Origin: Pantoea sp. RIT-PI-b
Lineage (GTDB): Bacteria > Pseudomonadota > Gammaproteobacteria > Enterobacterales > Enterobacteriaceae
Length of the DNA: 64,000 nucleotides
Reading direction: 5' to 3'
NCBI RefSeq assembly: GCF_001187905.1
Contig: NZ_LGIS01000007.1
Location: 248,001 to 312,000, forward strand
In this document: piece after piece, positions 1 to 64,000 of the stretch
Layout: each line of letters opens with the position of its first letter
How positions within the stretch are numbered: the stretch's first letter is position 1
Position numbers and translations under genes: made by a program
Notes under the pieces: model-generated
Told to the model about the DNA's origin: nothing
What the model saw: only the letters and a program-made list of their open reading frames with translations
The model's database searches: none

Positions 1-1590
1 ATCCTGCAGCGGATATTCGCCGCCGCCGCCCGGACGGGAACGATCGCCGCTGATGTCATATTTCTCTACCAGCTTATGGTGCAGCGTATAGAAATTATTC
101 ACCGTATTCAGCCAGTTAACGGCAATTTCCGTCGCCAGCGTCTCTTCGCCATAATGATTCAATCCGACCACCGCCATCCACTGCAGCGGAGCCCAGGCAT
201 TTGGTTTATCCCACTGCTCGCCGCTCTCCACCATCGACGTTAACAAGCCGCCTTGCGTCAACAGCAAATGACGCAGCGCCACGGCCTGCAGGTGCGCCTG
301 TTCGGGCGACGCGAGGCCGAGGAACAGTGGCACCACTGCAGCGGCGGTGAAGGCGCCAAAGCGCTCGCGACGCCAGTCGTAGTCACGATAAACCCCGGCG
401 GTGTTATCCCACAGGTAGCGGTGAATTGCCTGCTTACGCGCATCGGCTTTTTTCTGCCATGCCAGCGCCGTCAGCTCTTCGCCCTTGGCATGCGACAGCG
501 TCGAAATCATCAGTTCCAGCTTGTAGAGGAATGCGTTGAGATCGATCGGAATAAATTGTGTGGTGCGAATACTCGCCAGACGCTGCGGATCGCGCAGCCA
601 GCGTGAAGAGTAATCCCAGCCTGATGCGGCACCGGCACGCAGATCGCGATACACTTCGTTCGCCGGACGTCCCGATTTTTTCGCGGTTTCAATATCTTCC
701 AGCCATGACTCATCACGCGGCGTGTCGCGGTCATCCCAGTAACGGTTCAGCAGCGAACCATCTGGCATGCGCACCACGTGGCGATAGGCCTGATGCGGCA
801 TCAGTTCGCCCGCGCCATCCATCCAGAATTGATACTCTTTCATTAACTGATCGAGATAGCGTTTCGCGCCGCGAATGCCATCCTCTTCGAACAGTTCCAC
901 CATCAGCGCAAACACCGGCGGCTGCGAACGGCTGAGATAGTAAGTCCGGTTGCCGTTTGGCACGTGACCGTAGTTATCAATCAACCAGGCGAAGTTGTCC
1001 GCCATATGTCGCAGCAGATCGTCGCGTCCCGCATCGGCGAGGCCAAGCATGCTGAAGTAGGAGTCCCAGTAATAGGTTTCTCCAAATCGACCGCCCGGCA
1101 CCACATAAGGTTTTGGCAGCGGCAGCAGCGAGGAATGCGCTAAATGTTGCTGCGGCATTTTGGTTAACACTGGCCACAGATCGTCTATATGTTCCGTTAA
1201 GGTTTTATCCGGATTAGAAACATAAAAACTCTCATTCACCTGTGGTGAATAAAAATGTTCGTGCACGAATTTTTCCAGATCAAAATCCGCTGCACGTTTA
1301 CGCCGGCGAAAGCGGATTAAAATATCCAGCGGGTCGAATTTAGGCGCACAGTCCGGGAAGGTTTTGCTGTCGGCAAATATGTGCGAAGTCTGCACCTGCT
1401 CAAACAGTTCCATGTAGCGATCGGCAGGCGTCAGCGCATCCGGCGCGGGAAGACCTTCGATCAGCTCAGGTTCCGGCTCCGAATCTTGCATACCTTCGCG
1501 GACAAATTCATGAGGATTATATTGATACTCCAGTTCAGCATCTGCGCGTCGATCCTCGAAAGCGTTATATTGCTGTTGGTTAGTATTAAT
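1..1590 (-). CDS. treF: Cytoplasmic trehalase, 3' end cut by window edge
   Basis: Hydrolyses trehalose to two glucose molecules in the cytoplasm (GH37 family). The reading frame is open to the window edge and lacks about 20 C-terminal residues compared with the 549-residue E. coli protein. Trehalase signatures [15 protein letters not shown] and [10 protein letters not shown] are visible. In the family the catalytic acids are the Asp of the SGWDYSSRW segment and the Glu of [10 protein letters not shown]. No signal peptide is present, which favours TreF over periplasmic TreA. The start is unusual: a strong AGGAGG lies 5 nt before an ATT codon at 1590, giving IleAsnThrAsn. No in-frame ATG, GTG or TTG follows until the ATG at 1491, which has poor spacing. 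I chose ATT because the total length then matches the family. The call is very secure, the start less so. Confidence 0.95.
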
Positions 1591-1595
1591 AGCAG

Positions 1596-1601
1596 CCTCC
1601 T
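1596..1601 (-). promoter_or_regulatory. treF ribosome binding site that points to an ATT start
   Basis: On the minus strand this is a perfect AGGAGG with a 5-nt gap to ATT (1588-1590). It is the only good Shine-Dalgarno near the N-terminus and decides the start codon. Confidence 0.7.
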
Positions 1602-2006
1602 GGTAAATTCTTGAATGCGTAAAGGACAAATTATAGAGCTATGAACGGGCGAAACAACAATGCGAATTATCTATGAACGTAATAAATCATGTCGATGGAT
1701 CGCGGGTTTTTACGATTGTTCAGCGATTACAACGGACTATATTTCAGGAATTGAAAGCGGCTTTTAGGATGGATGTTTAAATAACTGCACAGAATTATCT
1801 GTAATTAAGAAAATCGCTAATATTGGCGTGAAAAAGGGCGGGATGGCTTGATCAATTTATGGCAAACGCAGCGGGGGCTAAGCGGTTTTTCCCTCACCCT
1901 AACCCTCTCCCACTTGCGGGAGAGGGAATGTTTAGGGCTGAAGCGGACTCGATCGGCTCCCTCGCCCGCTTGCGGGAGAGGGCTGGGGTGAGGGACCAAG
2001 CGCACC
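1602..2006. other. treF/qorB intergenic region
   Basis: About 400 bp without a convincing gene. The right half (1891-1994) is a BIME-like repeat. The AT-rich left half probably holds the treF promoter; on the minus strand a TATAAT-like hexamer sits near 1630-1640, about 30 nt upstream of the AGGAGG. Short frames here do not resemble proteins. Confidence 0.6.
1891..1994. repeat. BIME-like palindromic repeat element
   Basis: The element opens with CCCTCACCCTAACCCTCTCCC-type sequence and closes with the inverted form GGGAGAGGGCTGGGGTGAGGG. Two internal GC hairpins (CTCCCaCTTGCGGGAG and CGCCCGCTTGCGGG) are joined by a spacer containing GATCGGCTCCC. Related elements lie at 18882-19174, 21466-21581, 36367-36398 and 63752-63803. 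Confidence 0.85.
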
Positions 2007-2861
<855 letters not shown>

Positions 2862-2920
2862 GATGTTCTCCTTCAGTTTCAGCTGGAATGAAAACAGCCT
2901 ACGGGATAAGCTAACTTATA

Positions 2921-2932
2921 GTAAGTACTTAC
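2921..2932. promoter_or_regulatory. Perfect palindrome in the qorB/ytfH divergent promoter
   Basis: GTAAGTACTTAC is a perfect 12-bp palindrome centred in the 101-bp gap between the divergent genes. HxlR-family regulators bind such inverted repeats in shared promoters, so this is a plausible operator for the regulator at 2963. Binding itself is inferred. Confidence 0.55.
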
Positions 2933-2962
2933 AGATTTGTTAGTTTGCAAAAGGCAAGATAA

Positions 2963-3328
2963 ATGTCTGAAAAGATGAGTGAAAAATTTACGCGCGGCGA
3001 GTTGCTTAACGTCAATTGTCCTTCGCGCGAAGTACTAAAACGCATTACCAGTCGCTGGAGCGTACTGATTTTACTGGCGCTGCGCGAAGACACCCTGCGT
3101 TTTAGCGAGCTGCGTCGCAAGATTGGTGGCGTCAGCGAACGCATGCTGGCGCAGACGCTGCGCTATATGGAAGAGGATGGTTTTGTTGAGCGCATCGCCT
3201 ATGAAGTGGTGCCGCCGCATGTGGAATATCGCTTAACGTCGCTAGGCCGCGAAGTGGAAGGGCAGGTGACCGGGCTAGCAGATTGGCTGGAGAGCAATGT
3301 GCATCGGATTCTGAAGCCTGCGCATTAA
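2963..3328 (+). CDS. ytfH: HxlR-family transcriptional regulator (YtfH-like)
   Basis: A 121-residue winged-helix protein of the HxlR family. The typical elements are present: CPSREVLKRITSRWSVLIL (with the conserved Cys near the N-terminus that many family members use for redox or aldehyde sensing), FSELRRKIGGVSERMLAQ as recognition region, and PPHVEYRLTSLG for the wing. It closely matches E. coli YtfH (126 residues). It is divergent from qorB and probably controls it. A second ATG lies four codons inside; the first is preceded by AAGGCAAGATAA and is preferred. Confidence 0.9.
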   Translation: MSEKMSEKFTRGELLNVNCPSREVLKRITSRWSVLILLALREDTLRFSELRRKIGGVSERMLAQTLRYMEEDGFVERIAYEVVPPHVEYRLTSLGREVEGQVTGLADWLESNVHRILKPAH

Positions 3329-3704
3329 CATGGTCGCCATGAATGGCGTAATGCCGATTAGTTAAGCGCTGAGCAACTTTCGTTCGCCATCGGCTGGGGG
3401 CAGTTTCAGCTCTGCCGTGCGGCGACCGAGCAAAGGGCGTCTGGCCACGCCCTCTGCACTCCGGGCCCTGCGCCAGCCCATCCCGCCGCTTCGCGGTACC
3501 TTCACTCCTTCACGATTCCTGACGGACCGGCGGCGATTCGCTCCTGCTCAGCGCCGCCTCTCGCCGCATCCCTGCGGCTCGCCCTGGAATCCCTCACTCG
3601 CTCAGCGGGTTGGGATGTCGCCTCAACACCCGCGCTGCAGCATCCATGCGTTTTTCTAGATCACCATCGCTGTAACGCCTGTAGGGTCGCCGTTCATGGC
3701 GACC
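3329..3704. repeat. About 370-bp GC-rich noncoding element between palindromes
   Basis: The 385-bp gap between ytfH and the hydrolase gene holds a very GC-rich block. It starts with TGGTCGCCATGAATGGCG (3331-3348) and ends with GTCGCCGTTCATGGCGAC (3686-3703), both members of the palindrome family seen elsewhere in the window. A 243-nt frame inside (3417-3659) is Pro/Arg/Ser-rich, has no ribosome binding site and is not believed to be a gene. It is probably a multicopy intergenic element. Confidence 0.55.
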
Positions 3705-3713
3705 ATAAAGGCA

Positions 3714-4604
3714 TCAGGCATACAAATACTTCTCAAACCAGCCCAGTGTGCGGCTCCAGGCCAGCTCGGCGGCGGCTTTGTCATAGCGCGGCGTCGAATC
3801 ATTATGGAAGCCATGATTCACGCCCGGATACACATAGCCTTCATAAACTTTATGGTTGGCTTTCAGCGCCTCTTCATAGGCGGGCCAGCCTTCATTGATG
3901 CCTTTATCCAGCGCGGCATAGTGCAGCAGCAACGGCGCTTTGATGCGCGGCACATCCTCGGCTTTAGGCTGACGTCCGTAAAACGGCACGGCGCAGGCTA
4001 GATCGGGAAATGCCACCGCTGCGGCATTCGCCACGCCGCCGCCGTAGCAGAAGCCGGTAATGCCCACTTTGCCGGTGCCTTCCTCGTGATGCATCAGGAA
4101 ATCAATCGCGGCGAAGAAGTCATTCATCAATTTGGTGGGATCGACTTTGGCCTGCATGGTTTTGCCTTCGTCATCGTTGCCCGGGTAGCCGCCCAGCGAG
4201 CTCAAGCCATCCGGCGCCAGCGCGATATAACCGGCTTTTGCCACGCGTCGTGCCACATCTTCGATATAAGGATTCAGGCCACGATTCTCGTGCACCACCA
4301 CCACCGCAGGCACTTTGCCTGTTGCGTTGGCCGGACGCACCAGATAACCGCGCACCTCGCCGTGCCCTTGTGGCGAGGGATAGTGAATGTATTCGGGTTT
4401 GATCGCCGGATCGGTAAATTCCACCTGCTGCGCCAGCGCATAGTTCGGGCTCATTGCGCTTAACAACGTGGCACCCGTCATCCCGGCAATGGTGAATTTT
4501 GCCGCCATCGCGATGAATTCGCGTTTGCTGATTTTTCCGTGGGCGTAGTAATCGTAAAGCTCGAGCAGTTCCTGAGGGAAATCCTGTGCGGTAAGACGGG
4601 CCAT
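3714..4604 (-). CDS. Dienelactone hydrolase family protein (YghX-like)
   Basis: A 296-residue alpha/beta hydrolase. The nucleophile sits in [10 protein letters not shown] (Cys186); Asp233 (ALDKGIN) and His264 (GVNHGF) complete the Cys-Asp-His triad typical of dienelactone hydrolases. The N-terminus carries [12 protein letters not shown] followed by a hydrophobic stretch to about residue 57 (ALAQQ). This resembles a degenerate twin-arginine signal in which the first Arg is Lys, so export by Tat is possible but not shown. E. coli has a broken homologue, yghX; this copy is intact. The true substrate is unknown. The gene stands alone, with its own promoter region upstream. Confidence 0.85.
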
Positions 4605-5172
4605 AACCTCTCCTTCGCTGTTTTAACTGGTTGATTACTGCTCTAAAAAAGCACAGCTTGCCGTCGCTGGCAAATGCCATGCAGCACCAGGTTAACGCCG
4701 CAGGCTTTACATCACGTCACTAATAAGCATCAGAAATATATCTTTTTGTTCTAAAATGATTATCTTTTAATTAACAATTAAGATCATGTTTATGTGTCCG
4801 GAAATATTTACATGCCAAAATGCCGGCTGATAAATAATCCATTTTTTCTCCGCACTAAAAAATAAATAAATGAAGTGCTTACCTGATAAGCACAGCGGGA
4901 ATATGCCGCAAATAATAACAATATTGTCACAATGAATGAGGGTGATTAACCTTAACGTGGTGATTTTTAAAGTATTAGTTTCTACTGAAAACAATGATCG
5001 AAATCAAAAAACACTGTTATAGTTTTACCGACTTCCACTGTTTCTTTTCGTTCGCATCGCTTGCTTTTACATTGGTGCGACATTTCTTTAAGCACGGCGA
5101 AATATCGCGCTGCGCTCTGCTTGTTAATTATAAGTAAAAATTTCGGTGTAATTTGTGGCAATGAGGTAAGCA
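4605..5172. other. AT-rich regulatory gap between the hydrolase and the oxidase operon
   Basis: A 568-bp region without a credible gene. The minus-strand frames here (4767-4994 and 4982-5203) have no ribosome binding site or recognisable protein pattern. The right end carries the FNR-like site and a likely promoter of the quinol oxidase operon, leaving a leader of about 140 nt. Confidence 0.6.
4994..5007. promoter_or_regulatory. FNR/ANR-like site upstream of the quinol oxidase operon
   Basis: ATGATCGAAATCAA matches the FNR consensus TTGATNNNNATCAA at 9 of 10 positions. A TATAGT hexamer follows at 5018-5023, so the site would overlap the -35 region. That placement suggests repression under anaerobiosis, which fits an oxidase used with oxygen present. 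The transcription start is inferred. Confidence 0.5.
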
Positions 5173-6594
5173 ATGTTTGGATTAGATGCCTTTCATCTGG
5201 CAAGGGTACAGTTCGCCTTTACTGTTTCCTTCCATATTATCTTCCCAGCCATCACCATCGGTCTCGCCAGTTTCCTGGCGGTGCTTGAAGGGATGTGGCT
5301 GAAAACCCGTAACGAGACCTATCGCGATCTCTACCATTTCTGGTCGAAAGCTTTCGCCGTTAACTTCGGTATGGGCGTGGTATCCGGTCTGGTGATGGCC
5401 TACCAGTTCGGTACCAACTGGAGTGGTTTCTCGCAGTTTGCCGGCAGTATTACCGGTCCGCTGCTCACCTATGAAGTGTTAACCGCCTTCTTCCTCGAAG
5501 CTGGCTTCCTTGGCGTGATGCTGTTTGGCTGGAACCGCGTCGGTCCTGGCTTGCACTTCTTCGCGACCTGCATGGTGGCGCTCGGCACCATCTTCTCCAC
5601 CTTCTGGATTCTTGCCTCAAACAGCTGGATGCATACGCCGCAGGGCTACATCATTCAGAACGGCATTGTGGTGCCGGAAGATTGGCTGAAAATCATCTTC
5701 AACCCTTCATTCCCTTATCGCCTGTTCCATATGTCGGTGGGTGCCTTCCTTGCCAGCGCCTTCTTTGTTGGTGCGTCGGGCGCGTGGCATTTGCTGCGCG
5801 GCAATGACAATCCAGCGATTCGGAAGATGTTCTCGATGGCGCTGTGGATGGCACTGATCGTGGCACCGATTCAGGCGATGATTGGTGATGCGCACGGTCT
5901 GAACACCCTTGAGCATCAGCCAGCGAAAATCGCTGCGATTGAAGGTCACTGGGAAAATAAATCGGGTGAAGCGTCGCCGCTGATTCTGTTCGGTGTGCCG
6001 GATATGGATCAGGAGCGTACTAAGTACGCCGTTGAGATTCCGTATCTCGGCAGCCTGATTCTGACGCACAGCCTCGATAAGCAGATTCCTGCGCTGAAGA
6101 GTTTCCCGAAAGAAGATCGCCCGAACTCAACCATCATCTTCTGGTCATTCCGCGTGATGGTGGCGCTGGGCCTGCTGATGATTACGCTGGGCGTGGTTAG
6201 CCTGTGGCTGCGTTTCAAAGGTCGCTTGTATCACTCGCGTCCGTTCCTGTGGTTCACGCTGCTGATGGGGCCATCGGGTCTGATCGCCATTCTGGCCGGC
6301 TGGTTTACTACCGAAATTGGTCGTCAGCCGTGGGTGGTGTATGGCGTGCAGCGCACCATTGATGCGGTCTCCGCGCATGGCGATATGCACATGAGCATCA
6401 GCCTGCTGGCGTTTATTCTGGTCTACTCATCGGTATTTGGCGTCGGCTATCTCTACATGATGCGTCTGATCAAAGAGGGTCCGGTGACCGGCGAAGGTAA
6501 AGAGGTTGATCACGGTGGTCCGGGTCAGCATCACACCCCAGCGCGTCCGTTGTCGGCGGCGAAAACCCATAGCGAAAAGAGTGGGGAGCACTAA
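5173..6594 (+). CDS. cioA: Cytochrome bd-type quinol oxidase subunit I (CioA-like)
   Basis: A 473-residue multi-pass inner-membrane protein. It oxidises quinol and reduces oxygen to water with haems b558, b595 and d. The N-terminal [13 protein letters not shown] carries the expected haem ligand His21 (His19 in E. coli CydA). [13 protein letters not shown] carries the paired acids, FHMSVGAF the second His, and [13 protein letters not shown] is the conserved loop. The protein is about 50 residues shorter than E. coli CydA and has the short Q-loop of the cyanide-insensitive (CIO) branch. Subunit II starts one base after its stop, and a DUF2474 mini-protein follows. CIO assignment rests on length, Q-loop and the DUF2474 neighbour. 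Confidence 0.92.
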
Positions 6595-6595
6595 G

Positions 6596-7600
6596 ATGAT
6601 CGACTTTTCAATTATCTGGTTTGCCATCATCGTATTCGGCACCCTGATGTACATCGTGATGGATGGCTTCGACCTCGGCATTGGCCTGCTGTTGCCGTTC
6701 AATAAAGATCCCATCGAACGCGACATGATGGTCAACACCGTTGCGCCAGTATGGGATGGTAACGAAACCTGGCTGGTGCTGGGCGGCGCGGCGCTGTATG
6801 GCGCATTCCCGCTGGCATATTCAGTTCTGCTGGATGCGCTGTCGATTCCGTTAACGGCGATGTTGATTGGCCTGATCTTCCGTGGCGTTGCTTTTGAGTT
6901 CCGCTTCAAAGCCACTTTGGAACATCGCGCGTTCTGGGATAAGTCGTTCATTGCCGGTTCACTGCTGGCGACCTTCAGCCAGGGCGTGGCGGTTGGCGCG
7001 ATCCTGAATGGCTTCCCGGTGGTTGGCCGCGAATATGCCGGTTCAGCGATGAGCTGGCTGGCACCGTTCCCGCTGTTCTGTGGTGTCGGTTTGGTCATCG
7101 CCTATGCGCTGCTGGGTTGTACCTGGCTGATCATGAAAACCGAACACGATCTGCACCGTAAAATGTCTGCGCTGGCCACGCCGCTGACGCTGACGCTGCT
7201 GCTGGTGGTGGGGATTATCAGCATCTGGACGCCGCTGACGCATGCGGATATCGCGCAGCGCTGGTTCACGCGTCCAAACCTGTTCTGGTTCTTGCCGGTT
7301 CCGGTGCTGGTGGTGCTGTGTTCGTGGGGGATTGTACGTGCGATTAAACGCGAAGCGCATTACTCGCCGTTCATCCTGACGCTGGCGCTGATTTTCCTTG
7401 GCTTCTCGGGCTTGGGCATCAGCATTTGGCCGAACATCATTCCACCGTCAATCACCATCTGGCAGGCCGCTTCTCCGGCCAGCAGCCAGGCGTTTATGTT
7501 GGTGGGCGGCTTGCTGATTATTCCGGTAATTCTGGGTTACACCTTCTGGAGTTACTACGTATTCCGCGGAAAAATCAAAGCAGACGAAGGATACCATTGA
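6596..7600 (+). CDS. cioB: Cytochrome bd-type quinol oxidase subunit II (CioB-like)
   Basis: A 334-residue membrane protein, the structural partner of the preceding subunit. The start is placed at 6596 (MIDFSIIWF), where GGGGAG precedes by a suitable distance; the frame is open 30 codons further upstream but overlaps cioA. Family features include MDGFDLGIGLLLPF near residue 20 and the VAPVWDGNETWLVLGG segment. Several transmembrane helices follow through the C-terminus. Expression with cioA is certain from the 1-nt spacing. Confidence 0.92.
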   Translation: MIDFSIIWFAIIVFGTLMYIVMDGFDLGIGLLLPFNKDPIERDMMVNTVAPVWDGNETWLVLGGAALYGAFPLAYSVLLDALSIPLTAMLIGLIFRGVAFEFRFKATLEHRAFWDKSFIAGSLLATFSQGVAVGAILNGFPVVGREYAGSAMSWLAPFPLFCGVGLVIAYALLGCTWLIMKTEHDLHRKMSALATPLTLTLLLVVGIISIWTPLTHADIAQRWFTRPNLFWFLPVPVLVVLCSWGIVRAIKREAHYSPFILTLALIFLGFSGLGISIWPNIIPPSITIWQAASPASSQAFMLVGGLLIIPVILGYTFWSYYVFRGKIKADEGYH

Positions 7601-7601
7601 T

Positions 7602-7769
7602 ATGAAAACCGAGGTCAGCAGCATGAAAACTCACACTGAAACGAAGATTCCGTGGTGGAAGCAGGTGATGTGGCTGGTTGTTATTTACGGCGCAAGCGTG
7701 CTGGCACTCGGTGTGGTGGCATCACTGTTTCGTATGATGATGACGGCAGCGGGCATGCGCTCGCACTGA
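7602..7769 (+). CDS. DUF2474 mini-subunit of the CIO-type oxidase
   Basis: A 55-residue protein with one transmembrane helix (about residues 23-47, WLVVIYGASVLALGVVASLF), too short for many gene finders. Tandem Trp-Trp before the helix and RMMMTAAGMRSH after it are typical of DUF2474 proteins encoded after CioB. By analogy with CydX it probably stabilises the oxidase, but this is inference. It begins one base after the cioB stop. An in-frame ATG at 7623 preceded by GAGG is an alternative start that would give 48 residues. Confidence 0.85.
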   Translation: MKTEVSSMKTHTETKIPWWKQVMWLVVIYGASVLALGVVASLFRMMMTAAGMRSH

Positions 7770-7828
7770 GTATCTGCACGGAGGTGCGCAGCAATGCGCA
7801 CCCTACAAATCAGGTCCGTTATGCCGTA

Positions 7829-7859
7829 GGTCGCCATTCGTGGCGGCCTTTTTTTTTTT
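7829..7859 (+). terminator. Intrinsic terminator of the quinol oxidase operon, made from a palindromic repeat
   Basis: GGTCGCCATTCGTGGCGGCC forms a strong stem and is followed by eleven Ts. The stem belongs to the GTAGGTCGCC palindrome family. A sister palindrome (GGTGCGCAGCAATGCGCACC) lies just before it at about 7784-7803. Confidence 0.85.
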
Positions 7860-7871
7860 GTGAGCTAAAAA

Positions 7872-7938
7872 ACGTTAGTAACCTAAGCAATTAATGCTTT
7901 TCCCGCTTCGGTACGTTTACTCTTCCTTACGTTAGTAA
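7872..7938. promoter_or_regulatory. Direct repeats upstream of the AraC-family gene
   Basis: ACGTTAGTAA occurs at 7872-7881 and again at 7929-7938, 57 bp apart on the same strand, in an otherwise AT-rich 150-bp promoter region. They could be binding sites of the regulator that follows; this is only a pattern. Confidence 0.3.
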
Positions 7939-8013
7939 TACGTTTTTGTTATATTTATGTGACGAATAACGCATATTCATTACCTTCAACCCCTTCACTC
8001 GACCATCAAAATC

Positions 8014-8880
8014 ATGCTCAGTCTGAATCTGAAAAAACAGTACATCATTGATCTGGTGGACTGGATCGAGGCGAATCTAACCGACGAGCTTAATGTCGAT
8101 CTGATCACCCTGAAATCCGGTTACTCCAAGTGGCACATGCAGCGCATGTTCAAAGAGATGACCGGGCAAACGCTGGCGTCCTACACGCGTAAGCGTCGTC
8201 TGACGATGGCGGCAATGGCGCTGCGTCTTACCAGCATGCCGCTGATCGATATTGCCGTGCGCTTTGGCTTTGATAATCAGCAAAATTTTACGCGGGTGTT
8301 TAAAAGTCACTTCTCGATGACGCCGGGTGCTTATCGCCGCATCCCGGACATGCTGATGAAGGATTTCCACAGTCGTATCTCAACGCAGCGCGAGTGGGTG
8401 AATGCGCGTCTGGCGCAGAAGCCGGAGATTCAGCTGTGCGGTGAAGTGATTGAGTGGGAATGCCGCTTTGGCGAATATATTGATCATCACCACCATGTAG
8501 TGGCGCAGCACACGCGTGATTTTATCGCCTTTGCCGGCCAACACGTGAGCCGCGGCTGGCTGGGCTTTCAGTTCAGTCCGGGCGTAAATTCTGCCGACCA
8601 GCAGCACATTAGTCTGTTCCAGGCGCTGGAGAGTCAGTACGCCGATGTGCTGCCGCGCAACGTACAGAACTGGACCGGTGAAAAGGGCTTGTACGCGGAG
8701 ATTGACTGGCACGGTACGCCGGAAGAGATTAACGCCTTTACCGCCGAGATTTACTACAACCATCTGCCTGCGCTGGGCGTGGCACGACGTACGGGCAAAG
8801 ATCTGCTTAAGCTCGATCTGAAATACAGCACGCCCGATCTGCTACAGGGCACGTTCTATATTCCGGTGGCGGATAACTAA
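8014..8880 (+). CDS. Rob-like AraC-family regulator with GyrI-like effector domain
   Basis: A 288-residue protein with the DNA-binding domain first (residues about 8-108): two helix-turn-helix units, GYSKWHMQRMFKEMTGQTLASYTRKRRL and DIAVRFGFDNQQNFTRVFKSHFSMTPGAYRR, both classical AraC/XylS. The C-terminal half (about 120-288) resembles the GyrI-like ligand domain of Rob, ending in DLLKLDLKYSTPDLLQGTFYIPVA. This order matches Rob rather than AraC itself. Such proteins regulate efflux and stress genes in response to small hydrophobic molecules. Targets here are unknown; it stands alone between two terminators. Confidence 0.88.
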   Translation: MLSLNLKKQYIIDLVDWIEANLTDELNVDLITLKSGYSKWHMQRMFKEMTGQTLASYTRKRRLTMAAMALRLTSMPLIDIAVRFGFDNQQNFTRVFKSHFSMTPGAYRRIPDMLMKDFHSRISTQREWVNARLAQKPEIQLCGEVIEWECRFGEYIDHHHHVVAQHTRDFIAFAGQHVSRGWLGFQFSPGVNSADQQHISLFQALESQYADVLPRNVQNWTGEKGLYAEIDWHGTPEEINAFTAEIYYNHLPALGVARRTGKDLLKLDLKYSTPDLLQGTFYIPVADN

Positions 8881-8889
8881 TGCATAATT

Positions 8890-8925
8890 CGTGCGGTAAA
8901 CCGTGACAAACCGCACGATTTTATA
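8890..8925 (+). terminator. Intrinsic terminator after the AraC-family gene
   Basis: CGTGCGGT (8890-8897) pairs exactly with ACCGCACG (8910-8917), followed by ATTTTAT. It lies 10 nt after the stop codon. Confidence 0.8.
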
Positions 8926-9021
8926 AACTCATTGCCATAATTGGCGTAAAATTCTTCATCGAAACCTGATTGGCCGCGTAAATCACCAGCCGCCACACAT
9001 CAGGCTGGATAATCACCTGCA

Positions 9022-9049
9022 TTTCTGGTCCATTCCGGACCGCTATAGT
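9022..9049 (+). promoter_or_regulatory. Promoter with inverted repeat between -35 and -10
   Basis: A TATAGT hexamer at 9044-9049 sits 17 nt before the start of the small exported protein. Just upstream the dyad GGTCC (9027-9031) / GGACC (9037-9041) occupies the spacer, with a weak TTTCTG at 9022-9027. A dyad in the spacer resembles MerR-type metal-responsive promoters, although no MerR gene is nearby. Confidence 0.35.
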
Positions 9050-9065
9050 GAATTGATAAAAAATT

Positions 9066-9275
9066 ATGCGACTTTTACCGTTGTTCCTCATGACAGCGCT
9101 TGTAGCGTTTTCTTCGCTGGCAAGTGCGCAGATGGCTGAGCCTTTTTCACCGCCGGGCGGCCTGCACCCGCATCAACCACATTGTGCGCAACATGAAATT
9201 CTTGGCGACAATGTGCTGCCGAATCATACCCAGGATGAGGGTAGCTTCGTCACCTGCGGTAACCATCAGGCTTAA
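9066..9275 (+). CDS. Small exported His-rich protein, function unknown
   Basis: A 69-residue protein with a clear Sec signal peptide (MRLLPLFLMTALVAFSSLASA, predicted cleavage after residue 21). The mature part of about 48 residues contains six His and two Cys, clustered in HPHQPHCAQH and in CGNHQA. That composition would suit metal binding in the periplasm. No family is recognised. The ribosome binding site is weak (GATAAAAAATT before the ATG), so it could still be a chance frame. The signal peptide, stop at a plausible place and upstream promoter-like signals favour a real gene. Confidence 0.5.
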   Translation: MRLLPLFLMTALVAFSSLASAQMAEPFSPPGGLHPHQPHCAQHEILGDNVLPNHTQDEGSFVTCGNHQA

Positions 9276-9609
9276 TATTTCTGCGCTTTAATCTCGCTTG
9301 CCGGTCGCACTGCTTGTGCCAGATGTCCGGCAGGATGAGTTCTCCCATGAAAAATCTTCACGCCTGCTGTATTGCCAGGTGCGATTAGCCACGTCTCAAA
9401 TTCCGTGCGTCCATGTGGACGGTGCGCATAAATGCGCACCCTACAAAACCCGCGCGTCGTTATAAATGCGCACCTTACAAAACCCGTAGGGGCGCCATTT
9501 ATGGCGACCACTTGCGAATCGCACTGATTTTGCCATCGCCACAATCTGCCAATAGCATTTTTCGGCATTGCATCGAAGATATATCATAGCTAATCTTTGC
9601 CCATCAGAT
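9276..9609. other. Repeat-rich gap before the siderophore reductase gene
   Basis: No gene is supported. The centre holds three palindromes in a row of the GTAGGG family: GGTGCGCATAAATGCGCACC at about 9420-9439, a TATAAATGCGCACCTTACAA half copy near 9462-9481, and GGGGCGCCATTTATGGCGACC near 9489-9509. A minus-strand frame (9272-9568) runs through them and is rejected. Confidence 0.6.
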
Positions 9610-9628
9610 GAGAATGACTTTCACTATC
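9610..9628. promoter_or_regulatory. Fur box upstream of nfeF
   Basis: GAGAATGACTTTCACTATC matches the 19-bp Fur consensus GATAATGATAATCATTATC at 14 positions, including both outer half-sites. It lies just before the AGGGAG ribosome binding site, so iron-dependent repression of the siderophore reductase is likely. Confidence 0.7.
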
Positions 9629-9645
9629 TTTTAGGGAGACAACGC

Positions 9646-10428
9646 TTGCAAACTACCCCTTCCGCACGCATACCGCGCCGCGTACGAAATGAACTGCGTT
9701 TCCGTCACATCACCGTGGTGAGCAAAACGCTGATTGCCGGTGAATTCTGGCGCATTGTTTTCAACGGCAGCGATCTGGCAGGCTTCAATTCGCCGTCGTT
9801 TGACGATCACATCAAAGTGTTCTTCCCGGACAGCGCCGGCAGCGCGCTGGCACTGCCACAAATGACGGATGACGGCATTGTCTGGCCGGGCGGCGTACGT
9901 CCTGCCGCGCGTGATTACACGCCGCTGGAGTTCAACGGCGTTGATTCACTGACCATCGATTTCTACCTGCACGATGGTGGCGTGGCCAGTAGCTGGGCCA
10001 ATGACGCTAAGCCGGGCGACCAAATTGCCATGGGCGGCCCGCGCGGTTCACTTATCGTACCCGCTGATTATGCCTGTCAGATTTACGTCTGCGACGAGAC
10101 CGGTCTGCCGGCCTTTAAGCGCCGCTATGCTGAGATGCAGGCGCAGCAGATTCATCTGCTGGCGTATGCGGATGAAGCGACAGGGCGCGATTATCTGGGG
10201 GATTTACCCAATGTGCAGGTGACCTGGCTCGGCAGCGGCACCATGCAGGCCGCTAACCTTGCCGCCATCACCGCGCAGCTGGATAACATTGCCTTGCCCG
10301 CCGATGATTACTTCATCTGGCTGACGGGTGAGGGCGAAGCGGTGAAACAGCTCAGCGATTACTTTACCCAGGGACGCGGTGCACACACCGATTACGTGCG
10401 CGCTGTGGCCTACTGGCATCAGAAATAA
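9646..10428 (+). CDS. nfeF: Ferric-siderophore (NADPH) reductase YqjH/NfeF
   Basis: A 260-residue siderophore-interacting flavoprotein. It reduces ferric iron in imported siderophores in the cytoplasm to release Fe(II). It stays collinear with E. coli YqjH (254 residues): RVRNELRFRHITV at the N-terminus, the FAD-binding ARDYTPLEF segment, FYLHDGGVASSWA, GGPRGSLIVP, and the C-terminal DDYFIWLTGEGE and RAVAYWHQK. The start is set at TTG 9646, 6 nt after AGGGAGA. An ATG at 9568 in frame would read through the Fur box and is unlikely. The next gene encodes a PadR regulator, as with yqjH/yqjI in E. coli, but here both run in the same direction. Confidence 0.9.
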   Translation: MQTTPSARIPRRVRNELRFRHITVVSKTLIAGEFWRIVFNGSDLAGFNSPSFDDHIKVFFPDSAGSALALPQMTDDGIVWPGGVRPAARDYTPLEFNGVDSLTIDFYLHDGGVASSWANDAKPGDQIAMGGPRGSLIVPADYACQIYVCDETGLPAFKRRYAEMQAQQIHLLAYADEATGRDYLGDLPNVQVTWLGSGTMQAANLAAITAQLDNIALPADDYFIWLTGEGEAVKQLSDYFTQGRGAHTDYVRAVAYWHQK

Positions 10429-10458
10429 CCGACACTTCCCCGCGCGCTGCCGCCTGTG

Positions 10459-10487
10459 TTGAATTTTGCCAGGTGGCAGACTACTAT
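10459..10487 (+). promoter_or_regulatory. Promoter of the PadR regulator with an internal operator-like dyad
   Basis: TTGAAT (10459-10464) and TACTAT (10482-10487) are separated by exactly 17 bp. The inverted repeat TGCCA-gg-TGGCA (10467-10478) fills the spacer. A repressor bound there would block RNA polymerase, which fits autorepression by the PadR protein. Confidence 0.6.
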
Positions 10488-10518
10488 CAACCTCCCCAAA
10501 TTGACGCTCAGGAAGGCA

Positions 10519-11058
10519 ATGAAACAGCAGCGGGATTTTCCATGGCAGTCCGACCACGCACCGCGTGCCATCTGTGCAGGCGCACGTAAAAAGCGTCGGG
10601 AGCGAATGCTGGATGCCAGCGATATCCGCCTGTTAATGCTGCACTTTCTGGCGAACAGCTCTGCGCACGGCTATGAGCTGATCAAATCAGTCGAAGAACT
10701 CTCCAAAGGGGAATACTCCCCCAGTCCCGGCATTATTTATCCCAACCTGACGCTGCTTGAAGAGATGGATGCGATTCGCGTGGTGGATGCGCAGGCATCA
10801 CGTAAAGCCTATGCGCTGAATGACAGCGGCGCGGCGCTGCTGGCGGATAATCGTGACAATGTGGAGGCGATTATCGAGCGCTTAACTTCGCTGGCGATTC
10901 TGGTGAATAACCGCAGCATTCCGCAGGTTGAGCAGGCGATTCATTTGATCAAGCACACCTTGAATCATCGTCTGGCGCAGGAAGATATTTCGCCAGAGGC
11001 GCTGGAGATGGTGATTAACGCGCTGCACGAAGCGGCGGAGAAAATCGCCAGGAGTTAG
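10519..11058 (+). CDS. PadR-family regulator (YqjI/NfeR-like, short N-terminus)
   Basis: A 179-residue protein with the PadR winged-helix motif: DIRLLMLHFLANSSAHGYELIKSVEELS, then YSPSPGIIYPNLTLLEEM and a wing with VVDAQASRKAYALNDSG. The C-terminal helical part mediates dimerisation in this family. E. coli YqjI is similar in this region and represses yqjH in response to nickel, but carries a long His/Cys/Gly-rich N-terminal tail. That tail is missing here (only one His and one Cys precede the domain), so nickel sensing is doubtful. The start at 10519 follows AGGAAGG; an upstream frame extension to 10456 overlaps the promoter. Confidence 0.8.
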   Translation: MKQQRDFPWQSDHAPRAICAGARKKRRERMLDASDIRLLMLHFLANSSAHGYELIKSVEELSKGEYSPSPGIIYPNLTLLEEMDAIRVVDAQASRKAYALNDSGAALLADNRDNVEAIIERLTSLAILVNNRSIPQVEQAIHLIKHTLNHRLAQEDISPEALEMVINALHEAAEKIARS

Positions 11059-11076
11059 GTGGTTGCCAGTTCCACC

Positions 11077-11101
11077 CGTAGGGTCGCCATTTATGGCGAC
11101 C
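11077..11101. repeat. GTAGGGTCGCC palindromic repeat
   Basis: GTCGCCATTTATGGCGAC (11083-11100) preceded by GTAGG, between the convergent PadR and SelW-like genes. Probably also forms the hairpin end of both transcripts, though no T tract follows. Confidence 0.8.
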
Positions 11102-11127
11102 GTTCCGATAACCGTACGGAGAGCAGA

Positions 11128-11421
11128 TCAGCTCTTCTTCTTGTCCTTGTCCACATGCCCCAATGCGCGATCCGGCCAGCAAACATCGCGCACGCGTTGC
11201 TTCAACGCGGCCGCATCCGGGAATCCGCCTTCCTGCTTACGCTCCCAAATCACCAGCCCATCAATCTGAATCTCAAACACGCCACCGGTGCCTGGCTTAA
11301 GCGTTACCGCACTCAAATCCTCGGCAAAGGTATGCAGTAACTCCTGCGCCATCCACGCAGAACGTAGCAGCCAGTTGCATTGAGTACAGTAGTGAATGGT
11401 GATGGCAGGTTTCTGAGTCAT
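11128..11421 (-). CDS. SelT/SelW/SelH-family thioredoxin-fold protein (Rdx type)
   Basis: A 97-residue protein of the Rdx family. It starts with IHYCTQCNWLLRSAWMAQELL, where Cys12 and Cys15 form the CxxC redox motif that is CxxU in mammalian selenoprotein W. The middle part TLKPGTGGVFEIQIDG and the WERKQEGGFPDAAALKQRVRD segment complete the family pattern. No selenocysteine is used. Function in bacteria is not established; a redox role is inferred from the motif. The C-terminal DKDKKKS tail is charged. It is transcribed away from the haem operon. Confidence 0.88.
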   Translation of the reverse strand: MTQKPAITIHYCTQCNWLLRSAWMAQELLHTFAEDLSAVTLKPGTGGVFEIQIDGLVIWERKQEGGFPDAAALKQRVRDVCWPDRALGHVDKDKKKS

Positions 11422-11501
11422 AGGTGTCTCTGCTTAATTATTGATAATAAACAAGTTAACAAATTGTGCGCTCTAAGATACATCTTAATGTAAATGCTAT
11501 T

Positions 11502-11520
11502 GATAATGATTACTACTTGC
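11502..11520. promoter_or_regulatory. Fur box upstream of the haem uptake operon
   Basis: GATAATGATTACTACTTGC keeps the left nine positions of the Fur consensus (GATAATGAT) and 13 of 19 overall. It is embedded in an AT-rich promoter region 130 bp upstream of the receptor gene. A further TTGATAATAA lies at 11441-11450. Iron repression is typical of hmu operons. Confidence 0.65.
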
Positions 11521-11651
11521 ATTACATTTCTGTCGCAATCATTTATTACATAAAATAAGTCCGCAACTTTTTACGGTCTTTGCTTCAAAGTCCGTACTTT
11601 CTAATAGCAAGCAAGTGAGCGAATACTAACAATTAACCAGGTATTTCGCGC

Positions 11652-13985
11652 ATGTCTTCACTCTTTCAGGGATTAAACCAGCAGCGTCTTTTCAAAGTTG
11701 CCATCTTATCTTCGGCTATTCATGCCGCTTGCAGCGTTGCCGCCAGCGATAACGCCAGCAATGAGCCGGTACTCACCGTCACCGCGCCGAAGCAGCAGGC
11801 CGGCAATAAAACCACCATCACCGCGCAAGAGCTGCAAAAACGTGGCGCCAATGATTTCGGTTCGATCATGCGGTATGAACCGCTGATCAGCGCGACCGGC
11901 TCCAGCGGTGGTTCATCTGCCGGTAAAAGTGGCTTCGACCGCGCGGGTTACACCGGTTACAACATTCGTGGCCTGGAGAGTAACCGCGTCGGCATGGATA
12001 TCGACGGCATTCCGATTCCAGATGCCACCGGACGTCCTTACGTCAGCCGCACCGGCAATAATACCTTTGGTATCGGCCGCGATTACATCGACCCTTATAT
12101 GTTCGGCAGCGTCGACATTGAGAAGGGCGCTACTGCGGTGGATCAGCCGAATACGTCGATCGGCGGTAACGTCTCGTTCCACAACAAAACCGCCGATGAT
12201 TACCTCAGCAGCGATAAAAATACCTACTTTGGCTATCAGAGCGGTTACGACTCATCGAACCGAAGCTGGCACAACGGTATCACCGCTGCCGCAGGCGATG
12301 ATGAGCTGCGCGGCCTGTTTGTTTACAGCCGTCGTGATGGTCAGGAAACCGAGAACAACAGCGGCGTCAAAGAGGCTTATCCGGCCAACTGGCACTCCGA
12401 TGCCTTTATGACGTCGGGCATCTGGCAGCCGAACGATCAGCACAAGCTGAGTGCCACCTTCGATTACTATCACAAAACCAATCACAGCCACTACGATACC
12501 TGGGACACCAGCGGCAACACCGTGTGGGGCACCGCGCAGCAGCAAAGTGATACGCGTCGCTGGGGCATCAATCTGGCGGATGAGTGGACGCCGTACAACG
12601 ATTTCATCGACACGCTGACTACGCGCCTGTACTGGCAGCAAACCCAGGCGCATGACAATACCTGGCTGCCGACCAGCGCCAGCCAGTACGGCTTTGTTTA
12701 TTCTGATTTCAACGTTGATACCTACGGTTTCGACACGCGCGGCACCAAAACGCTGGGGCGCCATGAGCTGAGCGCCGGGATTAACACGCGTCTGGATAAC
12801 AGCGAGCGCCCGTTCCGTCAGGCGCCGACGCCGAGCACCTTCAGCGCCATTACCCAACCGCAGTCAGACAGCCGCACGTTTGCCGTAGCCGGTTATCTGC
12901 AGGATAAGATCAACTTCGATCTTGATAGCCACAACTTCGCGATCATTCCCGGCGTACGCGTGATGTATCAGAGCACTAAGCCGAAGGATCTGGGCGATCT
13001 TACCAATGGCAGCGCGGTGTTGACCGAAGAGCAGGTTGATGCGCTGTACGGCAAAACCAACTCTGATACTCAGGTGCTGCCATCGCTGACCTTCCAGTAC
13101 GATTTGACGCCCGCGCTGACCACCTATCTGCAATACAAACGCGGCGTGCAGTTCCCTACCACCAGCCAGCTGTACGGTTCATGGAACCTGGGTTCGAGCT
13201 ATGCCGGTAGCGCGCAGTATGCGCTGATTGGTAATACCGATCTGAAAACCGAAACCAGCAACAACTTCGAGTGGGGCCTGAAAGGTCAGGCCACCGAAGG
13301 CGTAACGGTTAACACGTCGGTGTTCTACAACCAGTATAAAAACTTTATCGCTTATACCCGCTATCGTCGTGCCACCAATCCGGAGAGGTTCGTCAACGTA
13401 CCGAGCAACATCTACACCAGCTATCAGGCTGAAAACCGCGATAAGGCCTACATTTATGGTGCTGAGATCTCCACCAAAGTGAATTACGGCACTTGGTTCT
13501 CGCAGGTGGATGGCCTGAGCAGCACCTTCGCGCTGGGTTATAACGAAGGGAAATCCAAGTCCAGCTACTCCGGTGACAAATACATCGATCTCGATAGCGT
13601 CGCACCGCTGAAGGCGATTGTCGGCCTGGCGTGGGATGACAAAGCGCGCGGCTACGGCGCAGCGCTGACCGCCACCTTCGTGAAAGGTAAGCAGGCGACG
13701 GCCACCAACCGCGAAAGCTATACCAATGCTGGCACGCCGATCACCGATTCCACCACGGAATATATGCGTGTTCCGGGTTATGGCATGGTTGATGCGACGG
13801 CTTACTGGCAGGCGACGAATAACGTCAAGCTGAGCGGCGGCATCTACAACATTACCGACCGCAAATACTGGGATTACACCAGCAGCCGCACGCTGACCAG
13901 CAGCAATGACCAGGAACGCAACGACATTAATCTGGCGGTGATGCCAGGCCGCACCTTCCAGTTAGGTGTTAACGTCGATTTCTAA
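11652..13985 (+). CDS. hmuR: TonB-dependent haem/haemoglobin receptor
   Basis: A 777-residue outer-membrane receptor with an N-terminal signal region (to about residue 31), a plug domain with EPVLTVTAPKQQ acting as TonB-box region, ITAQELQKRGANDFGSIMRYEPLIS and NIRGLESNRVGMDIDGIPIP, and a long beta-barrel ending in Phe (QLGVNVDF), as is usual for barrel insertion. It belongs to the haemoglobin/transferrin/lactoferrin receptor branch. It is about 100 residues longer than Yersinia HmuR and lacks the N-terminal signalling domain of HasR. It heads an operon with hmuS, hmuT, hmuU and hmuV, so haem or haemoprotein is the expected ligand. The gene symbol follows context rather than close sequence recognition. 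Confidence 0.88.
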   Translation: MSSLFQGLNQQRLFKVAILSSAIHAACSVAASDNASNEPVLTVTAPKQQAGNKTTITAQELQKRGANDFGSIMRYEPLISATGSSGGSSAGKSGFDRAGYTGYNIRGLESNRVGMDIDGIPIPDATGRPYVSRTGNNTFGIGRDYIDPYMFGSVDIEKGATAVDQPNTSIGGNVSFHNKTADDYLSSDKNTYFGYQSGYDSSNRSWHNGITAAAGDDELRGLFVYSRRDGQETENNSGVKEAYPANWHSDAFMTSGIWQPNDQHKLSATFDYYHKTNHSHYDTWDTSGNTVWGTAQQQSDTRRWGINLADEWTPYNDFIDTLTTRLYWQQTQAHDNTWLPTSASQYGFVYSDFNVDTYGFDTRGTKTLGRHELSAGINTRLDNSERPFRQAPTPSTFSAITQPQSDSRTFAVAGYLQDKINFDLDSHNFAIIPGVRVMYQSTKPKDLGDLTNGSAVLTEEQVDALYGKTNSDTQVLPSLTFQYDLTPALTTYLQYKRGVQFPTTSQLYGSWNLGSSYAGSAQYALIGNTDLKTETSNNFEWGLKGQATEGVTVNTSVFYNQYKNFIAYTRYRRATNPERFVNVPSNIYTSYQAENRDKAYIYGAEISTKVNYGTWFSQVDGLSSTFALGYNEGKSKSSYSGDKYIDLDSVAPLKAIVGLAWDDKARGYGAALTATFVKGKQATATNRESYTNAGTPITDSTTEYMRVPGYGMVDATAYWQATNNVKLSGGIYNITDRKYWDYTSSRTLTSSNDQERNDINLAVMPGRTFQLGVNVDF

Positions 13986-13994
13986 CCTCTTTTC

Positions 13995-14020
13995 GCCCTG
14001 CGGCAGCGCAGGGCCTTTTC
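13995..14020 (+). terminator. Weak hairpin between the receptor and hmuS
   Basis: GCCCTGC (13995-14001) pairs with GCAGGGC (14008-14014), followed by CTTTTC. It may lower expression of hmuSTUV relative to the receptor. Too few Ts for a full terminator. Confidence 0.4.
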
Positions 14021-14034
14021 ATGGAGCAAGCGCA

Positions 14035-15066
14035 ATGAACCCACGTTACGATCACTATCTGGCACTGAAAGGCGAACATCCGAAAAAGTACGCGCGCGAT
14101 CTCGCCGCGCTGATGGGCATTGGCGAAGCACAGCTGTGCGAAGCGCGCGTTGGTCAGGATGCCAGGGCGTTAAAAGCCGATTTCCCCGCGCTGCTGGCAG
14201 CACTGGCCGCCGTCGGTGAAACCAAAAGCATCACGCGCAATGAGTATGCGGTACACGAGCAGGTCGGCAAATATGAAAACCTGCACCTCGGCGAGCATGC
14301 CGGGCTGATTCTTAATCCGCGCGCGCTCGATCAGCGCCTGTTTCCCAATCAGTGGCACAGCGCGTTCTTTCTGCGTGAGCAGACCGCGCACGGCGAACGC
14401 CAAAGCATCCAGATTTTTGATCGCCACGCTGATGCAGTACTGAAAATTTACGCCACCGACAACACCGATGTCGCCGCCTGGGATGCGCTGCTTGCCGAGT
14501 TTGTGGTGGAGAGTGCAGCGGCGTTAGATCCACAGCCTGCCAGCCCGCCGCAATACAGCAGTGCAATTGACGCCAGCAAAGTGGAAGCGGAATGGCGCGC
14601 GATGACGGATGTGCATCAGTTCTTTGGTCTGCTCAAGCGCCATAACCTTGCGCGCCCGCAGGCGTTTCGCGCGGTGGCAGACGATCTGGCACGTCAGGTG
14701 AGTAATGATTCACTGGCGCAGCTGCTGAATCTGGCGCAGCAGGATGGCAATGAAATCATGATTTTCATCGGTAACCGCGGCTGCACGCAGATCTTCACCG
14801 GCGCGGTGCACAAGCTGATGCCGATGGATAACTGGATCAACATCTTCAATCCCACCTTCACGCTGCATTTGATGGCAGACCGCATCAGTGAAAGCTGGGT
14901 GACGCGCAAACCGAGCGGCGACGGCTTCGTCACCAGCCTCGAGCTGTTTGCCGCCGACGGCACGCAGATCGCCCAGCTGTACGGCCAGCGCAGTGAAGGC
15001 ACGCCGGAGCAGGCACGCTGGCGCGAACAGGTGACCTCACTGACAGCGGCAGGAGCGTCAGCATGA
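14035..15066 (+). CDS. hmuS: Haem-degrading/haem-trafficking protein HmuS (HemS)
   Basis: A 343-residue cytoplasmic haem-binding protein of the HemS/ChuS/HmuS family (Yersinia HemS has 345). Two structurally similar halves are expected, with conserved segments NEYAVHEQVGKYENL in the first and IGNRGCTQIFTGAVHKLMPMDNWINIFNPTFTLHL in the second. It takes haem delivered by HmuTUV and degrades or buffers it. The start at 14035 (MNPRYDHYLALK) has GGAG at 8 nt; the open frame extends upstream into the receptor gene without a better site. It overlaps hmuT by 4 nt (ATGA), showing translational coupling. Confidence 0.93.
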   Translation: MNPRYDHYLALKGEHPKKYARDLAALMGIGEAQLCEARVGQDARALKADFPALLAALAAVGETKSITRNEYAVHEQVGKYENLHLGEHAGLILNPRALDQRLFPNQWHSAFFLREQTAHGERQSIQIFDRHADAVLKIYATDNTDVAAWDALLAEFVVESAAALDPQPASPPQYSSAIDASKVEAEWRAMTDVHQFFGLLKRHNLARPQAFRAVADDLARQVSNDSLAQLLNLAQQDGNEIMIFIGNRGCTQIFTGAVHKLMPMDNWINIFNPTFTLHLMADRISESWVTRKPSGDGFVTSLELFAADGTQIAQLYGQRSEGTPEQARWREQVTSLTAAGASA

Positions 15067-15905
15067 GACAACTTTTGTTGCTGCTCAGCGCGCTGGCGCT
15101 GCCAACCTTCGCGGCGGAGCGCGTCATTTCCATTGGCGGCGACGTCACGCAAATCATTTATGCGCTGGATGCGCAGCAGGATTTGGTGGCGCGCGACAGC
15201 ACCAGCCAGCATCCGGCGCAGGCCAACAAACTGCCGGATGTGGGTTATATGCGGCAGCTGAACGCCGAAGGGATTCTGGCGCTGAAGCCGACGCTGGTGC
15301 TGAGCAGCGAGCTGGCCAAACCGTCGCTGGTGCTGCAGCAGGTGGCACAAGCTGGCGTGAAGGTGGTGGATGTCACCGGCAAAAACAGCCTCGATGCTAT
15401 CGCGGAAAAAATCGCCACTATCGGCAAGGCGCTGCATCGTGAAGATGCCGCCAACGCGCTGATCGAAAAAGTGAACAAGCAGCGCGCGCAGATCCCACAA
15501 AAACCGTTGCCGATTAAAGTGCTGTTCATCATGGCGCATGGCGGCATGCGCACCCAGGCGGCTGGCGCGCAAACCGGCGCGGACGGTGCCATTCGCAGCG
15601 CCGGGCTGATCAACGCCATGGCGGCGGTGCCGCACTATCAGCAGCTGTCGCAGGAAGGCGTGGTCGCGGCGGCACCGGATTTGATTGTGGTGGGCGAAGA
15701 TGGCCTGCGCACGCTGGGTGGCGAAGATAAAGTGTGGTCGTTGCCAGGATTGGCGCTGACGCCAGCCGGCCAGCATCGCGCCTTGCTAGTGGTGGATGAG
15801 ATGGCGCTGCTGAGCTTTGGCCTCGATACGCCAGGCGTTCTCATCAAGCTGCGTCACGCCGCCGAAGCAGCTTCCCCGTCATACTTCAAGCCGCAGGCGC
15901 GTTAG
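15063..15905 (+). CDS. hmuT: Periplasmic haem-binding protein HmuT
   Basis: A 280-residue substrate-binding protein of the haem ABC importer. The signal peptide covers about residues 1-17 (cleavage after PTFA), followed by ERVISIGGDVTQIIYAL, typical of HmuT/ShuT. The segment DSTSQHPAQANKLPDVGYMRQLNAEG contains the conserved Tyr region that binds haem iron in ShuT. It overlaps hmuS by 4 nt. The last eight or so codons (YFKPQAR) lie inside a MITE-like repeat that also fills the gap to hmuU, so the C-terminus was probably altered by that insertion. Confidence 0.92.
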   Translation: MRQLLLLLSALALPTFAAERVISIGGDVTQIIYALDAQQDLVARDSTSQHPAQANKLPDVGYMRQLNAEGILALKPTLVLSSELAKPSLVLQQVAQAGVKVVDVTGKNSLDAIAEKIATIGKALHREDAANALIEKVNKQRAQIPQKPLPIKVLFIMAHGGMRTQAAGAQTGADGAIRSAGLINAMAAVPHYQQLSQEGVVAAAPDLIVVGEDGLRTLGGEDKVWSLPGLALTPAGQHRALLVVDEMALLSFGLDTPGVLIKLRHAAEAASPSYFKPQAR

Positions 15906-15994
15906 CTGCGTGTTCTCACCCCAGTCACTTACTTTTGTAAGCTCCTGGAGATTCGAACACTTGCTGCCTTCCTGCATCTTGAATTATTTAGGGG
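15882..15994. repeat. MITE-like palindromic element, copy A, inside the haem operon
   Basis: About 113 bp matching the element at 62189-62315. Shared parts are tACTTCA at the left end, TCACTTAC...GTAAGCTC around the centre, GCCTTCCT and GAATTATTTAGGG at the right end. The left end encodes the HmuT C-terminus, and the right end supplies the AGGGG ribosome binding site of hmuU. It resembles the palindromic elements known from Yersinia and other Enterobacterales. Confidence 0.8.
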
Positions 15995-16001
15995 AAAAAA
16001 C

Positions 16002-17000
16002 ATGACGAATGCATCCATGCTGCGCTGGCTGTGTGTGATGGGCATCAGCATGGTGATATGCATGCTGATGGCCGCCAACTTCGGTGCGATGCCGCTTTCG
16101 ATGCGCACCTTGTGGCGCGCCCCGCTGAGCGATATGGCGTGGCAAATCTGGATCAACATCCGCCTGCCGCGCGTGCTGCTGGCGGTGCTGCTCGGCATGG
16201 CGTTGGCGGTCTCCGGCGCGGTGATGCAGGGATTGTTTCGTAACCCGCTGGCCGATCCCGGTTTGCTCGGTATTAGCAGCGGTGCCGGATTGGCGGTGGC
16301 GATTTCGATTGTGATTCCGCTGAGCTTACCGCCGCTGCTGGCGTTATGGTTGCCGACCCTCGCTGCCTTTGGCGGCAGCCTGGTCGTCACCTTGCTGATC
16401 TTCAGCTTCAGCCGCCTGGCGCTGGGCAATTTGTCACGCTTGCTGCTGGTTGGCATTGCGATTAATGCTTTGTGCGGCGCGGCGGTCGGCGTGCTGTCAT
16501 GGCTGAGTAACGATCAACAGCTGCGTCAGCTGGCGCTGTGGGGCATGGGCAGTTTGAGTGCGGCGCAATGGCCAAGCCTGACCGTGTGCGCGCTGCTGAT
16601 TCTGCCTGCGCTGATCGCCATTCAGCTGCGCGCGCGTCGCCTCAACTTGCTGCAGCTCGGCGAGGAAGACGCACATTACATGGGCATCGACGTAAAGCGT
16701 ACCCAGCGTCAGCTGCTGGTGCTGAGCGCCTTGTTGGTTGGCACCGCCGTGGCGGTGAGCGGCATTATTGGCTTTGTCGGCTTAGTGGTACCGCATCTGA
16801 TGCGTTTCTGCCTCGGCAGCGATCATCGCTGGATGCTGCCGGGCTCGGCGCTGGCGGGCGCAATTTTGCTGCTGCTGGCGGATACGCTGGCGCGCACGGT
16901 GGTGGTGCCGGCGGAGATGCCAGTGGGGTTGTTAACCAGCCTGATCGGCGGCCCGTGGTTTCTCTGGCTGATTCTGCGTGAGCCCAAGGGGGATGAATGA
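16002..17000 (+). CDS. hmuU: Haem ABC transporter permease HmuU
   Basis: A 332-residue inner-membrane permease of the FecCD/BtuC family. Conserved features are the RLPRVLLAVLLGMALAVSGAVMQGLFRNPLADPGLLGISSGAG segment near residue 60-100, a BtuC-type cytoplasmic coupling helix, and the C-terminal GFVGLVVPHLMRFCLGSDHRWMLP. About ten transmembrane helices are expected. The ribosome binding site (AGGGGAAAAAAC before the ATG) comes from the end of the repeat element. It overlaps hmuV by 4 nt. Confidence 0.94.
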   Translation: MTNASMLRWLCVMGISMVICMLMAANFGAMPLSMRTLWRAPLSDMAWQIWINIRLPRVLLAVLLGMALAVSGAVMQGLFRNPLADPGLLGISSGAGLAVAISIVIPLSLPPLLALWLPTLAAFGGSLVVTLLIFSFSRLALGNLSRLLLVGIAINALCGAAVGVLSWLSNDQQLRQLALWGMGSLSAAQWPSLTVCALLILPALIAIQLRARRLNLLQLGEEDAHYMGIDVKRTQRQLLVLSALLVGTAVAVSGIIGFVGLVVPHLMRFCLGSDHRWMLPGSALAGAILLLLADTLARTVVVPAEMPVGLLTSLIGGPWFLWLILREPKGDE

Positions 17001-17776
17001 GTGATTGCCTGCAGGCGCGCGGCCTGCGTTTTAGCCACGGCTCGCGCGCATTAATCGATGACGTTTCGCTTAGCTTACAGCCGGGTGAAATGGTCGCGCT
17101 GATTGGTCCGAACGGCGCCGGAAAATCTACCCTGCTGCGTCTGCTAACCGGCTTTCTTACGCCGCAAGCCGGCGAATGCTGGCTCGGCGATCGCCCTTTA
17201 AACGACTGGCCGCGTGAGCCGCTGGCACAGCGCCGCGCGGTGATGCGTCAGCAAAACAGCGTCACCTTTCCGTTACCGGCCGCCGAGGTGGTGGCGATGG
17301 GACGTGCGCCCTGGCCGAGCAGTCAATCAAAAGCGGTTATCGAAGAGGTGATGCACATCACCGGCAGCCTTGAACTGGCCAGGCGCGATTATCGCTCGCT
17401 CTCCGGCGGGGAGCAGCAGCGCGTGCAGCTGGCGCGCGTGCTGGCGCAGCTGTGGCACGACGATGGGCCGCGCGGCTGGCTGTTTCTCGACGAACCGACG
17501 TCGGCACTCGATCTGTTCTGGCAGCAGCACAGTTTGCGTTTACTGCACCGCTTAACGCGCAACGGGCGCTTCAGCGTCTGCACCGTGCTGCACGATCTGA
17601 ATCTCGCGTCGCTGTGGTCGGATCGTGTGTTGCTGCTGCATCAGGGCAAGCTGGTGGCGGAAGGTGCACCGCAGGAGGTGATGACCGAGCGCACGCTAAC
17701 GCGCTGGTATCAGGCGGAGCTGGACGTGGTGATAAAGGATGAAAAGGGCAGGCCACAGATTCAACTGCGCGCCTGA
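16997..17776 (+). CDS. hmuV: Haem ABC transporter ATPase HmuV
   Basis: A 259-residue ATPase that drives haem import with HmuU. Walker A is GPNGAGKST (residues 37-45), the signature is LSGGEQQR (135-142) and Walker B is WLFLDEPTSALD. The HDLNLAS H-loop follows. Its length is normal for HmuV. It overlaps hmuU by 4 nt and closes the operon; a palindromic repeat follows directly and probably shields the mRNA end. Confidence 0.95.
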   Translation: MSDCLQARGLRFSHGSRALIDDVSLSLQPGEMVALIGPNGAGKSTLLRLLTGFLTPQAGECWLGDRPLNDWPREPLAQRRAVMRQQNSVTFPLPAAEVVAMGRAPWPSSQSKAVIEEVMHITGSLELARRDYRSLSGGEQQRVQLARVLAQLWHDDGPRGWLFLDEPTSALDLFWQQHSLRLLHRLTRNGRFSVCTVLHDLNLASLWSDRVLLLHQGKLVAEGAPQEVMTERTLTRWYQAELDVVIKDEKGRPQIQLRA

Positions 17777-17779
17777 CAC

Positions 17780-17837
17780 CGTAGCGGCGCGATTTATCGC
17801 GCTCTGTAAAAGATGCGCAATAAATTGCGCCGCTACG
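17780..17837. repeat. GTAGCGGCGC long palindrome
   Basis: GTAGCGGCGCGATTTATCGC at the left pairs with GCGCAATAAATTGCGCCGCTAC at the right, with smaller hairpins inside each arm. A second copy lies at 30192-30275. It sits between the convergent hmuV and acuI genes, where it may act as a bidirectional transcript end. Confidence 0.85.
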
Positions 17838-17848
17838 TAATGGTGCGA

Positions 17849-18832
17849 TTAGCGGCAATCGACGATCAAGCGTCCACGCACTTTCCCCGCCAGCAGCTGC
17901 TCGGCACCTTCACGCGCTTCCGCCAGCGGAATCACTTTGGTTAACTGCTGCAGCAGCTCGCCATCCACCAGCTCCGCCAGACGTTGCCATGCCTGCTGAC
18001 GCAGCGGTTTCGCGCACATCACGCTATCCACACCGGCCAGCACCACGCCGCGCAGAATGAACGGCGCGACGCTGGTTGGCAGATCCAACCCTTGCGCCAT
18101 GCCGCAGGTAGCTACCACGCCATCGCGCTTGATGCCCGCTAATACATTGGCCAGCGTGTGGCTGCCGACGCTATCAATCGCTGCGGCCCAACGCTCTTTG
18201 GCCAGCGGTTTGCCGGGCTCGCTCAGCTCTGCGCGATCGATAATCGACGCGGCGCCAAGCGTGTTGCGCAGGTAGTCGCTGTCGCTGGCGCGCCCGCTGG
18301 AGGCCACCACTTCGAAGCCGAGGCGTGCCAGCAGGCTGACGGCAAAGCTGCCCACGCCGCCGCTCGCGCCGGTAACTAACACCGGACCGTGCTGTGGCGT
18401 GATGCCCTGTTTTTCCAGCGCCAGCACGCACAGCATGGCGGTAAAGCCTGCAGTGCCAATCGCCATGGTTTGCAGCGGGCTTAGCGCAGAGGGCACTTTC
18501 ACCAGCCAGTCGCCCGAGACGCTGGCTTTCTGCGCCAGTCCGCCCCAATGTTTTTCACCTACGCCCCAGCCGGTGAGCAGTGCGACATCGTCCTGCTGCC
18601 ATTCGGCATGACGGCTATTGATGACACGACCGACAAAATCGATGCCCGGCACCATCGGGAATTGGCGCACAATCGGGCCTTTGTTGCAGATGGCGAGGGC
18701 GTCTTTGTAGTTGAGTGTGGAGTAGCTTACTTCGAGGGTGACATCCTGATCGGGCAGTTGTTTTTCTGACAGATCTTGCAGGGTGGTGCGATAGCCCTGT
18801 TCATCATTTTCAATGACCAATGCCTTGAACAT
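17849..18832 (-). CDS. acuI: Acrylyl-CoA reductase AcuI (YhdH), MDR superfamily
   Basis: A 327-residue zinc-free medium-chain reductase. It reduces acrylyl-CoA to propionyl-CoA with NADPH in E. coli and Rhodobacter. Features are YSTLNYKDALAICNKGPIVRQFPMVPGIDFVG at the N-terminus, GTAGFTAMLCVLALE and the NADPH-binding VTGASGGVGSFAVSLLARLG. GRLIVDCR at the end is family-typical. It is convergent with hmuV and has no evident operon partner. Confidence 0.93.
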   Translation of the reverse strand: MFKALVIENDEQGYRTTLQDLSEKQLPDQDVTLEVSYSTLNYKDALAICNKGPIVRQFPMVPGIDFVGRVINSRHAEWQQDDVALLTGWGVGEKHWGGLAQKASVSGDWLVKVPSALSPLQTMAIGTAGFTAMLCVLALEKQGITPQHGPVLVTGASGGVGSFAVSLLARLGFEVVASSGRASDSDYLRNTLGAASIIDRAELSEPGKPLAKERWAAAIDSVGSHTLANVLAGIKRDGVVATCGMAQGLDLPTSVAPFILRGVVLAGVDSVMCAKPLRQQAWQRLAELVDGELLQQLTKVIPLAEAREGAEQLLAGKVRGRLIVDCR

Positions 18833-19311
18833 GCAGCCTCCGGCTGGTTGAGGAAAGTAGGGTAATAGTACTCCTTTTTTTCCCTCACCCCAGCCCTCTC
18901 CCGTAAACGGGCGAGGGGGCCGTCCGTGCGGTAGCTAAATATTGAGTACCAAATTCGAAATCTGCTGGATCGGTTCCCTCTCCCGTAAACGGGCGAGGGG
19001 GCCGTCCGTGCGGTAGCTAAATATTGAGTACCAAATTCGAAATCTGCTGGATCGGTTCCCTCTCCCGTAAACGGGCGAGGGGGCCGTCCGTGCGGTGGCT
19101 AAATATTGAGTACCAAATTCGAAATCTGCTGGATCGGTTCCCTCGCCCGCTTGCGGGAGAGGGTTAGGGTGAGGGCGCGGTTGTTCCTGCAAAAAAAAGA
19201 TGACATGATTGCGCCCCAGTCAGTGATCAACTCCCTTATGACTTTCGCCGAGGAAACCTCCTCATTGCTGTGCCATCGGCACCCACTCATCCTCTCTCAG
19301 GGATTTGTGTT
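18833..19311. other. acuI/speC intergenic region dominated by repeats
   Basis: A 479-bp region between divergent genes. Most of it (18882-19174) is a BIME-like repeat with three tandem 82-bp units. The remaining 130 bp up to speC should hold the speC promoter; I see no distinct hexamers that I would defend. The frames here (giving peptides such as PHPNPLPQAGEG) are repeat artefacts. Confidence 0.65.
18882..19174. repeat. BIME-like repeat with three tandem 82-bp units
   Basis: Unit starts are 18894, 18976 and 19058, each 82 bp and each beginning CCCTCTCCCGTAAACGGGCG. The first two units are identical by eye; the third differs by one base (GTGGCT instead of GTAGCT). The block ends at 19140-19174 with CCCTCGCCCGCTTGCGGGAG and GGGTTAGGGTGAGGG, the same outer end as elsewhere. 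Near identity implies recent expansion. Confidence 0.95.
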
Positions 19312-21462
19312 ATGAACCCATTGAAAATTGCTGCCAGCGTTGCTGTAGCGCCAAACCTCAGCCTGAACACCGCGCGCGACGTGGTGACGCTGGACAATAC
19401 TGATTTTACCGATGTGGCAGCGGTGGTTATCTCCCTGTCGGACACCCGTAGCGGCGTTTTGACACTGTTGCGCCAAACCGGCTTCAATCTGCCGGTGTTT
19501 GTCGCTCATGCGTTCGATGAAGAGGTGCTGAAGTTGCCGGGCGTGAGCGGGGAAATCAATGGCGCGCCTGAAGAGTGGGCCGCGCTGGAGGACGCTGCGC
19601 AGGCGTACGAATCCGAGTTACTGCCGCCGTTCTTCGACACGCTAACGCGCTATGTCGATATGCAGAACAGCACGTTTGCCTGTCCGGGACATCAGGGCGG
19701 CGCGTTCTTCCGTAAACATCCGGCAGGACGTCAGTTCTATGAGTTTTACGGCGAGAACGTCTTCCGTTCCGATATGTGCAACGCCGACGTTAAGCTTGGC
19801 GATCTGCTGATCCATGAAGGTTCAGCCAAAGATGCACAGAAGTTTGCCGCCAAAGTGTTTAACGCCGACAAAACCTACTTCGTGCTTAACGGCACCTCCA
19901 GCGCCAATAAAGTGGTGACCAATGCGCTGCTCACGCGCGGCGATCTGGTGCTGTTTGACCGCAATAACCATAAATCCAATCACCACGGTGCGCTGATTCA
20001 GGCGGGCGCGACGCCGGTGTATCTGGAAGCGGCGCGTAATCCGTTTGGCTTTATCGGCGGCATTGATGCGCACTGCTTTGACGATGCCTATCTGCGTGAG
20101 CAGATTGAGAAAGTCGCGCCACACCGCGCGAAGGATCAGCGTCCTTTCCGCCTGGCGATCATTCAGCTCGGCACCTACGACGGCACGGTATATAACGCGC
20201 GTCAGGTGGTCGATCGCATCGGTCATCTGTGTGATTACATCCTGTTTGATTCGGCGTGGGTGGGTTATGAGCAGTTTATCCCGCTGATGGCTGGCTGCTC
20301 GCCGCTGACGCTGGAGCTGAACGAGAACGATCCCGGTATTTTTGTTACGCAGTCGGTGCACAAACAGCTGGCCGGTTTCTCGCAGACCTCGCAAATTCAT
20401 AAGAAAGACAATCACATCCGTGGGCAAAAGCGTTTCTGTCCGCATAAACGCCTGAACAACGCCTTTATGCTGCACGCCTCGACCAGCCCGTTCTATCCGC
20501 TGTTTGCCGCGCTGGATATCAACGCGCGTATGCACCAAGGTGAGGCCGGACGTAGCATGTGGCACGACTGCGTCACCATCGGTATCGATGCGCGCAAAGC
20601 GATTCTGGAACGCTGTGAAATGATCCAACCGTTCCTGCCGGAAAAAGTGCACGGTAAGCTGTGGCAATCGGCCGAAACGGAAGCCATTGCCGCCGATCCC
20701 GCCTACTTTAGCCTTGAACCCGGGGCGAAATGGCACGGCTTTGAAGGTTATGCCCAGCAACAGTATCTGGTCGATCCCTGCAAGCTGCTGCTGACTACGC
20801 CGGGCATTGATGCTGCCAGCGGTGAATACACCCGCTTCGGTATTCCGGCGACGATTCTCGCCAACTATCTGCGCGAAAACGGCATCGTGCCGGAGAAGTG
20901 CGATCTTAATTCGATTCTGTTCCTGCTGACGCCAGCGGAAACGCCGGAGAAAATGGCGCATCTGGTGGCGATGCTGGAACAGTTTGAGCAGCACGTGAAA
21001 GAGGATGCGCTGTTAGCGGAAGTGCTGCCGAGCGTTTATCGCAAGAATATCGAGCGCTATAAAGGCTACACGCTGCGTCGTTTGTGCCAGGAAATGCACG
21101 ATTTGTATGTCAGCTTCGAGGTGAAGGATTTGCAGAAAGCGATGTTCCGCGCTGCCTGCTTCCCACCGGTGCACGTCAATCCGCAGGATGCGCATCAGGC
21201 CTATATTCGTGGAGAAGTGGAGCTGGTAGCGATTGCCAAAGCCGAAGGGCGCATCGCGGCCGAGGGCGCGTTGCCGTATCCGCCGGGCGTATTGTGTGTG
21301 GTGCCGGGCGAAGTGTGGGGCGGCGCGGTGCAGCGCTATTTCCTCGCGCTGGAAGAGGGCATCAATCTACTGCCGGGCTTCTCGCCTGAGCTGCAAGGGG
21401 TTTACACCGAGGAAGATGAGAGCGGGCGTAAGCATCTGGTGGCGAATATGATGGTGAGCTGA
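19312..21462 (+). CDS. speC: Constitutive ornithine decarboxylase
   Basis: A 716-residue PLP enzyme that converts ornithine to putrescine. It is collinear with E. coli SpeC (711 residues). Visible features are the wing domain at the N-terminus, STFACPGHQGGAFFRKHPAG, VLNGTSSANKVV, the DRNNHKSNHHGA segment and FVTQSVHKQLAGFSQTSQIHKK, whose SVHK lysine carries PLP. The C-terminus has YPPGVLCVVPGEVWGGAVQRYFL. The start at 19312 has CAGGGA 8 nt upstream; an in-frame ATG at 19270 lacks one. With speA and speB in the same window both putrescine routes are represented. E. coli has nupG next to speC; here mltC follows directly, in convergent orientation. Confidence 0.97.
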   Translation: MNPLKIAASVAVAPNLSLNTARDVVTLDNTDFTDVAAVVISLSDTRSGVLTLLRQTGFNLPVFVAHAFDEEVLKLPGVSGEINGAPEEWAALEDAAQAYESELLPPFFDTLTRYVDMQNSTFACPGHQGGAFFRKHPAGRQFYEFYGENVFRSDMCNADVKLGDLLIHEGSAKDAQKFAAKVFNADKTYFVLNGTSSANKVVTNALLTRGDLVLFDRNNHKSNHHGALIQAGATPVYLEAARNPFGFIGGIDAHCFDDAYLREQIEKVAPHRAKDQRPFRLAIIQLGTYDGTVYNARQVVDRIGHLCDYILFDSAWVGYEQFIPLMAGCSPLTLELNENDPGIFVTQSVHKQLAGFSQTSQIHKKDNHIRGQKRFCPHKRLNNAFMLHASTSPFYPLFAALDINARMHQGEAGRSMWHDCVTIGIDARKAILERCEMIQPFLPEKVHGKLWQSAETEAIAADPAYFSLEPGAKWHGFEGYAQQQYLVDPCKLLLTTPGIDAASGEYTRFGIPATILANYLRENGIVPEKCDLNSILFLLTPAETPEKMAHLVAMLEQFEQHVKEDALLAEVLPSVYRKNIERYKGYTLRRLCQEMHDLYVSFEVKDLQKAMFRAACFPPVHVNPQDAHQAYIRGEVELVAIAKAEGRIAAEGALPYPPGVLCVVPGEVWGGAVQRYFLALEEGINLLPGFSPELQGVYTEEDESGRKHLVANMMVS

Positions 21463-21465
21463 TTT

Positions 21466-21581
21466 CCCTCACCCTAACCCTCTCCCGCACGCGGGAGAGG
21501 GAATGTTTAGGTGGTGAGCATTGTTAAGCATGTGCTGGATCGGCTCCTTCTCCCGCGAGCGGGAGAAGGTTGGGATGAGGG
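21466..21581. repeat. BIME-like repeat between speC and mltC
   Basis: Same outer and inner arms as at 1891: CCCTCACCCTAACCCTCTCC at the left, GCGGGAGAGGG, spacer with GCTGGATCGGCTCC, then CTCCCGCGAGCGGGAG and GGGATGAGGG. It fills the convergent gap and probably acts as the mRNA 3' hairpin for both genes. Confidence 0.9.
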
Positions 21582-21596
21582 CCAAGCCGCACCGTC

Positions 21597-22676
21597 CTAG
21601 AACCGACGATAGCTGCGCTGCGCCTGGCTCACCTTATACAAATAACGACGTGATTCTGCCGAAGGGTGGTTGGTGGTCAGCGTCTGATACACCTCCGCTG
21701 GCGACATACCGTTAATCGACGAGAACGCACGATCTTTATCGCTGGAGAACACGCGCAGTACGCTGCCAGCACCGCCGTTATAGGCCGTAATCACCGCATA
21801 ACGCCGCGAAACCGGATCCTGAATGCCACCCAAATAGCTTCTCTGCAGCAGCGACAAATACGCGGTGCCCGCATCAATATTATTCTCAGGATCAAGCAGA
21901 TAGCTACGGCTCGGCTTGCCGCCTTTGCCCTTCATACGGAACACATCAACACCGGCGGTATGCTGCACGACCTGCATCAGTCCCAGCGCATCGGCATGGC
22001 TCACCGCATAGGGGTTGAAGCTCGATTCAATCTGCATAATCGCCAGAATCAGTGACGCATCCACGTTATATTGCTCAGCGGCTTTACGCACCATCGGCAG
22101 ATATTTGTGGGCACGCTTATCGAGGTGGTTCGGCACCATCGGAATGGTCACCGACCAGATGACGTGCAATCCGGAGGTGCGTTTCTGCAGTTTGTTCTGA
22201 ATCAGATAATCAGCAAAGCTGCCGGCGCGGCCCTGCCAGCGAATCGGCTGGCCGGTATTGTCCAGCACCTGGCCGTAGAGCAGCGGCTCTTTACTGATCT
22301 GAATATCGTTGGCATCAGAGTAGAGATCGACATTACCCGGATCTTCGCCAATCAACAGCGTAGTGATGATCGCCTGGCGCAGGCTGGCCATCGGATCGGT
22401 GCCGGAAATGGTCTCAATAGTGATGCTACCGCTGTCAAAGTTGATGTGACTGCGGGTGTAATATCCGTCGCTATATTTGACGTAATCTTTCGGTCCAGCG
22501 ATCAGAACCTCATTGATTCCCCAAATATTTTCAATGTTATGGGCGAACTGACCCATCAAAATATCAAATCCGTTGGTGTCCTTGACCCACTCTTCATGAA
22601 ACGGCGATTTTTTTTGTCCGGAGCAGGAAACCAAAAGGGGTGCTATCACCAGCAGGGCTATCAGTTTTTTGTTCAT
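21597..22676 (-). CDS. mltC: Membrane-bound lytic murein transglycosylase C
   Basis: A 359-residue outer-membrane lipoprotein that cleaves peptidoglycan glycan strands. The lipobox LLVSCSG places the lipidated Cys at residue 18. The C-terminal SLT domain has [29 protein letters not shown], whose ES Glu is the catalytic acid, and [17 protein letters not shown]. The length equals the E. coli protein. It is last in the mutY-yggX-mltC transcript. Confidence 0.96.
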
Positions 22677-22730
22677 TGTAAATACGTGCCTGACTCGAAA
22701 AAGAGGGCCTCAAAGGGAAGCCCTGAACGG

Positions 22731-23003
22731 TTATTTTTCTGGCGGGGTGTAACCTTCAATGTGCACATCTTTGCCTTCAAACAGGAAATTAATCATCTCC
22801 TTTTCCAGCACTTTGCGATCTTCCGGGTTCATCATGCTCAATTTCTTCTCATTGATCAGCATGGTCTGCTTGGACATCCACTGTTGCCAGGCTTCTTTGG
22901 AGATCTCATTGAAGATGCGCTTACCCAGTTCGCCAGGGTAGAGCTGAAAGTCCTGGCCTTCAGCATCGCGTTGCAGATAAGTACAAAAAATGGTGCGGCT
23001 CAT
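22731..23003 (-). CDS. yggX: Fe(II)-trafficking / oxidative damage protection protein YggX
   Basis: A 90-residue protein. It starts [30 protein letters not shown], with the conserved Cys7 that is needed in Salmonella. It protects Fe-S enzymes against oxidative damage and is thought to handle ferrous iron. Its ATG overlaps the mutY stop by one base (TAATG), so translation is coupled to MutY, itself an Fe-S enzyme. Confidence 0.96.
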
Positions 23004-24088
23004 TACTCTTCCTCTTCGGTCACATGCTTATGCAGTGACAGTTGCTGGGGATGGCGCAATTCATGCAATAAGCGCTCAACCGGCGCCGCCAAACCCACTG
23101 ACGGTGGTTGCGCTAAGTTATACCAGAGACCGCCCGCTTCATCCATCAGCGACCCGGAGGAAGGCCACGCTAGCCACATAGGCACAATGTCTAAATGGAA
23201 ATGGCTAAAGGTATGACGAAACGCCGTGAGCTGCTGCGGTTGGGCGTGAATGCCCCGTTCGCTTAGCCAGTCAGTCAGCGCTTGCTCACTAGTAAACTGT
23301 GGGAAGCAGAACAGTCCGCCCCATAAACCTACTGGCGGACGCTGCTCTAACCACACATCATCGCCATCCTGCATCATCAGCATCCAGCCGCTACGTTCCG
23401 GCAAAGTCTGCTTCGGTTTCTTGCCGGGATAGTCAGCCCAGCTGCTGTTGGCATAAGCGACGCAGCCGCTGTTGAGTGGGCAGATTTCACACTTAGGACG
23501 TGAGCGAGTACATACTAACGCGCCAAGGTCCATCATCGCCTGATTAAACTGGCTAACGCCTGCGGCTGGCGTGACCTCTTCGCTGATCTGCCACAAACGT
23601 TTCTCAACGTCTTTTTTGCCCGGCCAGCCGCCGACCGCGTAGCAGCGCGCCAGCACGCGTTTAACGTTGCCATCCAGAATCGGGAAATGCAGACCCAGCG
23701 ACAGCGATAGCACCGCGCCCGCCGTCGATCGACCAATCCCTGGCAATGCTGCCACATCATCAAAGTTACGCGGAAATTCGCCGCCGTGTTGCTCAACCAC
23801 CTGCTTAGCCGCTTTATGCAGATTGCGCGCACGCGCGTAATAACCGAGGCCGGTCCACAGATGCAGCACTTCATCCAGCGGCGCGGCGGCTAGATCGGCC
23901 ACGGTGGGGAAGCGCGCCATAAAGCGTTCAAAATAGGGAATGACGGTAGCAACTTGCGTTTGCTGCAGCATCACTTCAGAGAGCCACACTTTGTATGGCG
24001 TCTTCTCCTGCTGCCACGGCAGGGTTTTGCGACCGAAGCGCTGATACCAATCCAGCACTTGTTGCGCGAACATCGGCGCTTGCATCAT
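23003..24088 (-). CDS. mutY: Adenine DNA glycosylase
   Basis: A 361-residue base-excision enzyme that removes adenine opposite 8-oxoguanine. Features are [22 protein letters not shown] (catalytic Glu), the helix-hairpin-helix [19 protein letters not shown] with the conserved Asp in [14 protein letters not shown], and the four-Cys cluster [17 protein letters not shown] for a 4Fe-4S cluster. The C-terminal NUDIX-like domain with [12 protein letters not shown] recognises 8-oxoguanine. The start is placed at MMQAP by comparison with enterobacterial MutY; no strong ribosome binding site is visible and the frame stays open to 24172. Confidence 0.96.
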
Positions 24089-24176
24089 AAGAAGGAAATT
24101 TTCCGTGTTTACTCTACAATCAGGCAGGAATTCCAGCACAGAGACATCAGGGTGTAAACCGGAACATTGCAAAGGC

Positions 24177-24204
24177 TTGCTTCTGCTTTCTAACTTTGCA
24201 TAAT
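24177..24204 (+). promoter_or_regulatory. Probable trmB promoter
   Basis: TTGCTT (24177-24182) and CATAAT (24199-24204) are separated by 16 bp in the gap between divergent mutY and trmB, 39 nt before the trmB ATG. Confidence 0.45.
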
Positions 24205-24242
24205 GCCCGTTTCCCAGAACAGGCTAACCAGCAGGCTTCAAC

Positions 24243-24962
24243 ATGATTAATGACGTCATCACCCCTGAATTTGATGAGAACGGGCGGCCATTACGCCGTA
24301 TCCGCAGTTTTGTGCGCCGCCAGGGGCGCTTAACGAAAGGACAACAGCTCGCGCTCGATAATTTATGGCCGGAGATGGGCGTTGAGTTCCAGCCGGAACC
24401 GCTGGATCTGGTGACGCTGTTTGGCCGTGACGCGCCGGTCGTGCTGGAAATTGGTTTTGGTATGGGCGCCTCGCTGGTGACCATGGCGCAGAACAATCCG
24501 CACCAGAACTTCCTCGGCCTGGAAGTTCATGCACCGGGCGTCGGCGCTTGTCTGGCGTCGGCGAAGGAAGCGGGCGTAGAGAACCTGCGCGTGATGTGTC
24601 ACGACGCGGTGGAAGTACTGCAGAAGATGATTCCGGACAACTCGCTGCGTATGGTGCAGCTGTTCTTCCCGGATCCGTGGCACAAAGCGCGCCATAACAA
24701 ACGTCGCATCGTACAGGTGCCGTTTGCTGAACTGGTGATGCGCAAGTTGAAGCTGGGCGGCGTGTTCCACATGGCAACCGACTGGGAAGCCTACGCCGAA
24801 CACATGTTAGAAGTGATGAGCAGCATCGACGGATATAAAAATCAGTCGGAGAGTAATGATTACGTGCCGCGTCCCGAAACGCGTCCGTTAACCAAGTTTG
24901 AGCAGCGCGGGCAGCGACTAGGCCATGGCGTATGGGATCTGATGTTTGAGAGGGTGAAATAA
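24243..24962 (+). CDS. trmB: tRNA (guanine-N7)-methyltransferase
   Basis: A 239-residue SAM-dependent methyltransferase that makes m7G46 in tRNA. The SAM-binding [12 protein letters not shown] follows a basic N-terminus with [31 protein letters not shown] is the catalytic family motif. The C-terminal [17 protein letters not shown] is highly conserved. Its stop overlaps the yggL start by one base. Confidence 0.97.
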
Positions 24963-25288
24963 TGGCCGTACAGCGTAGCCGTCGTTTGCGTAAAAAACTG
25001 CATATTGATGAGTTTCAGGAATTAGGTTTCTCCGTGGCCTGGCGTTTTGCCGAAGGCACCACCGAGCAGCAAATTGATGCGACTGTTGATCAGTTCATTA
25101 ACGAAGTGATCGCGCCGAATGGTTTGGCCTACGATGGCAGCGGCTATCTGGTGTGGGAAGGTCTGGTTTGCCTGCAGGAAACCGGCAAGTGCACCGATGA
25201 GCACCGCGAGCTGGTGCGTAAGTGGCTCGAGCAGCATAACCTTTCTGATATTCAAGTAACTGAACTCTTCGACGTTTGGTGGGACTAA
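24962..25288 (+). CDS. yggL: YggL family protein (DUF469)
   Basis: A 108-residue protein of unknown exact role, conserved in gammaproteobacteria next to trmB. It starts AVQRSRRLRKKLHIDEFQELGFSVAW, with a basic head and acidic C-terminus. Work in E. coli links YggL to the 50S ribosome, but I cannot confirm that here. It is translationally coupled to trmB. Confidence 0.92.
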   Translation: MAVQRSRRLRKKLHIDEFQELGFSVAWRFAEGTTEQQIDATVDQFINEVIAPNGLAYDGSGYLVWEGLVCLQETGKCTDEHRELVRKWLEQHNLSDIQVTELFDVWWD

Positions 25289-25310
25289 TCTTTAATGGTT
25301 GATGCGTGTT

Positions 25311-25375
25311 GGTGGCCATAAATGGCCACCCTACAATGCATTTCGTAGGGTCGCCATTTATGGCGACCTTTTTAT
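25311..25375 (+). terminator. Pair of palindromes forming a terminator after yggL
   Basis: GGTGGCCATAAATGGCCACC (25311-25330) is followed by GGTCGCCATTTATGGCGACC (25349-25368) and TTTTT. Both are members of the GTAGGG palindrome family. The second works as an intrinsic terminator. Confidence 0.8.
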
Positions 25376-25390
25376 TGCTCAGGAGATTTC

Positions 25391-26107
25391 ATGGTTCGTA
25401 AGGCACTTATCGCCGCGCTGCTGCTGGCGGCAACTCAGGCTCAGGCTGCATACGAGTGCAGCGTCAAGCCACAGGATGATGTGATCATTAAACCGCAGAG
25501 CGTGCAGGTGGTGGGCAGCAACGGCAACCTCGAAATCACTCCGCAGGGCGATGTGCAGTTTAATGGCCAGAAGGTCAACGTGGATAACGCCGCGCGCCAG
25601 AAAGCCATCGATTATCAAACCGCGCTGCGTCGCGACTTGCCATGGATCGATAGCGGTGCGAATTCGCGTCTTGAACGCAGCCGCGTGGCGCTGGATAAAG
25701 TGATCGTCGAAAAGCTCGGCGCTAACAGCAATGTGCGTAATCGTCTGACCAAGCTGGACGGCCAGCTCAAGCAGCAAATGAACCGGATTATTGAGCATCG
25801 CCCGGATGGATTAACCTTCCATCATCAGGCCATCGATCAGGTGCGCGCTGAAGGCGAGAAGCTGGTGCAGAGCACATTGGGCGGCATCATGCAGGATAGC
25901 CTCAACGAAATGGGCAGCAGCCAGGCCGCGAGCGGCAGCAATCCGCTGCAGGCCATTATGGGCAACCTTGGCGGCTTACAGCAGTCAGTGCAGGCGGAAT
26001 GGAACAAGCAGGAGCAGGATTTCCAGAATTTCGGCCACGAAGTGTGTAACCGCGTCACCGTGCTGGAAGAGCAGCGCAAAGGGTTGATGCAGGGCGTTAA
26101 AGGCTAA
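25391..26107 (+). CDS. yggN: YggN family periplasmic protein (DUF2884)
   Basis: A 238-residue protein with a signal peptide (about residues 1-20, cleaved after AQA) and YECSVKPQDDVIIKPQSVQVVG as start of the mature form. It matches the DUF2884 pattern of E. coli YggN. The middle part is helical and Gln/Asn-rich. Function unknown. In E. coli ansB and yggM follow; here hemW follows instead. Confidence 0.92.
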   Translation: MVRKALIAALLLAATQAQAAYECSVKPQDDVIIKPQSVQVVGSNGNLEITPQGDVQFNGQKVNVDNAARQKAIDYQTALRRDLPWIDSGANSRLERSRVALDKVIVEKLGANSNVRNRLTKLDGQLKQQMNRIIEHRPDGLTFHHQAIDQVRAEGEKLVQSTLGGIMQDSLNEMGSSQAASGSNPLQAIMGNLGGLQQSVQAEWNKQEQDFQNFGHEVCNRVTVLEEQRKGLMQGVKG

Positions 26108-26112
26108 CAAAG

Positions 26113-26141
26113 CAGAAGGCCGGTTTCCCGGCCTTCTGTTT
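26113..26141. terminator. Bidirectional terminator between yggN and hemW
   Basis: CAGAAGGCCGG (26113-26123) pairs exactly with CCGGCCTTCTG (26128-26138), followed by TTTACT on the plus strand. It serves two convergent genes. Confidence 0.8.
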
Positions 26142-27282
26142 ACTCATCTTCGCTTAAGAACAGCTCCAGCAGCGAGTTCAGGAACAGCTTCCCTTTCTCA
26201 GTAATCTGCCAGTGTTCAGCGCTTTCCACCACGTATCCCGCGGTTATCGCGGCATCAATTTGCGGGCGAATGATCTGCTCATCCATACCGGTATAGCGAC
26301 GGAAATCCGCGCGCGGAGCGGCCTCCAGCAGGCGGAAGCGGTTCATAAAGAACTCGAATGGCTTATCGTTTTCGCCCACTTCGTGCTGCTTATCAAGATA
26401 ATGACCTTTCATAAAGCCACGTGGATGGCGCGTTTTTACGGTGCGCACGATGCGGCCATCCGGCTGCGTCAGCTTGCCGTGTGCGCCGCAGCCAATGCCC
26501 AGATAATCACCAAAGCGCCAGTAGTTAAGGTTGTGTTCGCAGCGATAACCGGGCTTGGCGTAGGCCGAGGTTTCATATTGCTGATAACCTGCGGCGCTCA
26601 GCAGTTGATGACCTTGTTCAAAGATATCCCACAGCGCGTCATCATCCGGCAGTTTCGGTGGACGCGAGCCAAATAAGGTATTCGGTTCGATCGTCAGCTG
26701 ATACCACGACAGATGCGGCGGGTTAAGAGCAATCGCCTGACGCAAATCATCCAGCGCTTCTTCCAGCGACTGATCCGGCAAGCCGTGCATCAGATCGAGG
26801 TTAAAGCTGCGCAAACCTAAGCCTTCAGCCAGCTGCGCCGCGCGTACCGCTTCTTCCGGCCCGTGAATGCGGCCCAGACGCTCCAGCTTCTGTGGGCTAA
26901 AACTCTGCACGCCAATCGAAATACGGTTAATCCCCGCGCGCTGATATCCACTGAAGCGATCGGCTTCCACCGTGCCCGGATTGGCTTCCATGGTGATTTC
27001 CGCATCGGCAGCCAGCGGCAAACGCGCTCGCACGCCATCCATCAGCATCTGCATCGCATTGCTGCTCAGCAGGCTTGGGGTACCGCCGCCGATAAAGATG
27101 GTGCGCACTTCGCGCCCCGCGGTGAGCGGCAAATCTTGCTCGAGATCGTTCAGCAGGTGCTGCACATACTCGATGTGCGGCACCTCGCCTTTTAACGCGT
27201 GAGAGTTGAAATCACAGTACGGGCACTTCTGCACACACCACGGAATATGGATGTACAGGCTTAACGGAGGTAACTCAGGCAT
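26140..27282 (-). CDS. hemW: Haem chaperone HemW (radical SAM, HemN-like)
   Basis: A 380-residue radical SAM protein. [17 protein letters not shown] has the CxxxCxxC 4Fe-4S motif, and [20 protein letters not shown] and [12 protein letters not shown] follow. It is not the coproporphyrinogen oxidase HemN, because the family binds and inserts haem. The C-terminal domain resembles HemN_C. It overlaps rdgB by 8 nt and is last in the yggS-yggT-rdgB-hemW set. Confidence 0.95.
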
Positions 27283-27868
27283 TGCGCATCGCTTCCAGCA
27301 GCAGCGTCAATGCTTTACCACGGTGAGAGACGGCGCGCTTTTCGTCTTTACTCAGCTCTGCCGCCGTTTTACCTAATTCAGGTACGTAGAAGATGGGATC
27401 GTAACCAAAACCGCCTTCGCCAGCGGCTGAGCGGGTGATTTCACCGGCCCAGCTGCCGTGAAACACCAGCGGCGTGGGATCGGCGGCATGACGCACATAC
27501 ACCAGCACGCAGTGGAATTGTGCCTGGCGTTTGCCCTCCGGCACATTTTCCAGCGCCACCAGCAGCTTCTCCAGATTCTGCTGGTCGCTGGCGTCAACGC
27601 CAGCATAGCGCGCGGAGTAAATGCCCGGCGCGCCGCCCAATGCGTCCACCGCCAGGCCCGAATCATCAGCAATCGCCGGTAAGCCGGTAATGTCAGCCGC
27701 ATGGCGCGCTTTGAGAATGGCGTTTTCGATAAAGGTCAGGCCGGTTTCTTCCGCTGACTCCACGCCGAGTTCGGTTTGCGCCACGATATCGAGTCCGAAG
27801 GCCGCTAACAGATCGGCCAGTTCACGAACTTTGCCCGGATTACCGGTAGCGAGAACAACTTTTTGCAT
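27275..27868 (-). CDS. rdgB: dITP/XTP pyrophosphatase RdgB
   Basis: A 197-residue house-cleaning nucleotide hydrolase. It removes ITP, XTP and deoxy forms before they enter DNA. Features are [52 protein letters not shown] and the C-terminal [14 protein letters not shown]. The start has no overlap with yggT (20 nt gap). E. coli has yggU here, which is missing. Confidence 0.96.
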
Positions 27869-27888
27869 AACAGTTCCAGATTAGCGAA

Positions 27889-28443
27889 TTACAGCAAATA
27901 CCAGAGACCTGGGAACAGGTCCATGCCGAGGAAATTCAGCGCGTACAGCACCAGAATGACAATCATGGCAGAGAAATCGATGCCGCCCATCGCGGGCAGA
28001 ATACGGCGAATCGGTGACATCAGCGGTTCAGTCAGCTGCAACAACACCTGATCCATCGGACCGCGGCCCTGGCTGATCCAGCTCATCAGTGAGCGGATGA
28101 TGATTACCCAGAACACCAGATAACCGGCGGACTTCACCAGCGACAGCAGGCCAACCAGCAGATTGGTCGGATCAATCGAGAATACGCCGACCTGAATCAG
28201 CAGCAGTATCGGATATTTCAGCGTGGTGAGCACAAACGCCAGCAGCAGCGAAGCGGTATCAATTGGGCCAATCGCGGGGATGATACGGCGCAGCGGCTTG
28301 ATAATCGGCTGAGTGATCTTCACGACAAACTGCGCCAGCGGGTTGTAGAAGTCACAGCGCGACCACTGCATCCAGATGCGCAGCAGCAGCACCATCACGT
28401 ACAAATCGATCAGCGTTTTGACTAAAAACGTCAGTGTTAACAT
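27889..28443 (-). CDS. yggT: YggT family membrane protein
   Basis: A 184-residue inner-membrane protein with two YggT repeats, each with MDIL-type helices and the RRIIPAIGPIDTASLLLA / RRILPAMGGIDFSAMIVIL motifs. About four to six transmembrane helices. The start is placed at MLTLTFLVKTL, aligned with E. coli MNTLTFLL, with GAGG 6 nt upstream; the frame is open to a TTG at 28455. Function is not established, though homologues are linked to osmotic tolerance and cell division. Confidence 0.92.
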   Translation of the reverse strand: MLTLTFLVKTLIDLYVMVLLLRIWMQWSRCDFYNPLAQFVVKITQPIIKPLRRIIPAIGPIDTASLLLAFVLTTLKYPILLLIQVGVFSIDPTNLLVGLLSLVKSAGYLVFWVIIIRSLMSWISQGRGPMDQVLLQLTEPLMSPIRRILPAMGGIDFSAMIVILVLYALNFLGMDLFPGLWYLL

Positions 28444-28455
28444 GAGGTTCCTCAA

Positions 28456-29163
28456 TTATTGTTGTGTAGGTCGCGCATAATCCCGCGCGCCGAAAACGGC
28501 GGTGCCAATCCGCACCATGGTGCTGCCCGCGGCGATTGCCGCGTCCATATCGTCACTCATTCCCAGAGAAAGCGTATCGACGTCAGGATAATCCTGCTGT
28601 AAGGCATGAAACGCGCTGGCCATCTGCTGGCAGACCGCCAGTTGCCGATCGTATTCTGATTCCGGCGCTGGAATGGCCATCAGCCCACGCAGGCGCAAAT
28701 GTGGCAGCGCGGCGATGTATTGCGCCAGCTCGGGCAGCGCCTCCAGCATGATGCCAGATTTGCTGTTTTCGTCACTGATATTTACCTGAATTAACACGTT
28801 GAGCGGCGGCAACGACGCCGGGCGCTGATCGTTCAGGCGCTGCGCGATGCGCTGCCGGTCAACGGTGTGACACCAGGCAAAATTTTCCGCCACCAGACGG
28901 CTCTTATTGGATTGTAGCGGACCGATAAAGTGCCATTGCAAATCAGGATGTGCGGCCAGCTCAGCCACTTTTTCAACCCCTTCCTGCACGTAATTTTCAC
29001 CGAACGCCTGCTGTCCAGCGGCAATGGCTTCTGCGACCGCGCTCGCAGGTTTGGTTTTGCTCACTGCAAGCAGCGTAATTTCTTCTGGCGCGCGCCCGCA
29101 ACGTGCGGCGGCAGCGGCGATGCGCTCACGCACTTGCTGTAAGTTGTGCTCAATGGAAGTCAT
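28456..29163 (-). CDS. yggS: PLP homeostasis protein YggS (PLPBP)
   Basis: A 235-residue fold-type III PLP-binding protein without known catalytic activity. It maintains vitamin B6 and amino-acid balance. LLAVSKTKPASAVAEAI carries the PLP lysine, and WHFIGPLQSNK, VNISDENSKSG and the C-terminal LSLGMSDDMDAAIAAGSTMVRIGTAVFG are conserved. It is divergent from yggR with a 16-nt gap and heads a minus-strand operon. Confidence 0.96.
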   Translation of the reverse strand: MTSIEHNLQQVRERIAAAAARCGRAPEEITLLAVSKTKPASAVAEAIAAGQQAFGENYVQEGVEKVAELAAHPDLQWHFIGPLQSNKSRLVAENFAWCHTVDRQRIAQRLNDQRPASLPPLNVLIQVNISDENSKSGIMLEALPELAQYIAALPHLRLRGLMAIPAPESEYDRQLAVCQQMASAFHALQQDYPDVDTLSLGMSDDMDAAIAAGSTMVRIGTAVFGARDYARPTQQ

Positions 29164-29179
29164 AGTCAGGAGAAGTTAA

Positions 29180-30172
29180 ATGGAGTTGGATGAAATTGTG
29201 GCCCTTAGTGTAAAGCATAACGCCGCCGATCTGCACCTTTGCAGCGGACATTTGCCGCACTGGCGCCGACAAGGCGTGCTGGAGCCGATTCCGCAGCAAA
29301 GCGCGCTGGAGGGCGGCTGGCTGGAAAGCTTTATGCAGCAGTGGCTCACTGCGTCACAGCAGGCCGAGCTGGAGGAAAATGGCCATGTCGATTTTGCCAT
29401 TACGCTGACCAGCGGCGTGCGACTGCGTGCCAACCTGTTTATGCAGCGGCACGGTTTATCGTTGGCGCTGCGGCTGATTGCCAGCAGCACGCCTAATCTT
29501 AGCAGCCTGCATTTGCCCGAAGTGGTGAGCCAGCTATTACAGCTGGAAGAGGGGCTGATTTTGATCACCGGCGCCACCGGCAGCGGCAAATCCACCACGC
29601 TGGCGGCAATGGTGGATAGCCTTAATCGTCAGCAGGCGCGGCACATCCTGACGCTGGAAGATCCAATCGAGTTTGTTCATCACAGTCAGCGATCGTTGAT
29701 TCAGCAGCGCGAAGTGGGCGCGCACTGCGCCTCGTTTCAACATGGGCTAAAAGCCGCGCTGCGCGAAGATCCCGATGTGATTCTGCTTGGTGAACTGCGT
29801 GATAGCGAAACCATCCGGCTGGCGCTTACCGCAGCAGAAACCGGGCATTTGGTGCTGGCGACGCTGCATACGCGCGGCGCAACCCAGGCGGTGGATCGGC
29901 TGGTGGATGTCTTTCCCGCCGAGGAGAAGAACCTGGTGCGCACCCAATTAGCGGGCAGCTTAAAAGCGGTGCTGGCGCAGCGCTTAGTGCCGGCAAAAGC
30001 GGGCGGACGCGTAGGGTTATTTGAAGTATTGGTAGCGACGCCAGCGGTGGCAAACCTGATTCGTGAAGGGAAAATGCACCAGTTGCCAGGCGTGTTACAA
30101 ACCGGCGCGCAGGCCGGGATGCAAACCTTTGCCCAGAGCGAGCAGGCGCGTCAGCAGGCGGGGATGATTTGA
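29180..30172 (+). CDS. yggR: PilT-like twitching ATPase homologue YggR
   Basis: A 330-residue GspE/PilT-family ATPase. Walker A is LITGATGSGKST, then ILTLEDPIEFVH, the Asp box REDPDVILLGELRDSETI and the His box LATLHTRGATQAVDRLVDVFP. In pilus systems PilT retracts pili; no pilus genes are nearby, and E. coli YggR is also an orphan. It starts 16 nt from the divergent yggS. The C-terminus matches PilT, so the gene is complete. Confidence 0.9.
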   Translation: MELDEIVALSVKHNAADLHLCSGHLPHWRRQGVLEPIPQQSALEGGWLESFMQQWLTASQQAELEENGHVDFAITLTSGVRLRANLFMQRHGLSLALRLIASSTPNLSSLHLPEVVSQLLQLEEGLILITGATGSGKSTTLAAMVDSLNRQQARHILTLEDPIEFVHHSQRSLIQQREVGAHCASFQHGLKAALREDPDVILLGELRDSETIRLALTAAETGHLVLATLHTRGATQAVDRLVDVFPAEEKNLVRTQLAGSLKAVLAQRLVPAKAGGRVGLFEVLVATPAVANLIREGKMHQLPGVLQTGAQAGMQTFAQSEQARQQAGMI

Positions 30173-30191
30173 TGTGGGATTGAGTACAAAT

Positions 30192-30275
30192 CGTAGCGGC
30201 GCAATTTATTGCGCAATGCATGGATGGGCATGGTGCCGTCATTTATACGCGCGATAAATCGCGCCGCTACGGTAT
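30192..30275. repeat. GTAGCGGCGC long palindrome, second copy
   Basis: GTAGCGGCGCAATTTATTGC opens and GCGATAAATCGCGCCGCTAC closes the element, with a 35-bp spacer. It resembles the copy at 17780-17837, and sits between convergent yggR and ruvX. Confidence 0.85.
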
Positions 30276-30308
30276 GTGATAGATCTGGATGAGATAACTG
30301 GTAAGGGT

Positions 30309-30725
30309 TTAATGCGTCTCGAACCAATCTTCGAGGATAATCACTGCCGATTGCGAATCGACCTGGCCCTTCTGCAGCGCACGAAAACCACCGCGTTCAA
30401 ACAGGTCGGCACGCGCTTCAACGGTGCTCAGGCGTTCGTCCTGCAGCTCAACGCGCACGCCAAAACGACCGTGCAAGCGATTGGCAAACTTACGCGCGCG
30501 CGCCGTCAGCTCTTGTTCGGTGCCATCCATATTCAGCGGCAAACCGACCACTACATAATCGGGCTGCCACTCTTTCAGCAGTTTTTCGATCAGGTTCCAG
30601 TCTGGCGTGCCATCTTGCGCTTTTAAGGCCGTCAGCGCACGAGCGGTACCCGTGAGCTGCTGTCCAATGGCGACGCCGATGCTTTTGGTGCCAAAATCGA
30701 AGCCCAATAAGGTTTCATTGGCCAT
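30309..30725 (-). CDS. yqgF: Putative pre-16S rRNA nuclease YqgF
   Basis: A 138-residue RNase H-fold protein (also called RuvX). [16 protein letters not shown] provides the first catalytic Asp, [12 protein letters not shown] and DERLSTVEA the others. It processes the 5' end of 16S rRNA in E. coli. Its start overlaps the yqgE stop by one base. Confidence 0.95.
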
Positions 30726-31288
30726 CAGGCGTGCCCTGCATCGGTGGCGATATTGTGTATATCCACGCCTAAGCCGCGTGCCGCTTCGCGCCAGCGCTCT
30801 GCGATAGGCGTCTGGAACAAAATATTGGTATTAGCCGGTGAGGTAAGCCAGGCATTTTCCAGCAGCTCGTCTTCAAGCTGACCCTTCTCCCAGGCACAAT
30901 AACCCAGCGCCACCAGCACATTGTCTGGCTGCGAGGCAGTACCTATCGCTTCCAGCACATCACGCGAGGTGGTGATCACCGTGGTGTCAGAAATACGAAT
31001 GCTCGAGGAGTAAATGCGCTGCGCCGAGTGCAGAATAAAACCACGATCCTCCGCCAGCGGACCACCGGCAAACACTGGCTTATCCAGTTTGATGGCTGGA
31101 TCGCGTTCGGATGCGCTAATTTTAAGCTTTTTAAGAATGCCTTCAACCGTCAGGTTTTCCATCGGTTTATTCACGATCAAACCCATGGCGCCATCTTCAT
31201 TATGCTCGCAGATATACACCACGGAGCGTTTGAATAGCGGGTCCTGCAGCGACGGCATCGCAATTAAAAAATGATGCTGTAAATTCAT
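30725..31288 (-). CDS. yqgE: YqgE/AlgH family protein
   Basis: A 187-residue protein of the UPF0301 family. It starts [30 protein letters not shown], identical in pattern to E. coli YqgE (187 residues); a GTG two codons upstream is less likely. [23 protein letters not shown] is the second family block. Precise function is unknown. Coupled to yqgF. Confidence 0.94.
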
Positions 31289-31299
31289 TATCACTCGTA

Positions 31300-31337
31300 T
31301 ATCAAAAATAACCGGCGCAGCCGCGACAGCGCCGGTT
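31300..31337 (-). terminator. Terminator after gshB
   Basis: AACCGGCGC pairs exactly with GCGCCGGTT (31310-31318 and 31329-31337). In the minus direction ATTTTTGAT follows the stem. It separates gshB from yqgE. Confidence 0.8.
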
Positions 31338-31370
31338 TTGGGTGTTCACGGAGCTTGCACTCCGACGGCA

Positions 31371-32315
31371 TCAGCCCAGGCGTTTCTCAATGGCATCCAT
31401 CAGCATGCCGGTGATTGATATCGGGAACGCGGCCTCGATTTCACGTACGCAGGTTGGGCTGGTCACGTTAACTTCAGTCAGTTTATCACCGATGATATCC
31501 AGACCGACAAAAATCAGCCCCTTGGCTTTGAGTGTTGGACCGACGCGACGCGCAATTTCCCAATCGCTGTCGCTCAGCGGACGCGCTTCGCCACGGCCAC
31601 CAGCGGCCAGGTTACCGCGCGTTTCACCGCCTTGCGGAATACGCGCCAGGCAGTAAGGCACCGGTTCGCCATCCACCACCAGTACGCGTTTATCACCCTC
31701 TTTAATCGCCGGCAGGTAGTTCTGCGCCATGCAGAAGTTCTGGCCGTGATTGGTCAGGGTTTCAGTGATCACGCCGAAGTTCGGGTCATCTTGCTTCACG
31801 CGGAAGATGGACGCGCCGCCCATGCCATCAAGCGGCTTCAGAATCACATCACCATGTTCCTGCCAGAAGGCGCGCAGCTGCTCTTTGTTGCGCGTAACCA
31901 GCGTATCGGGCGTCAGGTCGGCAAACCAGGCGGTATACAGCTTTTCGTTGCAGTCGCGCAGGCTTTGCGGTTTGTTGACGATCAGCGTGCCTTGCTCTTC
32001 AGCGCGCTCCAGCAGGTAGGTGGCGTAGATAAACTCGGTGTCGAACGGCGGATCTTTACGCATCAGCACCACGTTGAGATCGGCCAGCGGGATAAGCTGC
32101 TCGCTGCCAAACGTGTACCAGTTGTCGTAGTTCTGCTCAACGCTCAGCAGACGGGTGCGCGCATAGCTCACGCCGCCGCGCAGAGAGAGATCGCTCATCT
32201 CCATGTAATGAATTTCGTAACCACGGCGCTGTGCTTCCAGCAACATGGCGAAGCTGGTGTCTTTTTTAATGTTGATGGACGAAATGGGGTCCATAACGAT
32301 GCCAAGCTTGATCAT
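31371..32315 (-). CDS. gshB: Glutathione synthetase
   Basis: A 314-residue ATP-grasp enzyme that joins gamma-glutamylcysteine with glycine. It starts MIKLGIVMDPISSINIKKDTS, with DVILKPLDGMGGASIFRV and RVLVVDGEPVPYCLARIPQGGETRGNLAAGG in the ATP-grasp core and DIIGDKLTEVNVTSPTCVREIE at the C-terminus. Length equals E. coli GshB (316). It follows rsmE in the same direction. Confidence 0.97.
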   Translation of the reverse strand: MIKLGIVMDPISSINIKKDTSFAMLLEAQRRGYEIHYMEMSDLSLRGGVSYARTRLLSVEQNYDNWYTFGSEQLIPLADLNVVLMRKDPPFDTEFIYATYLLERAEEQGTLIVNKPQSLRDCNEKLYTAWFADLTPDTLVTRNKEQLRAFWQEHGDVILKPLDGMGGASIFRVKQDDPNFGVITETLTNHGQNFCMAQNYLPAIKEGDKRVLVVDGEPVPYCLARIPQGGETRGNLAAGGRGEARPLSDSDWEIARRVGPTLKAKGLIFVGLDIIGDKLTEVNVTSPTCVREIEAAFPISITGMLMDAIEKRLG

Positions 32316-32353
32316 TATTCTCTCCTCAAGGGGTATTCAACCAAAAGTATCGC

Positions 32354-33085
32354 TTAACCGAGGTCGCCAAACCTCACCTGAAGTGCCGTAATGGCGGTGA
32401 GCGCGGTAGTTTCGGTGCGTAACACGCGTGGTCCGAGCAAAATATCGGTGAAACCCTGCTGCGCCGTCATGGCAATTTCTTCGGCGGATAAGCCGCCTTC
32501 CGGTCCAATCAGCAAACGTACGCGCTCCACCGGCTGCGGCAGCGTGTTAATGCTGTGACTGGCGCGCGGATGCAGATTGAGTTTTAAACCCTCATCGGCT
32601 TCCGCACACCAGGCTTGTAATGTCATCGGCTCGCGAATTTCCGGCACGCGATTGCGGCCGCACTGTTCACAGGCGGCAATTGCGATTTTCTGCCATTGCT
32701 GAATCTTTTTCGCCAGTCGCTCGGCATCCAGCTTTACGCCGCAACGCTCAGAAAACAAGGGCGTAATCACATTCACGCCAAGTTCGATCGATTTCTGGAT
32801 AGTGAATTCCATTTTTTCGCCGCGCGACATCACCTGACCAAGATGCAGATGCAGCGGCGATTCACGGTCATCAGCCTGACTGGCAAGGACCCTTACTTTT
32901 ACACGCTTTTTATCAGCCTGGGTGATTTCAGCGTTAAAAGTCAGATTACTGCCATCAAACAGCTCAATTTGCTGACCAGCGGTCATGCGCAGCACGCGCC
33001 CGACATGGTTAGCGGCGTCCTCATCAAGGAAGACTTCACTGTTTACTTCAAGAGATTCGGGGTGATAAATGCGAGGTATACGCAT
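32354..33085 (-). CDS. rsmE: 16S rRNA (uracil1498-N3)-methyltransferase
   Basis: A 243-residue SPOUT-class methyltransferase. It starts [12 protein letters not shown], the PUA-like head; the knot region has [42 protein letters not shown]. Length equals E. coli RsmE. It has a short hairpin in its 5' leader. Confidence 0.96.
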
Positions 33086-33105
33086 GCGGTTCCTGCCAGC
33101 GTTAT

Positions 33106-33125
33106 GCCGTGTCCGCTGACACGGC
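33106..33125. other. Perfect 8-bp hairpin in the endA/rsmE gap
   Basis: GCCGTGTC-CGCT-GACACGGC forms a perfect stem. There is no T tract on either side in the minus direction, so it is more likely an mRNA-protecting or processing hairpin than a terminator. Confidence 0.5.
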
Positions 33126-33158
33126 GCAATCGAAAAAAGCTAGTGTAGGGTAGCGCTT

Positions 33159-33866
33159 TTAGCGCTGGCAAGCCTGCTGTACATAAGCGTTATGATTTCC
33201 CTGCACTTTAGCGATGCGGTTGTCGCGCTCGCACTCCCACTTCGTCACCGGATATTGCTTATCCCAGGCGGTAAACAACTGGGTTTGCTGGCGTGACAGG
33301 CGCAGCTGATATTGATCGCGCATATAGAAGTAGGTGCGTGCTATCGCACCGCGTGCGCGTTCGGGCGGCTGCGCCAGCTTCTGCTTAAAATCAACCTTCA
33401 TGCTGCACTGGCCATACTGTTGATCGCCACCGTTCCACTGGCTGTACTGGAAGTTATTGCGATCGCCGTTCACTTCGCCAATCGCCGGCTGCAGGTTATG
33501 CAAATCGCTTTCGATGCGGCGATAATCCGCGTCTTTGCTGCAGTTTTTGCGTCCGCCGTTTTGCCAGCACTGACGCTGATGACCGAATTCCCACGCTGGC
33601 ATCACATGTTCCCACTCAATGCGTTCAGCGCGATTGGCATTCTTACGCACGCTGTAGCCGCAGCTGGATAAATCCGGCACGCCTTTTTTGCCGTGCCAGC
33701 TGATTTTGCAGCCGCAGTAAAAGTCCGCAGGCGCATCGGCGTTGATCTGCGCCGCATAGGCTTTGGCCTGATTAAAATTGTTTTGATGATAGTGAGTGAA
33801 ACTGAGGCTATAAGCACTAAGTGGGGCAACTAATAAGGTAAGAAACAGCAGCGTTTTGCGAGACAT
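33159..33866 (-). CDS. endA: Periplasmic endonuclease I
   Basis: A 235-residue secreted nuclease with signal peptide (about residues 1-20). [28 protein letters not shown] contains the metal-binding His of the active site, and [19 protein letters not shown] follows. Eight Cys are expected to form disulfides. It cleaves double-stranded DNA in the periplasm and is inhibited by RNA in E. coli. Confidence 0.96.
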
Positions 33867-33954
33867 ATTCCAAAAATTAACCTGGTCCTGAAAAAGGGCG
33901 GCAGGGTAACAGAATGATGACGCATGGGATATGAGATTAGACTATGTTGCTGAG

Positions 33955-34467
33955 CTATGTTGCTGAAAACTCACCGGGCTGCAGCAGAGATTTGCAGTGT
34001 ACGCAACGATACTCGCTTTCGCCGCGCAGCACGCGGTTATGGCGACGCACAGTCAGCTGGTGCTGCTGACAGCGGCAGCGATAGGGGAACGTATTGCTGC
34101 GCACTGAGTCGATTTCAAACTGGTGGGTGCGACGCGCCGGCACGCCGAGCACGCTCTCCATCATCCATTTCCACTCTTTGCCGTGCGGCGGCACGCGGCC
34201 AAAGGTTTTCCACACCAGCAGATGCGCCAGTTCGTGCGGCACCACTTCATCAACAAACGCCTGCTGATTTTCCAACAGCAGCACCGGATTGATTCGGATT
34301 TCCCACTTTTCCAGCCATGCGGTGCCCGCCGCCGTGCCGCGCTGCTGGTAGATCAGCGAGGGCTCATCAAAGCGGCGCTCCAGCTTCTCGTTGGCCAGCT
34401 GTAAAAAATGGCGCAGCGAGCGCATAACGGCTTGTTGTAAGGCGATGGGAAGGCGCGGTGTTTTCAT
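33955..34467 (-). CDS. sprT: SprT family zinc protein
   Basis: A 170-residue protein with the zinc metalloprotease motif [13 protein letters not shown] (HExxH) and a C-terminal CxxC...CxxC zinc ribbon (YRCRCQQHQ and [10 protein letters not shown]). The start is placed at [16 protein letters not shown] in line with E. coli SprT (165 residues); the frame remains open upstream but overlaps the galP terminator. The cellular role in bacteria is not settled. Confidence 0.94.
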
Positions 34468-34503
34468 GTGGGGCAGGATAAAAGGTTGCGACAGTTGAAT
34501 CAA

Positions 34504-34533
34504 ACAAAAAAGGGCCGCCAGCAGGCAGCCCTT
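34504..34533 (-). terminator. Terminator of galP
   Basis: In the minus direction AAGGGCTGCC...GGCGGCCCTT forms the stem and TTTTTTGTTTG follows. It lies 18 nt after the galP stop, upstream of sprT. Confidence 0.8.
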
Positions 34534-34550
34534 GAATTCGCTTATCGGGA

Positions 34551-35945
34551 TTATTTCTGACCGATATCGCGCAGTTTTTTGCCTGACATCAGATTGCGTT
34601 CGATGTGTTCCAGCGAGACGTTTTTGGTCTCTGGAATCAGCGTCAGCGTCAGCAGAATGAAGAACACGTTCAGACCGGCGTACACCCAGAAGGTTGGCGC
34701 GTTGCCCAGCGTATTCAGCATGGTCAGGAAGGTGGCGCCGACAATCATGTTGGCAATCCAGTTGGTCGCGGTGGAAACCGTGATACCAAAATCGCGGCCT
34801 TTTAGCGGCTGGATTTCTGAACATAGCACCCAAATCAGCGGACCGGCAGACATCGCAAAACCAATGATAAACATCAGCAGCATCGCGACCGCGAAGTACT
34901 GCGCTTCTGGCGAGTGGATGCCGATGTGCAACATTGTACCCAGCACGCCCATACCAACGGCCATCACCAGGAAGCCCAGCAGCAGCGTTGGTTTACGGCC
35001 CCAGCGATCCACCAGACCAATAGCGATAAAGGTAGCCAGCACGTTCACCAGACCCACAATCACCGTGCCCCACATTTGCTGCGTGGTGTTGGCAAAGCCA
35101 GCGATTTCGAAGATTTTCGGCGCGTAGTACATGATGACGTTCATACCGGTGAACTGCTGCATCACCTGCAACAGCACGCCGAGGAACACCGCGCGGCGGA
35201 AATTACTATTGCTCTGGAACAGCTGCCAGCCAGACTGTTTGATCTTCAGGCTTTCACGAATCTCATCCAGTTCACGTTTTGCTTGTTCGCTGGTATCACG
35301 AAGACGCGATAACACGCGTTCCGCACTGCGGAAATCCCCCTTCGCGGCCAGCCAGCGTGGGCTATTCGGCAGGAAGAACACGCCAATCAGCAGCAACACG
35401 GCAGGAATGGTGATGATGCCCAGCATCCAGCGCCATGCGCCGGCGTCGGCGAAGGCGGTATCAGAGAGATAAGCGGCCAGAATACCGATGGTGATCATCA
35501 GCTGGTAGAGCGAAATCATACTGCCGCGAATCTTCTCTGGCGCGATTTCAGAGAGATAGAGCGGAGCGGTATAAGACGCGACACCTACGGCCAGGCCCAG
35601 CACCACCCGTGCAGCGATCAGCATGTCCGGGCTGGTTGCACCCGCAGACCACAGCGAACCAATGACGAACAGAATGGCACCGGCCATCAGGCTTTTTTTA
35701 CGGCCCAGACGCGATGACATCCAGCCGCTACCTACAGCACCCACCGCCGCACCAAACATCATCGAGCTGACGATCCATTCCTGCTGATGTGCGGTGACGT
35801 TAAAATCTTTTGCGATGAAAGGCAGAGCACCGGCGATAACACCGATATCCAATCCAAACAGCAAGCCGGCCAGGGCCGCTAAAAAGCAGACAAACAAGGT
35901 CATGACCTTATTTGATGTTCTGCTTTTGTGATTATTACCAGGCAT
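34551..35945 (-). CDS. galP: Galactose:H+ symporter
   Basis: A 464-residue sugar porter of the major facilitator superfamily with 12 transmembrane helices. Signatures are [17 protein letters not shown] (helix 1), [61 protein letters not shown] and [12 protein letters not shown]. It takes up galactose and glucose with protons. The upstream region has a CRP site and GalR-type operators, matching the known control in E. coli. Confidence 0.96.
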
Positions 35946-36009
35946 GATGCCTCCAAAGTTTATCCATCGTTGTTGTTATCAATGTTATGAAACCTGTCGG
36001 CGGAAAAAA

Positions 36010-36023
36010 GTGAGAGCGATCAC
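36010..36023. promoter_or_regulatory. CRP-cAMP site upstream of galP
   Basis: GTGAGAGCGATCAC has both perfect CRP half-sites (GTGA-N6-TCAC), 65 bp from the galP start. Catabolite control of galP is known in E. coli. Confidence 0.75.
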
Positions 36024-36027
36024 ATCA

Positions 36028-36043
36028 GTGTAATCGGTTACAC
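36028..36043. promoter_or_regulatory. GalR/GalS operator upstream of galP, proximal
   Basis: GTGTAATCGGTTACAC is nearly palindromic and fits the GTGTAANCGNTTACAC operator type of GalR. It lies directly beyond the CRP site. Confidence 0.75.
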
Positions 36044-36230
36044 ACGCTGAAACCCTGCAATCCAGCATTTTCCGCCCGAAATAGTTACGTAACCAGTAAG
36101 GTATAGCACCCTTTAAGTTTCTGACATTGCACTAAATACCGGCTATCAGACGACGCTGAAAATAACGCATTTTCACAGTAATAACTACGCTGAAAAATCT
36201 CTAAATTGCCGATTGTTAAAGGATTTCAAA

Positions 36231-36246
36231 ATGTAATCGTTATCAC
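36231..36246. promoter_or_regulatory. Second GalR-like operator
   Basis: ATGTAATCGTTATCAC matches the proximal operator at 12 of 16 positions, 203 bp away. Two operators would allow a repression loop, as in the gal operon. Confidence 0.45.
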
Positions 36247-36313
36247 TATGTTGTAAACACAGCGTAAGAAGTGTAGACGGCATAGAAAAATGCGCCTGAC
36301 GATTAAAAGGCAT

Positions 36314-36337
36314 AAAAAAAGCCCGCCTAAGCGAGCT
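36314..36337 (-). terminator. Terminator of metK
   Basis: In the minus direction AGCTCGC-TTAG-GCGGGCT forms the stem (one G-U pair), followed by seven Ts. Confidence 0.8.
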
Positions 36338-36366
36338 CATTTTCAGTCATACATCTTGCAGCGTTT

Positions 36367-36398
36367 CCCTCTCCTGTGGGAGAGGGCCAAGGTGAGGG
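36367..36398. repeat. Half BIME-like element downstream of metK
   Basis: CCCTCTCCTGTGGGAGAGGG forms a perfect-looking hairpin and is followed by GGTGAGGG. This is one arm of the family at 1891. Confidence 0.8.
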
Positions 36399-36420
36399 CA
36401 TCAGCCCGCAGAGGACGCGA

Positions 36421-37575
36421 TTACTTCAAGCCCGCCGCTTCACGCAGTTGAGCCGCTTTATCGGTCTGCTCCCACGGGAAGTGCTCACGGCCAAAGTGAC
36501 CGTATGCTGCGGTCTCTTTATAGATCGGTTTCAGCAGATCCATCATCTGAATCAGGCCATATGGACGCAGGTCGAAGAACTCGCGTACCAGCAGCGTCAG
36601 CTGCTCGGTGGAGACTTTCTCAGTGCCGAAGGTTTCAACCATGATGGAGGTTGGCTCAGCCACGCCAATCGCGTAGGAAACCTGAATTTCGCAACGGTCA
36701 GCGAGGCCAGCTGCAACGATGTTCTTCGCCACATAACGTGCAGCGTAAGCGGCAGAACGGTCAACTTTTGACGGGTCTTTGCCCGAGAATGCGCCGCCAC
36801 CGTGACGCGCCATGCCGCCGTAGGTATCCACGATGATTTTACGACCGGTCAGACCGCAGTCACCCATTGGGCCACCGATAACAAAACGGCCGGTTGGATT
36901 GATGTGATATTTGGTGCTGGCGTTGATCCACTCCGTCGGCAGAACCGGCTTGATGATCTCTTCCATCACGGCTTCGCGCAGATCGGCGGTGGTCACCTCT
37001 TCAGCATGCTGCGTTGACAGCACAACCGCATCGATACCGACAATTTTGCCGTCATCATACTGGAAGGTGATCTGGCTTTTCGCATCCGGACGCAGCCATG
37101 GCAGTGAACCGCTTTTACGCACTTCAGCCTGACGCTGCACCAAACGGTGCGCATAGGTTACCGGCGCTGGCATCAGCACATCGGTTTCGTTGCTGGCATA
37201 ACCGAACATCAGGCCCTGGTCACCGGCGCCTTGCTCCAGCGGATCGGTACGGTCAACGCCCTGGTTGATGTCTGGCGATTGCTTACCAATCGCGCTCAGT
37301 ACCGCGCAAGAGTTCGCATCAAAGCCCATATCGGAATGGACATAACCGATTTCACGTACGGTATTACGGGTGATCTCTTCAATATCAACCCATGCGCTGG
37401 TGGTGATTTCACCGCCAACCAGCACCATACCGGTCTTAACGTACGTTTCGCAGGCCACGCGTGCTTTAGGATCCTGTTCCAGGATGGCATCCAGCACGGC
37501 ATCGGAAATTTGGTCAGCGATTTTATCAGGATGTCCTTCTGATACGGACTCAGATGTAAAAAGGTGTTTAGCCAT
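36421..37575 (-). CDS. metK: S-adenosylmethionine synthetase
   Basis: A 384-residue enzyme making SAM from methionine and ATP. It starts [24 protein letters not shown], then [12 protein letters not shown], the P-loop-like [25 protein letters not shown] and the C-terminal [12 protein letters not shown]. Length equals the E. coli protein. An inverted repeat upstream may bind MetJ. It is divergent from the speA region and essential in most bacteria. Confidence 0.98.
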
Positions 37576-38010
37576 TCTGTTCTTTACCTTAACAATGGTT
37601 TGAATACGACTGCATAGCGTTAATGATGAAATCGACTTAACGCCCCTTCAGGCAAAGCCACGAGCAGTAAGAAGTTTTAATGCGCCAGACAGACACCGCC
37701 TGGATGTTAATCAGTTTAGATGGAAAACCATCTGGACGGCTATTCTAGGTTACTCAGTGAGCACTTTTCCAGTGCTTTTTCCGTTCCCGCATTTTCCGCA
37801 ACATCGCAAGTGGAATAATTTCCTGACACCGCACGCAGTTACCTGACAAAGATTTTGCAATTTAACCCGTGTGGCTGTATAAAACGCCGCTGCTGTTTCA
37901 GCGTAAAGGATGACGTCACTGTGCGTCGCGCCGTCAGATGTCATTTATTCTGACTTTCACCCAAGCCGTTTCTCGCAGGCTGTTAGCCGGCGATGGAGGT
38001 GATTAAAGTA
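37576..38010. other. metK/speA divergent region, metK side
   Basis: A 435-bp region with no convincing gene before the small frame at 38011. A minus-strand frame (37750-37944) lacks a ribosome binding site. It holds the metK promoter and the inverted repeat below. Confidence 0.5.
37718..37741 (-). promoter_or_regulatory. Possible MetJ operator upstream of metK
   Basis: Read on the minus strand: AGCCGTCC followed by AGATGG-TTTT-CCATCT. The first octamer matches the met box AGACGTCT at six of eight positions; the following ones are weaker. E. coli metK is under MetJ control, which makes this plausible but unproven. Confidence 0.4.
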
Positions 38011-38139
38011 ATGAACCACTCTTTCTCTCTCACTGGTTCACTGCGCTGTATCGGCGCGCTGGCTCTCCTTTCCCATTCCACATCTGTTCTTTTATCCTGT
38101 CGACGTTCTGTTCATTATCCCGACACGAGCATCGGTTAA
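38011..38139 (+). CDS. Small unrecognised protein upstream of speA
   Basis: A 42-residue frame, MNHSFSLTGSLRCIGALALL and on to HYPDTSIG. A very strong GGAGGT lies 10 nt before the ATG. An in-frame ATG six codons upstream has no ribosome binding site. The hydrophobic Ser/Leu-rich middle and Arg-Arg near the end could mean a membrane mini-protein or a leader peptide. E. coli has a small gene (yqgB) at this place, but the sequences do not resemble each other. Real translation is likely; the function is unknown. Confidence 0.45.
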   Translation: MNHSFSLTGSLRCIGALALLSHSTSVLLSCRRSVHYPDTSIG

Positions 38140-38273
38140 ATTATCCCTACATCTATTACTGCGTTTCACTCGCTAATGAACGTGCAAATCTCCGGCTATT
38201 GCCCTGATTTCACCGACTTCGGCGCGGTGTTTTACACTTAGAGTCATGCAACCTTAAAGGGGCAGTAAGCAGG

Positions 38274-38360
38274 ATGGGACAATTTTCACCTGGCGTTACC
38301 ATGACAAAACGCGGTAACGATTTCATATTTCAACGGAAAATTGAGGTTCGCGATGTCTGA
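38274..38360 (+). CDS. Possible 28-residue upstream frame overlapping the speA start
   Basis: [20 protein letters not shown] and eight further residues; its TGA lies 5 nt inside speA (ATGTCTGA). AGCAGG abuts its ATG directly, so initiation would be weak. If translated, it would couple to speA. It may equally be chance. Confidence 0.25.
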
Positions 38361-40332
38361 CGACATGAAGAATATCAAGGGTTCGTCAGCTGGCGAACAG
38401 GGTTCACTCCGCTCCATGCAGGAGGTGGCAATGAACGATCAGGAAGCGAGCAGAATGCTGCGTACCTACAATATTGCCTGGTGGGGAAATAACTATTACG
38501 ACGTTAACGAACTGGGGCACATCAGCGTGTGTCCCGATCCGGATCAGCCGGAAGTGCGCGTTGACCTGGCAAAACTGGTTAAAGAGCGCGAAGCCGACGG
38601 TCAGCGTTTGCCTGCGCTGTTCTGCTTCCCGCAGATTCTCCAGCATCGTCTGCGTTCGATTAACGCCGCCTTTAAACGTGCGCGTGAGTCCTACGGCTAT
38701 AAAGGCGATTACTTCCTGGTTTACCCGATCAAGGTTAACCAGCATAAGCGTGTGATTGAGTCGCTGGTCAACTCCGGCGAGCCGTTAGGCTTAGAAGCCG
38801 GTTCGAAAGCGGAACTGATGGCGGTACTGGCCCATGCCGGTAAAACCCGCTCGGTGATCGTCTGTAACGGCTATAAAGATCGTGAATATATTCGTCTGGC
38901 GCTGATTGGTGAGAAGCTCGGTCACAAAGTTTATTTGGTGATCGAGAAGATGACCGAAGTGCGCCTGGTGCTGGAAGAAGCTGAGCGGTTGAGCGTGGTG
39001 CCGCGTCTCGGTATTCGTGCGCGTCTGGCCTCGCAGGGTTCAGGCAAGTGGCAGTCGAGCGGTGGCGAAAAATCCAAGTTTGGTCTGGCAGCGTCGCAGG
39101 TGTTGCAGCTGGTCGACATCATGCGCAAGGCCGGTCGTCTCGATAGCCTGCAGCTGCTGCACTTCCATCTCGGCTCACAGATGTCCAACATCCGCGACAT
39201 CGCCACCGGCGTGCGTGAGTCGGCGCGCTTCTATGTTGAGCTGGCGAAGCTGGGCGTTAACATCAAATGCTTCGACGTCGGCGGCGGTTTGGGCGTCGAC
39301 TATGAAGGCACGCGTTCGCAGTCCGATTGCTCGGTCAACTATGGTCTGAACGAGTACGCGAATAACGTGATTTGGGCGATTGGCGACGCCTGTGAAGAGA
39401 ACGGTCTTGAGCACCCAACGGTGATCACTGAATCGGGGCGTGCGGTAACCGCGCACCATACGGTGCTGGTGTCCAACATCATTGGTGTGGAACGAAACGA
39501 ATTCAGCACGCCAGTGGCACCGGATGCCGATTCACCGCGTCCGATCCAGAGCCTGTGGGATACGTGGCAAGAGATGCATGAACCCGATGTGCGTCGTTCG
39601 CTGCGTGAATGGCTGCACGATAGCCAGATGGATCTGTTCGATATCCATACGGGTTATTCATCAGGTACTTACGATCTCGGTCAGCGCGCCTGGGCGGAGC
39701 AGCTCTATCTGAGCATCTGCCACTATATTCAGCAGCATCTCGATCCCAGCAACCGTGCGCACCGTCCGATCATTGATGAGCTGCAGGAGCGGATGGCGGA
39801 TAAGATTTACGTCAACTTCTCGCTGTTCCAGTCGATGCCGGATGCGTGGGGTATCGATCAGCTGTTCCCGGTGCTGCCGCTGGAAGGGCTGAACAAAATG
39901 CCTAAGCGTCGCGCGGTGTTGCTGGATATCACCTGTGACTCCGATGGCACCATCGATCACTACGTTGATGGCGACGGTATTGCCACCACCATGCCGATGC
40001 CAGAGTACGACATTGATAATCCACCGATGCTCGGCTTCTTTATGGTCGGTGCCTATCAGGAGATCCTCGGCAATATGCATAACCTGTTCGGTGATACCGA
40101 AGCGGTGGATGTGTTTGCATTCCCGGATGGCAGCGTTGAAGTGCAGCTGTCCGATGAGGGCGATACCGTGGCGGATATGCTGGAGTATGTGCAGCTGAAT
40201 CCGAACGATCTGATGACGCTGTTCCGCGATCAGGTTACACAGCAGACCGATATTGATGAAGAGCTGCGTGCGCAGTTCCTGTCAGAATTTGAAAGCGGCC
40301 TGTACGGTTATACTTATCTTGAAGATGAGTAA
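38353..40332 (+). CDS. speA: Biosynthetic arginine decarboxylase
   Basis: A 659-residue PLP enzyme that converts arginine to agmatine. It is collinear with E. coli SpeA (658): MSDDMKN start, [40 protein letters not shown] with the PLP lysine, [36 protein letters not shown], the ITCDSDG-IDHYVDG segment and the C-terminal GYTYLEDE. The start at 38353 has GAGG upstream; a TTG at 38341 is less likely. In E. coli speB follows directly and both form the agmatine route to putrescine. Here speB is 22 kb away and speA ends in its own terminator. Confidence 0.98.
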
Positions 40333-40346
40333 TTAATTGCTCATTA

Positions 40347-40373
40347 ACCGGGCTTCGCCAGAGGCCCGGTTTT
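40347..40373 (+). terminator. Terminator of speA
   Basis: ACCGGGC (40347-40353) pairs with GCCCGGT (40364-40370), followed by TTT. It cuts speA off from the adhesin locus. Confidence 0.85.
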
Positions 40374-41050
40374 AACCATTCCTGCCTTTTTTCTTTTTCA
40401 TCGCCACTTATTTAATTAATTTGTGAAGATGATCACTCTTGACCTATTTATAACCGCCCACCCAAAAAACGTCATTAATAGGTTCTTCTCTATCTTCTTA
40501 TTTTTGCTAAGAAAGCCCGCCGGCTGGCATCGCTATTATCAATAATAACCCTGCAGTAAGTACTGATTCATCAACCATCTGACAGCCAATCTGTTATGTA
40601 TTGATTGGGATGTATAATAAAAATTTAAACATTAAGGGTTGAATAGTAACTATTGTAATTATCTTTTTTTGGCACCTTTTGGAATCATTGATTTAAAATG
40701 AATGAATTCGCATTTAAGGATAAAGATATAAATCAACCCATATTGATTTAATTATTTTTGTTTTATTTCAAATGCTTCGTTGTTTTATGATCTGTCAAGA
40801 CTGGTACTAACTTAAATTTTTCTAGGAATAATCCGAAGTTTTTATGAACTTTAGAGAAATTTACTTACGTTATTGATTGGTTTAAACGATTGAAGTTGTC
40901 AGCACTGTTTACTGAAATCTATTTTTCAAAGTGTAAGTTGTACGTTAACCTTCAGTTAAGGCATTAAGTTTTATCAATGTTTCCCTTACTTCTTACATGA
41001 GAAATCCTGACAGTTTAGCGCTATCAGGCAGTTGCAGTAAGGACCATGAA
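40374..41050. promoter_or_regulatory. AT-rich control region of the adhesin locus
   Basis: About 680 bp without a gene and visibly AT-richer than anything else in the window. It holds many A/T tracts (for example around 40590-40780), small repeats such as CCTTCAGTTAAGG near 40950, and direct TTGATT motifs. Such long AT-rich leaders often bind H-NS and several activators upstream of biofilm genes. I cannot name individual promoters with confidence. Confidence 0.5.
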
Positions 41051-41740
41051 ATGAGCAATCAACCGAAGTTTATCTTCATGTTGGAGCCGGTTTACGCTTT
41101 ATCCGGTCAGGTGATTGCCAGGGAATTGTTAACGCGTTTTGCCGATGACGCAGATATCAATAATAAGCGTAACCCCAACAGGGATGCAGGTTTCTTCAGT
41201 CAGCTTTCTGCTGACATTAAATGGCAGTTATTCCTCCACCAGATCGAAAAACTTATTCAGCTATACCAGAAAGGGTTTGATCAGATTGTCAGTGTGAATG
41301 TTGATAGAGATATCGTAGCCAGCATCTTTAAAGATGATGAAATACAAGAAAAACTGGCTCAACTGACGCTGCTGCGTCTGGAAATATCCGCATTCTTCAC
41401 CGCGCGCTTTAATAGCGCCGATCTGCTGCTGTTAAAAGGTGTCGCGAAAGTGACGCCCGCCCCTTTATGGCTCGATGACTTTGGTCCGGGTTATTCCAAC
41501 CTGAACATGCTCGATAGCGGAATATTTGAAATCGTCAAGATTGACAAAGATTTTTTTTGGCAATTTGGCGACGGTCGCACCTTTGACATTCTGCTCGACC
41601 ACCTCAACGAATTATGCAACGGCGTGATTGTTGAGGGCGTTGAAAATCAACAACAGGTCGACCTGCTGTCGCATAAAGCAATTTATGGCATGCAGGGCTA
41701 TTTCTGGCAGAGCATCTATCTCAATGATTTTATAGCGTAA
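41051..41740 (+). CDS. EAL-domain protein (c-di-GMP phosphodiesterase or sensor)
   Basis: A 229-residue stand-alone EAL domain without signal peptide, transmembrane helix or GGDEF part. EAL itself reads ELL (E25-L26-L27). The other metal and catalytic residues are present: N83 in VNVDRD, E111 in RLEIS, D142-D143 in DDFGPGYSN, K163 in KIDKDF and E195 in EGVEN. Loop 6 has Pro instead of Thr (DDFGPG), so activity may be reduced. It could hydrolyse c-di-GMP or sense it. It is the first gene of the adhesin locus, in line with c-di-GMP control of biofilm. The start at 41051 has AAGGA 7 nt upstream; the frame is open to 40997. Confidence 0.85.
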   Translation: MSNQPKFIFMLEPVYALSGQVIARELLTRFADDADINNKRNPNRDAGFFSQLSADIKWQLFLHQIEKLIQLYQKGFDQIVSVNVDRDIVASIFKDDEIQEKLAQLTLLRLEISAFFTARFNSADLLLLKGVAKVTPAPLWLDDFGPGYSNLNMLDSGIFEIVKIDKDFFWQFGDGRTFDILLDHLNELCNGVIVEGVENQQQVDLLSHKAIYGMQGYFWQSIYLNDFIA

Positions 41741-41785
41741 TCCTGATATTAGTTGGGTTGGTTTCATCCCTCGGGGAAGAAAAAT

Positions 41786-41965
41786 ATGTCAAAGCCTGGG
41801 CTGCACGCGTTTCACGTAATTACTGCCCGGCCGATTGAGAATAAAACTATTTTTCCCATGGTGATTTTAAGAAATAAAACCAATGCGTTATCAGGATGGC
41901 GGCTTAACAAAACTCAACGCGATTTCATCATTAGCCTGTATGAGGTCGCTCCAGAGAAGAAGTGA
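41786..41965 (+). CDS. 59-residue protein of unknown function between the EAL and adhesin genes
   Basis: MSKPGLHAFHVITARPIENK is the start and QRDFIISLYEVAPEKK the end. GGGGAAGA lies 5 nt before the ATG, a good ribosome binding site. No signal peptide or transmembrane helix is visible. It may be a small regulator or a remnant; I do not recognise it. Its stop codon lies within the first of two hairpins that precede the adhesin gene. Confidence 0.55.
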   Translation: MSKPGLHAFHVITARPIENKTIFPMVILRNKTNALSGWRLNKTQRDFIISLYEVAPEKK

Positions 41966-41987
41966 ATAATCTCACTGATTATTCACT
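41961..41987. promoter_or_regulatory. Perfect 11-bp hairpin before the adhesin gene
   Basis: AGTGAATAATC-TCACT-GATTATTCACT, stem 11 bp, loop 5 nt. No T tract follows. It covers the stop codon of the small gene. Confidence 0.7.
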
Positions 41988-41993
41988 GTAAAA

Positions 41994-42022
41994 GCCGGTG
42001 TCCGCGGATGCCGGGCATTTTT
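41994..42022 (+). terminator. Terminator-like hairpin 27 nt before the adhesin start
   Basis: GCCGGTGTCC...GGATGCCGGGC folds into a GC-rich stem (three pairs, one bulge, then six or seven pairs) followed by ATTTTTAT. Because the adhesin ATG is so close, the giant gene must be reached by readthrough, which suggests transcription attenuation. Confidence 0.6.
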
Positions 42023-42048
42023 ATAGAACTGCGCGGGATCTCAATAAC

Positions 42049-45000
42049 ATGAATAATATCTCAGTAACCCCCAAAGGTGGGACCATTGCTTCTGAGCTGA
42101 GTGGAAATCAAGTTAATTTAACCGCTCCTAGTGTAGTGAAGCTGCATCTTAATCAGTCTGATATTAAGTCTTTCACACGCAATGGTAATGATTTAGTTGT
42201 CACCACAAAATCTGGTGAAGTGGTTGTTATTCATGGTTTTTATAGCCCGAATGGCGATAGCGATCTGGTCCTGCAGGACGATCGCGGCGCGATGTGGTGG
42301 GTGGAAGATCCCGGTACAGAAGGTTTCCAGTATGTCTCTATCGACAGCACCGAAGGTCTGTTAGCGGAAAACACCACCAATGACGGCACTATTGCCGCCT
42401 TCGGTATCGGTGGTGCAGCGCTGGCCGGTATCGGCGCGCTGTTTGCTGGCTCTGGCGGCGGTGGCGGAAATGCCTCACCTGGAGATAACGGTGGCAATCC
42501 CACTAACCCGACCGATCCCGACACCACACCACCAGCCGTAGTGAGCGATGTGGTGGTTACGGACGCCGTTGGCCCCTATCAGGGCACGATCAGTGCAGGT
42601 AGCATAACCGACGACAACACGCCAACGTTAAGCGGAACCGCAGAAGCGGGTGCCATCATCCGCATCTATGACGGCAATACGCTGATCGGCTCAGTGACCG
42701 CAGGTGCCGATGGTAGCTGGAGCTTCACCACGCCTACGCTGACGGATGGCCAGCATAGCCTGAGCGTGACCGCAACCGATGCCGCTGGCAATACCAGCGC
42801 GGCGTCAAATCCCGTAGGTTTCACCGTTGATACCGTAGCGCCGGATGCCGTGGCGGGTTTGACCGTGGTGAACAACAGCGGCTCTACTGCGCAGCCGATC
42901 ACCAACGGCGGTGCTACCAATGACACCACGCCACAGCTGAGCGGTACCGCAGAAGCGGGCAGCATCATCACCATTCGTGATGGCAATACGGTGCTAGGCA
43001 GCGTTACCGTCGGTAGCAATGGCGCATGGAGCTTTACCAGCCCAGCGCTGAGCCAGGGTAGCCATACGCTGAGCATCACAGCCACCGATGCGGCGGGTAA
43101 TTCCAGCACGCCGACCACCATCACCTTTACCGTGGATACCCAGGCGCCTGCCGCTGCTACGGAGCTGTCACTCAGTGATAACTCCGGCAATAACTCAGGC
43201 AATGTGCCAAACGGCTCCTCCACCGATGACAATACGCCAACCCTGAGTGGGCGCGGTGAAGCAGGCGCAGTGGTGAGCGTTTATGACGGGCAAACCCTGC
43301 TCGGCACGGCGGTGGTGGGAGCAAATGGCAGCTGGAGTTTCACCACGCCAACCTTGAGCAACGGTAGCCACAGCTTAACGGTTACCTTGACTGATGCCGC
43401 CGGTAACGTCAGTCCCGCGTCGCCTGCATATGAAGTCAATGTTCAGGCCGGTATTCCGCCAGCCACCACCTCATTTGAAATCACCGATGATACCGGTAGC
43501 ACGCTGGTGCAGCTTAGCAACGGTGCCAGCACCCACGACAACACGCCAACGCTGAGTGGCCTCGCCACCGCCGGGGCGCTTATCACGCTGTACAACGGTA
43601 CAACCGTGCTGGGTAGCGTGGTGGCGGACAGTGATGGTCAGTGGACCTTTACTCCAGGCACTTTGGCTGATGGTTCTTATGCTCTTCACACCTCGGTGAC
43701 TGATACCGGCGGCAACGTGACGCAAACGCCGACAATTTCCATCACTATCGATACCGTCGCCCCAGCGGCGGCTGGCGGCATACAGCTGAGCGATAACGAT
43801 GGCAGCACGCTGCAACCGATCGCTTCCGGTGGCGCCACCAATACCACCACGCCGGTGCTCAGCGGCACCGCCGAACCGGGCAGCACTGTGACGGTGCGCG
43901 ATGGCAGCACCGTGCTGGGCACGGCAACTGTCGGCAGCAATGGCACATGGAGCTTCACCTCGCCGACGCTGACCGAAGGCAACCACAGCCTCACCACTAC
44001 CGTGACCGATGCGGCGGGTAACGTTGGTCCGGCTTCCAGCCCAATCACCTTCACGGTTGATACCCAGGCGCCAGCGGGTGCCAGCAATGTGGTGATCAGC
44101 GATAACGTCGGCAGTACCACCGGCCCTATCACCGCAGGCGGTACCACTGATGACAGCACCCCGACCTTAACCGGTAACGGTGAAGCGAATGCCATCGTCA
44201 AAATTTATGACGGCACCACGCTGATTGGCAGCGTTACCGTGGGCACCAATGGCAGCTGGAGCTTTACCACGCCAACCCTGAGCAACGGTAGCCATTCGCT
44301 GAGTGTCACGCTGACCGACGCGGCGGGCAACGTCAGCCCGGCCACCACTGGCGTTGGTTTTACCGTGAATGCGGGCGTGCCGCCAACCACCAGTACGCTG
44401 GAGATCACCGATGACAGCGGCAGCACGCTGAAAGTGCTGCCTGAGGGTTCCAGCACACAGGACACCACGCCAACCCTCAGCGGGCTGGCTGCGGCCAATG
44501 CGGTCGTTGAGTTGTACAATGGCACCACGCTGCTGGGCAGCACCGTCGCCGGTGCGGATGGCCAGTGGAGCTTCACGCCAGCGGCTCTGGCCGACGGCAC
44601 TTACGCCTTCCACGCGGTGGCCACGGATACCAGCGGCAACGTGACCAATTCCGGCACCATCAACATCACCGTTGATACCGTGGTGCCGGATGCGGCGAGC
44701 GGGGTAGCACTCACCAATGATGCCGGCAGCATTACGCAGCCCGTCACCTCCGGCAACGCCATCAATGATGCAACGCCGGTGTTGAGCGGCAGCGCGGAAG
44801 CGGGCAGTACCGTCACGATTCTGGATGGCACCACGGTGCTGGGAACTGTGACAGTGGGCGGCGATGGCAACTGGAGTTTCACCACGCCAACGCTGGCGGA
44901 AGGCAATCACAGCCTGACCACCACGGTGACCGATGCGGCGGGCAACGTCAGCCCGGCCACGGCACCGATCGCCTTTAGCGTTGATACCGTTGCACCAGCG

Positions 45001-48000
45001 GCGACCAGCGGATTGGTCGTCACGGATAACGTTGGCAGCAGCACCGGCCCGTTAACCTCCGGCACCATTACCGATGACAGCACGCCAACCCTGAGCGGCA
45101 CAGCCGAAGCGGGAGCGGTGGTGCGCGTCTATGACGGCACCACGCTGCTCGGCTCAGCGACGGTTGGCAGCAATGGCAGCTGGAGCTTCACGCCAGATGC
45201 CGCGCTGACCAATGGCCAGCATAGCCTGACCACCACGGTGACCGATGCGGCGGGTAATGTCAGTCCCTCTTCGCCGGTATTTACACTCAATGTCGATGCT
45301 GGCGTACCGGCCACCAACAGCTTGCTGATTGTCAGCGACGACAGCGGCAGCACGCTGGTGGAACTGCCAAACAATTCCAGCACCAATGACACCACACCGA
45401 TTTTGAGTGGCCAGGCAAGCGAGGGCGATCTGATCACCCTGTACAACGGCACCACGATTATTGGCAGCGTGGTGGCGGGCGCCGATGGGCAGTGGAACTT
45501 CACGCCAGCGGCGTTGGCTGATGGCAACTACGCGTTCCACGCCACGGCCACCAATCCAACAACCGGTGTTGAAACCGATACGCCGACCATCAACATCACC
45601 ATTGATACCGTGGTGCCAAGCGCGCCAGCGGATGTGGCGCTGACCAATGATGCAGGCGATCCGATTCCTGCCGGCAGCAGCACTAACGACAATACGCCAA
45701 CGCTGAGCGGAACCGGTGAAGCCGGTGGTACGGTCACCATCTCCGATGGCACCACCGTACTCGGCACCACCACGGTGGGCAACGATGGCAACTGGAGTTA
45801 CACCACGCCTCCGCTAAGCGATGGTAATCACAGCCTGACCTCAACCGTCACCGATCCGGCGGGCAACACCGGCCCAGCGTCACCGCCGGTCACCGTCACC
45901 GTCGATACCCAACCGCCAGCGGCGGCAGGCAATGTACAGTTCAGTAACGATGACGGCACGCCGATTGCCGCAGGCGGCACCACCAATGACACCACGCCAA
46001 CGCTGAGCGGCACCGCCGAGCCAGGTAGCACCGTAACCGTCAGCGACGGCACCACCGAGTTGGGGACGGCGACTACCGGCAGCGATGGCAACTGGAGCTT
46101 TACGCCAACCGAACCACTGAGCGAAGGGCAGCACAACCTCAGCACCACCGTCACCGATCCGGCGGGCAACGTTGGCCCAGCATCGTCGGTGGTGATCGTG
46201 ATTGTCGATACCACGGCACCGGCCGTTGCCAGCGATCTGCAGCTCAGCAATGATGGCAGCGGCACGCTGGTGCCGATAGCCGATGGTGGCACCACCAATG
46301 ATTTGACGCCGGTACTCAGCGGGCGCGCTGAACCGGGCAGCATCGTGACGATTATCGACGGCACTAGCGTGCTGGGTTCGGTGGCCGTCGGCAACGATGG
46401 CAACTGGAGCTTTACGTCACCCGCGCTGGATCCGGGCGCACACAGCCTGACCACCACGGTGACCGATGCGGCGGGCAATACCGGCGCGGCGAGTACGCCA
46501 CTGACCTTTACTCTTGATGTCACCACGCCGCCAGCACCCGGCGGTGTGCAGCTCAGCAACGACACCAGCGGCACGCCAGTTCCGATTAACTCAGGCGCGG
46601 CGACCAATGATGCCACGCCGGTGTTGAGTGGTACCGCAGCGGAGGGCAGCACTATTACCGTCTCTGATGGCGGCACCGTGCTGGGCACCGTTACCGTCGG
46701 CAGCGGTGGCGAGTGGAGCTTTACAACGCCAGCCCTGAACGAGGGTAACCACAGTTTAACCGCGACGGTAACCAGTCCGGCGGGCAATACCAGCGCGCCA
46801 TCGACGCCGATTGTGGTCACCGTAGATATCACACCGCCAGCCGCGGCTACGGGTCTGCAACTGAGCAATAACGACGGTGCGACGCCGCTACCGATTGCCG
46901 CTGGCGGTACCACCAATGACACCACGCCAGCCCTGAGCGGTACGGCCGAAGCGGGCAGCATCGTAACGGTACGTGATGGCACAGACATTATTGGCAGCGC
47001 CACCGTAGGCAGCGATGGCAGCTGGAGCGTTACGCCAAGCCAACCGCTGGCGGCGGGCGAGCATACGCTCACCGCCACCGTCACCGATCCGGCCGGCAAC
47101 GTTGGGCCAACCTCAACGCCGATCACCGTCAACATTGATACCACGCAGCCACCGGCAGCAGGCGACGTGGCGCTCAACAATGACAATGGCGGCACGCCAG
47201 TGCCGATTACCTCCGGCGGCGCAACCAACGACACCACGCCGGTGATCAGTGGCACAGCAGCCGCAGGTAGCACCGTCACGGTGCTTGATGGCACCACGGT
47301 ATTGGGCACGGTGACGGTGGGCAGCGGTGGAACCTGGAGCTTCACCACGCCAGCCCTGAGCGAAGGCGCGCATAGCCTGACCACCACCGTGACCAGCCCG
47401 GCGGGCAACGTCAGCGATCCGTCTACGGCAATCGCCTTTACGGTGGATACTCAGCCACCGGCCACCTCAACCGGGCTGCAGCTGAGCAATGATGGCGGCA
47501 CGACCATCGCTGCCGGCGGCATCACCAATGACAACACTCCTATCCTGCGCGGCACCGCGGAGGCGGGCAGCACCGTCACGGTGCGTGATGGCACAACCGT
47601 ATTGGGCACAGCAACGGCGGACACTGACGGCAACTGGAGCTTCACTCCCGCTACCGCGCTGGGTGAGGGCGCGCACAGCCTGACCACCACCGTGACCGAT
47701 CCGGCTGGCAACAGCAGCGGCGCTTCCACACCGATCGCCTTTACCGTGGATACCACACCGCCAGCCGCCGCCACCGATCTGCAACTCAGCAATGACAGCA
47801 GCGGCACAGCGGTACCGATTGATACCGGTGGCCGCACCAACGACACCACGCCAGTATTGAGCGGCAGCGCCGAAGCGGGCAGCGTGGTGACGGTAAGTGA
47901 TAATGGCGCGGTGCTGGGTAGCACCACGGTTGGCACCGATGGCAAATGGAGCTTCACACCAACCACACCACTGGATGCGGGTGGACATAGTCTGACCACC

Positions 48001-51000
48001 ACGGTGACCGATACGGCGGGTAACGTCGGCCCGGCATCACCGGCGGTGACGGTGACCATTGATACTGAAGCGCCGCCAGCAGCCACTGACGTGGAACTCA
48101 ATAACGATCAGGGCAACACGCCAGCACCAATTGCTTCCGGCGGCGCGACCAACGACACCACGCCGGTGCTGAGTGGTAACGCGGATCCGGACAGTATCGT
48201 GGTCGTGCGCGATGGTACTACCGTGCTCGGCACGGTGATTGTCGGAACCGATGGAGCCTGGAGCTTCACCACACCGGCGCTGAGCCAGGGCGAGCATAGC
48301 CTGACGGCGACCGTCACTGATGCCGCAGGCAACAGCAGCGCACCGTCCACGGCCATCACCTTTACCGTGGATACCGAAGCGCCGTCGGCAGCCACCGGCC
48401 TGCAGCTGAGCAATGATTCAGGCGGCACCGCGGTGCCCATCGCCGTAGGCGGTTCCACCAACGACACCACGCCGGTATTGAGCGGTAGCGCCGAAGCGGG
48501 CAGCACGGTGACTATCTCTGATGGCAGCAACGTGCTGGGTTCGGTGGTGGTAGGCAGCAGCGGCAACTGGAGCTTCACCTCGACGGTGCTCGGCGAGGGG
48601 CCGCATAGTCTGACCACCACGGTGACCGATCCCGCCGGTAACGTTAGCGCGCCATCGGCGGCGCTGAACTTCAGCATTGATACCACACCGCCGGCAGCAC
48701 CAGACGCGCTGGAGCTGAGTAATAACAACGGCAGCACGCCGGTGGCGATTGATGGCAATAGCACCACTAACGATGCCACGCCGCTGCTCAGCGGCACCGC
48801 CGAAGCAGGCAGCACCGTCACGGTACGGGATGGCACGCAGGTGCTGGGCAGCGCGATTGTTGGCAGTAATGGCCAGTGGAGTTTCACCACGCCAACGCTG
48901 GGTGAGGGCGGCCATAGCCTGACGGCGACGGTCACCGATCCAGCCGGCAACGTGGGCCCCGCATCCAGCGCGATTGCCTTTACCGTGGATACCGTTGCGC
49001 CGGTTGCGGCGACGGGCCTTGAGCTCAACAATAACAACGGCGGCACGCCGGTGCCGATTGCCAACAACGGCACCACCAACGACAGCACACCGCTGTTGAG
49101 CGGTACGGCGGAAGCCAACAGCATTGTTATCGTTTCTGACGGCACCACGGTGTTGGGCAGCGCCATCGCCAATGCGCAGGGCGACTGGAGCTTCTCACCC
49201 ACCCTGACTGACGGTACGCATAATCTGAGCGTGACAGTGCGCGATGCGGCGGGGAATACCAGCCCGGCAAGCAGCGCGATTACCGTCACCGTCGATACCG
49301 TAGCACCGCCAGCCGCAACCGGACTGACGCTGACTAACGATATCGGCACGCCGGTCACTATCCCGAACGGCGGCCTCACCAATGACAACACGCCAGTGCT
49401 GAGCGGTTCGGGCCAGGCGGGCAGTATCATTACCATTGCCGATCAAAATGGCGTGCTGGGTTCCACCACCGTGGGAGCGGGCGGTACATGGAGCTTTACG
49501 CCGCAAACGGCGCTGGCGGACGGAACGCATACCTTCAGCGTTACGGCCAGTGATGCGGCGGGTAACGTCAGCGCCCCTGCCACCATTGGCGTAGTGATCG
49601 ATGCCACTCCACCGGCAGTCGCGGGGAATATTGTCGCCAGCAACGATGAGGGCACTTCACCGGTTGCCATCACCAACGGGGGGGCAACCAACGACAACAC
49701 GCCGTTCCTTACCGGTACGGCAGAAGCGGGCAGCACCATCATTATTCGTGATGGCACTGAAATCCTGGGCAGCGCTTCGGTGGGTAGCAACGGGCAGTGG
49801 AGCTTTAGTTCACCGCAGCTTGATGATGGCGAGCACAGTCTGACCACCACCGTTGTCGATGCGGCAGGTAACGTGGGTCCCGCTTCCACGGCGATCGACT
49901 TTACCGTTGATACCACCGTACCTACGCCAGCCACGCTGGTGGTGAGTAATGACAACAGCGGTGCGCCGGTGCTGGTGCCTAACGGCGCGAGCACCAGTGA
50001 CAACACACCGCTGCTGAGCGGGGCGGCAGAAGCGGGCAGTCTGGTGACCATTTACGACGGTAATGTCGTGATTGGCAGCACCACGGCGCTGGGCGACGGA
50101 AGCTGGAGCTTCAGTTCGCCTGTGTTGACGGATGGTTCGCACACGCTGACCGCGACAGTGACCGATGAAGTGGGGAATGTCAGCGCGCCTTCCGCCAGCT
50201 TTACCGTGGTGGTGGATGTTACGCCACCGCAGCCGGCTGACGATCTGCTGCTGCAAAACAACAATGGCGGCACGCCGATCACGATTGCTGACGGCGGCAT
50301 CACCAACGACAGCACGCCAGCCATCAGCGGCACGGCGGAAGCCAATGCCGTGGTCAGAGTCTACGACGGCACCACGCTGGTGGGTTCGGCGATAGCGGGC
50401 AGCAATGGTGCGTGGAGCATCACCACCACGGCGCTCTCGAATGCCACGCATACGTTGAACGTCAGCGTGACGGATGCGGCGGGTAACGTCAGTTCCAATG
50501 CCTCGGTATCGCTGACGGTGGACACCTCAACGCCAGCGCAAGTGCTGAGCTTTGCTGTCTATAACGATGCTAATACCACGCCGGTGCAGGTCGCGAATGA
50601 AGGGGATACCAACGACAACACGCCAGTGATAAGCGGTACCGGTGTGGCGGGCACCACCATCAATGTTTACGAAGGACCTACCCTGCTCGGCACCACCACG
50701 GTGGGTGATAACGGCACATGGAGCTTCCAAACCACGACCTTGTCGGATGGCCAGCATAGCTTCACCGTGTCGGTCACTAACGCGGCGGGTACCACCGGGC
50801 CTGAAGCGACGCCGATTACCGTCTATATCGATACGTCGGTGCCGGATCCGATCACCCTCGCTGATTTGACGGTAAACGACAACGTAGGCGGCAGCACCGG
50901 TCCATTGACCAACGGCGTCACCACCGATGACAACACCCCTACCTTTAGCGGTACGGCGGAAGCGGGCAGTAGAATCTCGATTTACGATGGCACCACGCTG

Positions 51001-54000
51001 CTGGGTACCGTCAACGCGGTTGGCGGTAACTGGAGTTATACGCCGGGTACCGGGCTCTCTAACGGCGGGCACAGTTTCACCTTCACGGTAACCGATGCGG
51101 CGGGTAACGTCAGCGCGGTGAGCAGTCCGGCGTTTACGCTGAACATTGCTGCCGATCTGCCACCCGCCACCAGCACGCTGGTGATCACCGATGACAACGG
51201 CACCACGCCGGTTGAGTTGAGCAACGGTGCCAACAGTAATGACAGCACGCCGGTCTTAACCGGTGCCGCGAACGAAGGGGATGTGATCACCATTCATGAT
51301 GGCGCTATCGTGCTGGGCAGCGTTACCGTTGGCAACACTGGGCAGTGGAGCTATACGCCTACGCTAGCCGATGGTGCGCACGGTATCTATATCACGACGG
51401 TTAATTCAGTCGGTAATCCGGGAGCGACATCGCCGACGGTGAACTTCACTATCGATACCGGAGTACCGCTCGCCGCCACTAATCTGTCTGCCGCTAATAA
51501 CAACGACGGCATCACAGTACCGATTGCTGACAACGGTATCACCAACGACAGCACGCCACGGCTGGCAGGACTGGCCGAAGCCAACGGTATTGTCACGGTT
51601 TATGATGGCAACACGGTGATTGGCTCTACGGTCGCCAACGCTAGCGGTGAGTGGACCTTCACCGCGCCAACCCTCAGCCAGGGCGGGCATGTGCTGAGCG
51701 TTACCGTCACCGATGCGGCGGGCAACGTTGGACCGCGCTCGGATGTGGTGAATCTCACCGTGGATACCCTTGCGCCAAACGCCTCAACGCTGGTGGTCAA
51801 CAACGACGAGACCGGTGCGGTGGTGCCGAATGGCGGCGCGACCAACGATAATACGCCAACCCTGAGCGGTACGGCGGAAGTGGGCAGCGTCATCACCATT
51901 TACGATGGCACCACGCTGCTGGGTTCAGTGGCTGCCGGCGCGGGCGGGGACTGGAACTTCACCACCGCAGTGCTGGGTGACGGTAGCCATGCGCTGTCCG
52001 TGCGCGTGACCGATGTTGCAGGGAATACCAGCGTAGCGTCCAGCACGGCAACGGTGATCGTTGATACTGCAGCTCCTGCAGCCGTCAGCGGTCTGGCTGC
52101 GGCTAACAACAACGGCAGCTCACCGGTGGCGATTGCCGCTGGCGGCACTACCAACGACAGCACGCCAGCGCTGAGCGGTACGGCGGAAGCCGGTAGCATC
52201 GTTAAAATTTTCGATGGCGCCAACCAGATTGGTTCAGTCACTGCAGGCAGCAACGGTGCGTGGAGCTTTACCTCGCCAACGCTCGCTGATGGTCTGCATA
52301 CGCTGACGGTGACGGCGACCGATGCAGCAGGCAATGTCAGCCCAGATGCCTCGATCAGCCTCACGGTGATCACGGCGGCACCAACGCCCGTCACCAATCT
52401 GCTGGTCTCTGACAACGTGGGTGCCACTACCGGTAACCTTAGCAACGGCGCTTCAACCGATGACAACACGCCAACGCTGAGCGGAACCGCCACGGCGGGC
52501 AACGTGGTGATCATCTCGGAAGGCAGCACGGTGCTGGGTTCTGCGGTTGCCGGCAGCAACGGCGCATGGAGCTTCACCACTGCCGCACTGAGTGATGGAT
52601 CGCATCCATTGAGCGTGACGGTGCGCGACGCGGCGGGCAACACCAGCACCGCGACCAACTTCACGGTCAATGTGGATACGGTGGCACCGGCCAACGCAAC
52701 GCTGCTGGTCACCAACGATACCAACGGAACCACGGTGCCGAATGGTGGATCGACCAACGACAGCACGCCAACGCTGAGCGGCACGGCGGAAGCGGGCAGC
52801 CGCGTTTCGATTTATGACGGCACAACGCTGCTGGGCACCGCAACGGCAGGAAGCGGCGGGGCATGGAGCTTCACCACCGATGTTCTGACCCAGGGCGCGC
52901 ATGCACTGAGCGTGACGGTGACCGATGCGGCCGGTAACGTCAGTGGCAGCACCGCGGCGACGGTGAATATTGATACCGTAGCGCCGGTGGCGATCACCGG
53001 CCTGGCGGCGGCCAATAACAACGGCAGCACGCCGGTAGCGATTAACGCGGGTGGCAGCACCAACGACAATACGCCAGCCCTCAGCGGTAGCGCAGAAGCG
53101 GGCAGTCTGGTGATCATCCGTGATGGTACGGCGATTATCGGTTCGGTCACCGCAGGCAGCAACGGCAGCTGGAGCTTCACTACGCCAACCCTGGCGGACG
53201 GAGCACACACCCTTAACGTCACGGCGACCGATGCAGCGGGCAACGTCAGCCCGAATGCCGCGTTCGCCCTGACGATTGATACCGTGGCACCGTCACCGGT
53301 GACTAACCTGGTGATCAACGATAACGTCGGCACGATTCAGGGACCGCTGGCTAATGGCGCGGTAACCGATGATGCCACGCCAACGCTGAGCGGCACGGCG
53401 GAAGCCAATGCGATTGTCACCATCTATGACGGCAGCACGGTGCTGGGTTCGGTGACTGCTGGAGCCGGCGGTGCGTGGACCTTCACCACTGCCACACTGA
53501 GCAACGGCGTTCATCCGCTCAGCGTAACGGTGAAAGATGCCGCGGGTAATACCAGCGCGGCTACCACGCCAGTCTCCATCACCGTAGACACGGTAGCACC
53601 GACGGCATCAACGCTGGTGATCACTAACGACGTCACCAACACCACGGTGCCGAGCGGCGGAGCCACCAACGACACCACGCCAACGCTGAGCGGCGTGGCC
53701 GAAGCGGGCAGTCGAGTCACGATTTACGATGGCGCTGCGCCGCTGGGTACGGCGATTGCCGGCAGCGACGGCAGCTGGACCTTCACGACCGGTGTACTGA
53801 CCACCGGCCCGCATCCACTGAGCGTCACGGTAACGGATGCGGCGGGTAACGTTAGCGGCACCACCTCGGCCTCGGTGATTATCGATACCACGCCACCGGC
53901 GGCGGTCACCAATCTGGTGGCAGCCAACAACAACGGCAGTACGGCGGTGACCATTCCGAACAATGGCGTGACCAACGACAGTACGCCGCTGTTAACCGGT

Positions 54001-57000
54001 TCGGGTGAGATTGGTGCGAAGATCAGCGTTTACGACGGGACAACGCTGCTCGGCACCACCACGGTGGGCAGCAACGGCACATGGAGCTTCGTCTCCACTG
54101 CGCTGAGTAATGGCACCCACACGCTGAATGTGACGGCGACGGATGCGGCGGGCAACGTCAGCCCAACCACGTCCACCACCCTGAGCATTGATACCGTGGC
54201 ACCGAATCCGGTCACCAATCTGGTGATCACCGATGATGTCGGGACGATTCAGGGACCCCTGGCCAACGGCGCCTCTACCGATGACGCCACGCCAACTCTG
54301 AGCGGCACGGCGGAAGCGAACGCCATTGTCACTGTGTACGATGGCACCACCGTTCTCGGTTCCGTGACTGCGGGCAGTACTGGCGCATGGACCTTCACGA
54401 CCGCGACGCTGAGCAACGGCACCCATCCGCTCAGCGTAACGGTAACGGATGCGGCAGGTAACACCAGCGCGGCTTCGGCGACGGTCTCTATCATCGTCGA
54501 TACCGTGGCGCCAGCGGCGTCAACGCTGGTGATTACCAACGACGTTACCGGCACCGTGGTGCCGAGCGGCGGTGCCACTAACGACACCACACCAACGCTG
54601 AGCGGTTCGGCGGAAGTGGGCAGCAGGGTGTCGATCTTCGATGGCGGCACGCTGTTAGGTACCGTGACCGTTGGCAGCGGCGGGACCTGGAGCTTCACCA
54701 CCGGCACGCTCGCTCAGGGCACCCATCCGCTGAGCGTCACGGTGACCGATGCGGCCGGTAACGTTAGCGGCACCACCGCGGCCTCGGTGACGATCGATAC
54801 CGTGGCTCCGGCGGCGGTAACCAACCTTGTCGCTGCTAACAACAACGGCAGCACAGCGATCGCTATCCCGAATAACGGCGCGACCAACGACAGCACACCG
54901 CTGTTGACCGGTAACGGCGAAGTGGGGGCAAGGATCAGCGTTTACGATGGCACCACGCTGCTCGGCACCACCACGGTAGGCAGCAACGGCAGCTGGAGCT
55001 TTATCTCTACTCCGCTGAGCAACGGCACGCACACGCTGAACGTGACGGCAACCGATGCGGCGGGCAACGTCAGCCCGAACGCCTCGACTACCTTGCGCGT
55101 TGACACGGTGGCGCCAGCGGCCAGTTCGCTCACCATCACCGACGATGCGGGCAGCACGCCAGTGACGTTGGTTAACGGTGCTTACACTCGCGATACCACG
55201 CCAGTCCTCAACGGTACGGCGGAAGTGGGCGCGATTGTCACCATCTATGATGGCACCACGGCGCTGGGTTCCGTGACGGTGGGCGCAGGAGGAACCTGGA
55301 CCTACACCACCGCAGCGCTGGCGAACGGTGCGCATCCGCTGAGCGTGACGGTAACTGATGCGGCGGGCAACGTGAGTACCGGCAATACGGCGGTGACCGT
55401 CAATGTCGATACGGTGCCACCGGCGGCGGTTAGCGGTCTGGCGATTAACGATGCCGGTACTACCGTCACCGGTAGCGGTGAGGTGGGCGCCATCGTCACC
55501 GTGCGTGATGCGGGCGGCAACGCCCTCGGCACGGCGACCGTCGGCACGGGCGGCACCTGGTCGGTTAGCCTGAGTACCGCGCAGACCACCGGAGCCTCGC
55601 TGTCGGTGATTCAAACTGACCGCGCGGGTAACGTCTCCACCAGCAGCCCGCTGACCGGCGCGATTCGTATCGTGGCGGCCAACGATGTCAACGAAGTGGA
55701 TTACACCACCCAAACCGGCACGCTGAACAATGGCACGACCAGCGTGTCGCACACCGCGCTGCTTACGGTCGGGCTCGGCAATGTGCTGCAAGCCAGCGTA
55801 TTGACCAATGGTAACGCCTACATGTTTAACGTGGGGCCGGATGACACGCGTACGGTAACGCTGAACGGTTCAATCAGCAGCGTGGGTTTGTTAACCAACT
55901 ACTCATTGAATCTGTACGAGCAGCAAAGTAATGGTACCTGGCTGCTGATTAACAGCACCACTAACTACCTCGGTGCCGTGTTGTCGCTGGGAACGTTGAA
56001 AGGTGCCAACGTGACCTATAACAATCTGGGTACCGGCAACTACGCGGTGATCGTCGCTTCAACCGTTAACGTCAGTCTGCTGCCAACCTCCACGATTAGC
56101 ACGGTGTCAGACATCACGACGCTGGCAGTGACAGTCGCGGCAACGGTCACCGGTAACTTGCTGACCAACGACACCAGTTCGCTGGCGGGCACCATTCCTA
56201 ATGGCACGGCGGTAACGGCGGTATCGGGCAACGTGGTGGCGGCGACGGGCAACACCGTGATCAATACCACTTACGGCACCCTGACCATCGATTCACACGG
56301 TAACTACACCTATGCACTGAAGGCGGGTCTGAATATCGATACCCTGCCAGCGGCGGATACTTTTACTTACTCGGTAAGGGATGCGAGCGGTGCGTTGACC
56401 TCGGCCAGCCTGACGGTGAATTTGCACAATGGTGCGTCGGCGACCTCGTTGTTGGCAGCTAACAGTTTGTTTGCTGACACCACCAGCGGCGACCACGATG
56501 CCAGCGGCAGCATCTACGGTTCATCAACGGCGAGCCATACGGGAACCTTGAGTATCACTAATGAACACGGTGATATCACTACGGTTCACAGCGTGGGTAC
56601 CACGGCGATTGCCGGGGACTTTGGTGTGCTGAGTATTGCCGCCAACGGTAGCTATACCTATGCGCTGAATGCCGGCGTGGATGGACAATCGCTCACCCAC
56701 AAAGAGGTGTTCAGTTATACCCTGGCCGCGAATGACGGCACCATCACCAGTCAGTCGTTCACCATTGAGCTGCATCCAACCATCACAGGCACAGCGGGGG
56801 CTGACACGCTGACCGGCGGTGCCTACGACGACACCATCACCAGCGGTGCCGGCGCAGATACGTTGGTGTATCACTTACTGGCGAGCGCGGATGCCACCGG
56901 CGGTAACGGTCACGATACCTGGACCGACTTCAATGTTGCGCAAGGCGACAAAATTGATGTCAGTAACTTGCTTATCGGCTGGAATGATTCCACAAGTAAT

Positions 57001-57171
57001 ATTAATGATTTCGTGAAAGTGGACCATACTTCAGATGGCAATACGGTGCTCTCAATTGACCGTGACGGTACCGGTACGGGTTACAGCGCGACTCAACTGA
57101 TTACGCTGGAAGGCGTGAACGTTTCTCTGGAGGAGCTGCTGCAACAACCGCACCAAAACCACACGGTCTAA
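42049..57171 (+). CDS. bapA: Giant BapA-type biofilm adhesin, type I secreted, 5040 residues
   Basis: Residues 1-150 form the BapA-type N-terminal prefix: MNNISVTPKGGTIASELSGN, SVVKLHLNQSDIKSFTRNGN, a WWVEDPGTEGFQY segment, then a Gly-rich linker. Residues about 160-4537 are Ig-like repeats of 100-104 residues with the pattern TNDTTPTLSGTAEAGS, DGTTVLG, WSFTTP, HSLTTTVTDAAGN and FTVDT-APAA. I count 42 complete copies plus a degenerate one. A non-repetitive part follows (about 4540-4680), two VCBS-like units (about 4680-4910) and a C-terminal RTX-like stretch (TAGADTLTGGAYDDTITSGAGADTL) with type I secretion signal. No Cys seen. The start at 42049 follows comparison with BapA; the frame is open to 41998. 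Expected to be surface-bound and to mediate cell-cell adhesion. The symbol is by family resemblance. Confidence 0.92.
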   Translation: MNNISVTPKGGTIASELSGNQVNLTAPSVVKLHLNQSDIKSFTRNGNDLVVTTKSGEVVVIHGFYSPNGDSDLVLQDDRGAMWWVEDPGTEGFQYVSIDSTEGLLAENTTNDGTIAAFGIGGAALAGIGALFAGSGGGGGNASPGDNGGNPTNPTDPDTTPPAVVSDVVVTDAVGPYQGTISAGSITDDNTPTLSGTAEAGAIIRIYDGNTLIGSVTAGADGSWSFTTPTLTDGQHSLSVTATDAAGNTSAASNPVGFTVDTVAPDAVAGLTVVNNSGSTAQPITNGGATNDTTPQLSGTAEAGSIITIRDGNTVLGSVTVGSNGAWSFTSPALSQGSHTLSITATDAAGNSSTPTTITFTVDTQAPAAATELSLSDNSGNNSGNVPNGSSTDDNTPTLSGRGEAGAVVSVYDGQTLLGTAVVGANGSWSFTTPTLSNGSHSLTVTLTDAAGNVSPASPAYEVNVQAGIPPATTSFEITDDTGSTLVQLSNGASTHDNTPTLSGLATAGALITLYNGTTVLGSVVADSDGQWTFTPGTLADGSYALHTSVTDTGGNVTQTPTISITIDTVAPAAAGGIQLSDNDGSTLQPIASGGATNTTTPVLSGTAEPGSTVTVRDGSTVLGTATVGSNGTWSFTSPTLTEGNHSLTTTVTDAAGNVGPASSPITFTVDTQAPAGASNVVISDNVGSTTGPITAGGTTDDSTPTLTGNGEANAIVKIYDGTTLIGSVTVGTNGSWSFTTPTLSNGSHSLSVTLTDAAGNVSPATTGVGFTVNAGVPPTTSTLEITDDSGSTLKVLPEGSSTQDTTPTLSGLAAANAVVELYNGTTLLGSTVAGADGQWSFTPAALADGTYAFHAVATDTSGNVTNSGTINITVDTVVPDAASGVALTNDAGSITQPVTSGNAINDATPVLSGSAEAGSTVTILDGTTVLGTVTVGGDGNWSFTTPTLAEGNHSLTTTVTDAAGNVSPATAPIAFSVDTVAPAATSGLVVTDNVGSSTGPLTSGTITDDSTPTLSGTAEAGAVVRVYDGTTLLGSATVGSNGSWSFTPDAALTNGQHSLTTTVTDAAGNVSPSSPVFTLNVDAGVPATNSLLIVSDDSGSTLVELPNNSSTNDTTPILSGQASEGDLITLYNGTTIIGSVVAGADGQWNFTPAALADGNYAFHATATNPTTGVETDTPTINITIDTVVPSAPADVALTNDAGDPIPAGSSTNDNTPTLSGTGEAGGTVTISDGTTVLGTTTVGNDGNWSYTTPPLSDGNHSLTSTVTDPAGNTGPASPPVTVTVDTQPPAAAGNVQFSNDDGTPIAAGGTTNDTTPTLSGTAEPGSTVTVSDGTTELGTATTGSDGNWSFTPTEPLSEGQHNLSTTVTDPAGNVGPASSVVIVIVDTTAPAVASDLQLSNDGSGTLVPIADGGTTNDLTPVLSGRAEPGSIVTIIDGTSVLGSVAVGNDGNWSFTSPALDPGAHSLTTTVTDAAGNTGAASTPLTFTLDVTTPPAPGGVQLSNDTSGTPVPINSGAATNDATPVLSGTAAEGSTITVSDGGTVLGTVTVGSGGEWSFTTPALNEGNHSLTATVTSPAGNTSAPSTPIVVTVDITPPAAATGLQLSNNDGATPLPIAAGGTTNDTTPALSGTAEAGSIVTVRDGTDIIGSATVGSDGSWSVTPSQPLAAGEHTLTATVTDPAGNVGPTSTPITVNIDTTQPPAAGDVALNNDNGGTPVPITSGGATNDTTPVISGTAAAGSTVTVLDGTTVLGTVTVGSGGTWSFTTPALSEGAHSLTTTVTSPAGNVSDPSTAIAFTVDTQPPATSTGLQLSNDGGTTIAAGGITNDNTPILRGTAEAGSTVTVRDGTTVLGTATADTDGNWSFTPATALGEGAHSLTTTVTDPAGNSSGASTPIAFTVDTTPPAAATDLQLSNDSSGTAVPIDTGGRTNDTTPVLSGSAEAGSVVTVSDNGAVLGSTTVGTDGKWSFTPTTPLDAGGHSLTTTVTDTAGNVGPASPAVTVTIDTEAPPAATDVELNNDQGNTPAPIASGGATNDTTPVLSGNADPDSIVVVRDGTTVLGTVIVGTDGAWSFTTPALSQGEHSLTATVTDAAGNSSAPSTAITFTVDTEAPSAATGLQLSNDSGGTAVPIAVGGSTNDTTPVLSGSAEAGSTVTISDGSNVLGSVVVGSSGNWSFTSTVLGEGPHSLTTTVTDPAGNVSAPSAALNFSIDTTPPAAPDALELSNNNGSTPVAIDGNSTTNDATPLLSGTAEAGSTVTVRDGTQVLGSAIVGSNGQWSFTTPTLGEGGHSLTATVTDPAGNVGPASSAIAFTVDTVAPVAATGLELNNNNGGTPVPIANNGTTNDSTPLLSGTAEANSIVIVSDGTTVLGSAIANAQGDWSFSPTLTDGTHNLSVTVRDAAGNTSPASSAITVTVDTVAPPAATGLTLTNDIGTPVTIPNGGLTNDNTPVLSGSGQAGSIITIADQNGVLGSTTVGAGGTWSFTPQTALADGTHTFSVTASDAAGNVSAPATIGVVIDATPPAVAGNIVASNDEGTSPVAITNGGATNDNTPFLTGTAEAGSTIIIRDGTEILGSASVGSNGQWSFSSPQLDDGEHSLTTTVVDAAGNVGPASTAIDFTVDTTVPTPATLVVSNDNSGAPVLVPNGASTSDNTPLLSGAAEAGSLVTIYDGNVVIGSTTALGDGSWSFSSPVLTDGSHTLTATVTDEVGNVSAPSASFTVVVDVTPPQPADDLLLQNNNGGTPITIADGGITNDSTPAISGTAEANAVVRVYDGTTLVGSAIAGSNGAWSITTTALSNATHTLNVSVTDAAGNVSSNASVSLTVDTSTPAQVLSFAVYNDANTTPVQVANEGDTNDNTPVISGTGVAGTTINVYEGPTLLGTTTVGDNGTWSFQTTTLSDGQHSFTVSVTNAAGTTGPEATPITVYIDTSVPDPITLADLTVNDNVGGSTGPLTNGVTTDDNTPTFSGTAEAGSRISIYDGTTLLGTVNAVGGNWSYTPGTGLSNGGHSFTFTVTDAAGNVSAVSSPAFTLNIAADLPPATSTLVITDDNGTTPVELSNGANSNDSTPVLTGAANEGDVITIHDGAIVLGSVTVGNTGQWSYTPTLADGAHGIYITTVNSVGNPGATSPTVNFTIDTGVPLAATNLSAANNNDGITVPIADNGITNDSTPRLAGLAEANGIVTVYDGNTVIGSTVANASGEWTFTAPTLSQGGHVLSVTVTDAAGNVGPRSDVVNLTVDTLAPNASTLVVNNDETGAVVPNGGATNDNTPTLSGTAEVGSVITIYDGTTLLGSVAAGAGGDWNFTTAVLGDGSHALSVRVTDVAGNTSVASSTATVIVDTAAPAAVSGLAAANNNGSSPVAIAAGGTTNDSTPALSGTAEAGSIVKIFDGANQIGSVTAGSNGAWSFTSPTLADGLHTLTVTATDAAGNVSPDASISLTVITAAPTPVTNLLVSDNVGATTGNLSNGASTDDNTPTLSGTATAGNVVIISEGSTVLGSAVAGSNGAWSFTTAALSDGSHPLSVTVRDAAGNTSTATNFTVNVDTVAPANATLLVTNDTNGTTVPNGGSTNDSTPTLSGTAEAGSRVSIYDGTTLLGTATAGSGGAWSFTTDVLTQGAHALSVTVTDAAGNVSGSTAATVNIDTVAPVAITGLAAANNNGSTPVAINAGGSTNDNTPALSGSAEAGSLVIIRDGTAIIGSVTAGSNGSWSFTTPTLADGAHTLNVTATDAAGNVSPNAAFALTIDTVAPSPVTNLVINDNVGTIQGPLANGAVTDDATPTLSGTAEANAIVTIYDGSTVLGSVTAGAGGAWTFTTATLSNGVHPLSVTVKDAAGNTSAATTPVSITVDTVAPTASTLVITNDVTNTTVPSGGATNDTTPTLSGVAEAGSRVTIYDGAAPLGTAIAGSDGSWTFTTGVLTTGPHPLSVTVTDAAGNVSGTTSASVIIDTTPPAAVTNLVAANNNGSTAVTIPNNGVTNDSTPLLTGSGEIGAKISVYDGTTLLGTTTVGSNGTWSFVSTALSNGTHTLNVTATDAAGNVSPTTSTTLSIDTVAPNPVTNLVITDDVGTIQGPLANGASTDDATPTLSGTAEANAIVTVYDGTTVLGSVTAGSTGAWTFTTATLSNGTHPLSVTVTDAAGNTSAASATVSIIVDTVAPAASTLVITNDVTGTVVPSGGATNDTTPTLSGSAEVGSRVSIFDGGTLLGTVTVGSGGTWSFTTGTLAQGTHPLSVTVTDAAGNVSGTTAASVTIDTVAPAAVTNLVAANNNGSTAIAIPNNGATNDSTPLLTGNGEVGARISVYDGTTLLGTTTVGSNGSWSFISTPLSNGTHTLNVTATDAAGNVSPNASTTLRVDTVAPAASSLTITDDAGSTPVTLVNGAYTRDTTPVLNGTAEVGAIVTIYDGTTALGSVTVGAGGTWTYTTAALANGAHPLSVTVTDAAGNVSTGNTAVTVNVDTVPPAAVSGLAINDAGTTVTGSGEVGAIVTVRDAGGNALGTATVGTGGTWSVSLSTAQTTGASLSVIQTDRAGNVSTSSPLTGAIRIVAANDVNEVDYTTQTGTLNNGTTSVSHTALLTVGLGNVLQASVLTNGNAYMFNVGPDDTRTVTLNGSISSVGLLTNYSLNLYEQQSNGTWLLINSTTNYLGAVLSLGTLKGANVTYNNLGTGNYAVIVASTVNVSLLPTSTISTVSDITTLAVTVAATVTGNLLTNDTSSLAGTIPNGTAVTAVSGNVVAATGNTVINTTYGTLTIDSHGNYTYALKAGLNIDTLPAADTFTYSVRDASGALTSASLTVNLHNGASATSLLAANSLFADTTSGDHDASGSIYGSSTASHTGTLSITNEHGDITTVHSVGTTAIAGDFGVLSIAANGSYTYALNAGVDGQSLTHKEVFSYTLAANDGTITSQSFTIELHPTITGTAGADTLTGGAYDDTITSGAGADTLVYHLLASADATGGNGHDTWTDFNVAQGDKIDVSNLLIGWNDSTSNINDFVKVDHTSDGNTVLSIDRDGTGTGYSATQLITLEGVNVSLEELLQQPHQNHTV
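42526..55660 (+). repeat. Array of 42 Ig-like repeats of about 300-312 bp plus one degenerate copy
   Basis: Each unit has one TP-x-LSG motif, by which I counted copies. Domains 2-10 repeat as triplets (the third member starts with PATTS/PTTST-EITDDSGS and YNG instead of YDG). Domains 11-24 are of one uniform type with LQLSNDSGG and VPI. From about domain 31 to 41 triplets return in a different form (NLVINDNVG / STLVITNDV / LVAANNNGS). Repeat 43 (GLAINDAGTTVTGSGEVG) lacks the linker. Confidence 0.9.
53284..55107 (+). repeat. Tandem 912-bp duplication of a three-domain block in the adhesin
   Basis: Two markers show the same distance: ACGATTCAG at 53332 and 54244, and ACGCTGGTGA at 53611 and 54523, both 912 bp apart. 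The block equals three Ig domains (304 residues). It keeps the reading frame. Confidence 0.85.
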
Positions 57172-57198
57172 CGGCTATGTGACGCAGGGATGCAGTAA

Positions 57199-57226
57199 GG
57201 GCACAGGGATGTGCCCCTTTCTCTTT
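57199..57226 (+). terminator. Partial terminator between adhesin and secretion genes
   Basis: GGGCACA-GGGA-TGTGCCC (57199-57216) followed by CTTTCTCTTTA, a pyrimidine tract with interrupted Ts. It could reduce expression of the secretion genes relative to the adhesin. Confidence 0.6.
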
Positions 57227-57245
57227 ATTGACTGGTGGACTATCG

Positions 57246-58697
57246 ATGGAACTGATGCACTCAGGCGCAACTTTTCGCCGTTCGTTTAAGCTCAGCGTTC
57301 TCTGTGCGGGCATGGCTTTACTTTACAGTTCTCAACTTTTAGCGGCCAGTGACGCGTTAACCAACGCGGGGCGTATTACTTCAGCAGGTTTGGCGCAACA
57401 ACAGGAACTCCCTTCATTAGCCGGCGAGGTGGCTGAACCGGCCCTTGCCAACGTACCCGACTCTCTCACCATCAACCAGGCCGTGCAGCGCGCCATTCAG
57501 TGGCATCCGGATATTGCCGAAGCCGTTGGCAAGATGCTGGAACAGGCCAATCAGGTTGATGTGGCGAAAGCCAAATACTATCCGCAAATCAGTGCCGGGA
57601 TGAATAACGGCTACAGTAACGCCTATAGCGAAAAGGGCTTCAGCCCATCGTTTGTGCTGTCGGTTTCGCAGATGCTGTATGACTTTGGCAAGGTCAGCAG
57701 CTCGGTGCGTTCTGCCGAAGCGGGCGTGGCGCAGGAGCAGGCCAACGTGTTGGTGAGTATTGACACCGTAGCGCACGATACCGCGGCAGCGCTGGTGGAA
57801 GTGCAGGGTTATCAGCAACTGGTGACGATTGCGCAGCAGCAGTTGGCGGCGCTGAGTAAAATTGGCGATCTGGCGCGCCAGCGGAATGAAGAGGGCGCGG
57901 CGTCACTGTCGGATGCGACGCAAACCGACGCGCGTATCGAAGGCGCGCGTACCACGTTGACGCAGTATCAGGCCAATCTCAACCGCTGGCGCGCCACGCT
58001 GGCGACCTATCTGGGCTGGCCGCTGGTGAAAAAAGTCAGCGATGATTTCCCCACCAATCTCACCAAATCCTGTCAGATGGCGAAAGCCGATGACAAGCTC
58101 AATCCAGCGGTGCTAGCGGCCTGGGCGCAGGCCAATCAGGCGCAGGCAAAACTCGATAACGCGAATGCGCAAAATATGCCCACCATCTCGCTGGAACCGC
58201 AGGTGACGCATTATCTCAACGATCACTACTCCGGCAGTGAAAGTCTGGATCGCACGCAATATTCCGCCTTTGTCAAAGTCGAGATGCCGCTCTATCAGGG
58301 CGGTGGCATCACCGCCAGCCGTGACGCGGCCGCCAATGCGCTGCGCGCCGCCAATGCGGCCGTCAACTCGGCGCGGCTCAAGGCGCGGCAGCAGCTGAGC
58401 GAATCGCAGAACGAGTCGCAAAGCCTGGCGCTCAGCCTCGCCATCATGGGTCGGCAACAGACGTTGGGTGAGAAAACCCAGTCGCTGTATCAGGATCAGT
58501 ATCTGCAGCTTGGCACGCGTCCGCTGCTGGACGTGCTCAACGCCGAGCAGGAGGTGTTCCAGACCCGTTTCACGCTGCAGCAAACCATCAGCCAGTTACG
58601 CTCACTGCAGCTCGATTGCCTCTACAGCACTGGGCATATGCGGTCGGCGTTTGCCCTGAATAATCAGCGGATCCAGTCCGTGGAGATCCAGCCATGA
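57246..58697 (+). CDS. TolC-like outer-membrane protein of the type I secretion system
   Basis: A 483-residue outer-membrane efflux protein (LapE/BapB type). A signal peptide ends near residue 34 (SQLLAASDAL). Two outer-membrane efflux repeats follow, the first with INQAVQRAIQWHPDIAEAVGKMLEQANQVDVAKAKYYPQIS, the second from about residue 270 with LAAWAQANQAQAKLDNANAQNMPTISLEP. The GTRPLLDVLNAEQEVFQTRFTL motif is family-typical. It would form the outer channel for adhesin export. The start at 57246 has GGTGGA upstream; the frame stays open to 57228. It overlaps the next gene by 4 nt. Confidence 0.9.
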   Translation: MELMHSGATFRRSFKLSVLCAGMALLYSSQLLAASDALTNAGRITSAGLAQQQELPSLAGEVAEPALANVPDSLTINQAVQRAIQWHPDIAEAVGKMLEQANQVDVAKAKYYPQISAGMNNGYSNAYSEKGFSPSFVLSVSQMLYDFGKVSSSVRSAEAGVAQEQANVLVSIDTVAHDTAAALVEVQGYQQLVTIAQQQLAALSKIGDLARQRNEEGAASLSDATQTDARIEGARTTLTQYQANLNRWRATLATYLGWPLVKKVSDDFPTNLTKSCQMAKADDKLNPAVLAAWAQANQAQAKLDNANAQNMPTISLEPQVTHYLNDHYSGSESLDRTQYSAFVKVEMPLYQGGGITASRDAAANALRAANAAVNSARLKARQQLSESQNESQSLALSLAIMGRQQTLGEKTQSLYQDQYLQLGTRPLLDVLNAEQEVFQTRFTLQQTISQLRSLQLDCLYSTGHMRSAFALNNQRIQSVEIQP

Positions 58698-60865
58698 CGC
58701 AACTACAACTTCCCGATGCGCCCGATAGCGCCTCCGGGGGAAATGTGCCCCTGCACGGATGGGCCACCGCCATTATCCTGATCGCCGGTCATTATCGCTT
58801 GCCCTGTTCGCCGGGGATGATCATGGCCGCTGCGGAGTGGCAGGGCAAACAGACGCGTGACAAAGCGTTGCGCCATCTGGCGCGCCAGGCCGGTTTATCG
58901 CTGCAGCTGTATGAAGAGAATAAGTGGGAGATCACCAGCTGGCGGCTGCCGCTGGCGGTAGAGCTGGCCGATGGTCAGGTGGGCGTGATCACCCAATTTG
59001 ACGGTGACGATGAGGTGCGGGTGCACTTTGCCGGTGATGAACAGCCAGCGCCGATTGCACTGGCAACGCTGCTACCGGAAATCCGCTTTGCCGCCGCGCT
59101 GCGGCCGGTGACGGCGGCCAAAGACAGCCGCGTTGATCGCTATCTGTCGACGGTGAAACCGGACTGGCTGCGCCGCCTGGTGCTGCACGATCTGCGTCCT
59201 TACGGCTACGTGATGCTGGGATCGTTTCTGATCAACCTGCTGGCGCTGGTCGGCATTATCTTCTCGATGCAGGTGTATGACCGGGTGATTCCGGCGCAGT
59301 CCTATCCGACGCTGTACGTGCTGTATATCGGGGTGATTATCTCGGTGGTGTTCACCTATATCCTGCGCGTCGGGCGCGATCACGTCACCGATCTGCTGGG
59401 TAAACGCGCCGACATGCGCGTCTCCGATCGCGTCTTTGGTCACGCGCTGCGGCTACGGAGCAGCGCGGTGCCACGTTCGACCGGCACTTTCATCTCGCAG
59501 CTGCGCGAGCTGGAGTCGATCCGCGAAATGGTCACCTCCACCACGGTGACGGCGATTGTCGATATGCCATTCTTCCTGCTGTTCCTGCTGGTGATGGCAA
59601 TCATCGCGCCGCAGCTGGCCTGGATTGCACCGGTGGCGGTGCTGCTGATGATCTTGCCGGGGGTGCTGAGCCAGAAAAAACTGTCGAAGCTGGCGCAGCA
59701 AAACCTGAAAGAGTCGACGCTGCGTAACGCGGTGCTGGTGGAGAGCGTACAAGGGCTGGAGGACATCAAGCTAATGCAGGCGGAAGATCGCTTCCTGCAG
59801 CAGTGGAACAGCTACATTCGCATCACCGCCCAATCCGGAGTCGAGATGCGCAAAGTGATGCACTCGCTGATCACCTGGGGCGTGACGGTGCAAGGGTTGG
59901 TGTATGCCAGCGTGATCGTCATCGGCGCTCCGATGGTGATCGACGGCGATATCACCACCGGTGCCATCGTGGCCGCGTCGCTGCTCTCTTCACGCATGAT
60001 TGCGCCGATGGCGACGCTGTGCGGCGTGCTGGCGCGCTGGCAGCAGGTGAAAGCGGCGAAAGGCAGCCTCGATGCGCTGATGAACTTGCCGGTGGAAAAC
60101 AGCAAGGACGAGACGCGCATTCACACGCCGGTGCTGTTTGGTCACTATCAGTTCACCGACGCCATGTTCCGTTACTACACCGATTCGATGACTATCGCGC
60201 TGCGCATTAAAAGCCTGACGATTAAACCGGGCGAGCGCATTGCGGTGCTGGGGCGCAACGGTTCCGGCAAATCGACCCTGCTGCAGGCGATGTGCGGCGG
60301 CATTGATTTAGTTGGCGGCGAGCTGCGGCTGGATAATCTCAGTTTGCCGCATATCGATGTTGCCGACGTGCGACGCAACGTCGGCCTGCTGACGCAAAAT
60401 GCGCGCCTGTTCCACGGTACGCTGCGTGAAAATTTGACTCTCGGCGCGGCGCACGCCACCGATGATGCCATCTTTGGCGCGCTGACCGTCAGCGGCGGGG
60501 CAGATTTTATTCGTCGTCTGCCGCTCGGTCTCGATCATCCGATTATGGAAGGTGGCACCGGACTTTCCGGCGGTCAGCGCCAGTCGCTGCTGCTGGCGCG
60601 TATGCTGCTGCGCGATCCCAACATTATCCTGCTGGATGAGCCGACGGCGGCGCTCGACGATCACACCGAGAAGGAGTTTATCGAACGTCTTGGCCAGTGG
60701 CTGAATGGTCGCACGCTGATCGTCGCCACGCACCGAGCGGCGATCCTGGCGCTGGTGGATCGTGTGCTGGTGTTGAAAGAGGGACAGCTGGTGATGGATA
60801 GCCCGAAAGAGAACGCCTTGCCGCCGCCGCGCGCTAACGGTAGTCAACCGGAGGCGCAATCATGA
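58694..60865 (+). CDS. Type I secretion ABC transporter (LapB-like, inactive C39-like domain)
   Basis: A 723-residue inner-membrane ATPase. Residues about 15-130 are a C39-like domain. The only Cys there (Cys38, in HYRLPCSPG) is not in the Q-x5-CGxA arrangement of active peptidases, so it likely binds the substrate rather than cutting it. Transmembrane helices lie about residues 165-440. Walker A is GRNGSGKST (520-528), signature LSGGQRQS (624-631), Walker B IILLDEPTAALD (about 643-654), H-loop VATHR. The order and 4-nt overlaps on both sides show that it works with its neighbours to export the adhesin. Confidence 0.92.
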   Translation: MTQLQLPDAPDSASGGNVPLHGWATAIILIAGHYRLPCSPGMIMAAAEWQGKQTRDKALRHLARQAGLSLQLYEENKWEITSWRLPLAVELADGQVGVITQFDGDDEVRVHFAGDEQPAPIALATLLPEIRFAAALRPVTAAKDSRVDRYLSTVKPDWLRRLVLHDLRPYGYVMLGSFLINLLALVGIIFSMQVYDRVIPAQSYPTLYVLYIGVIISVVFTYILRVGRDHVTDLLGKRADMRVSDRVFGHALRLRSSAVPRSTGTFISQLRELESIREMVTSTTVTAIVDMPFFLLFLLVMAIIAPQLAWIAPVAVLLMILPGVLSQKKLSKLAQQNLKESTLRNAVLVESVQGLEDIKLMQAEDRFLQQWNSYIRITAQSGVEMRKVMHSLITWGVTVQGLVYASVIVIGAPMVIDGDITTGAIVAASLLSSRMIAPMATLCGVLARWQQVKAAKGSLDALMNLPVENSKDETRIHTPVLFGHYQFTDAMFRYYTDSMTIALRIKSLTIKPGERIAVLGRNGSGKSTLLQAMCGGIDLVGGELRLDNLSLPHIDVADVRRNVGLLTQNARLFHGTLRENLTLGAAHATDDAIFGALTVSGGADFIRRLPLGLDHPIMEGGTGLSGGQRQSLLLARMLLRDPNIILLDEPTAALDDHTEKEFIERLGQWLNGRTLIVATHRAAILALVDRVLVLKEGQLVMDSPKENALPPPRANGSQPEAQS

Positions 60866-62088
60866 TCAAACAATTACCGGCAAGACTGCGGCTGGTGACC
60901 GCCGCAGAGGTGGACTCCTCCGACGATCTGCTGGGCGAGCTGCGATCCGAAACCCATTACACCGGCGCCGTGCGGCTGATTGTCATCAGCACCGCGTTGA
61001 TCCTCGTCACGGTGATTTGGGCGTGGTTTGGCGTGCTGGATGAAGTCTCAACCGGCACCGGCAAAGTGATCCCCAGCTCGCGCGATCAGGTGCTGCAATC
61101 GCTGGAGGGCGGCATTTTGACCGAGCTGTATGTGCATGAAGGCGATCAGGTGCAGGCCGGACAGATTGTGGCCAAGCTTGACGCTACGCGTTCGCAATCC
61201 AACGTCGGTGAGAGTGCAGCGCGCTATCGTGCGGCGCTGGCAGCGGCGGCCCGTTTGACGGCGGAAGTGAACGATCAGCCGCTCACCTTCCCGGCGGAGC
61301 TGGATAAGTTTCCCGAGCTGGAGGCCTCAGAAACCCGGCTGTATAAAACCCGCCGCGCTCAGCTCTCCGATGCCACCGCGCAGTTTAAAGAGTCGCTGGC
61401 GCTGGCCAACCGCGAACTGGCGATTACGCAGCGCCTGGCGAAAACCGGCGCCGCCAGTAGCGTAGAGGTGCTGCGTTTGCAGCGTGATAAATCGGATCTG
61501 GAGCTGAAGCTTACCGACATGCGCTCGCAATATTACGTGCAGGCGCGCGAAGAGCTGGCGAAGGCCAACGCCGAAGCCGACAGCATGGCGCAGGTGGTGA
61601 AAGGGCGTGAAGACACGGTAACGCGTTTAACCATCCGTTCACCGATGCGCGGCATTGTGAAAAACATCAAAGTCTCCACCGTCGGCGGTGTAGTGCCACC
61701 GAATGGTGAGCTGATGAACATCGTGCCAATGAACGATCGCCTGCTGATAGAAGCGCGCCTGTCGCCGCGTGATATCGCCTTTATTCATCCCGGCCAGCGC
61801 GCGGTGGTGAAGATCTCCGCCTATGACTACGCCATTTATGGCGGCCTCAACGGCGTGGTGGAGAGCATTTCGCCGGATACCATTCAGGATGAGGTCAAAC
61901 CGGAGATCTACTATTACCGCGTGTTTATCCGTACCGATAACGACTACGTACAGAATAAAGCCGGTAAGCGCTTCTCCATCAGCCCGGGGATGGTTTCTAC
62001 CGTGGATATCAAAACCGGCGAGAAGACGGTGATGGATTATCTGATTAAACCGTTTAATAAAGGCAAAGAGGCGATGCGCGAACGCTGA
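60862..62088 (+). CDS. HlyD-family membrane fusion protein (LapC-like)
   Basis: A 408-residue periplasmic adaptor anchored by one N-terminal transmembrane helix (about residues 35-56, VRLIVISTALILVTVIWAW). The lipoyl-type half-motifs VLQSLEGGILTELYVHEGDQVQAGQIVAKLD and RSPMRGIVKNIKVSTVGGVV flank a coiled-coil hairpin (about 110-250). The C-terminal SPGMVSTVDIKTGEKTVMDYLIKPF is typical of HlyD. It bridges the ABC transporter and the TolC-like channel. Overlaps the ABC gene by 4 nt. Confidence 0.93.
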   Translation: MIKQLPARLRLVTAAEVDSSDDLLGELRSETHYTGAVRLIVISTALILVTVIWAWFGVLDEVSTGTGKVIPSSRDQVLQSLEGGILTELYVHEGDQVQAGQIVAKLDATRSQSNVGESAARYRAALAAAARLTAEVNDQPLTFPAELDKFPELEASETRLYKTRRAQLSDATAQFKESLALANRELAITQRLAKTGAASSVEVLRLQRDKSDLELKLTDMRSQYYVQAREELAKANAEADSMAQVVKGREDTVTRLTIRSPMRGIVKNIKVSTVGGVVPPNGELMNIVPMNDRLLIEARLSPRDIAFIHPGQRAVVKISAYDYAIYGGLNGVVESISPDTIQDEVKPEIYYYRVFIRTDNDYVQNKAGKRFSISPGMVSTVDIKTGEKTVMDYLIKPFNKGKEAMRER

Positions 62089-62141
62089 TTTTTGCTGCCC
62101 GATTGCAGGGCGCTGCAATCTTCGCGATAATCGCGCCCATC

Positions 62142-62184
62142 ATCCCTTCCTCGTCGGGCCTAACGACGCGGAGGGGATTTTTTT
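62142..62184 (+). terminator. Terminator at the end of the adhesin/secretion locus
   Basis: TCCCTTCCTCGTCG (62143-62156) pairs with CGACGCGGAGGGGA (62163-62176) apart from one mismatch, followed by seven Ts. It closes the locus before speB. Confidence 0.85.
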
Positions 62185-62188
62185 CATC

Positions 62189-62315
62189 TATACCCTAAAT
62201 ACTTCATGCTCTAGGTGCGTTGGCTGCTCTCGTTCACCCGAATCACTTACTCAAGTAAGCTCATCGGGATTCTCTCGTTTGCCGCCTTCCTACAGCATGA
62301 ATTATTTAGGGTATA
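62189..62315. repeat. MITE-like palindromic element, copy B, next to speB
   Basis: 127 bp with terminal inverted repeats of 22 bp and one mismatch: TATACCCTAAATACTTCATG at the left against the reverse complement at the right. The centre has TCACTTACTCAAGTAAGCTC. Same family as 15882-15994. It marks the right border of the inserted locus. Confidence 0.9.
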
Positions 62316-62352
62316 CCTTATTAGGCTAATGACGGATTAAAGAGGACGATTT

Positions 62353-63273
62353 ATGTATAACACCTTGGGCAATCAGTACGATAACTCCCTGGTTTCTAAC
62401 GCTTTCGGTTTCATGCGCTTCCCGCTGAACTTCCAACCTTACGACAGCGATGCGGAGTGGGTGATTACCGGTGTTCCTTTCGATGCGGCGACATCAGGCC
62501 GTCCGGGCAGCCGTTTAGGGCCGGGCGCGATTCGTCAGATTTCCACTAATCTGGCGTGGGAAGGCTGTCGCTGGCCGTGGGATTTCGATCTGCGTCAGCG
62601 TCTGAACGTCGTCGACTGTGGCGATCTGGTGTATGCCTTCGGCGATTCACAGGATCTGTCGGACAAACTGCAGGCGCACGCCGAGAAGCTGCTGGCGAAC
62701 GGTAAACGCATGCTGACCTTTGGCGGCGACCACTACGTGACGCTGCCGCTGCTGCGCGCGCACGCTAAACACTTCGGCAAAATGGCGCTGGTGCACTTCG
62801 ATGCGCATACCGATACCTACTCTAACGGTCCAACCTTCGACCACGGCACCATGTTCTTCACCGCGCCGAAAGAAGGCTTGATCGATCCGCAGCATTCGGT
62901 GCAGATCGGTATTCGTACCGAGTTCGACAAGAGCCTTGGCTTCAACGTGCTGGATGCGGCGCAAGTCAACGATCGCAGCGTCGACGATATACTGGCGGAA
63001 GTGAAGCGCACCGTCGGCGATCTGCCGGTGTATCTGACCTTTGATATCGACTGCCTTGATCCTGCCCATGCGCCGGGCACCGGCACGCCGGTGATTGGCG
63101 GCCTGAGCAGCGATAAAGCCACCAAGCTGATTCGCGGTTTGCAGGGCATGAATATCGTTGGTATGGATCTGGTGGAAGTGGCGCCGGGTTACGACCACGC
63201 CGATCTCACTTCGCTGGCGGCGGCCACACTGGCGCTGGATATGCTGCACGTGCAGGCGGCGAATAAAGGTTAA
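62353..63273 (+). CDS. speB: Agmatinase
   Basis: A 306-residue Mn-dependent ureohydrolase that turns agmatine into putrescine and urea. Mn ligands are in [20 protein letters not shown] and [35 protein letters not shown] and [18 protein letters not shown] follow. Length equals E. coli SpeB (306). It completes the SpeA route but must have its own promoter here, because a strong terminator and a repeat element precede it. Confidence 0.97.
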
Positions 63274-63327
63274 TCCTTGCGGCTGCGGCTACACTTAGTG
63301 GCGGTTAATTAATCTGCGGAGGCTTTT

Positions 63328-63735
63328 ATGGGCTTGCTAGACGATTTAGTGGGATCGCTGGGCAATGGCAACAGCGCAAGTGGACAGGGCAATCAGCTCC
63401 AGCAGCTGATGGCTATCTGGAACTGGGTGCAGGAGCAGGGCGGTGTTGAAGTACTGCTGCAGAAGTTTCAACAGGGCGGACTGGGGCAGGTGCTGAATAC
63501 CTGGATCGGCAGCGGCGATAATCAGTCGATTGGTGGCGGCGATATTCAAAATGCACTTGAGCCTGGGCAGCTCCAGTCGCTGGCGGACAAGTTGGGCACC
63601 GATGTGAATGGCGCGTCCGGTACGTTGGCGGCGTTGCTGCCGCAGGTGATTGATAAGTTATCGCCGCAGGGGCACGTCGATACGTCCAGCACGCAGGATT
63701 TGGGCGCGATGGTGGATGGTTTGTTTAAGCGTTAA
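63328..63735 (+). CDS. YidB family protein (DUF937)
   Basis: A 135-residue protein starting MGLLDDLVGSLGNGNSASGQ, with Gly/Asn/Gln-rich parts and a helical core (LAALLPQVIDKLSPQGHVD). The pattern matches E. coli YidB, whose function is unknown. CGGAGG lies 6 nt before the ATG. Such genes are often single and follow no fixed neighbour. Confidence 0.85.
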   Translation: MGLLDDLVGSLGNGNSASGQGNQLQQLMAIWNWVQEQGGVEVLLQKFQQGGLGQVLNTWIGSGDNQSIGGGDIQNALEPGQLQSLADKLGTDVNGASGTLAALLPQVIDKLSPQGHVDTSSTQDLGAMVDGLFKR

Positions 63736-63751
63736 TCGTTCTTTGCTGGCT

Positions 63752-63803
63752 GCCCCCCACCTCGGTCCTCCCCCGTTAACGGGGGAAGGCCGGGATGGGG
63801 GAC
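63752..63803. repeat. BIME-like element between the YidB-like gene and loiP
   Basis: CCCCCCACCTCGGTCC, the hairpin CTCCCCCGTTAACGGGGGA and GGCCGGGATGGGGGA. It is a more diverged member of the family at 1891. Confidence 0.75.
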
Positions 63804-63815
63804 CGCGAGCACTAT

Positions 63816-64000
63816 TTACTTCCCGTCTGCGGCAATACGTTCGCGGATATGCTGCGCGCGTGCTTCAGAATCCGGGTGAGAATCAAACATCGAACTCTGG
63901 CGCCCCTGTTCCAGTTTTGCCAACTTCTCAAAGCTTGTCGCCAGGCCCATTGGATTCACGCCGCGTTTTTTCAGCAGATCGTAAGAGTAATCATCGGCCT
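63816..64000 (-). CDS. loiP: Metalloprotease LoiP (YggG), C-terminal part only
   Basis: The last 61 residues are present: ADDYSYDLLKKRGVNPMGLA, SFEKLAKLEQGRQSSMFDSH and AQHIRERIAADGK before the stop. They match the C-terminus of E. coli LoiP (YggG), an outer-membrane M48 metalloprotease. The HExxH motif lies outside the window. In E. coli loiP also lies beside speB. Confidence 0.9.
   Translation of the reverse strand, partial: ADDYSYDLLKKRGVNPMGLATSFEKLAKLEQGRQSSMFDSHPDSEARAQHIRERIAADGK

Follow-up and report, generated by a model that had tools for sequence, protein, structure and literature searches.

The 64,000-nucleotide stretch of the Pantoea sp. RIT-PI-b genome analysed here (the window) raises the question of how a giant adhesin and its exporter came to lie between speA and speB, and how long ago. 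The two genes are 22,024 bp apart (between matched ends), a distance that is identical in a two-contig assembly of the same species (G028), and the gene order is speA, EAL-type protein, 59-aa protein, BapA-type adhesin, TolC/ABC/HlyD exporter and speB (Table 1). An earlier annotation made from the letters alone (the sequence-only reading) had proposed this content and order, including a 5040-residue adhesin and a type I secretion system, and profile matches confirmed both. The parts of the locus are known and their arrangement is new.

Table 1. Coordinates of the features at the speA-speB junction, in positions of the window
Feature	Position	Strand	Basis
speA, biosynthetic arginine decarboxylase, left flank	38341..40332	+	TIGR01273 892.3 bits, over cut-off
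Hairpin with T run, predicted speA terminator	40348..40373	+	sequence
AT-rich upstream regulatory region of the adhesin operon, with conserved blocks	40374..41050	+	alignment of 13 genomes
CRP-like site TGTGA-N6-TCAC(T), 9/10	40422..40437	+	shuffle-tested scan
EAL-type protein, STM1697/YdiV-like	41051..41740	+	PF00563 E 5.6e-17
59-aa conserved protein, family unknown	41786..41965	+	tblastn
GC hairpin then TTTTT, adhesin leader	41995..42014	+	scan
BapA-type giant adhesin, 5040 aa, Ig-like repeats, type I secretion signal	42049..57171	+	PF22783 BapA_N, PF19077, TIGR03661
Three GGA motifs before the exporter genes, proposed CsrA sites	57185..57239	+	all three in 24/27 loci
CAGGGA	57185-57190	+	
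GGA hairpin GGGCACAGGGATGTGCCC	57199-57216	+	matches CsrA consensus
Shine-Dalgarno (SD) motif GGTGGA	57234-57239	+	
TolC-family outer-membrane channel	57246..58697	+	TIGR01844 307.9 bits, over cut-off
Type I secretion permease/ATPase, LssB type	58694..60865	+	TIGR03375 762.7 bits, over cut-off
HlyD-type adaptor	60862..62088	+	TIGR01843 329.6 bits, over cut-off
Predicted speB promoter TTGCAG-N17-GATAAT	62103..62131	+	strict regex
speB leader hairpin with T run, ancestral, outside the insert	62142..62184	+	exact core counts; covariation
ERIC element in the speB leader	62189..62315	.	127 bp, inverted-repeat ends, primer sites
speB, agmatinase, right flank	62353..63273	+	TIGR01230 334.6 bits, over cut-off

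Comparison of the junction over related genomes, as the sequence-only reading had suggested, located empty junctions in the genus and outside it. In our genus sample of 60 genomes, speA and speB shared a contig in 55, comprising 20 empty junctions (162–178 bp), one gap of 777 bp, 31 junctions with the exporter (the adhesin being broken in at least three) and three with other cargo, two of which (G005 and G008) held only a Kps-type capsule cluster. The position of HlyD in G028 and G042 was taken from a contig search and not from fetched loci; in the genomes outside the 55 with speA and speB on different contigs (G035, G007 and G010), HlyD lay on the contig of speB each time. speA was a broken gene in G056, G041 and G014. 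The metK-speA gap, used as a control, was constant in the genus (618–867 bp, 59/59), and together with the empty junctions this upholds the proposal of an insertion at a single junction with its flanks kept. In the named set, the control gap was 481–1,060 bp in 65 of the 66 loci with both genes and 6,713 bp in L108. Outside Pantoea and Mixta the speA-speB gap was at most 1,019 bp in 65 of 70 judgeable named loci (L104 and L111 were too short upstream to judge), and an Enterobacter junction held a ShlB-type two-partner-secretion transporter. No speA was present within 10 kb in L069 and L103, which therefore carry cargo of at least 10 kb or have speA elsewhere.

The junction is a real and old insertion site and the insertion is not recent, a point on which the trees oppose the sequence-only reading. 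A mobile element inserting in the window's own lineage would agree with the empty junctions in the same genus and with the AT-rich upstream part of the insert, but this is highly improbable given that the 31 exporter-bearing genomes fall into two rpoB clades and that exporter relationships inside the large clade mostly agree with the rpoB tree (by eye; the exporter tree has a weak root, support 0.86). Profile searches also recognised no integrase among the six genes of the window's locus, and direct repeats at the borders, another check put forward by that reading, did not exceed the shuffle maximum in any of 8 loci. The window's locus thus showed neither the flanking direct repeats nor the integrase of integrative genomic islands, and its target lies between two protein genes.

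These data are best explained by one old gain combined with a loss in the P. agglomerans clade. Two gains at the same junction, one in the P. piersonii/P. latae clade and one in the large clade, or a transfer between them, would take two steps just as gain and loss do, and in the rpoB tree it is the empty clade, and not the smaller filled clade, that lies next to the large filled clade (support for this split 0.83). We nevertheless find this history rather unlikely, as neither clade was nested shallowly in the other in the exporter tree, the gene order and the GGA motifs before tolC were common to both clades, and the CRP-like site occupied the same place in three of four smaller-clade loci examined. 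G050 and G059 were placed differently in the two trees. The rpoB tree was built with G014 and G052 left out, with no rpoB match for G008 and G013 and with partial rpoB in G001, G003 and G034, and the exporter tree with G041 left out.

Cargo at this position is not limited to the adhesin, as ten adhesin loci also carried a capsule cluster before speB, of two unrelated types, in one of which the main block of G032 had the opposite orientation to that of G039 and G045. The cluster of G023 encoded KpsE, KpsS, KpsM and KpsC-type proteins (KpsE, KpsS and KpsM scoring below NCBIfam cut-offs) and that of G004 encoded KpsF over the cut-off, while the remaining capsule loci were assigned by sequence clustering. 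These cassettes have Kps proteins in common with ABC-transporter-dependent, group-2-like Kps clusters but differ from them in their placement at speA-speB and in their two unrelated versions. We consider it likely that surface-structure cassettes are exchanged at the Pantoea junction without an integrase, with early arrival of the adhesin cassette, exchange of capsules and regulation of its own. The adhesin cassette (EAL protein, 59-aa protein, BapA-type adhesin and LssB-type exporter) would have arrived early in the history of the genus, in the gap that separates speA from the predicted speB promoter, with mostly vertical inheritance and loss in the P. agglomerans clade, and Kps-type cassettes would come and go between it and speB, probably by homologous recombination between conserved flanks. 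The junction may tolerate cargo because each side is self-contained, speA through its own hairpin and speB through its own predicted promoter and leader hairpin. What began as a one-genome curiosity would then be a mapped exchange site between two conserved metabolic genes that accommodates adhesin and capsule genes and, in an Enterobacter, those of two-partner secretion, with neither an integrase nor a tRNA target recognised. No title among the matches listed by our literature search describes the speA-speB junction as a hotspot.

The adhesin, starting at ATG 42049, showed the prefix domain, Ig-like repeats, secretion signal and adjacent exporter genes of the BapA type. Its N-terminus matched PF22783 at 123.7 bits (cut-off 27) and NF033677 at 71 bits (cut-off 35), about 44 PF19077 stretches summed over four pieces formed a long Ig-like repeat run, and its C-terminus matched TIGR03661 at 65.9 bits (cut-off 17.6). 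The named genes of the locus include neither lapD nor lapG. Salmonella bapA and its exporter share the BapA_N domain and the four-gene order with the window (TolC 61.9%, ABC 67.0% and HlyD 72.8% identical), but in a S. houtenae record the set lies between smpB and the tmRNA gene (ssrA) instead of speA-speB, smpB also precedes it in a Salmonella plasmid record, and neither an EAL nor a 59-aa gene is annotated before bapA. In plasmid and phage collections, searched with HlyD as the only query, the best matches were Salmonella bap-type exporters (71.6–72.8%). By analogy with BapA, the exporter would secrete the adhesin, which would stay on or near the surface and promote attachment.

The speA hairpin that the sequence-only reading had described as the gene's own terminator is real, as a predicted terminator. 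A loose scan detected a hairpin with T run after speA in 26 of 32 fetched loci (G024 included among the 32), four of the 26 being weaker than -11 kcal/mol, and the same scan 5' of the speB hairpin detected none in 10 testable empty junctions (L047, untestable there, fell outside this set). The adhesin operon follows with its own upstream region of about 680 bp (GC 0.381 for 40001-41000). A CRP-like site of at least 8/10 occurred in 21 of 27 loci, 64–120 nt after speA, and was absent at that place in the other six; matches of 9 or 10 (n=16) were reached by 0–2 of 40 shuffles each, and matches of 8 (n=5) by 6–16 of 40. This conserved site suggests that the upstream region sets expression of the cassette, probably with CRP. 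An RcsAB-like box about 490 nt after speA (11/14 in 10/27 loci) was kept as a lead only because 3 to 14 of 40 shuffles reached its score.

A strict regex recovered the predicted speB promoter from 25 of the 32 fetched loci (in G024 as TTGCGG), and the promoter was visible in empty and E. coli junctions, with the leader hairpin 10 nt 3' of its -10 box. This hairpin had been regarded as a strong terminator ending the locus. It is not the insert's own terminator, because it lies behind the predicted speB promoter and is present at the equivalent position in empty Pantoea junctions, E. coli, Salmonella and many Enterobacterales. Its core was exact in 52 of the 80 loci of the named set and in 28 of 31 from the genus, and it showed covariation over 24 hairpins that were a chosen set and not every variant. 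The unchanged core was present in G032 and G045, both with speA at a distance of 49 kb, and in seven of nine loci with an oppositely pointing gene beside speB, with variants in G053 and G017. The predicted promoter and the hairpin accompany speB irrespective of its upstream neighbour, be it speA, HlyD or an oppositely oriented capsule gene.

These observations also bear on the speculation that the place of the adhesin operon between the two polyamine genes couples its expression to the level of arginine or putrescine. Position speaks for such a link, but the hairpin closing speA, the operon's own upstream region with its CRP-like site and the separate predicted promoter of speB leave it unsupported, and a Salmonella adhesin-exporter set of the same kind sits beside quite other genes (see above), so that we give it very little credence.

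The locus yields two testable RNA hypotheses, namely the speB leader hairpin and a CsrA gate on the giant-adhesin exporter. The former might act in cis in Enterobacterales, as an attenuator or as a terminated leader RNA, and gate the synthesis of agmatinase, a proposal we make tentatively; that such an RNA at speB is undescribed is a suggestion we put forward with similar reserve. No title among the matches listed by the literature search describes a speB leader hairpin, and a passage of PMC7815308 names speA but no speB. Under the cis-acting RNA proposal, the Pantoea insertions would be a natural experiment tying the hairpin to speB and not to speA.

For the second hypothesis, the CsrA consensus was taken from an excerpt of PMC7652899. 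ACARGGATGT had one occurrence in the window on either strand, which was the hairpin before tolC, and 24 of 27 loci showed the CsrA-type leader pattern of GGA motifs with one in a hairpin and one over the SD. The hairpin stem was 96.6% paired over 17 distinct sequences standing for the 27 loci, and GGA lay in the loop of the longest hairpin in 70-nt folds of 22 of 27 loci. G041 was left out of the leader counts, and G034 of the 70-nt fold and GGA-triplet counts. With its 7-bp stem and mostly 4-nt loop, the hairpin is tighter than most SELEX hairpins in the same excerpt of PMC7652899, its covariation comes from one pair, which 382 of 500 shuffles also reached, and the corresponding hairpin in the Salmonella adhesin-tolC gap has the loop CCACGA, without GGA. 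Exporter synthesis would probably be gated by CsrA at the three motifs, at about even chances. Hairpins between genes of operons are common, and this one could instead adjust the ratio of adhesin to exporter independently of CsrA, as a partial terminator or an mRNA-processing element. Its GC-rich stem is followed by a pyrimidine-rich run (CCTTTCTCTTT), and GGA counts in the two leaders of this genome alone were not above shuffles. We are inclined to doubt this alternative, since 25 of 27 loci retained the GGA of the hairpin despite variation in one stem pair, two more GGA motifs flank it, one over the SD, and the T run is interrupted. G048 counts as lacking the SD motif since the regex did not recognise a start in it, and GTGGA was present by eye. 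A hairpin similar to that in the adhesin leader was seen in the leaders of 29 loci, with GGA inside in 21 of the 29 (by eye).

The 59-aa protein and the partly degenerate EAL protein are candidate regulators of the adhesin. Orthologue alignment favoured the EAL start at 41051 (229 aa), and the best PDB match was STM1697 (E 9.5e-20), with YdiV/CdgR entries at about 7e-9. Among the residues that we take to be the catalytic set (numbering as in P0001), E43 (25/25), N101, E129, D160, K181 (26/26 each) and Q233 (25/25) were kept, D161 was present in 21/26 and the EGVE glutamates in 20/25 (first) and 21/25 (second), while the second Glu of the E-x-x-E pair occurred in 0/26, with A, T or S instead; the full set was therefore not present in this alignment of 25-26 sequences. 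The protein resembles STM1697 and YdiV, which are degenerate and bind FlhD, in being a stand-alone EAL domain of similar length, but differs in keeping most catalytic residues, its active site being only partly lost. According to the part of PMC10100727 that we consulted, STM1344 and STM1697 have no catalytic activity and do not bind c-di-GMP. Judging from its residues, the window's EAL protein is more likely to serve in sensing or regulation than as an efficient phosphodiesterase. The 59-aa gene was matched by tblastn in 18 of 31 loci, the 16 examined all sharing the end codon, and had a median dN/dS of 0.24 over 101 pairs (highest 0.58). It was found in 2 of 295 genomes of the family, both Pantoea, and its protein had no Pfam or NCBIfam match at E 0.001. 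Both genes were absent in G013 and G059. Single-sequence AlphaFold models had mean pLDDT values of 35.2 (EAL protein) and 56.4 (59-aa protein), which is too low to base a fold search on.

A known riboswitch in the operon leader was also considered and rejected, as an Rfam search of 36000-64000 with E up to 1 returned three matches, all far below gathering scores. The best of these, V_AS5, falls on the repeat in the speB leader. This repeat had been described as MITE-like and is a 127-bp ERIC element with the palindromic form, conserved core and multicopy occurrence of that family, from which it shows no notable difference; both primer sites matched at 18 of 22 letters, using what we take to be the ERIC primer sequences, and the genome contained 41 further matches.

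The speA-speB junction is a genuine and old exchange site that has received more than one kind of cargo. The gene content of the window and a second assembly of the same species, in which the speA-speB distance was identical, bore out the sequence-only reading that an adhesin and secretion locus lies at this point. The adhesin carried a BapA prefix domain and a type I secretion signal as well as about 44 Ig-like stretches, and all three exporter proteins (TolC, ABC and HlyD) exceeded curated cut-offs.

Features of the speA-speB interval in the window
Feature	Position	Strand	Remark
speA	ends 40332	+	left flank
EAL-type protein	41051-41740	+	between speA and speB
59-aa protein	41786-41965	+	between speA and speB
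adhesin, 5040 aa	42049-57171	+	between speA and speB
TolC/ABC/HlyD exporter	57246-62088	+	4-bp overlaps between exporter genes
speB	starts 62353	+	right flank

One draw of 60 genus genomes was searched with SpeA, SpeB, HlyD, EAL and MetK, and the junction was assessed in 55, leaving aside G052 (speA and speB both unmatched), G014 (without speB) and G035, G007 and G010 (split over contigs). The speA-speB gap was 162–178 bp in 20 of these genomes (one, G056, with a broken speA), 777 bp in G024 and 9.6–49.1 kb in 34. HlyD of the adhesin exporter was contained in 31 of the 34 long gaps; at least three of these genomes (G001, G017 and G041) had a broken adhesin ORF. In G040 (Mixta) speB was inverted, at about 40 kb. 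The opposite flank of speA was quiet, as the metK-speA gap was 618–867 bp in all 59 genomes carrying both genes; this constancy, together with the 20 empty junctions, upheld the earlier proposal of insertion at one kept junction.

Outside the genus, 72 of 80 named loci (the 80 best matches among at least 595 stretches) were neither Pantoea nor Mixta, and in 65 of the 70 judgeable ones the gap was at most 1,019 bp; this comparison of sequences suggests that a short junction is the ancestral state and the insert a derived one. Longer gaps were found in two Serratia (2.5 and 3.4 kb), in Hafnia alvei (5.5 kb, encoding an M60 peptidase/fn3 protein), in a Providencia (at least 10 kb) and in Enterobacter sp. 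kpr-6 (L069:138-9549; at least 10 kb), where a ShlB-type two-partner-secretion transporter and an adjoining 2532-aa ORF lay directly 5' of speB. A Mixta locus (L045) had a KpsM-like ABC-2 membrane protein beside ORFs that, by eye, resemble transposases, and in Erwinia typographi (L048:9408-9812) a small gene between speA and speB resembled, again by eye, the window's 135-aa gene downstream of speB.

Cargo was mapped in 30 fetched loci together with the window's own genome, G034 being added afterwards. Ten adhesin loci had a capsule cluster between HlyD and speB, and two long gaps (G005, G008) held a cluster of the same kind alone; G023 yielded KpsE, KpsS, KpsM and KpsC-type proteins and G004 yielded KpsF, the remaining loci being assigned by clustering. 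The capsule clusters were of two unrelated types (branch 1.63), and in the second the main block was oriented in G032 opposite to G039 and G045, although kpsC-kpsS was on the + strand in either arrangement. A third small module was present in G013 and G059, which lacked the EAL gene and gave no 59-aa gene match. Among 26 adhesin ORFs longer than 3000 aa, one of them a fragment of a broken gene, sizes spanned 3815 to 6009 aa.

In an rpoB tree of 56 genus genomes and E. coli, adhesin genomes fell into two clades, and one clade (support 1.0) united the empty and capsule-only genomes present there, except the basal G024. In the exporter tree (28 genomes, Salmonella bap as outgroup) neither filled clade was nested shallowly inside the other, and the placement of G050 and G059 differed from rpoB. 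The adhesin distribution across these trees fits one early gain and one loss; two gains are possible instead, since the key nodes were supported at 0.83 and 0.86. The presence of exporter HlyD in 31 of 55 genomes and in two rpoB clades indicated an old insertion and not the recent one previously suggested.

Filled and empty junctions shared the DNA that reaches from the predicted promoter of speB to the gene itself. The insert therefore lies downstream of the speA stop and upstream of the -35 box, which are 27 bp apart in empty loci L021 and L035. The strong terminator formerly ascribed to the locus belongs to this shared DNA. Border direct repeats above the shuffle maximum were absent from the eight loci searched. 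An ERIC lay 3' of the speB leader hairpin and was seen by eye in 4 of 31 right borders, and is thus a later arrival rather than the cause of insertion; a second ERIC-like copy occurred at 15881-15993 of the window (G000:C32:263881-263993).

The terminator-like hairpin (62142-62184), directly 3' of the predicted speB promoter, occupied the same place in 59 of the 80 named loci (L039-L118), with an exact core in 52 and a variant with a T run in seven. Grouped by organism name, the 21 loci in which the scan did not find it are 14 Morganellaceae, two Pasteurellaceae and five others including Rosenbergiella, an Erwinia relative. Within the genus the core was exact in 28 of 31 loci, with variants in the remaining three. 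In a picked set of 24 distinct sequences, 94.4% of cells paired and five pairs varied on both sides, a number reached by 3 of 500 shuffles; shuffling of this kind leaves the effect of relatedness in place. A 181-bp query over the hairpin interval matched 5375 of 5426 E. coli genomes (coverage at least 80% in 3510), and speB was the only gene named among the ten matches listed. The 20-base pattern had a single exact site in the window's own genome; a further site carried 2 mismatches and three others carried 3. The predicted structure is conserved over much of Enterobacterales; an Rfam search gave no match on the hairpin, and it is possibly an element of no known kind, which may act as a terminator, as an attenuator or in protecting the mRNA. 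Apart from the 59-aa protein and this possible exception, the parts of the locus are of known kinds, and the new elements are the gene arrangement and a GGA triplet before tolC.

The best PDB match of the EAL protein was STM1697, followed by Lmo0131 and YdiV/CdgR. Most catalytic positions were retained, the second Glu of the E-x-x-E pair was lost in all 26 proteins and other positions drifted; the protein is therefore less likely to be an efficient enzyme than a regulator that binds c-di-GMP or a partner. The 59-aa protein had a tblastn match in 18 of 31 loci; of 295 family genomes searched, two contained it, and both belong to this genus. Its gene, with a common end codon in the 16 loci examined, was under purifying selection (median dN/dS 0.24, 101 pairs), and family-model searches gave no match. 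Judged by its position, it may regulate the adhesin or serve as its chaperone.

The region preceding the EAL gene is AT-rich and showed conserved blocks in an alignment of 13 genomes. In 21 of 27 loci a CRP-like site lay 64–120 nt past the end of speA; five of these sites matched just 8 of 10 positions, a score often reached by shuffles. An RcsAB-like box near 40823, about 490 nt past the speA stop and similarly placed in other loci, was also often reached by shuffles. The speculative link to polyamines was not supported.

Before tolC, the first GGA motif was present in 27 of 27 loci, the hairpin motif in 25 (absent from G013 and G059) and the Shine-Dalgarno motif in 24, the triplet being complete in 24. 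The CsrA SELEX consensus is RUACARGGAUGU and places GGA in the loop of a hairpin, and the biofilm gene pgaA is repressed via sites over its Shine-Dalgarno sequence, as described in PMC7652899. The core ACARGGATGT occurred once within the window, in the pre-tolC hairpin, and the genome contained three copies of its longer form ACARGGATGTGC. CsrA could thereby limit exporter synthesis, to which, judging from motifs, we give about an even chance; evidence to the contrary is that the stem exceeds those of most SELEX ligands in length, that in 70-nt folds the longest hairpin carries GGA in its loop in 22 of 27 loci and that single-genome GGA counts were not above shuffles. The adhesin-tolC gap of Salmonella bap lacks a GGA hairpin.

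Elsewhere in the window, an 82-bp unit was tandemly repeated at 18894-19149 (3.1 copies, 98% matches) and a GC-rich palindromic repeat lay at 63744-63811, 3' of the 135-aa gene. Three further HlyD-type adaptors in the same genome (G000:C31:36281, 54% identity; G000:C32:48047, 42%; G000:C23:376526, 43%) indicate that other type I exporters are probably present.
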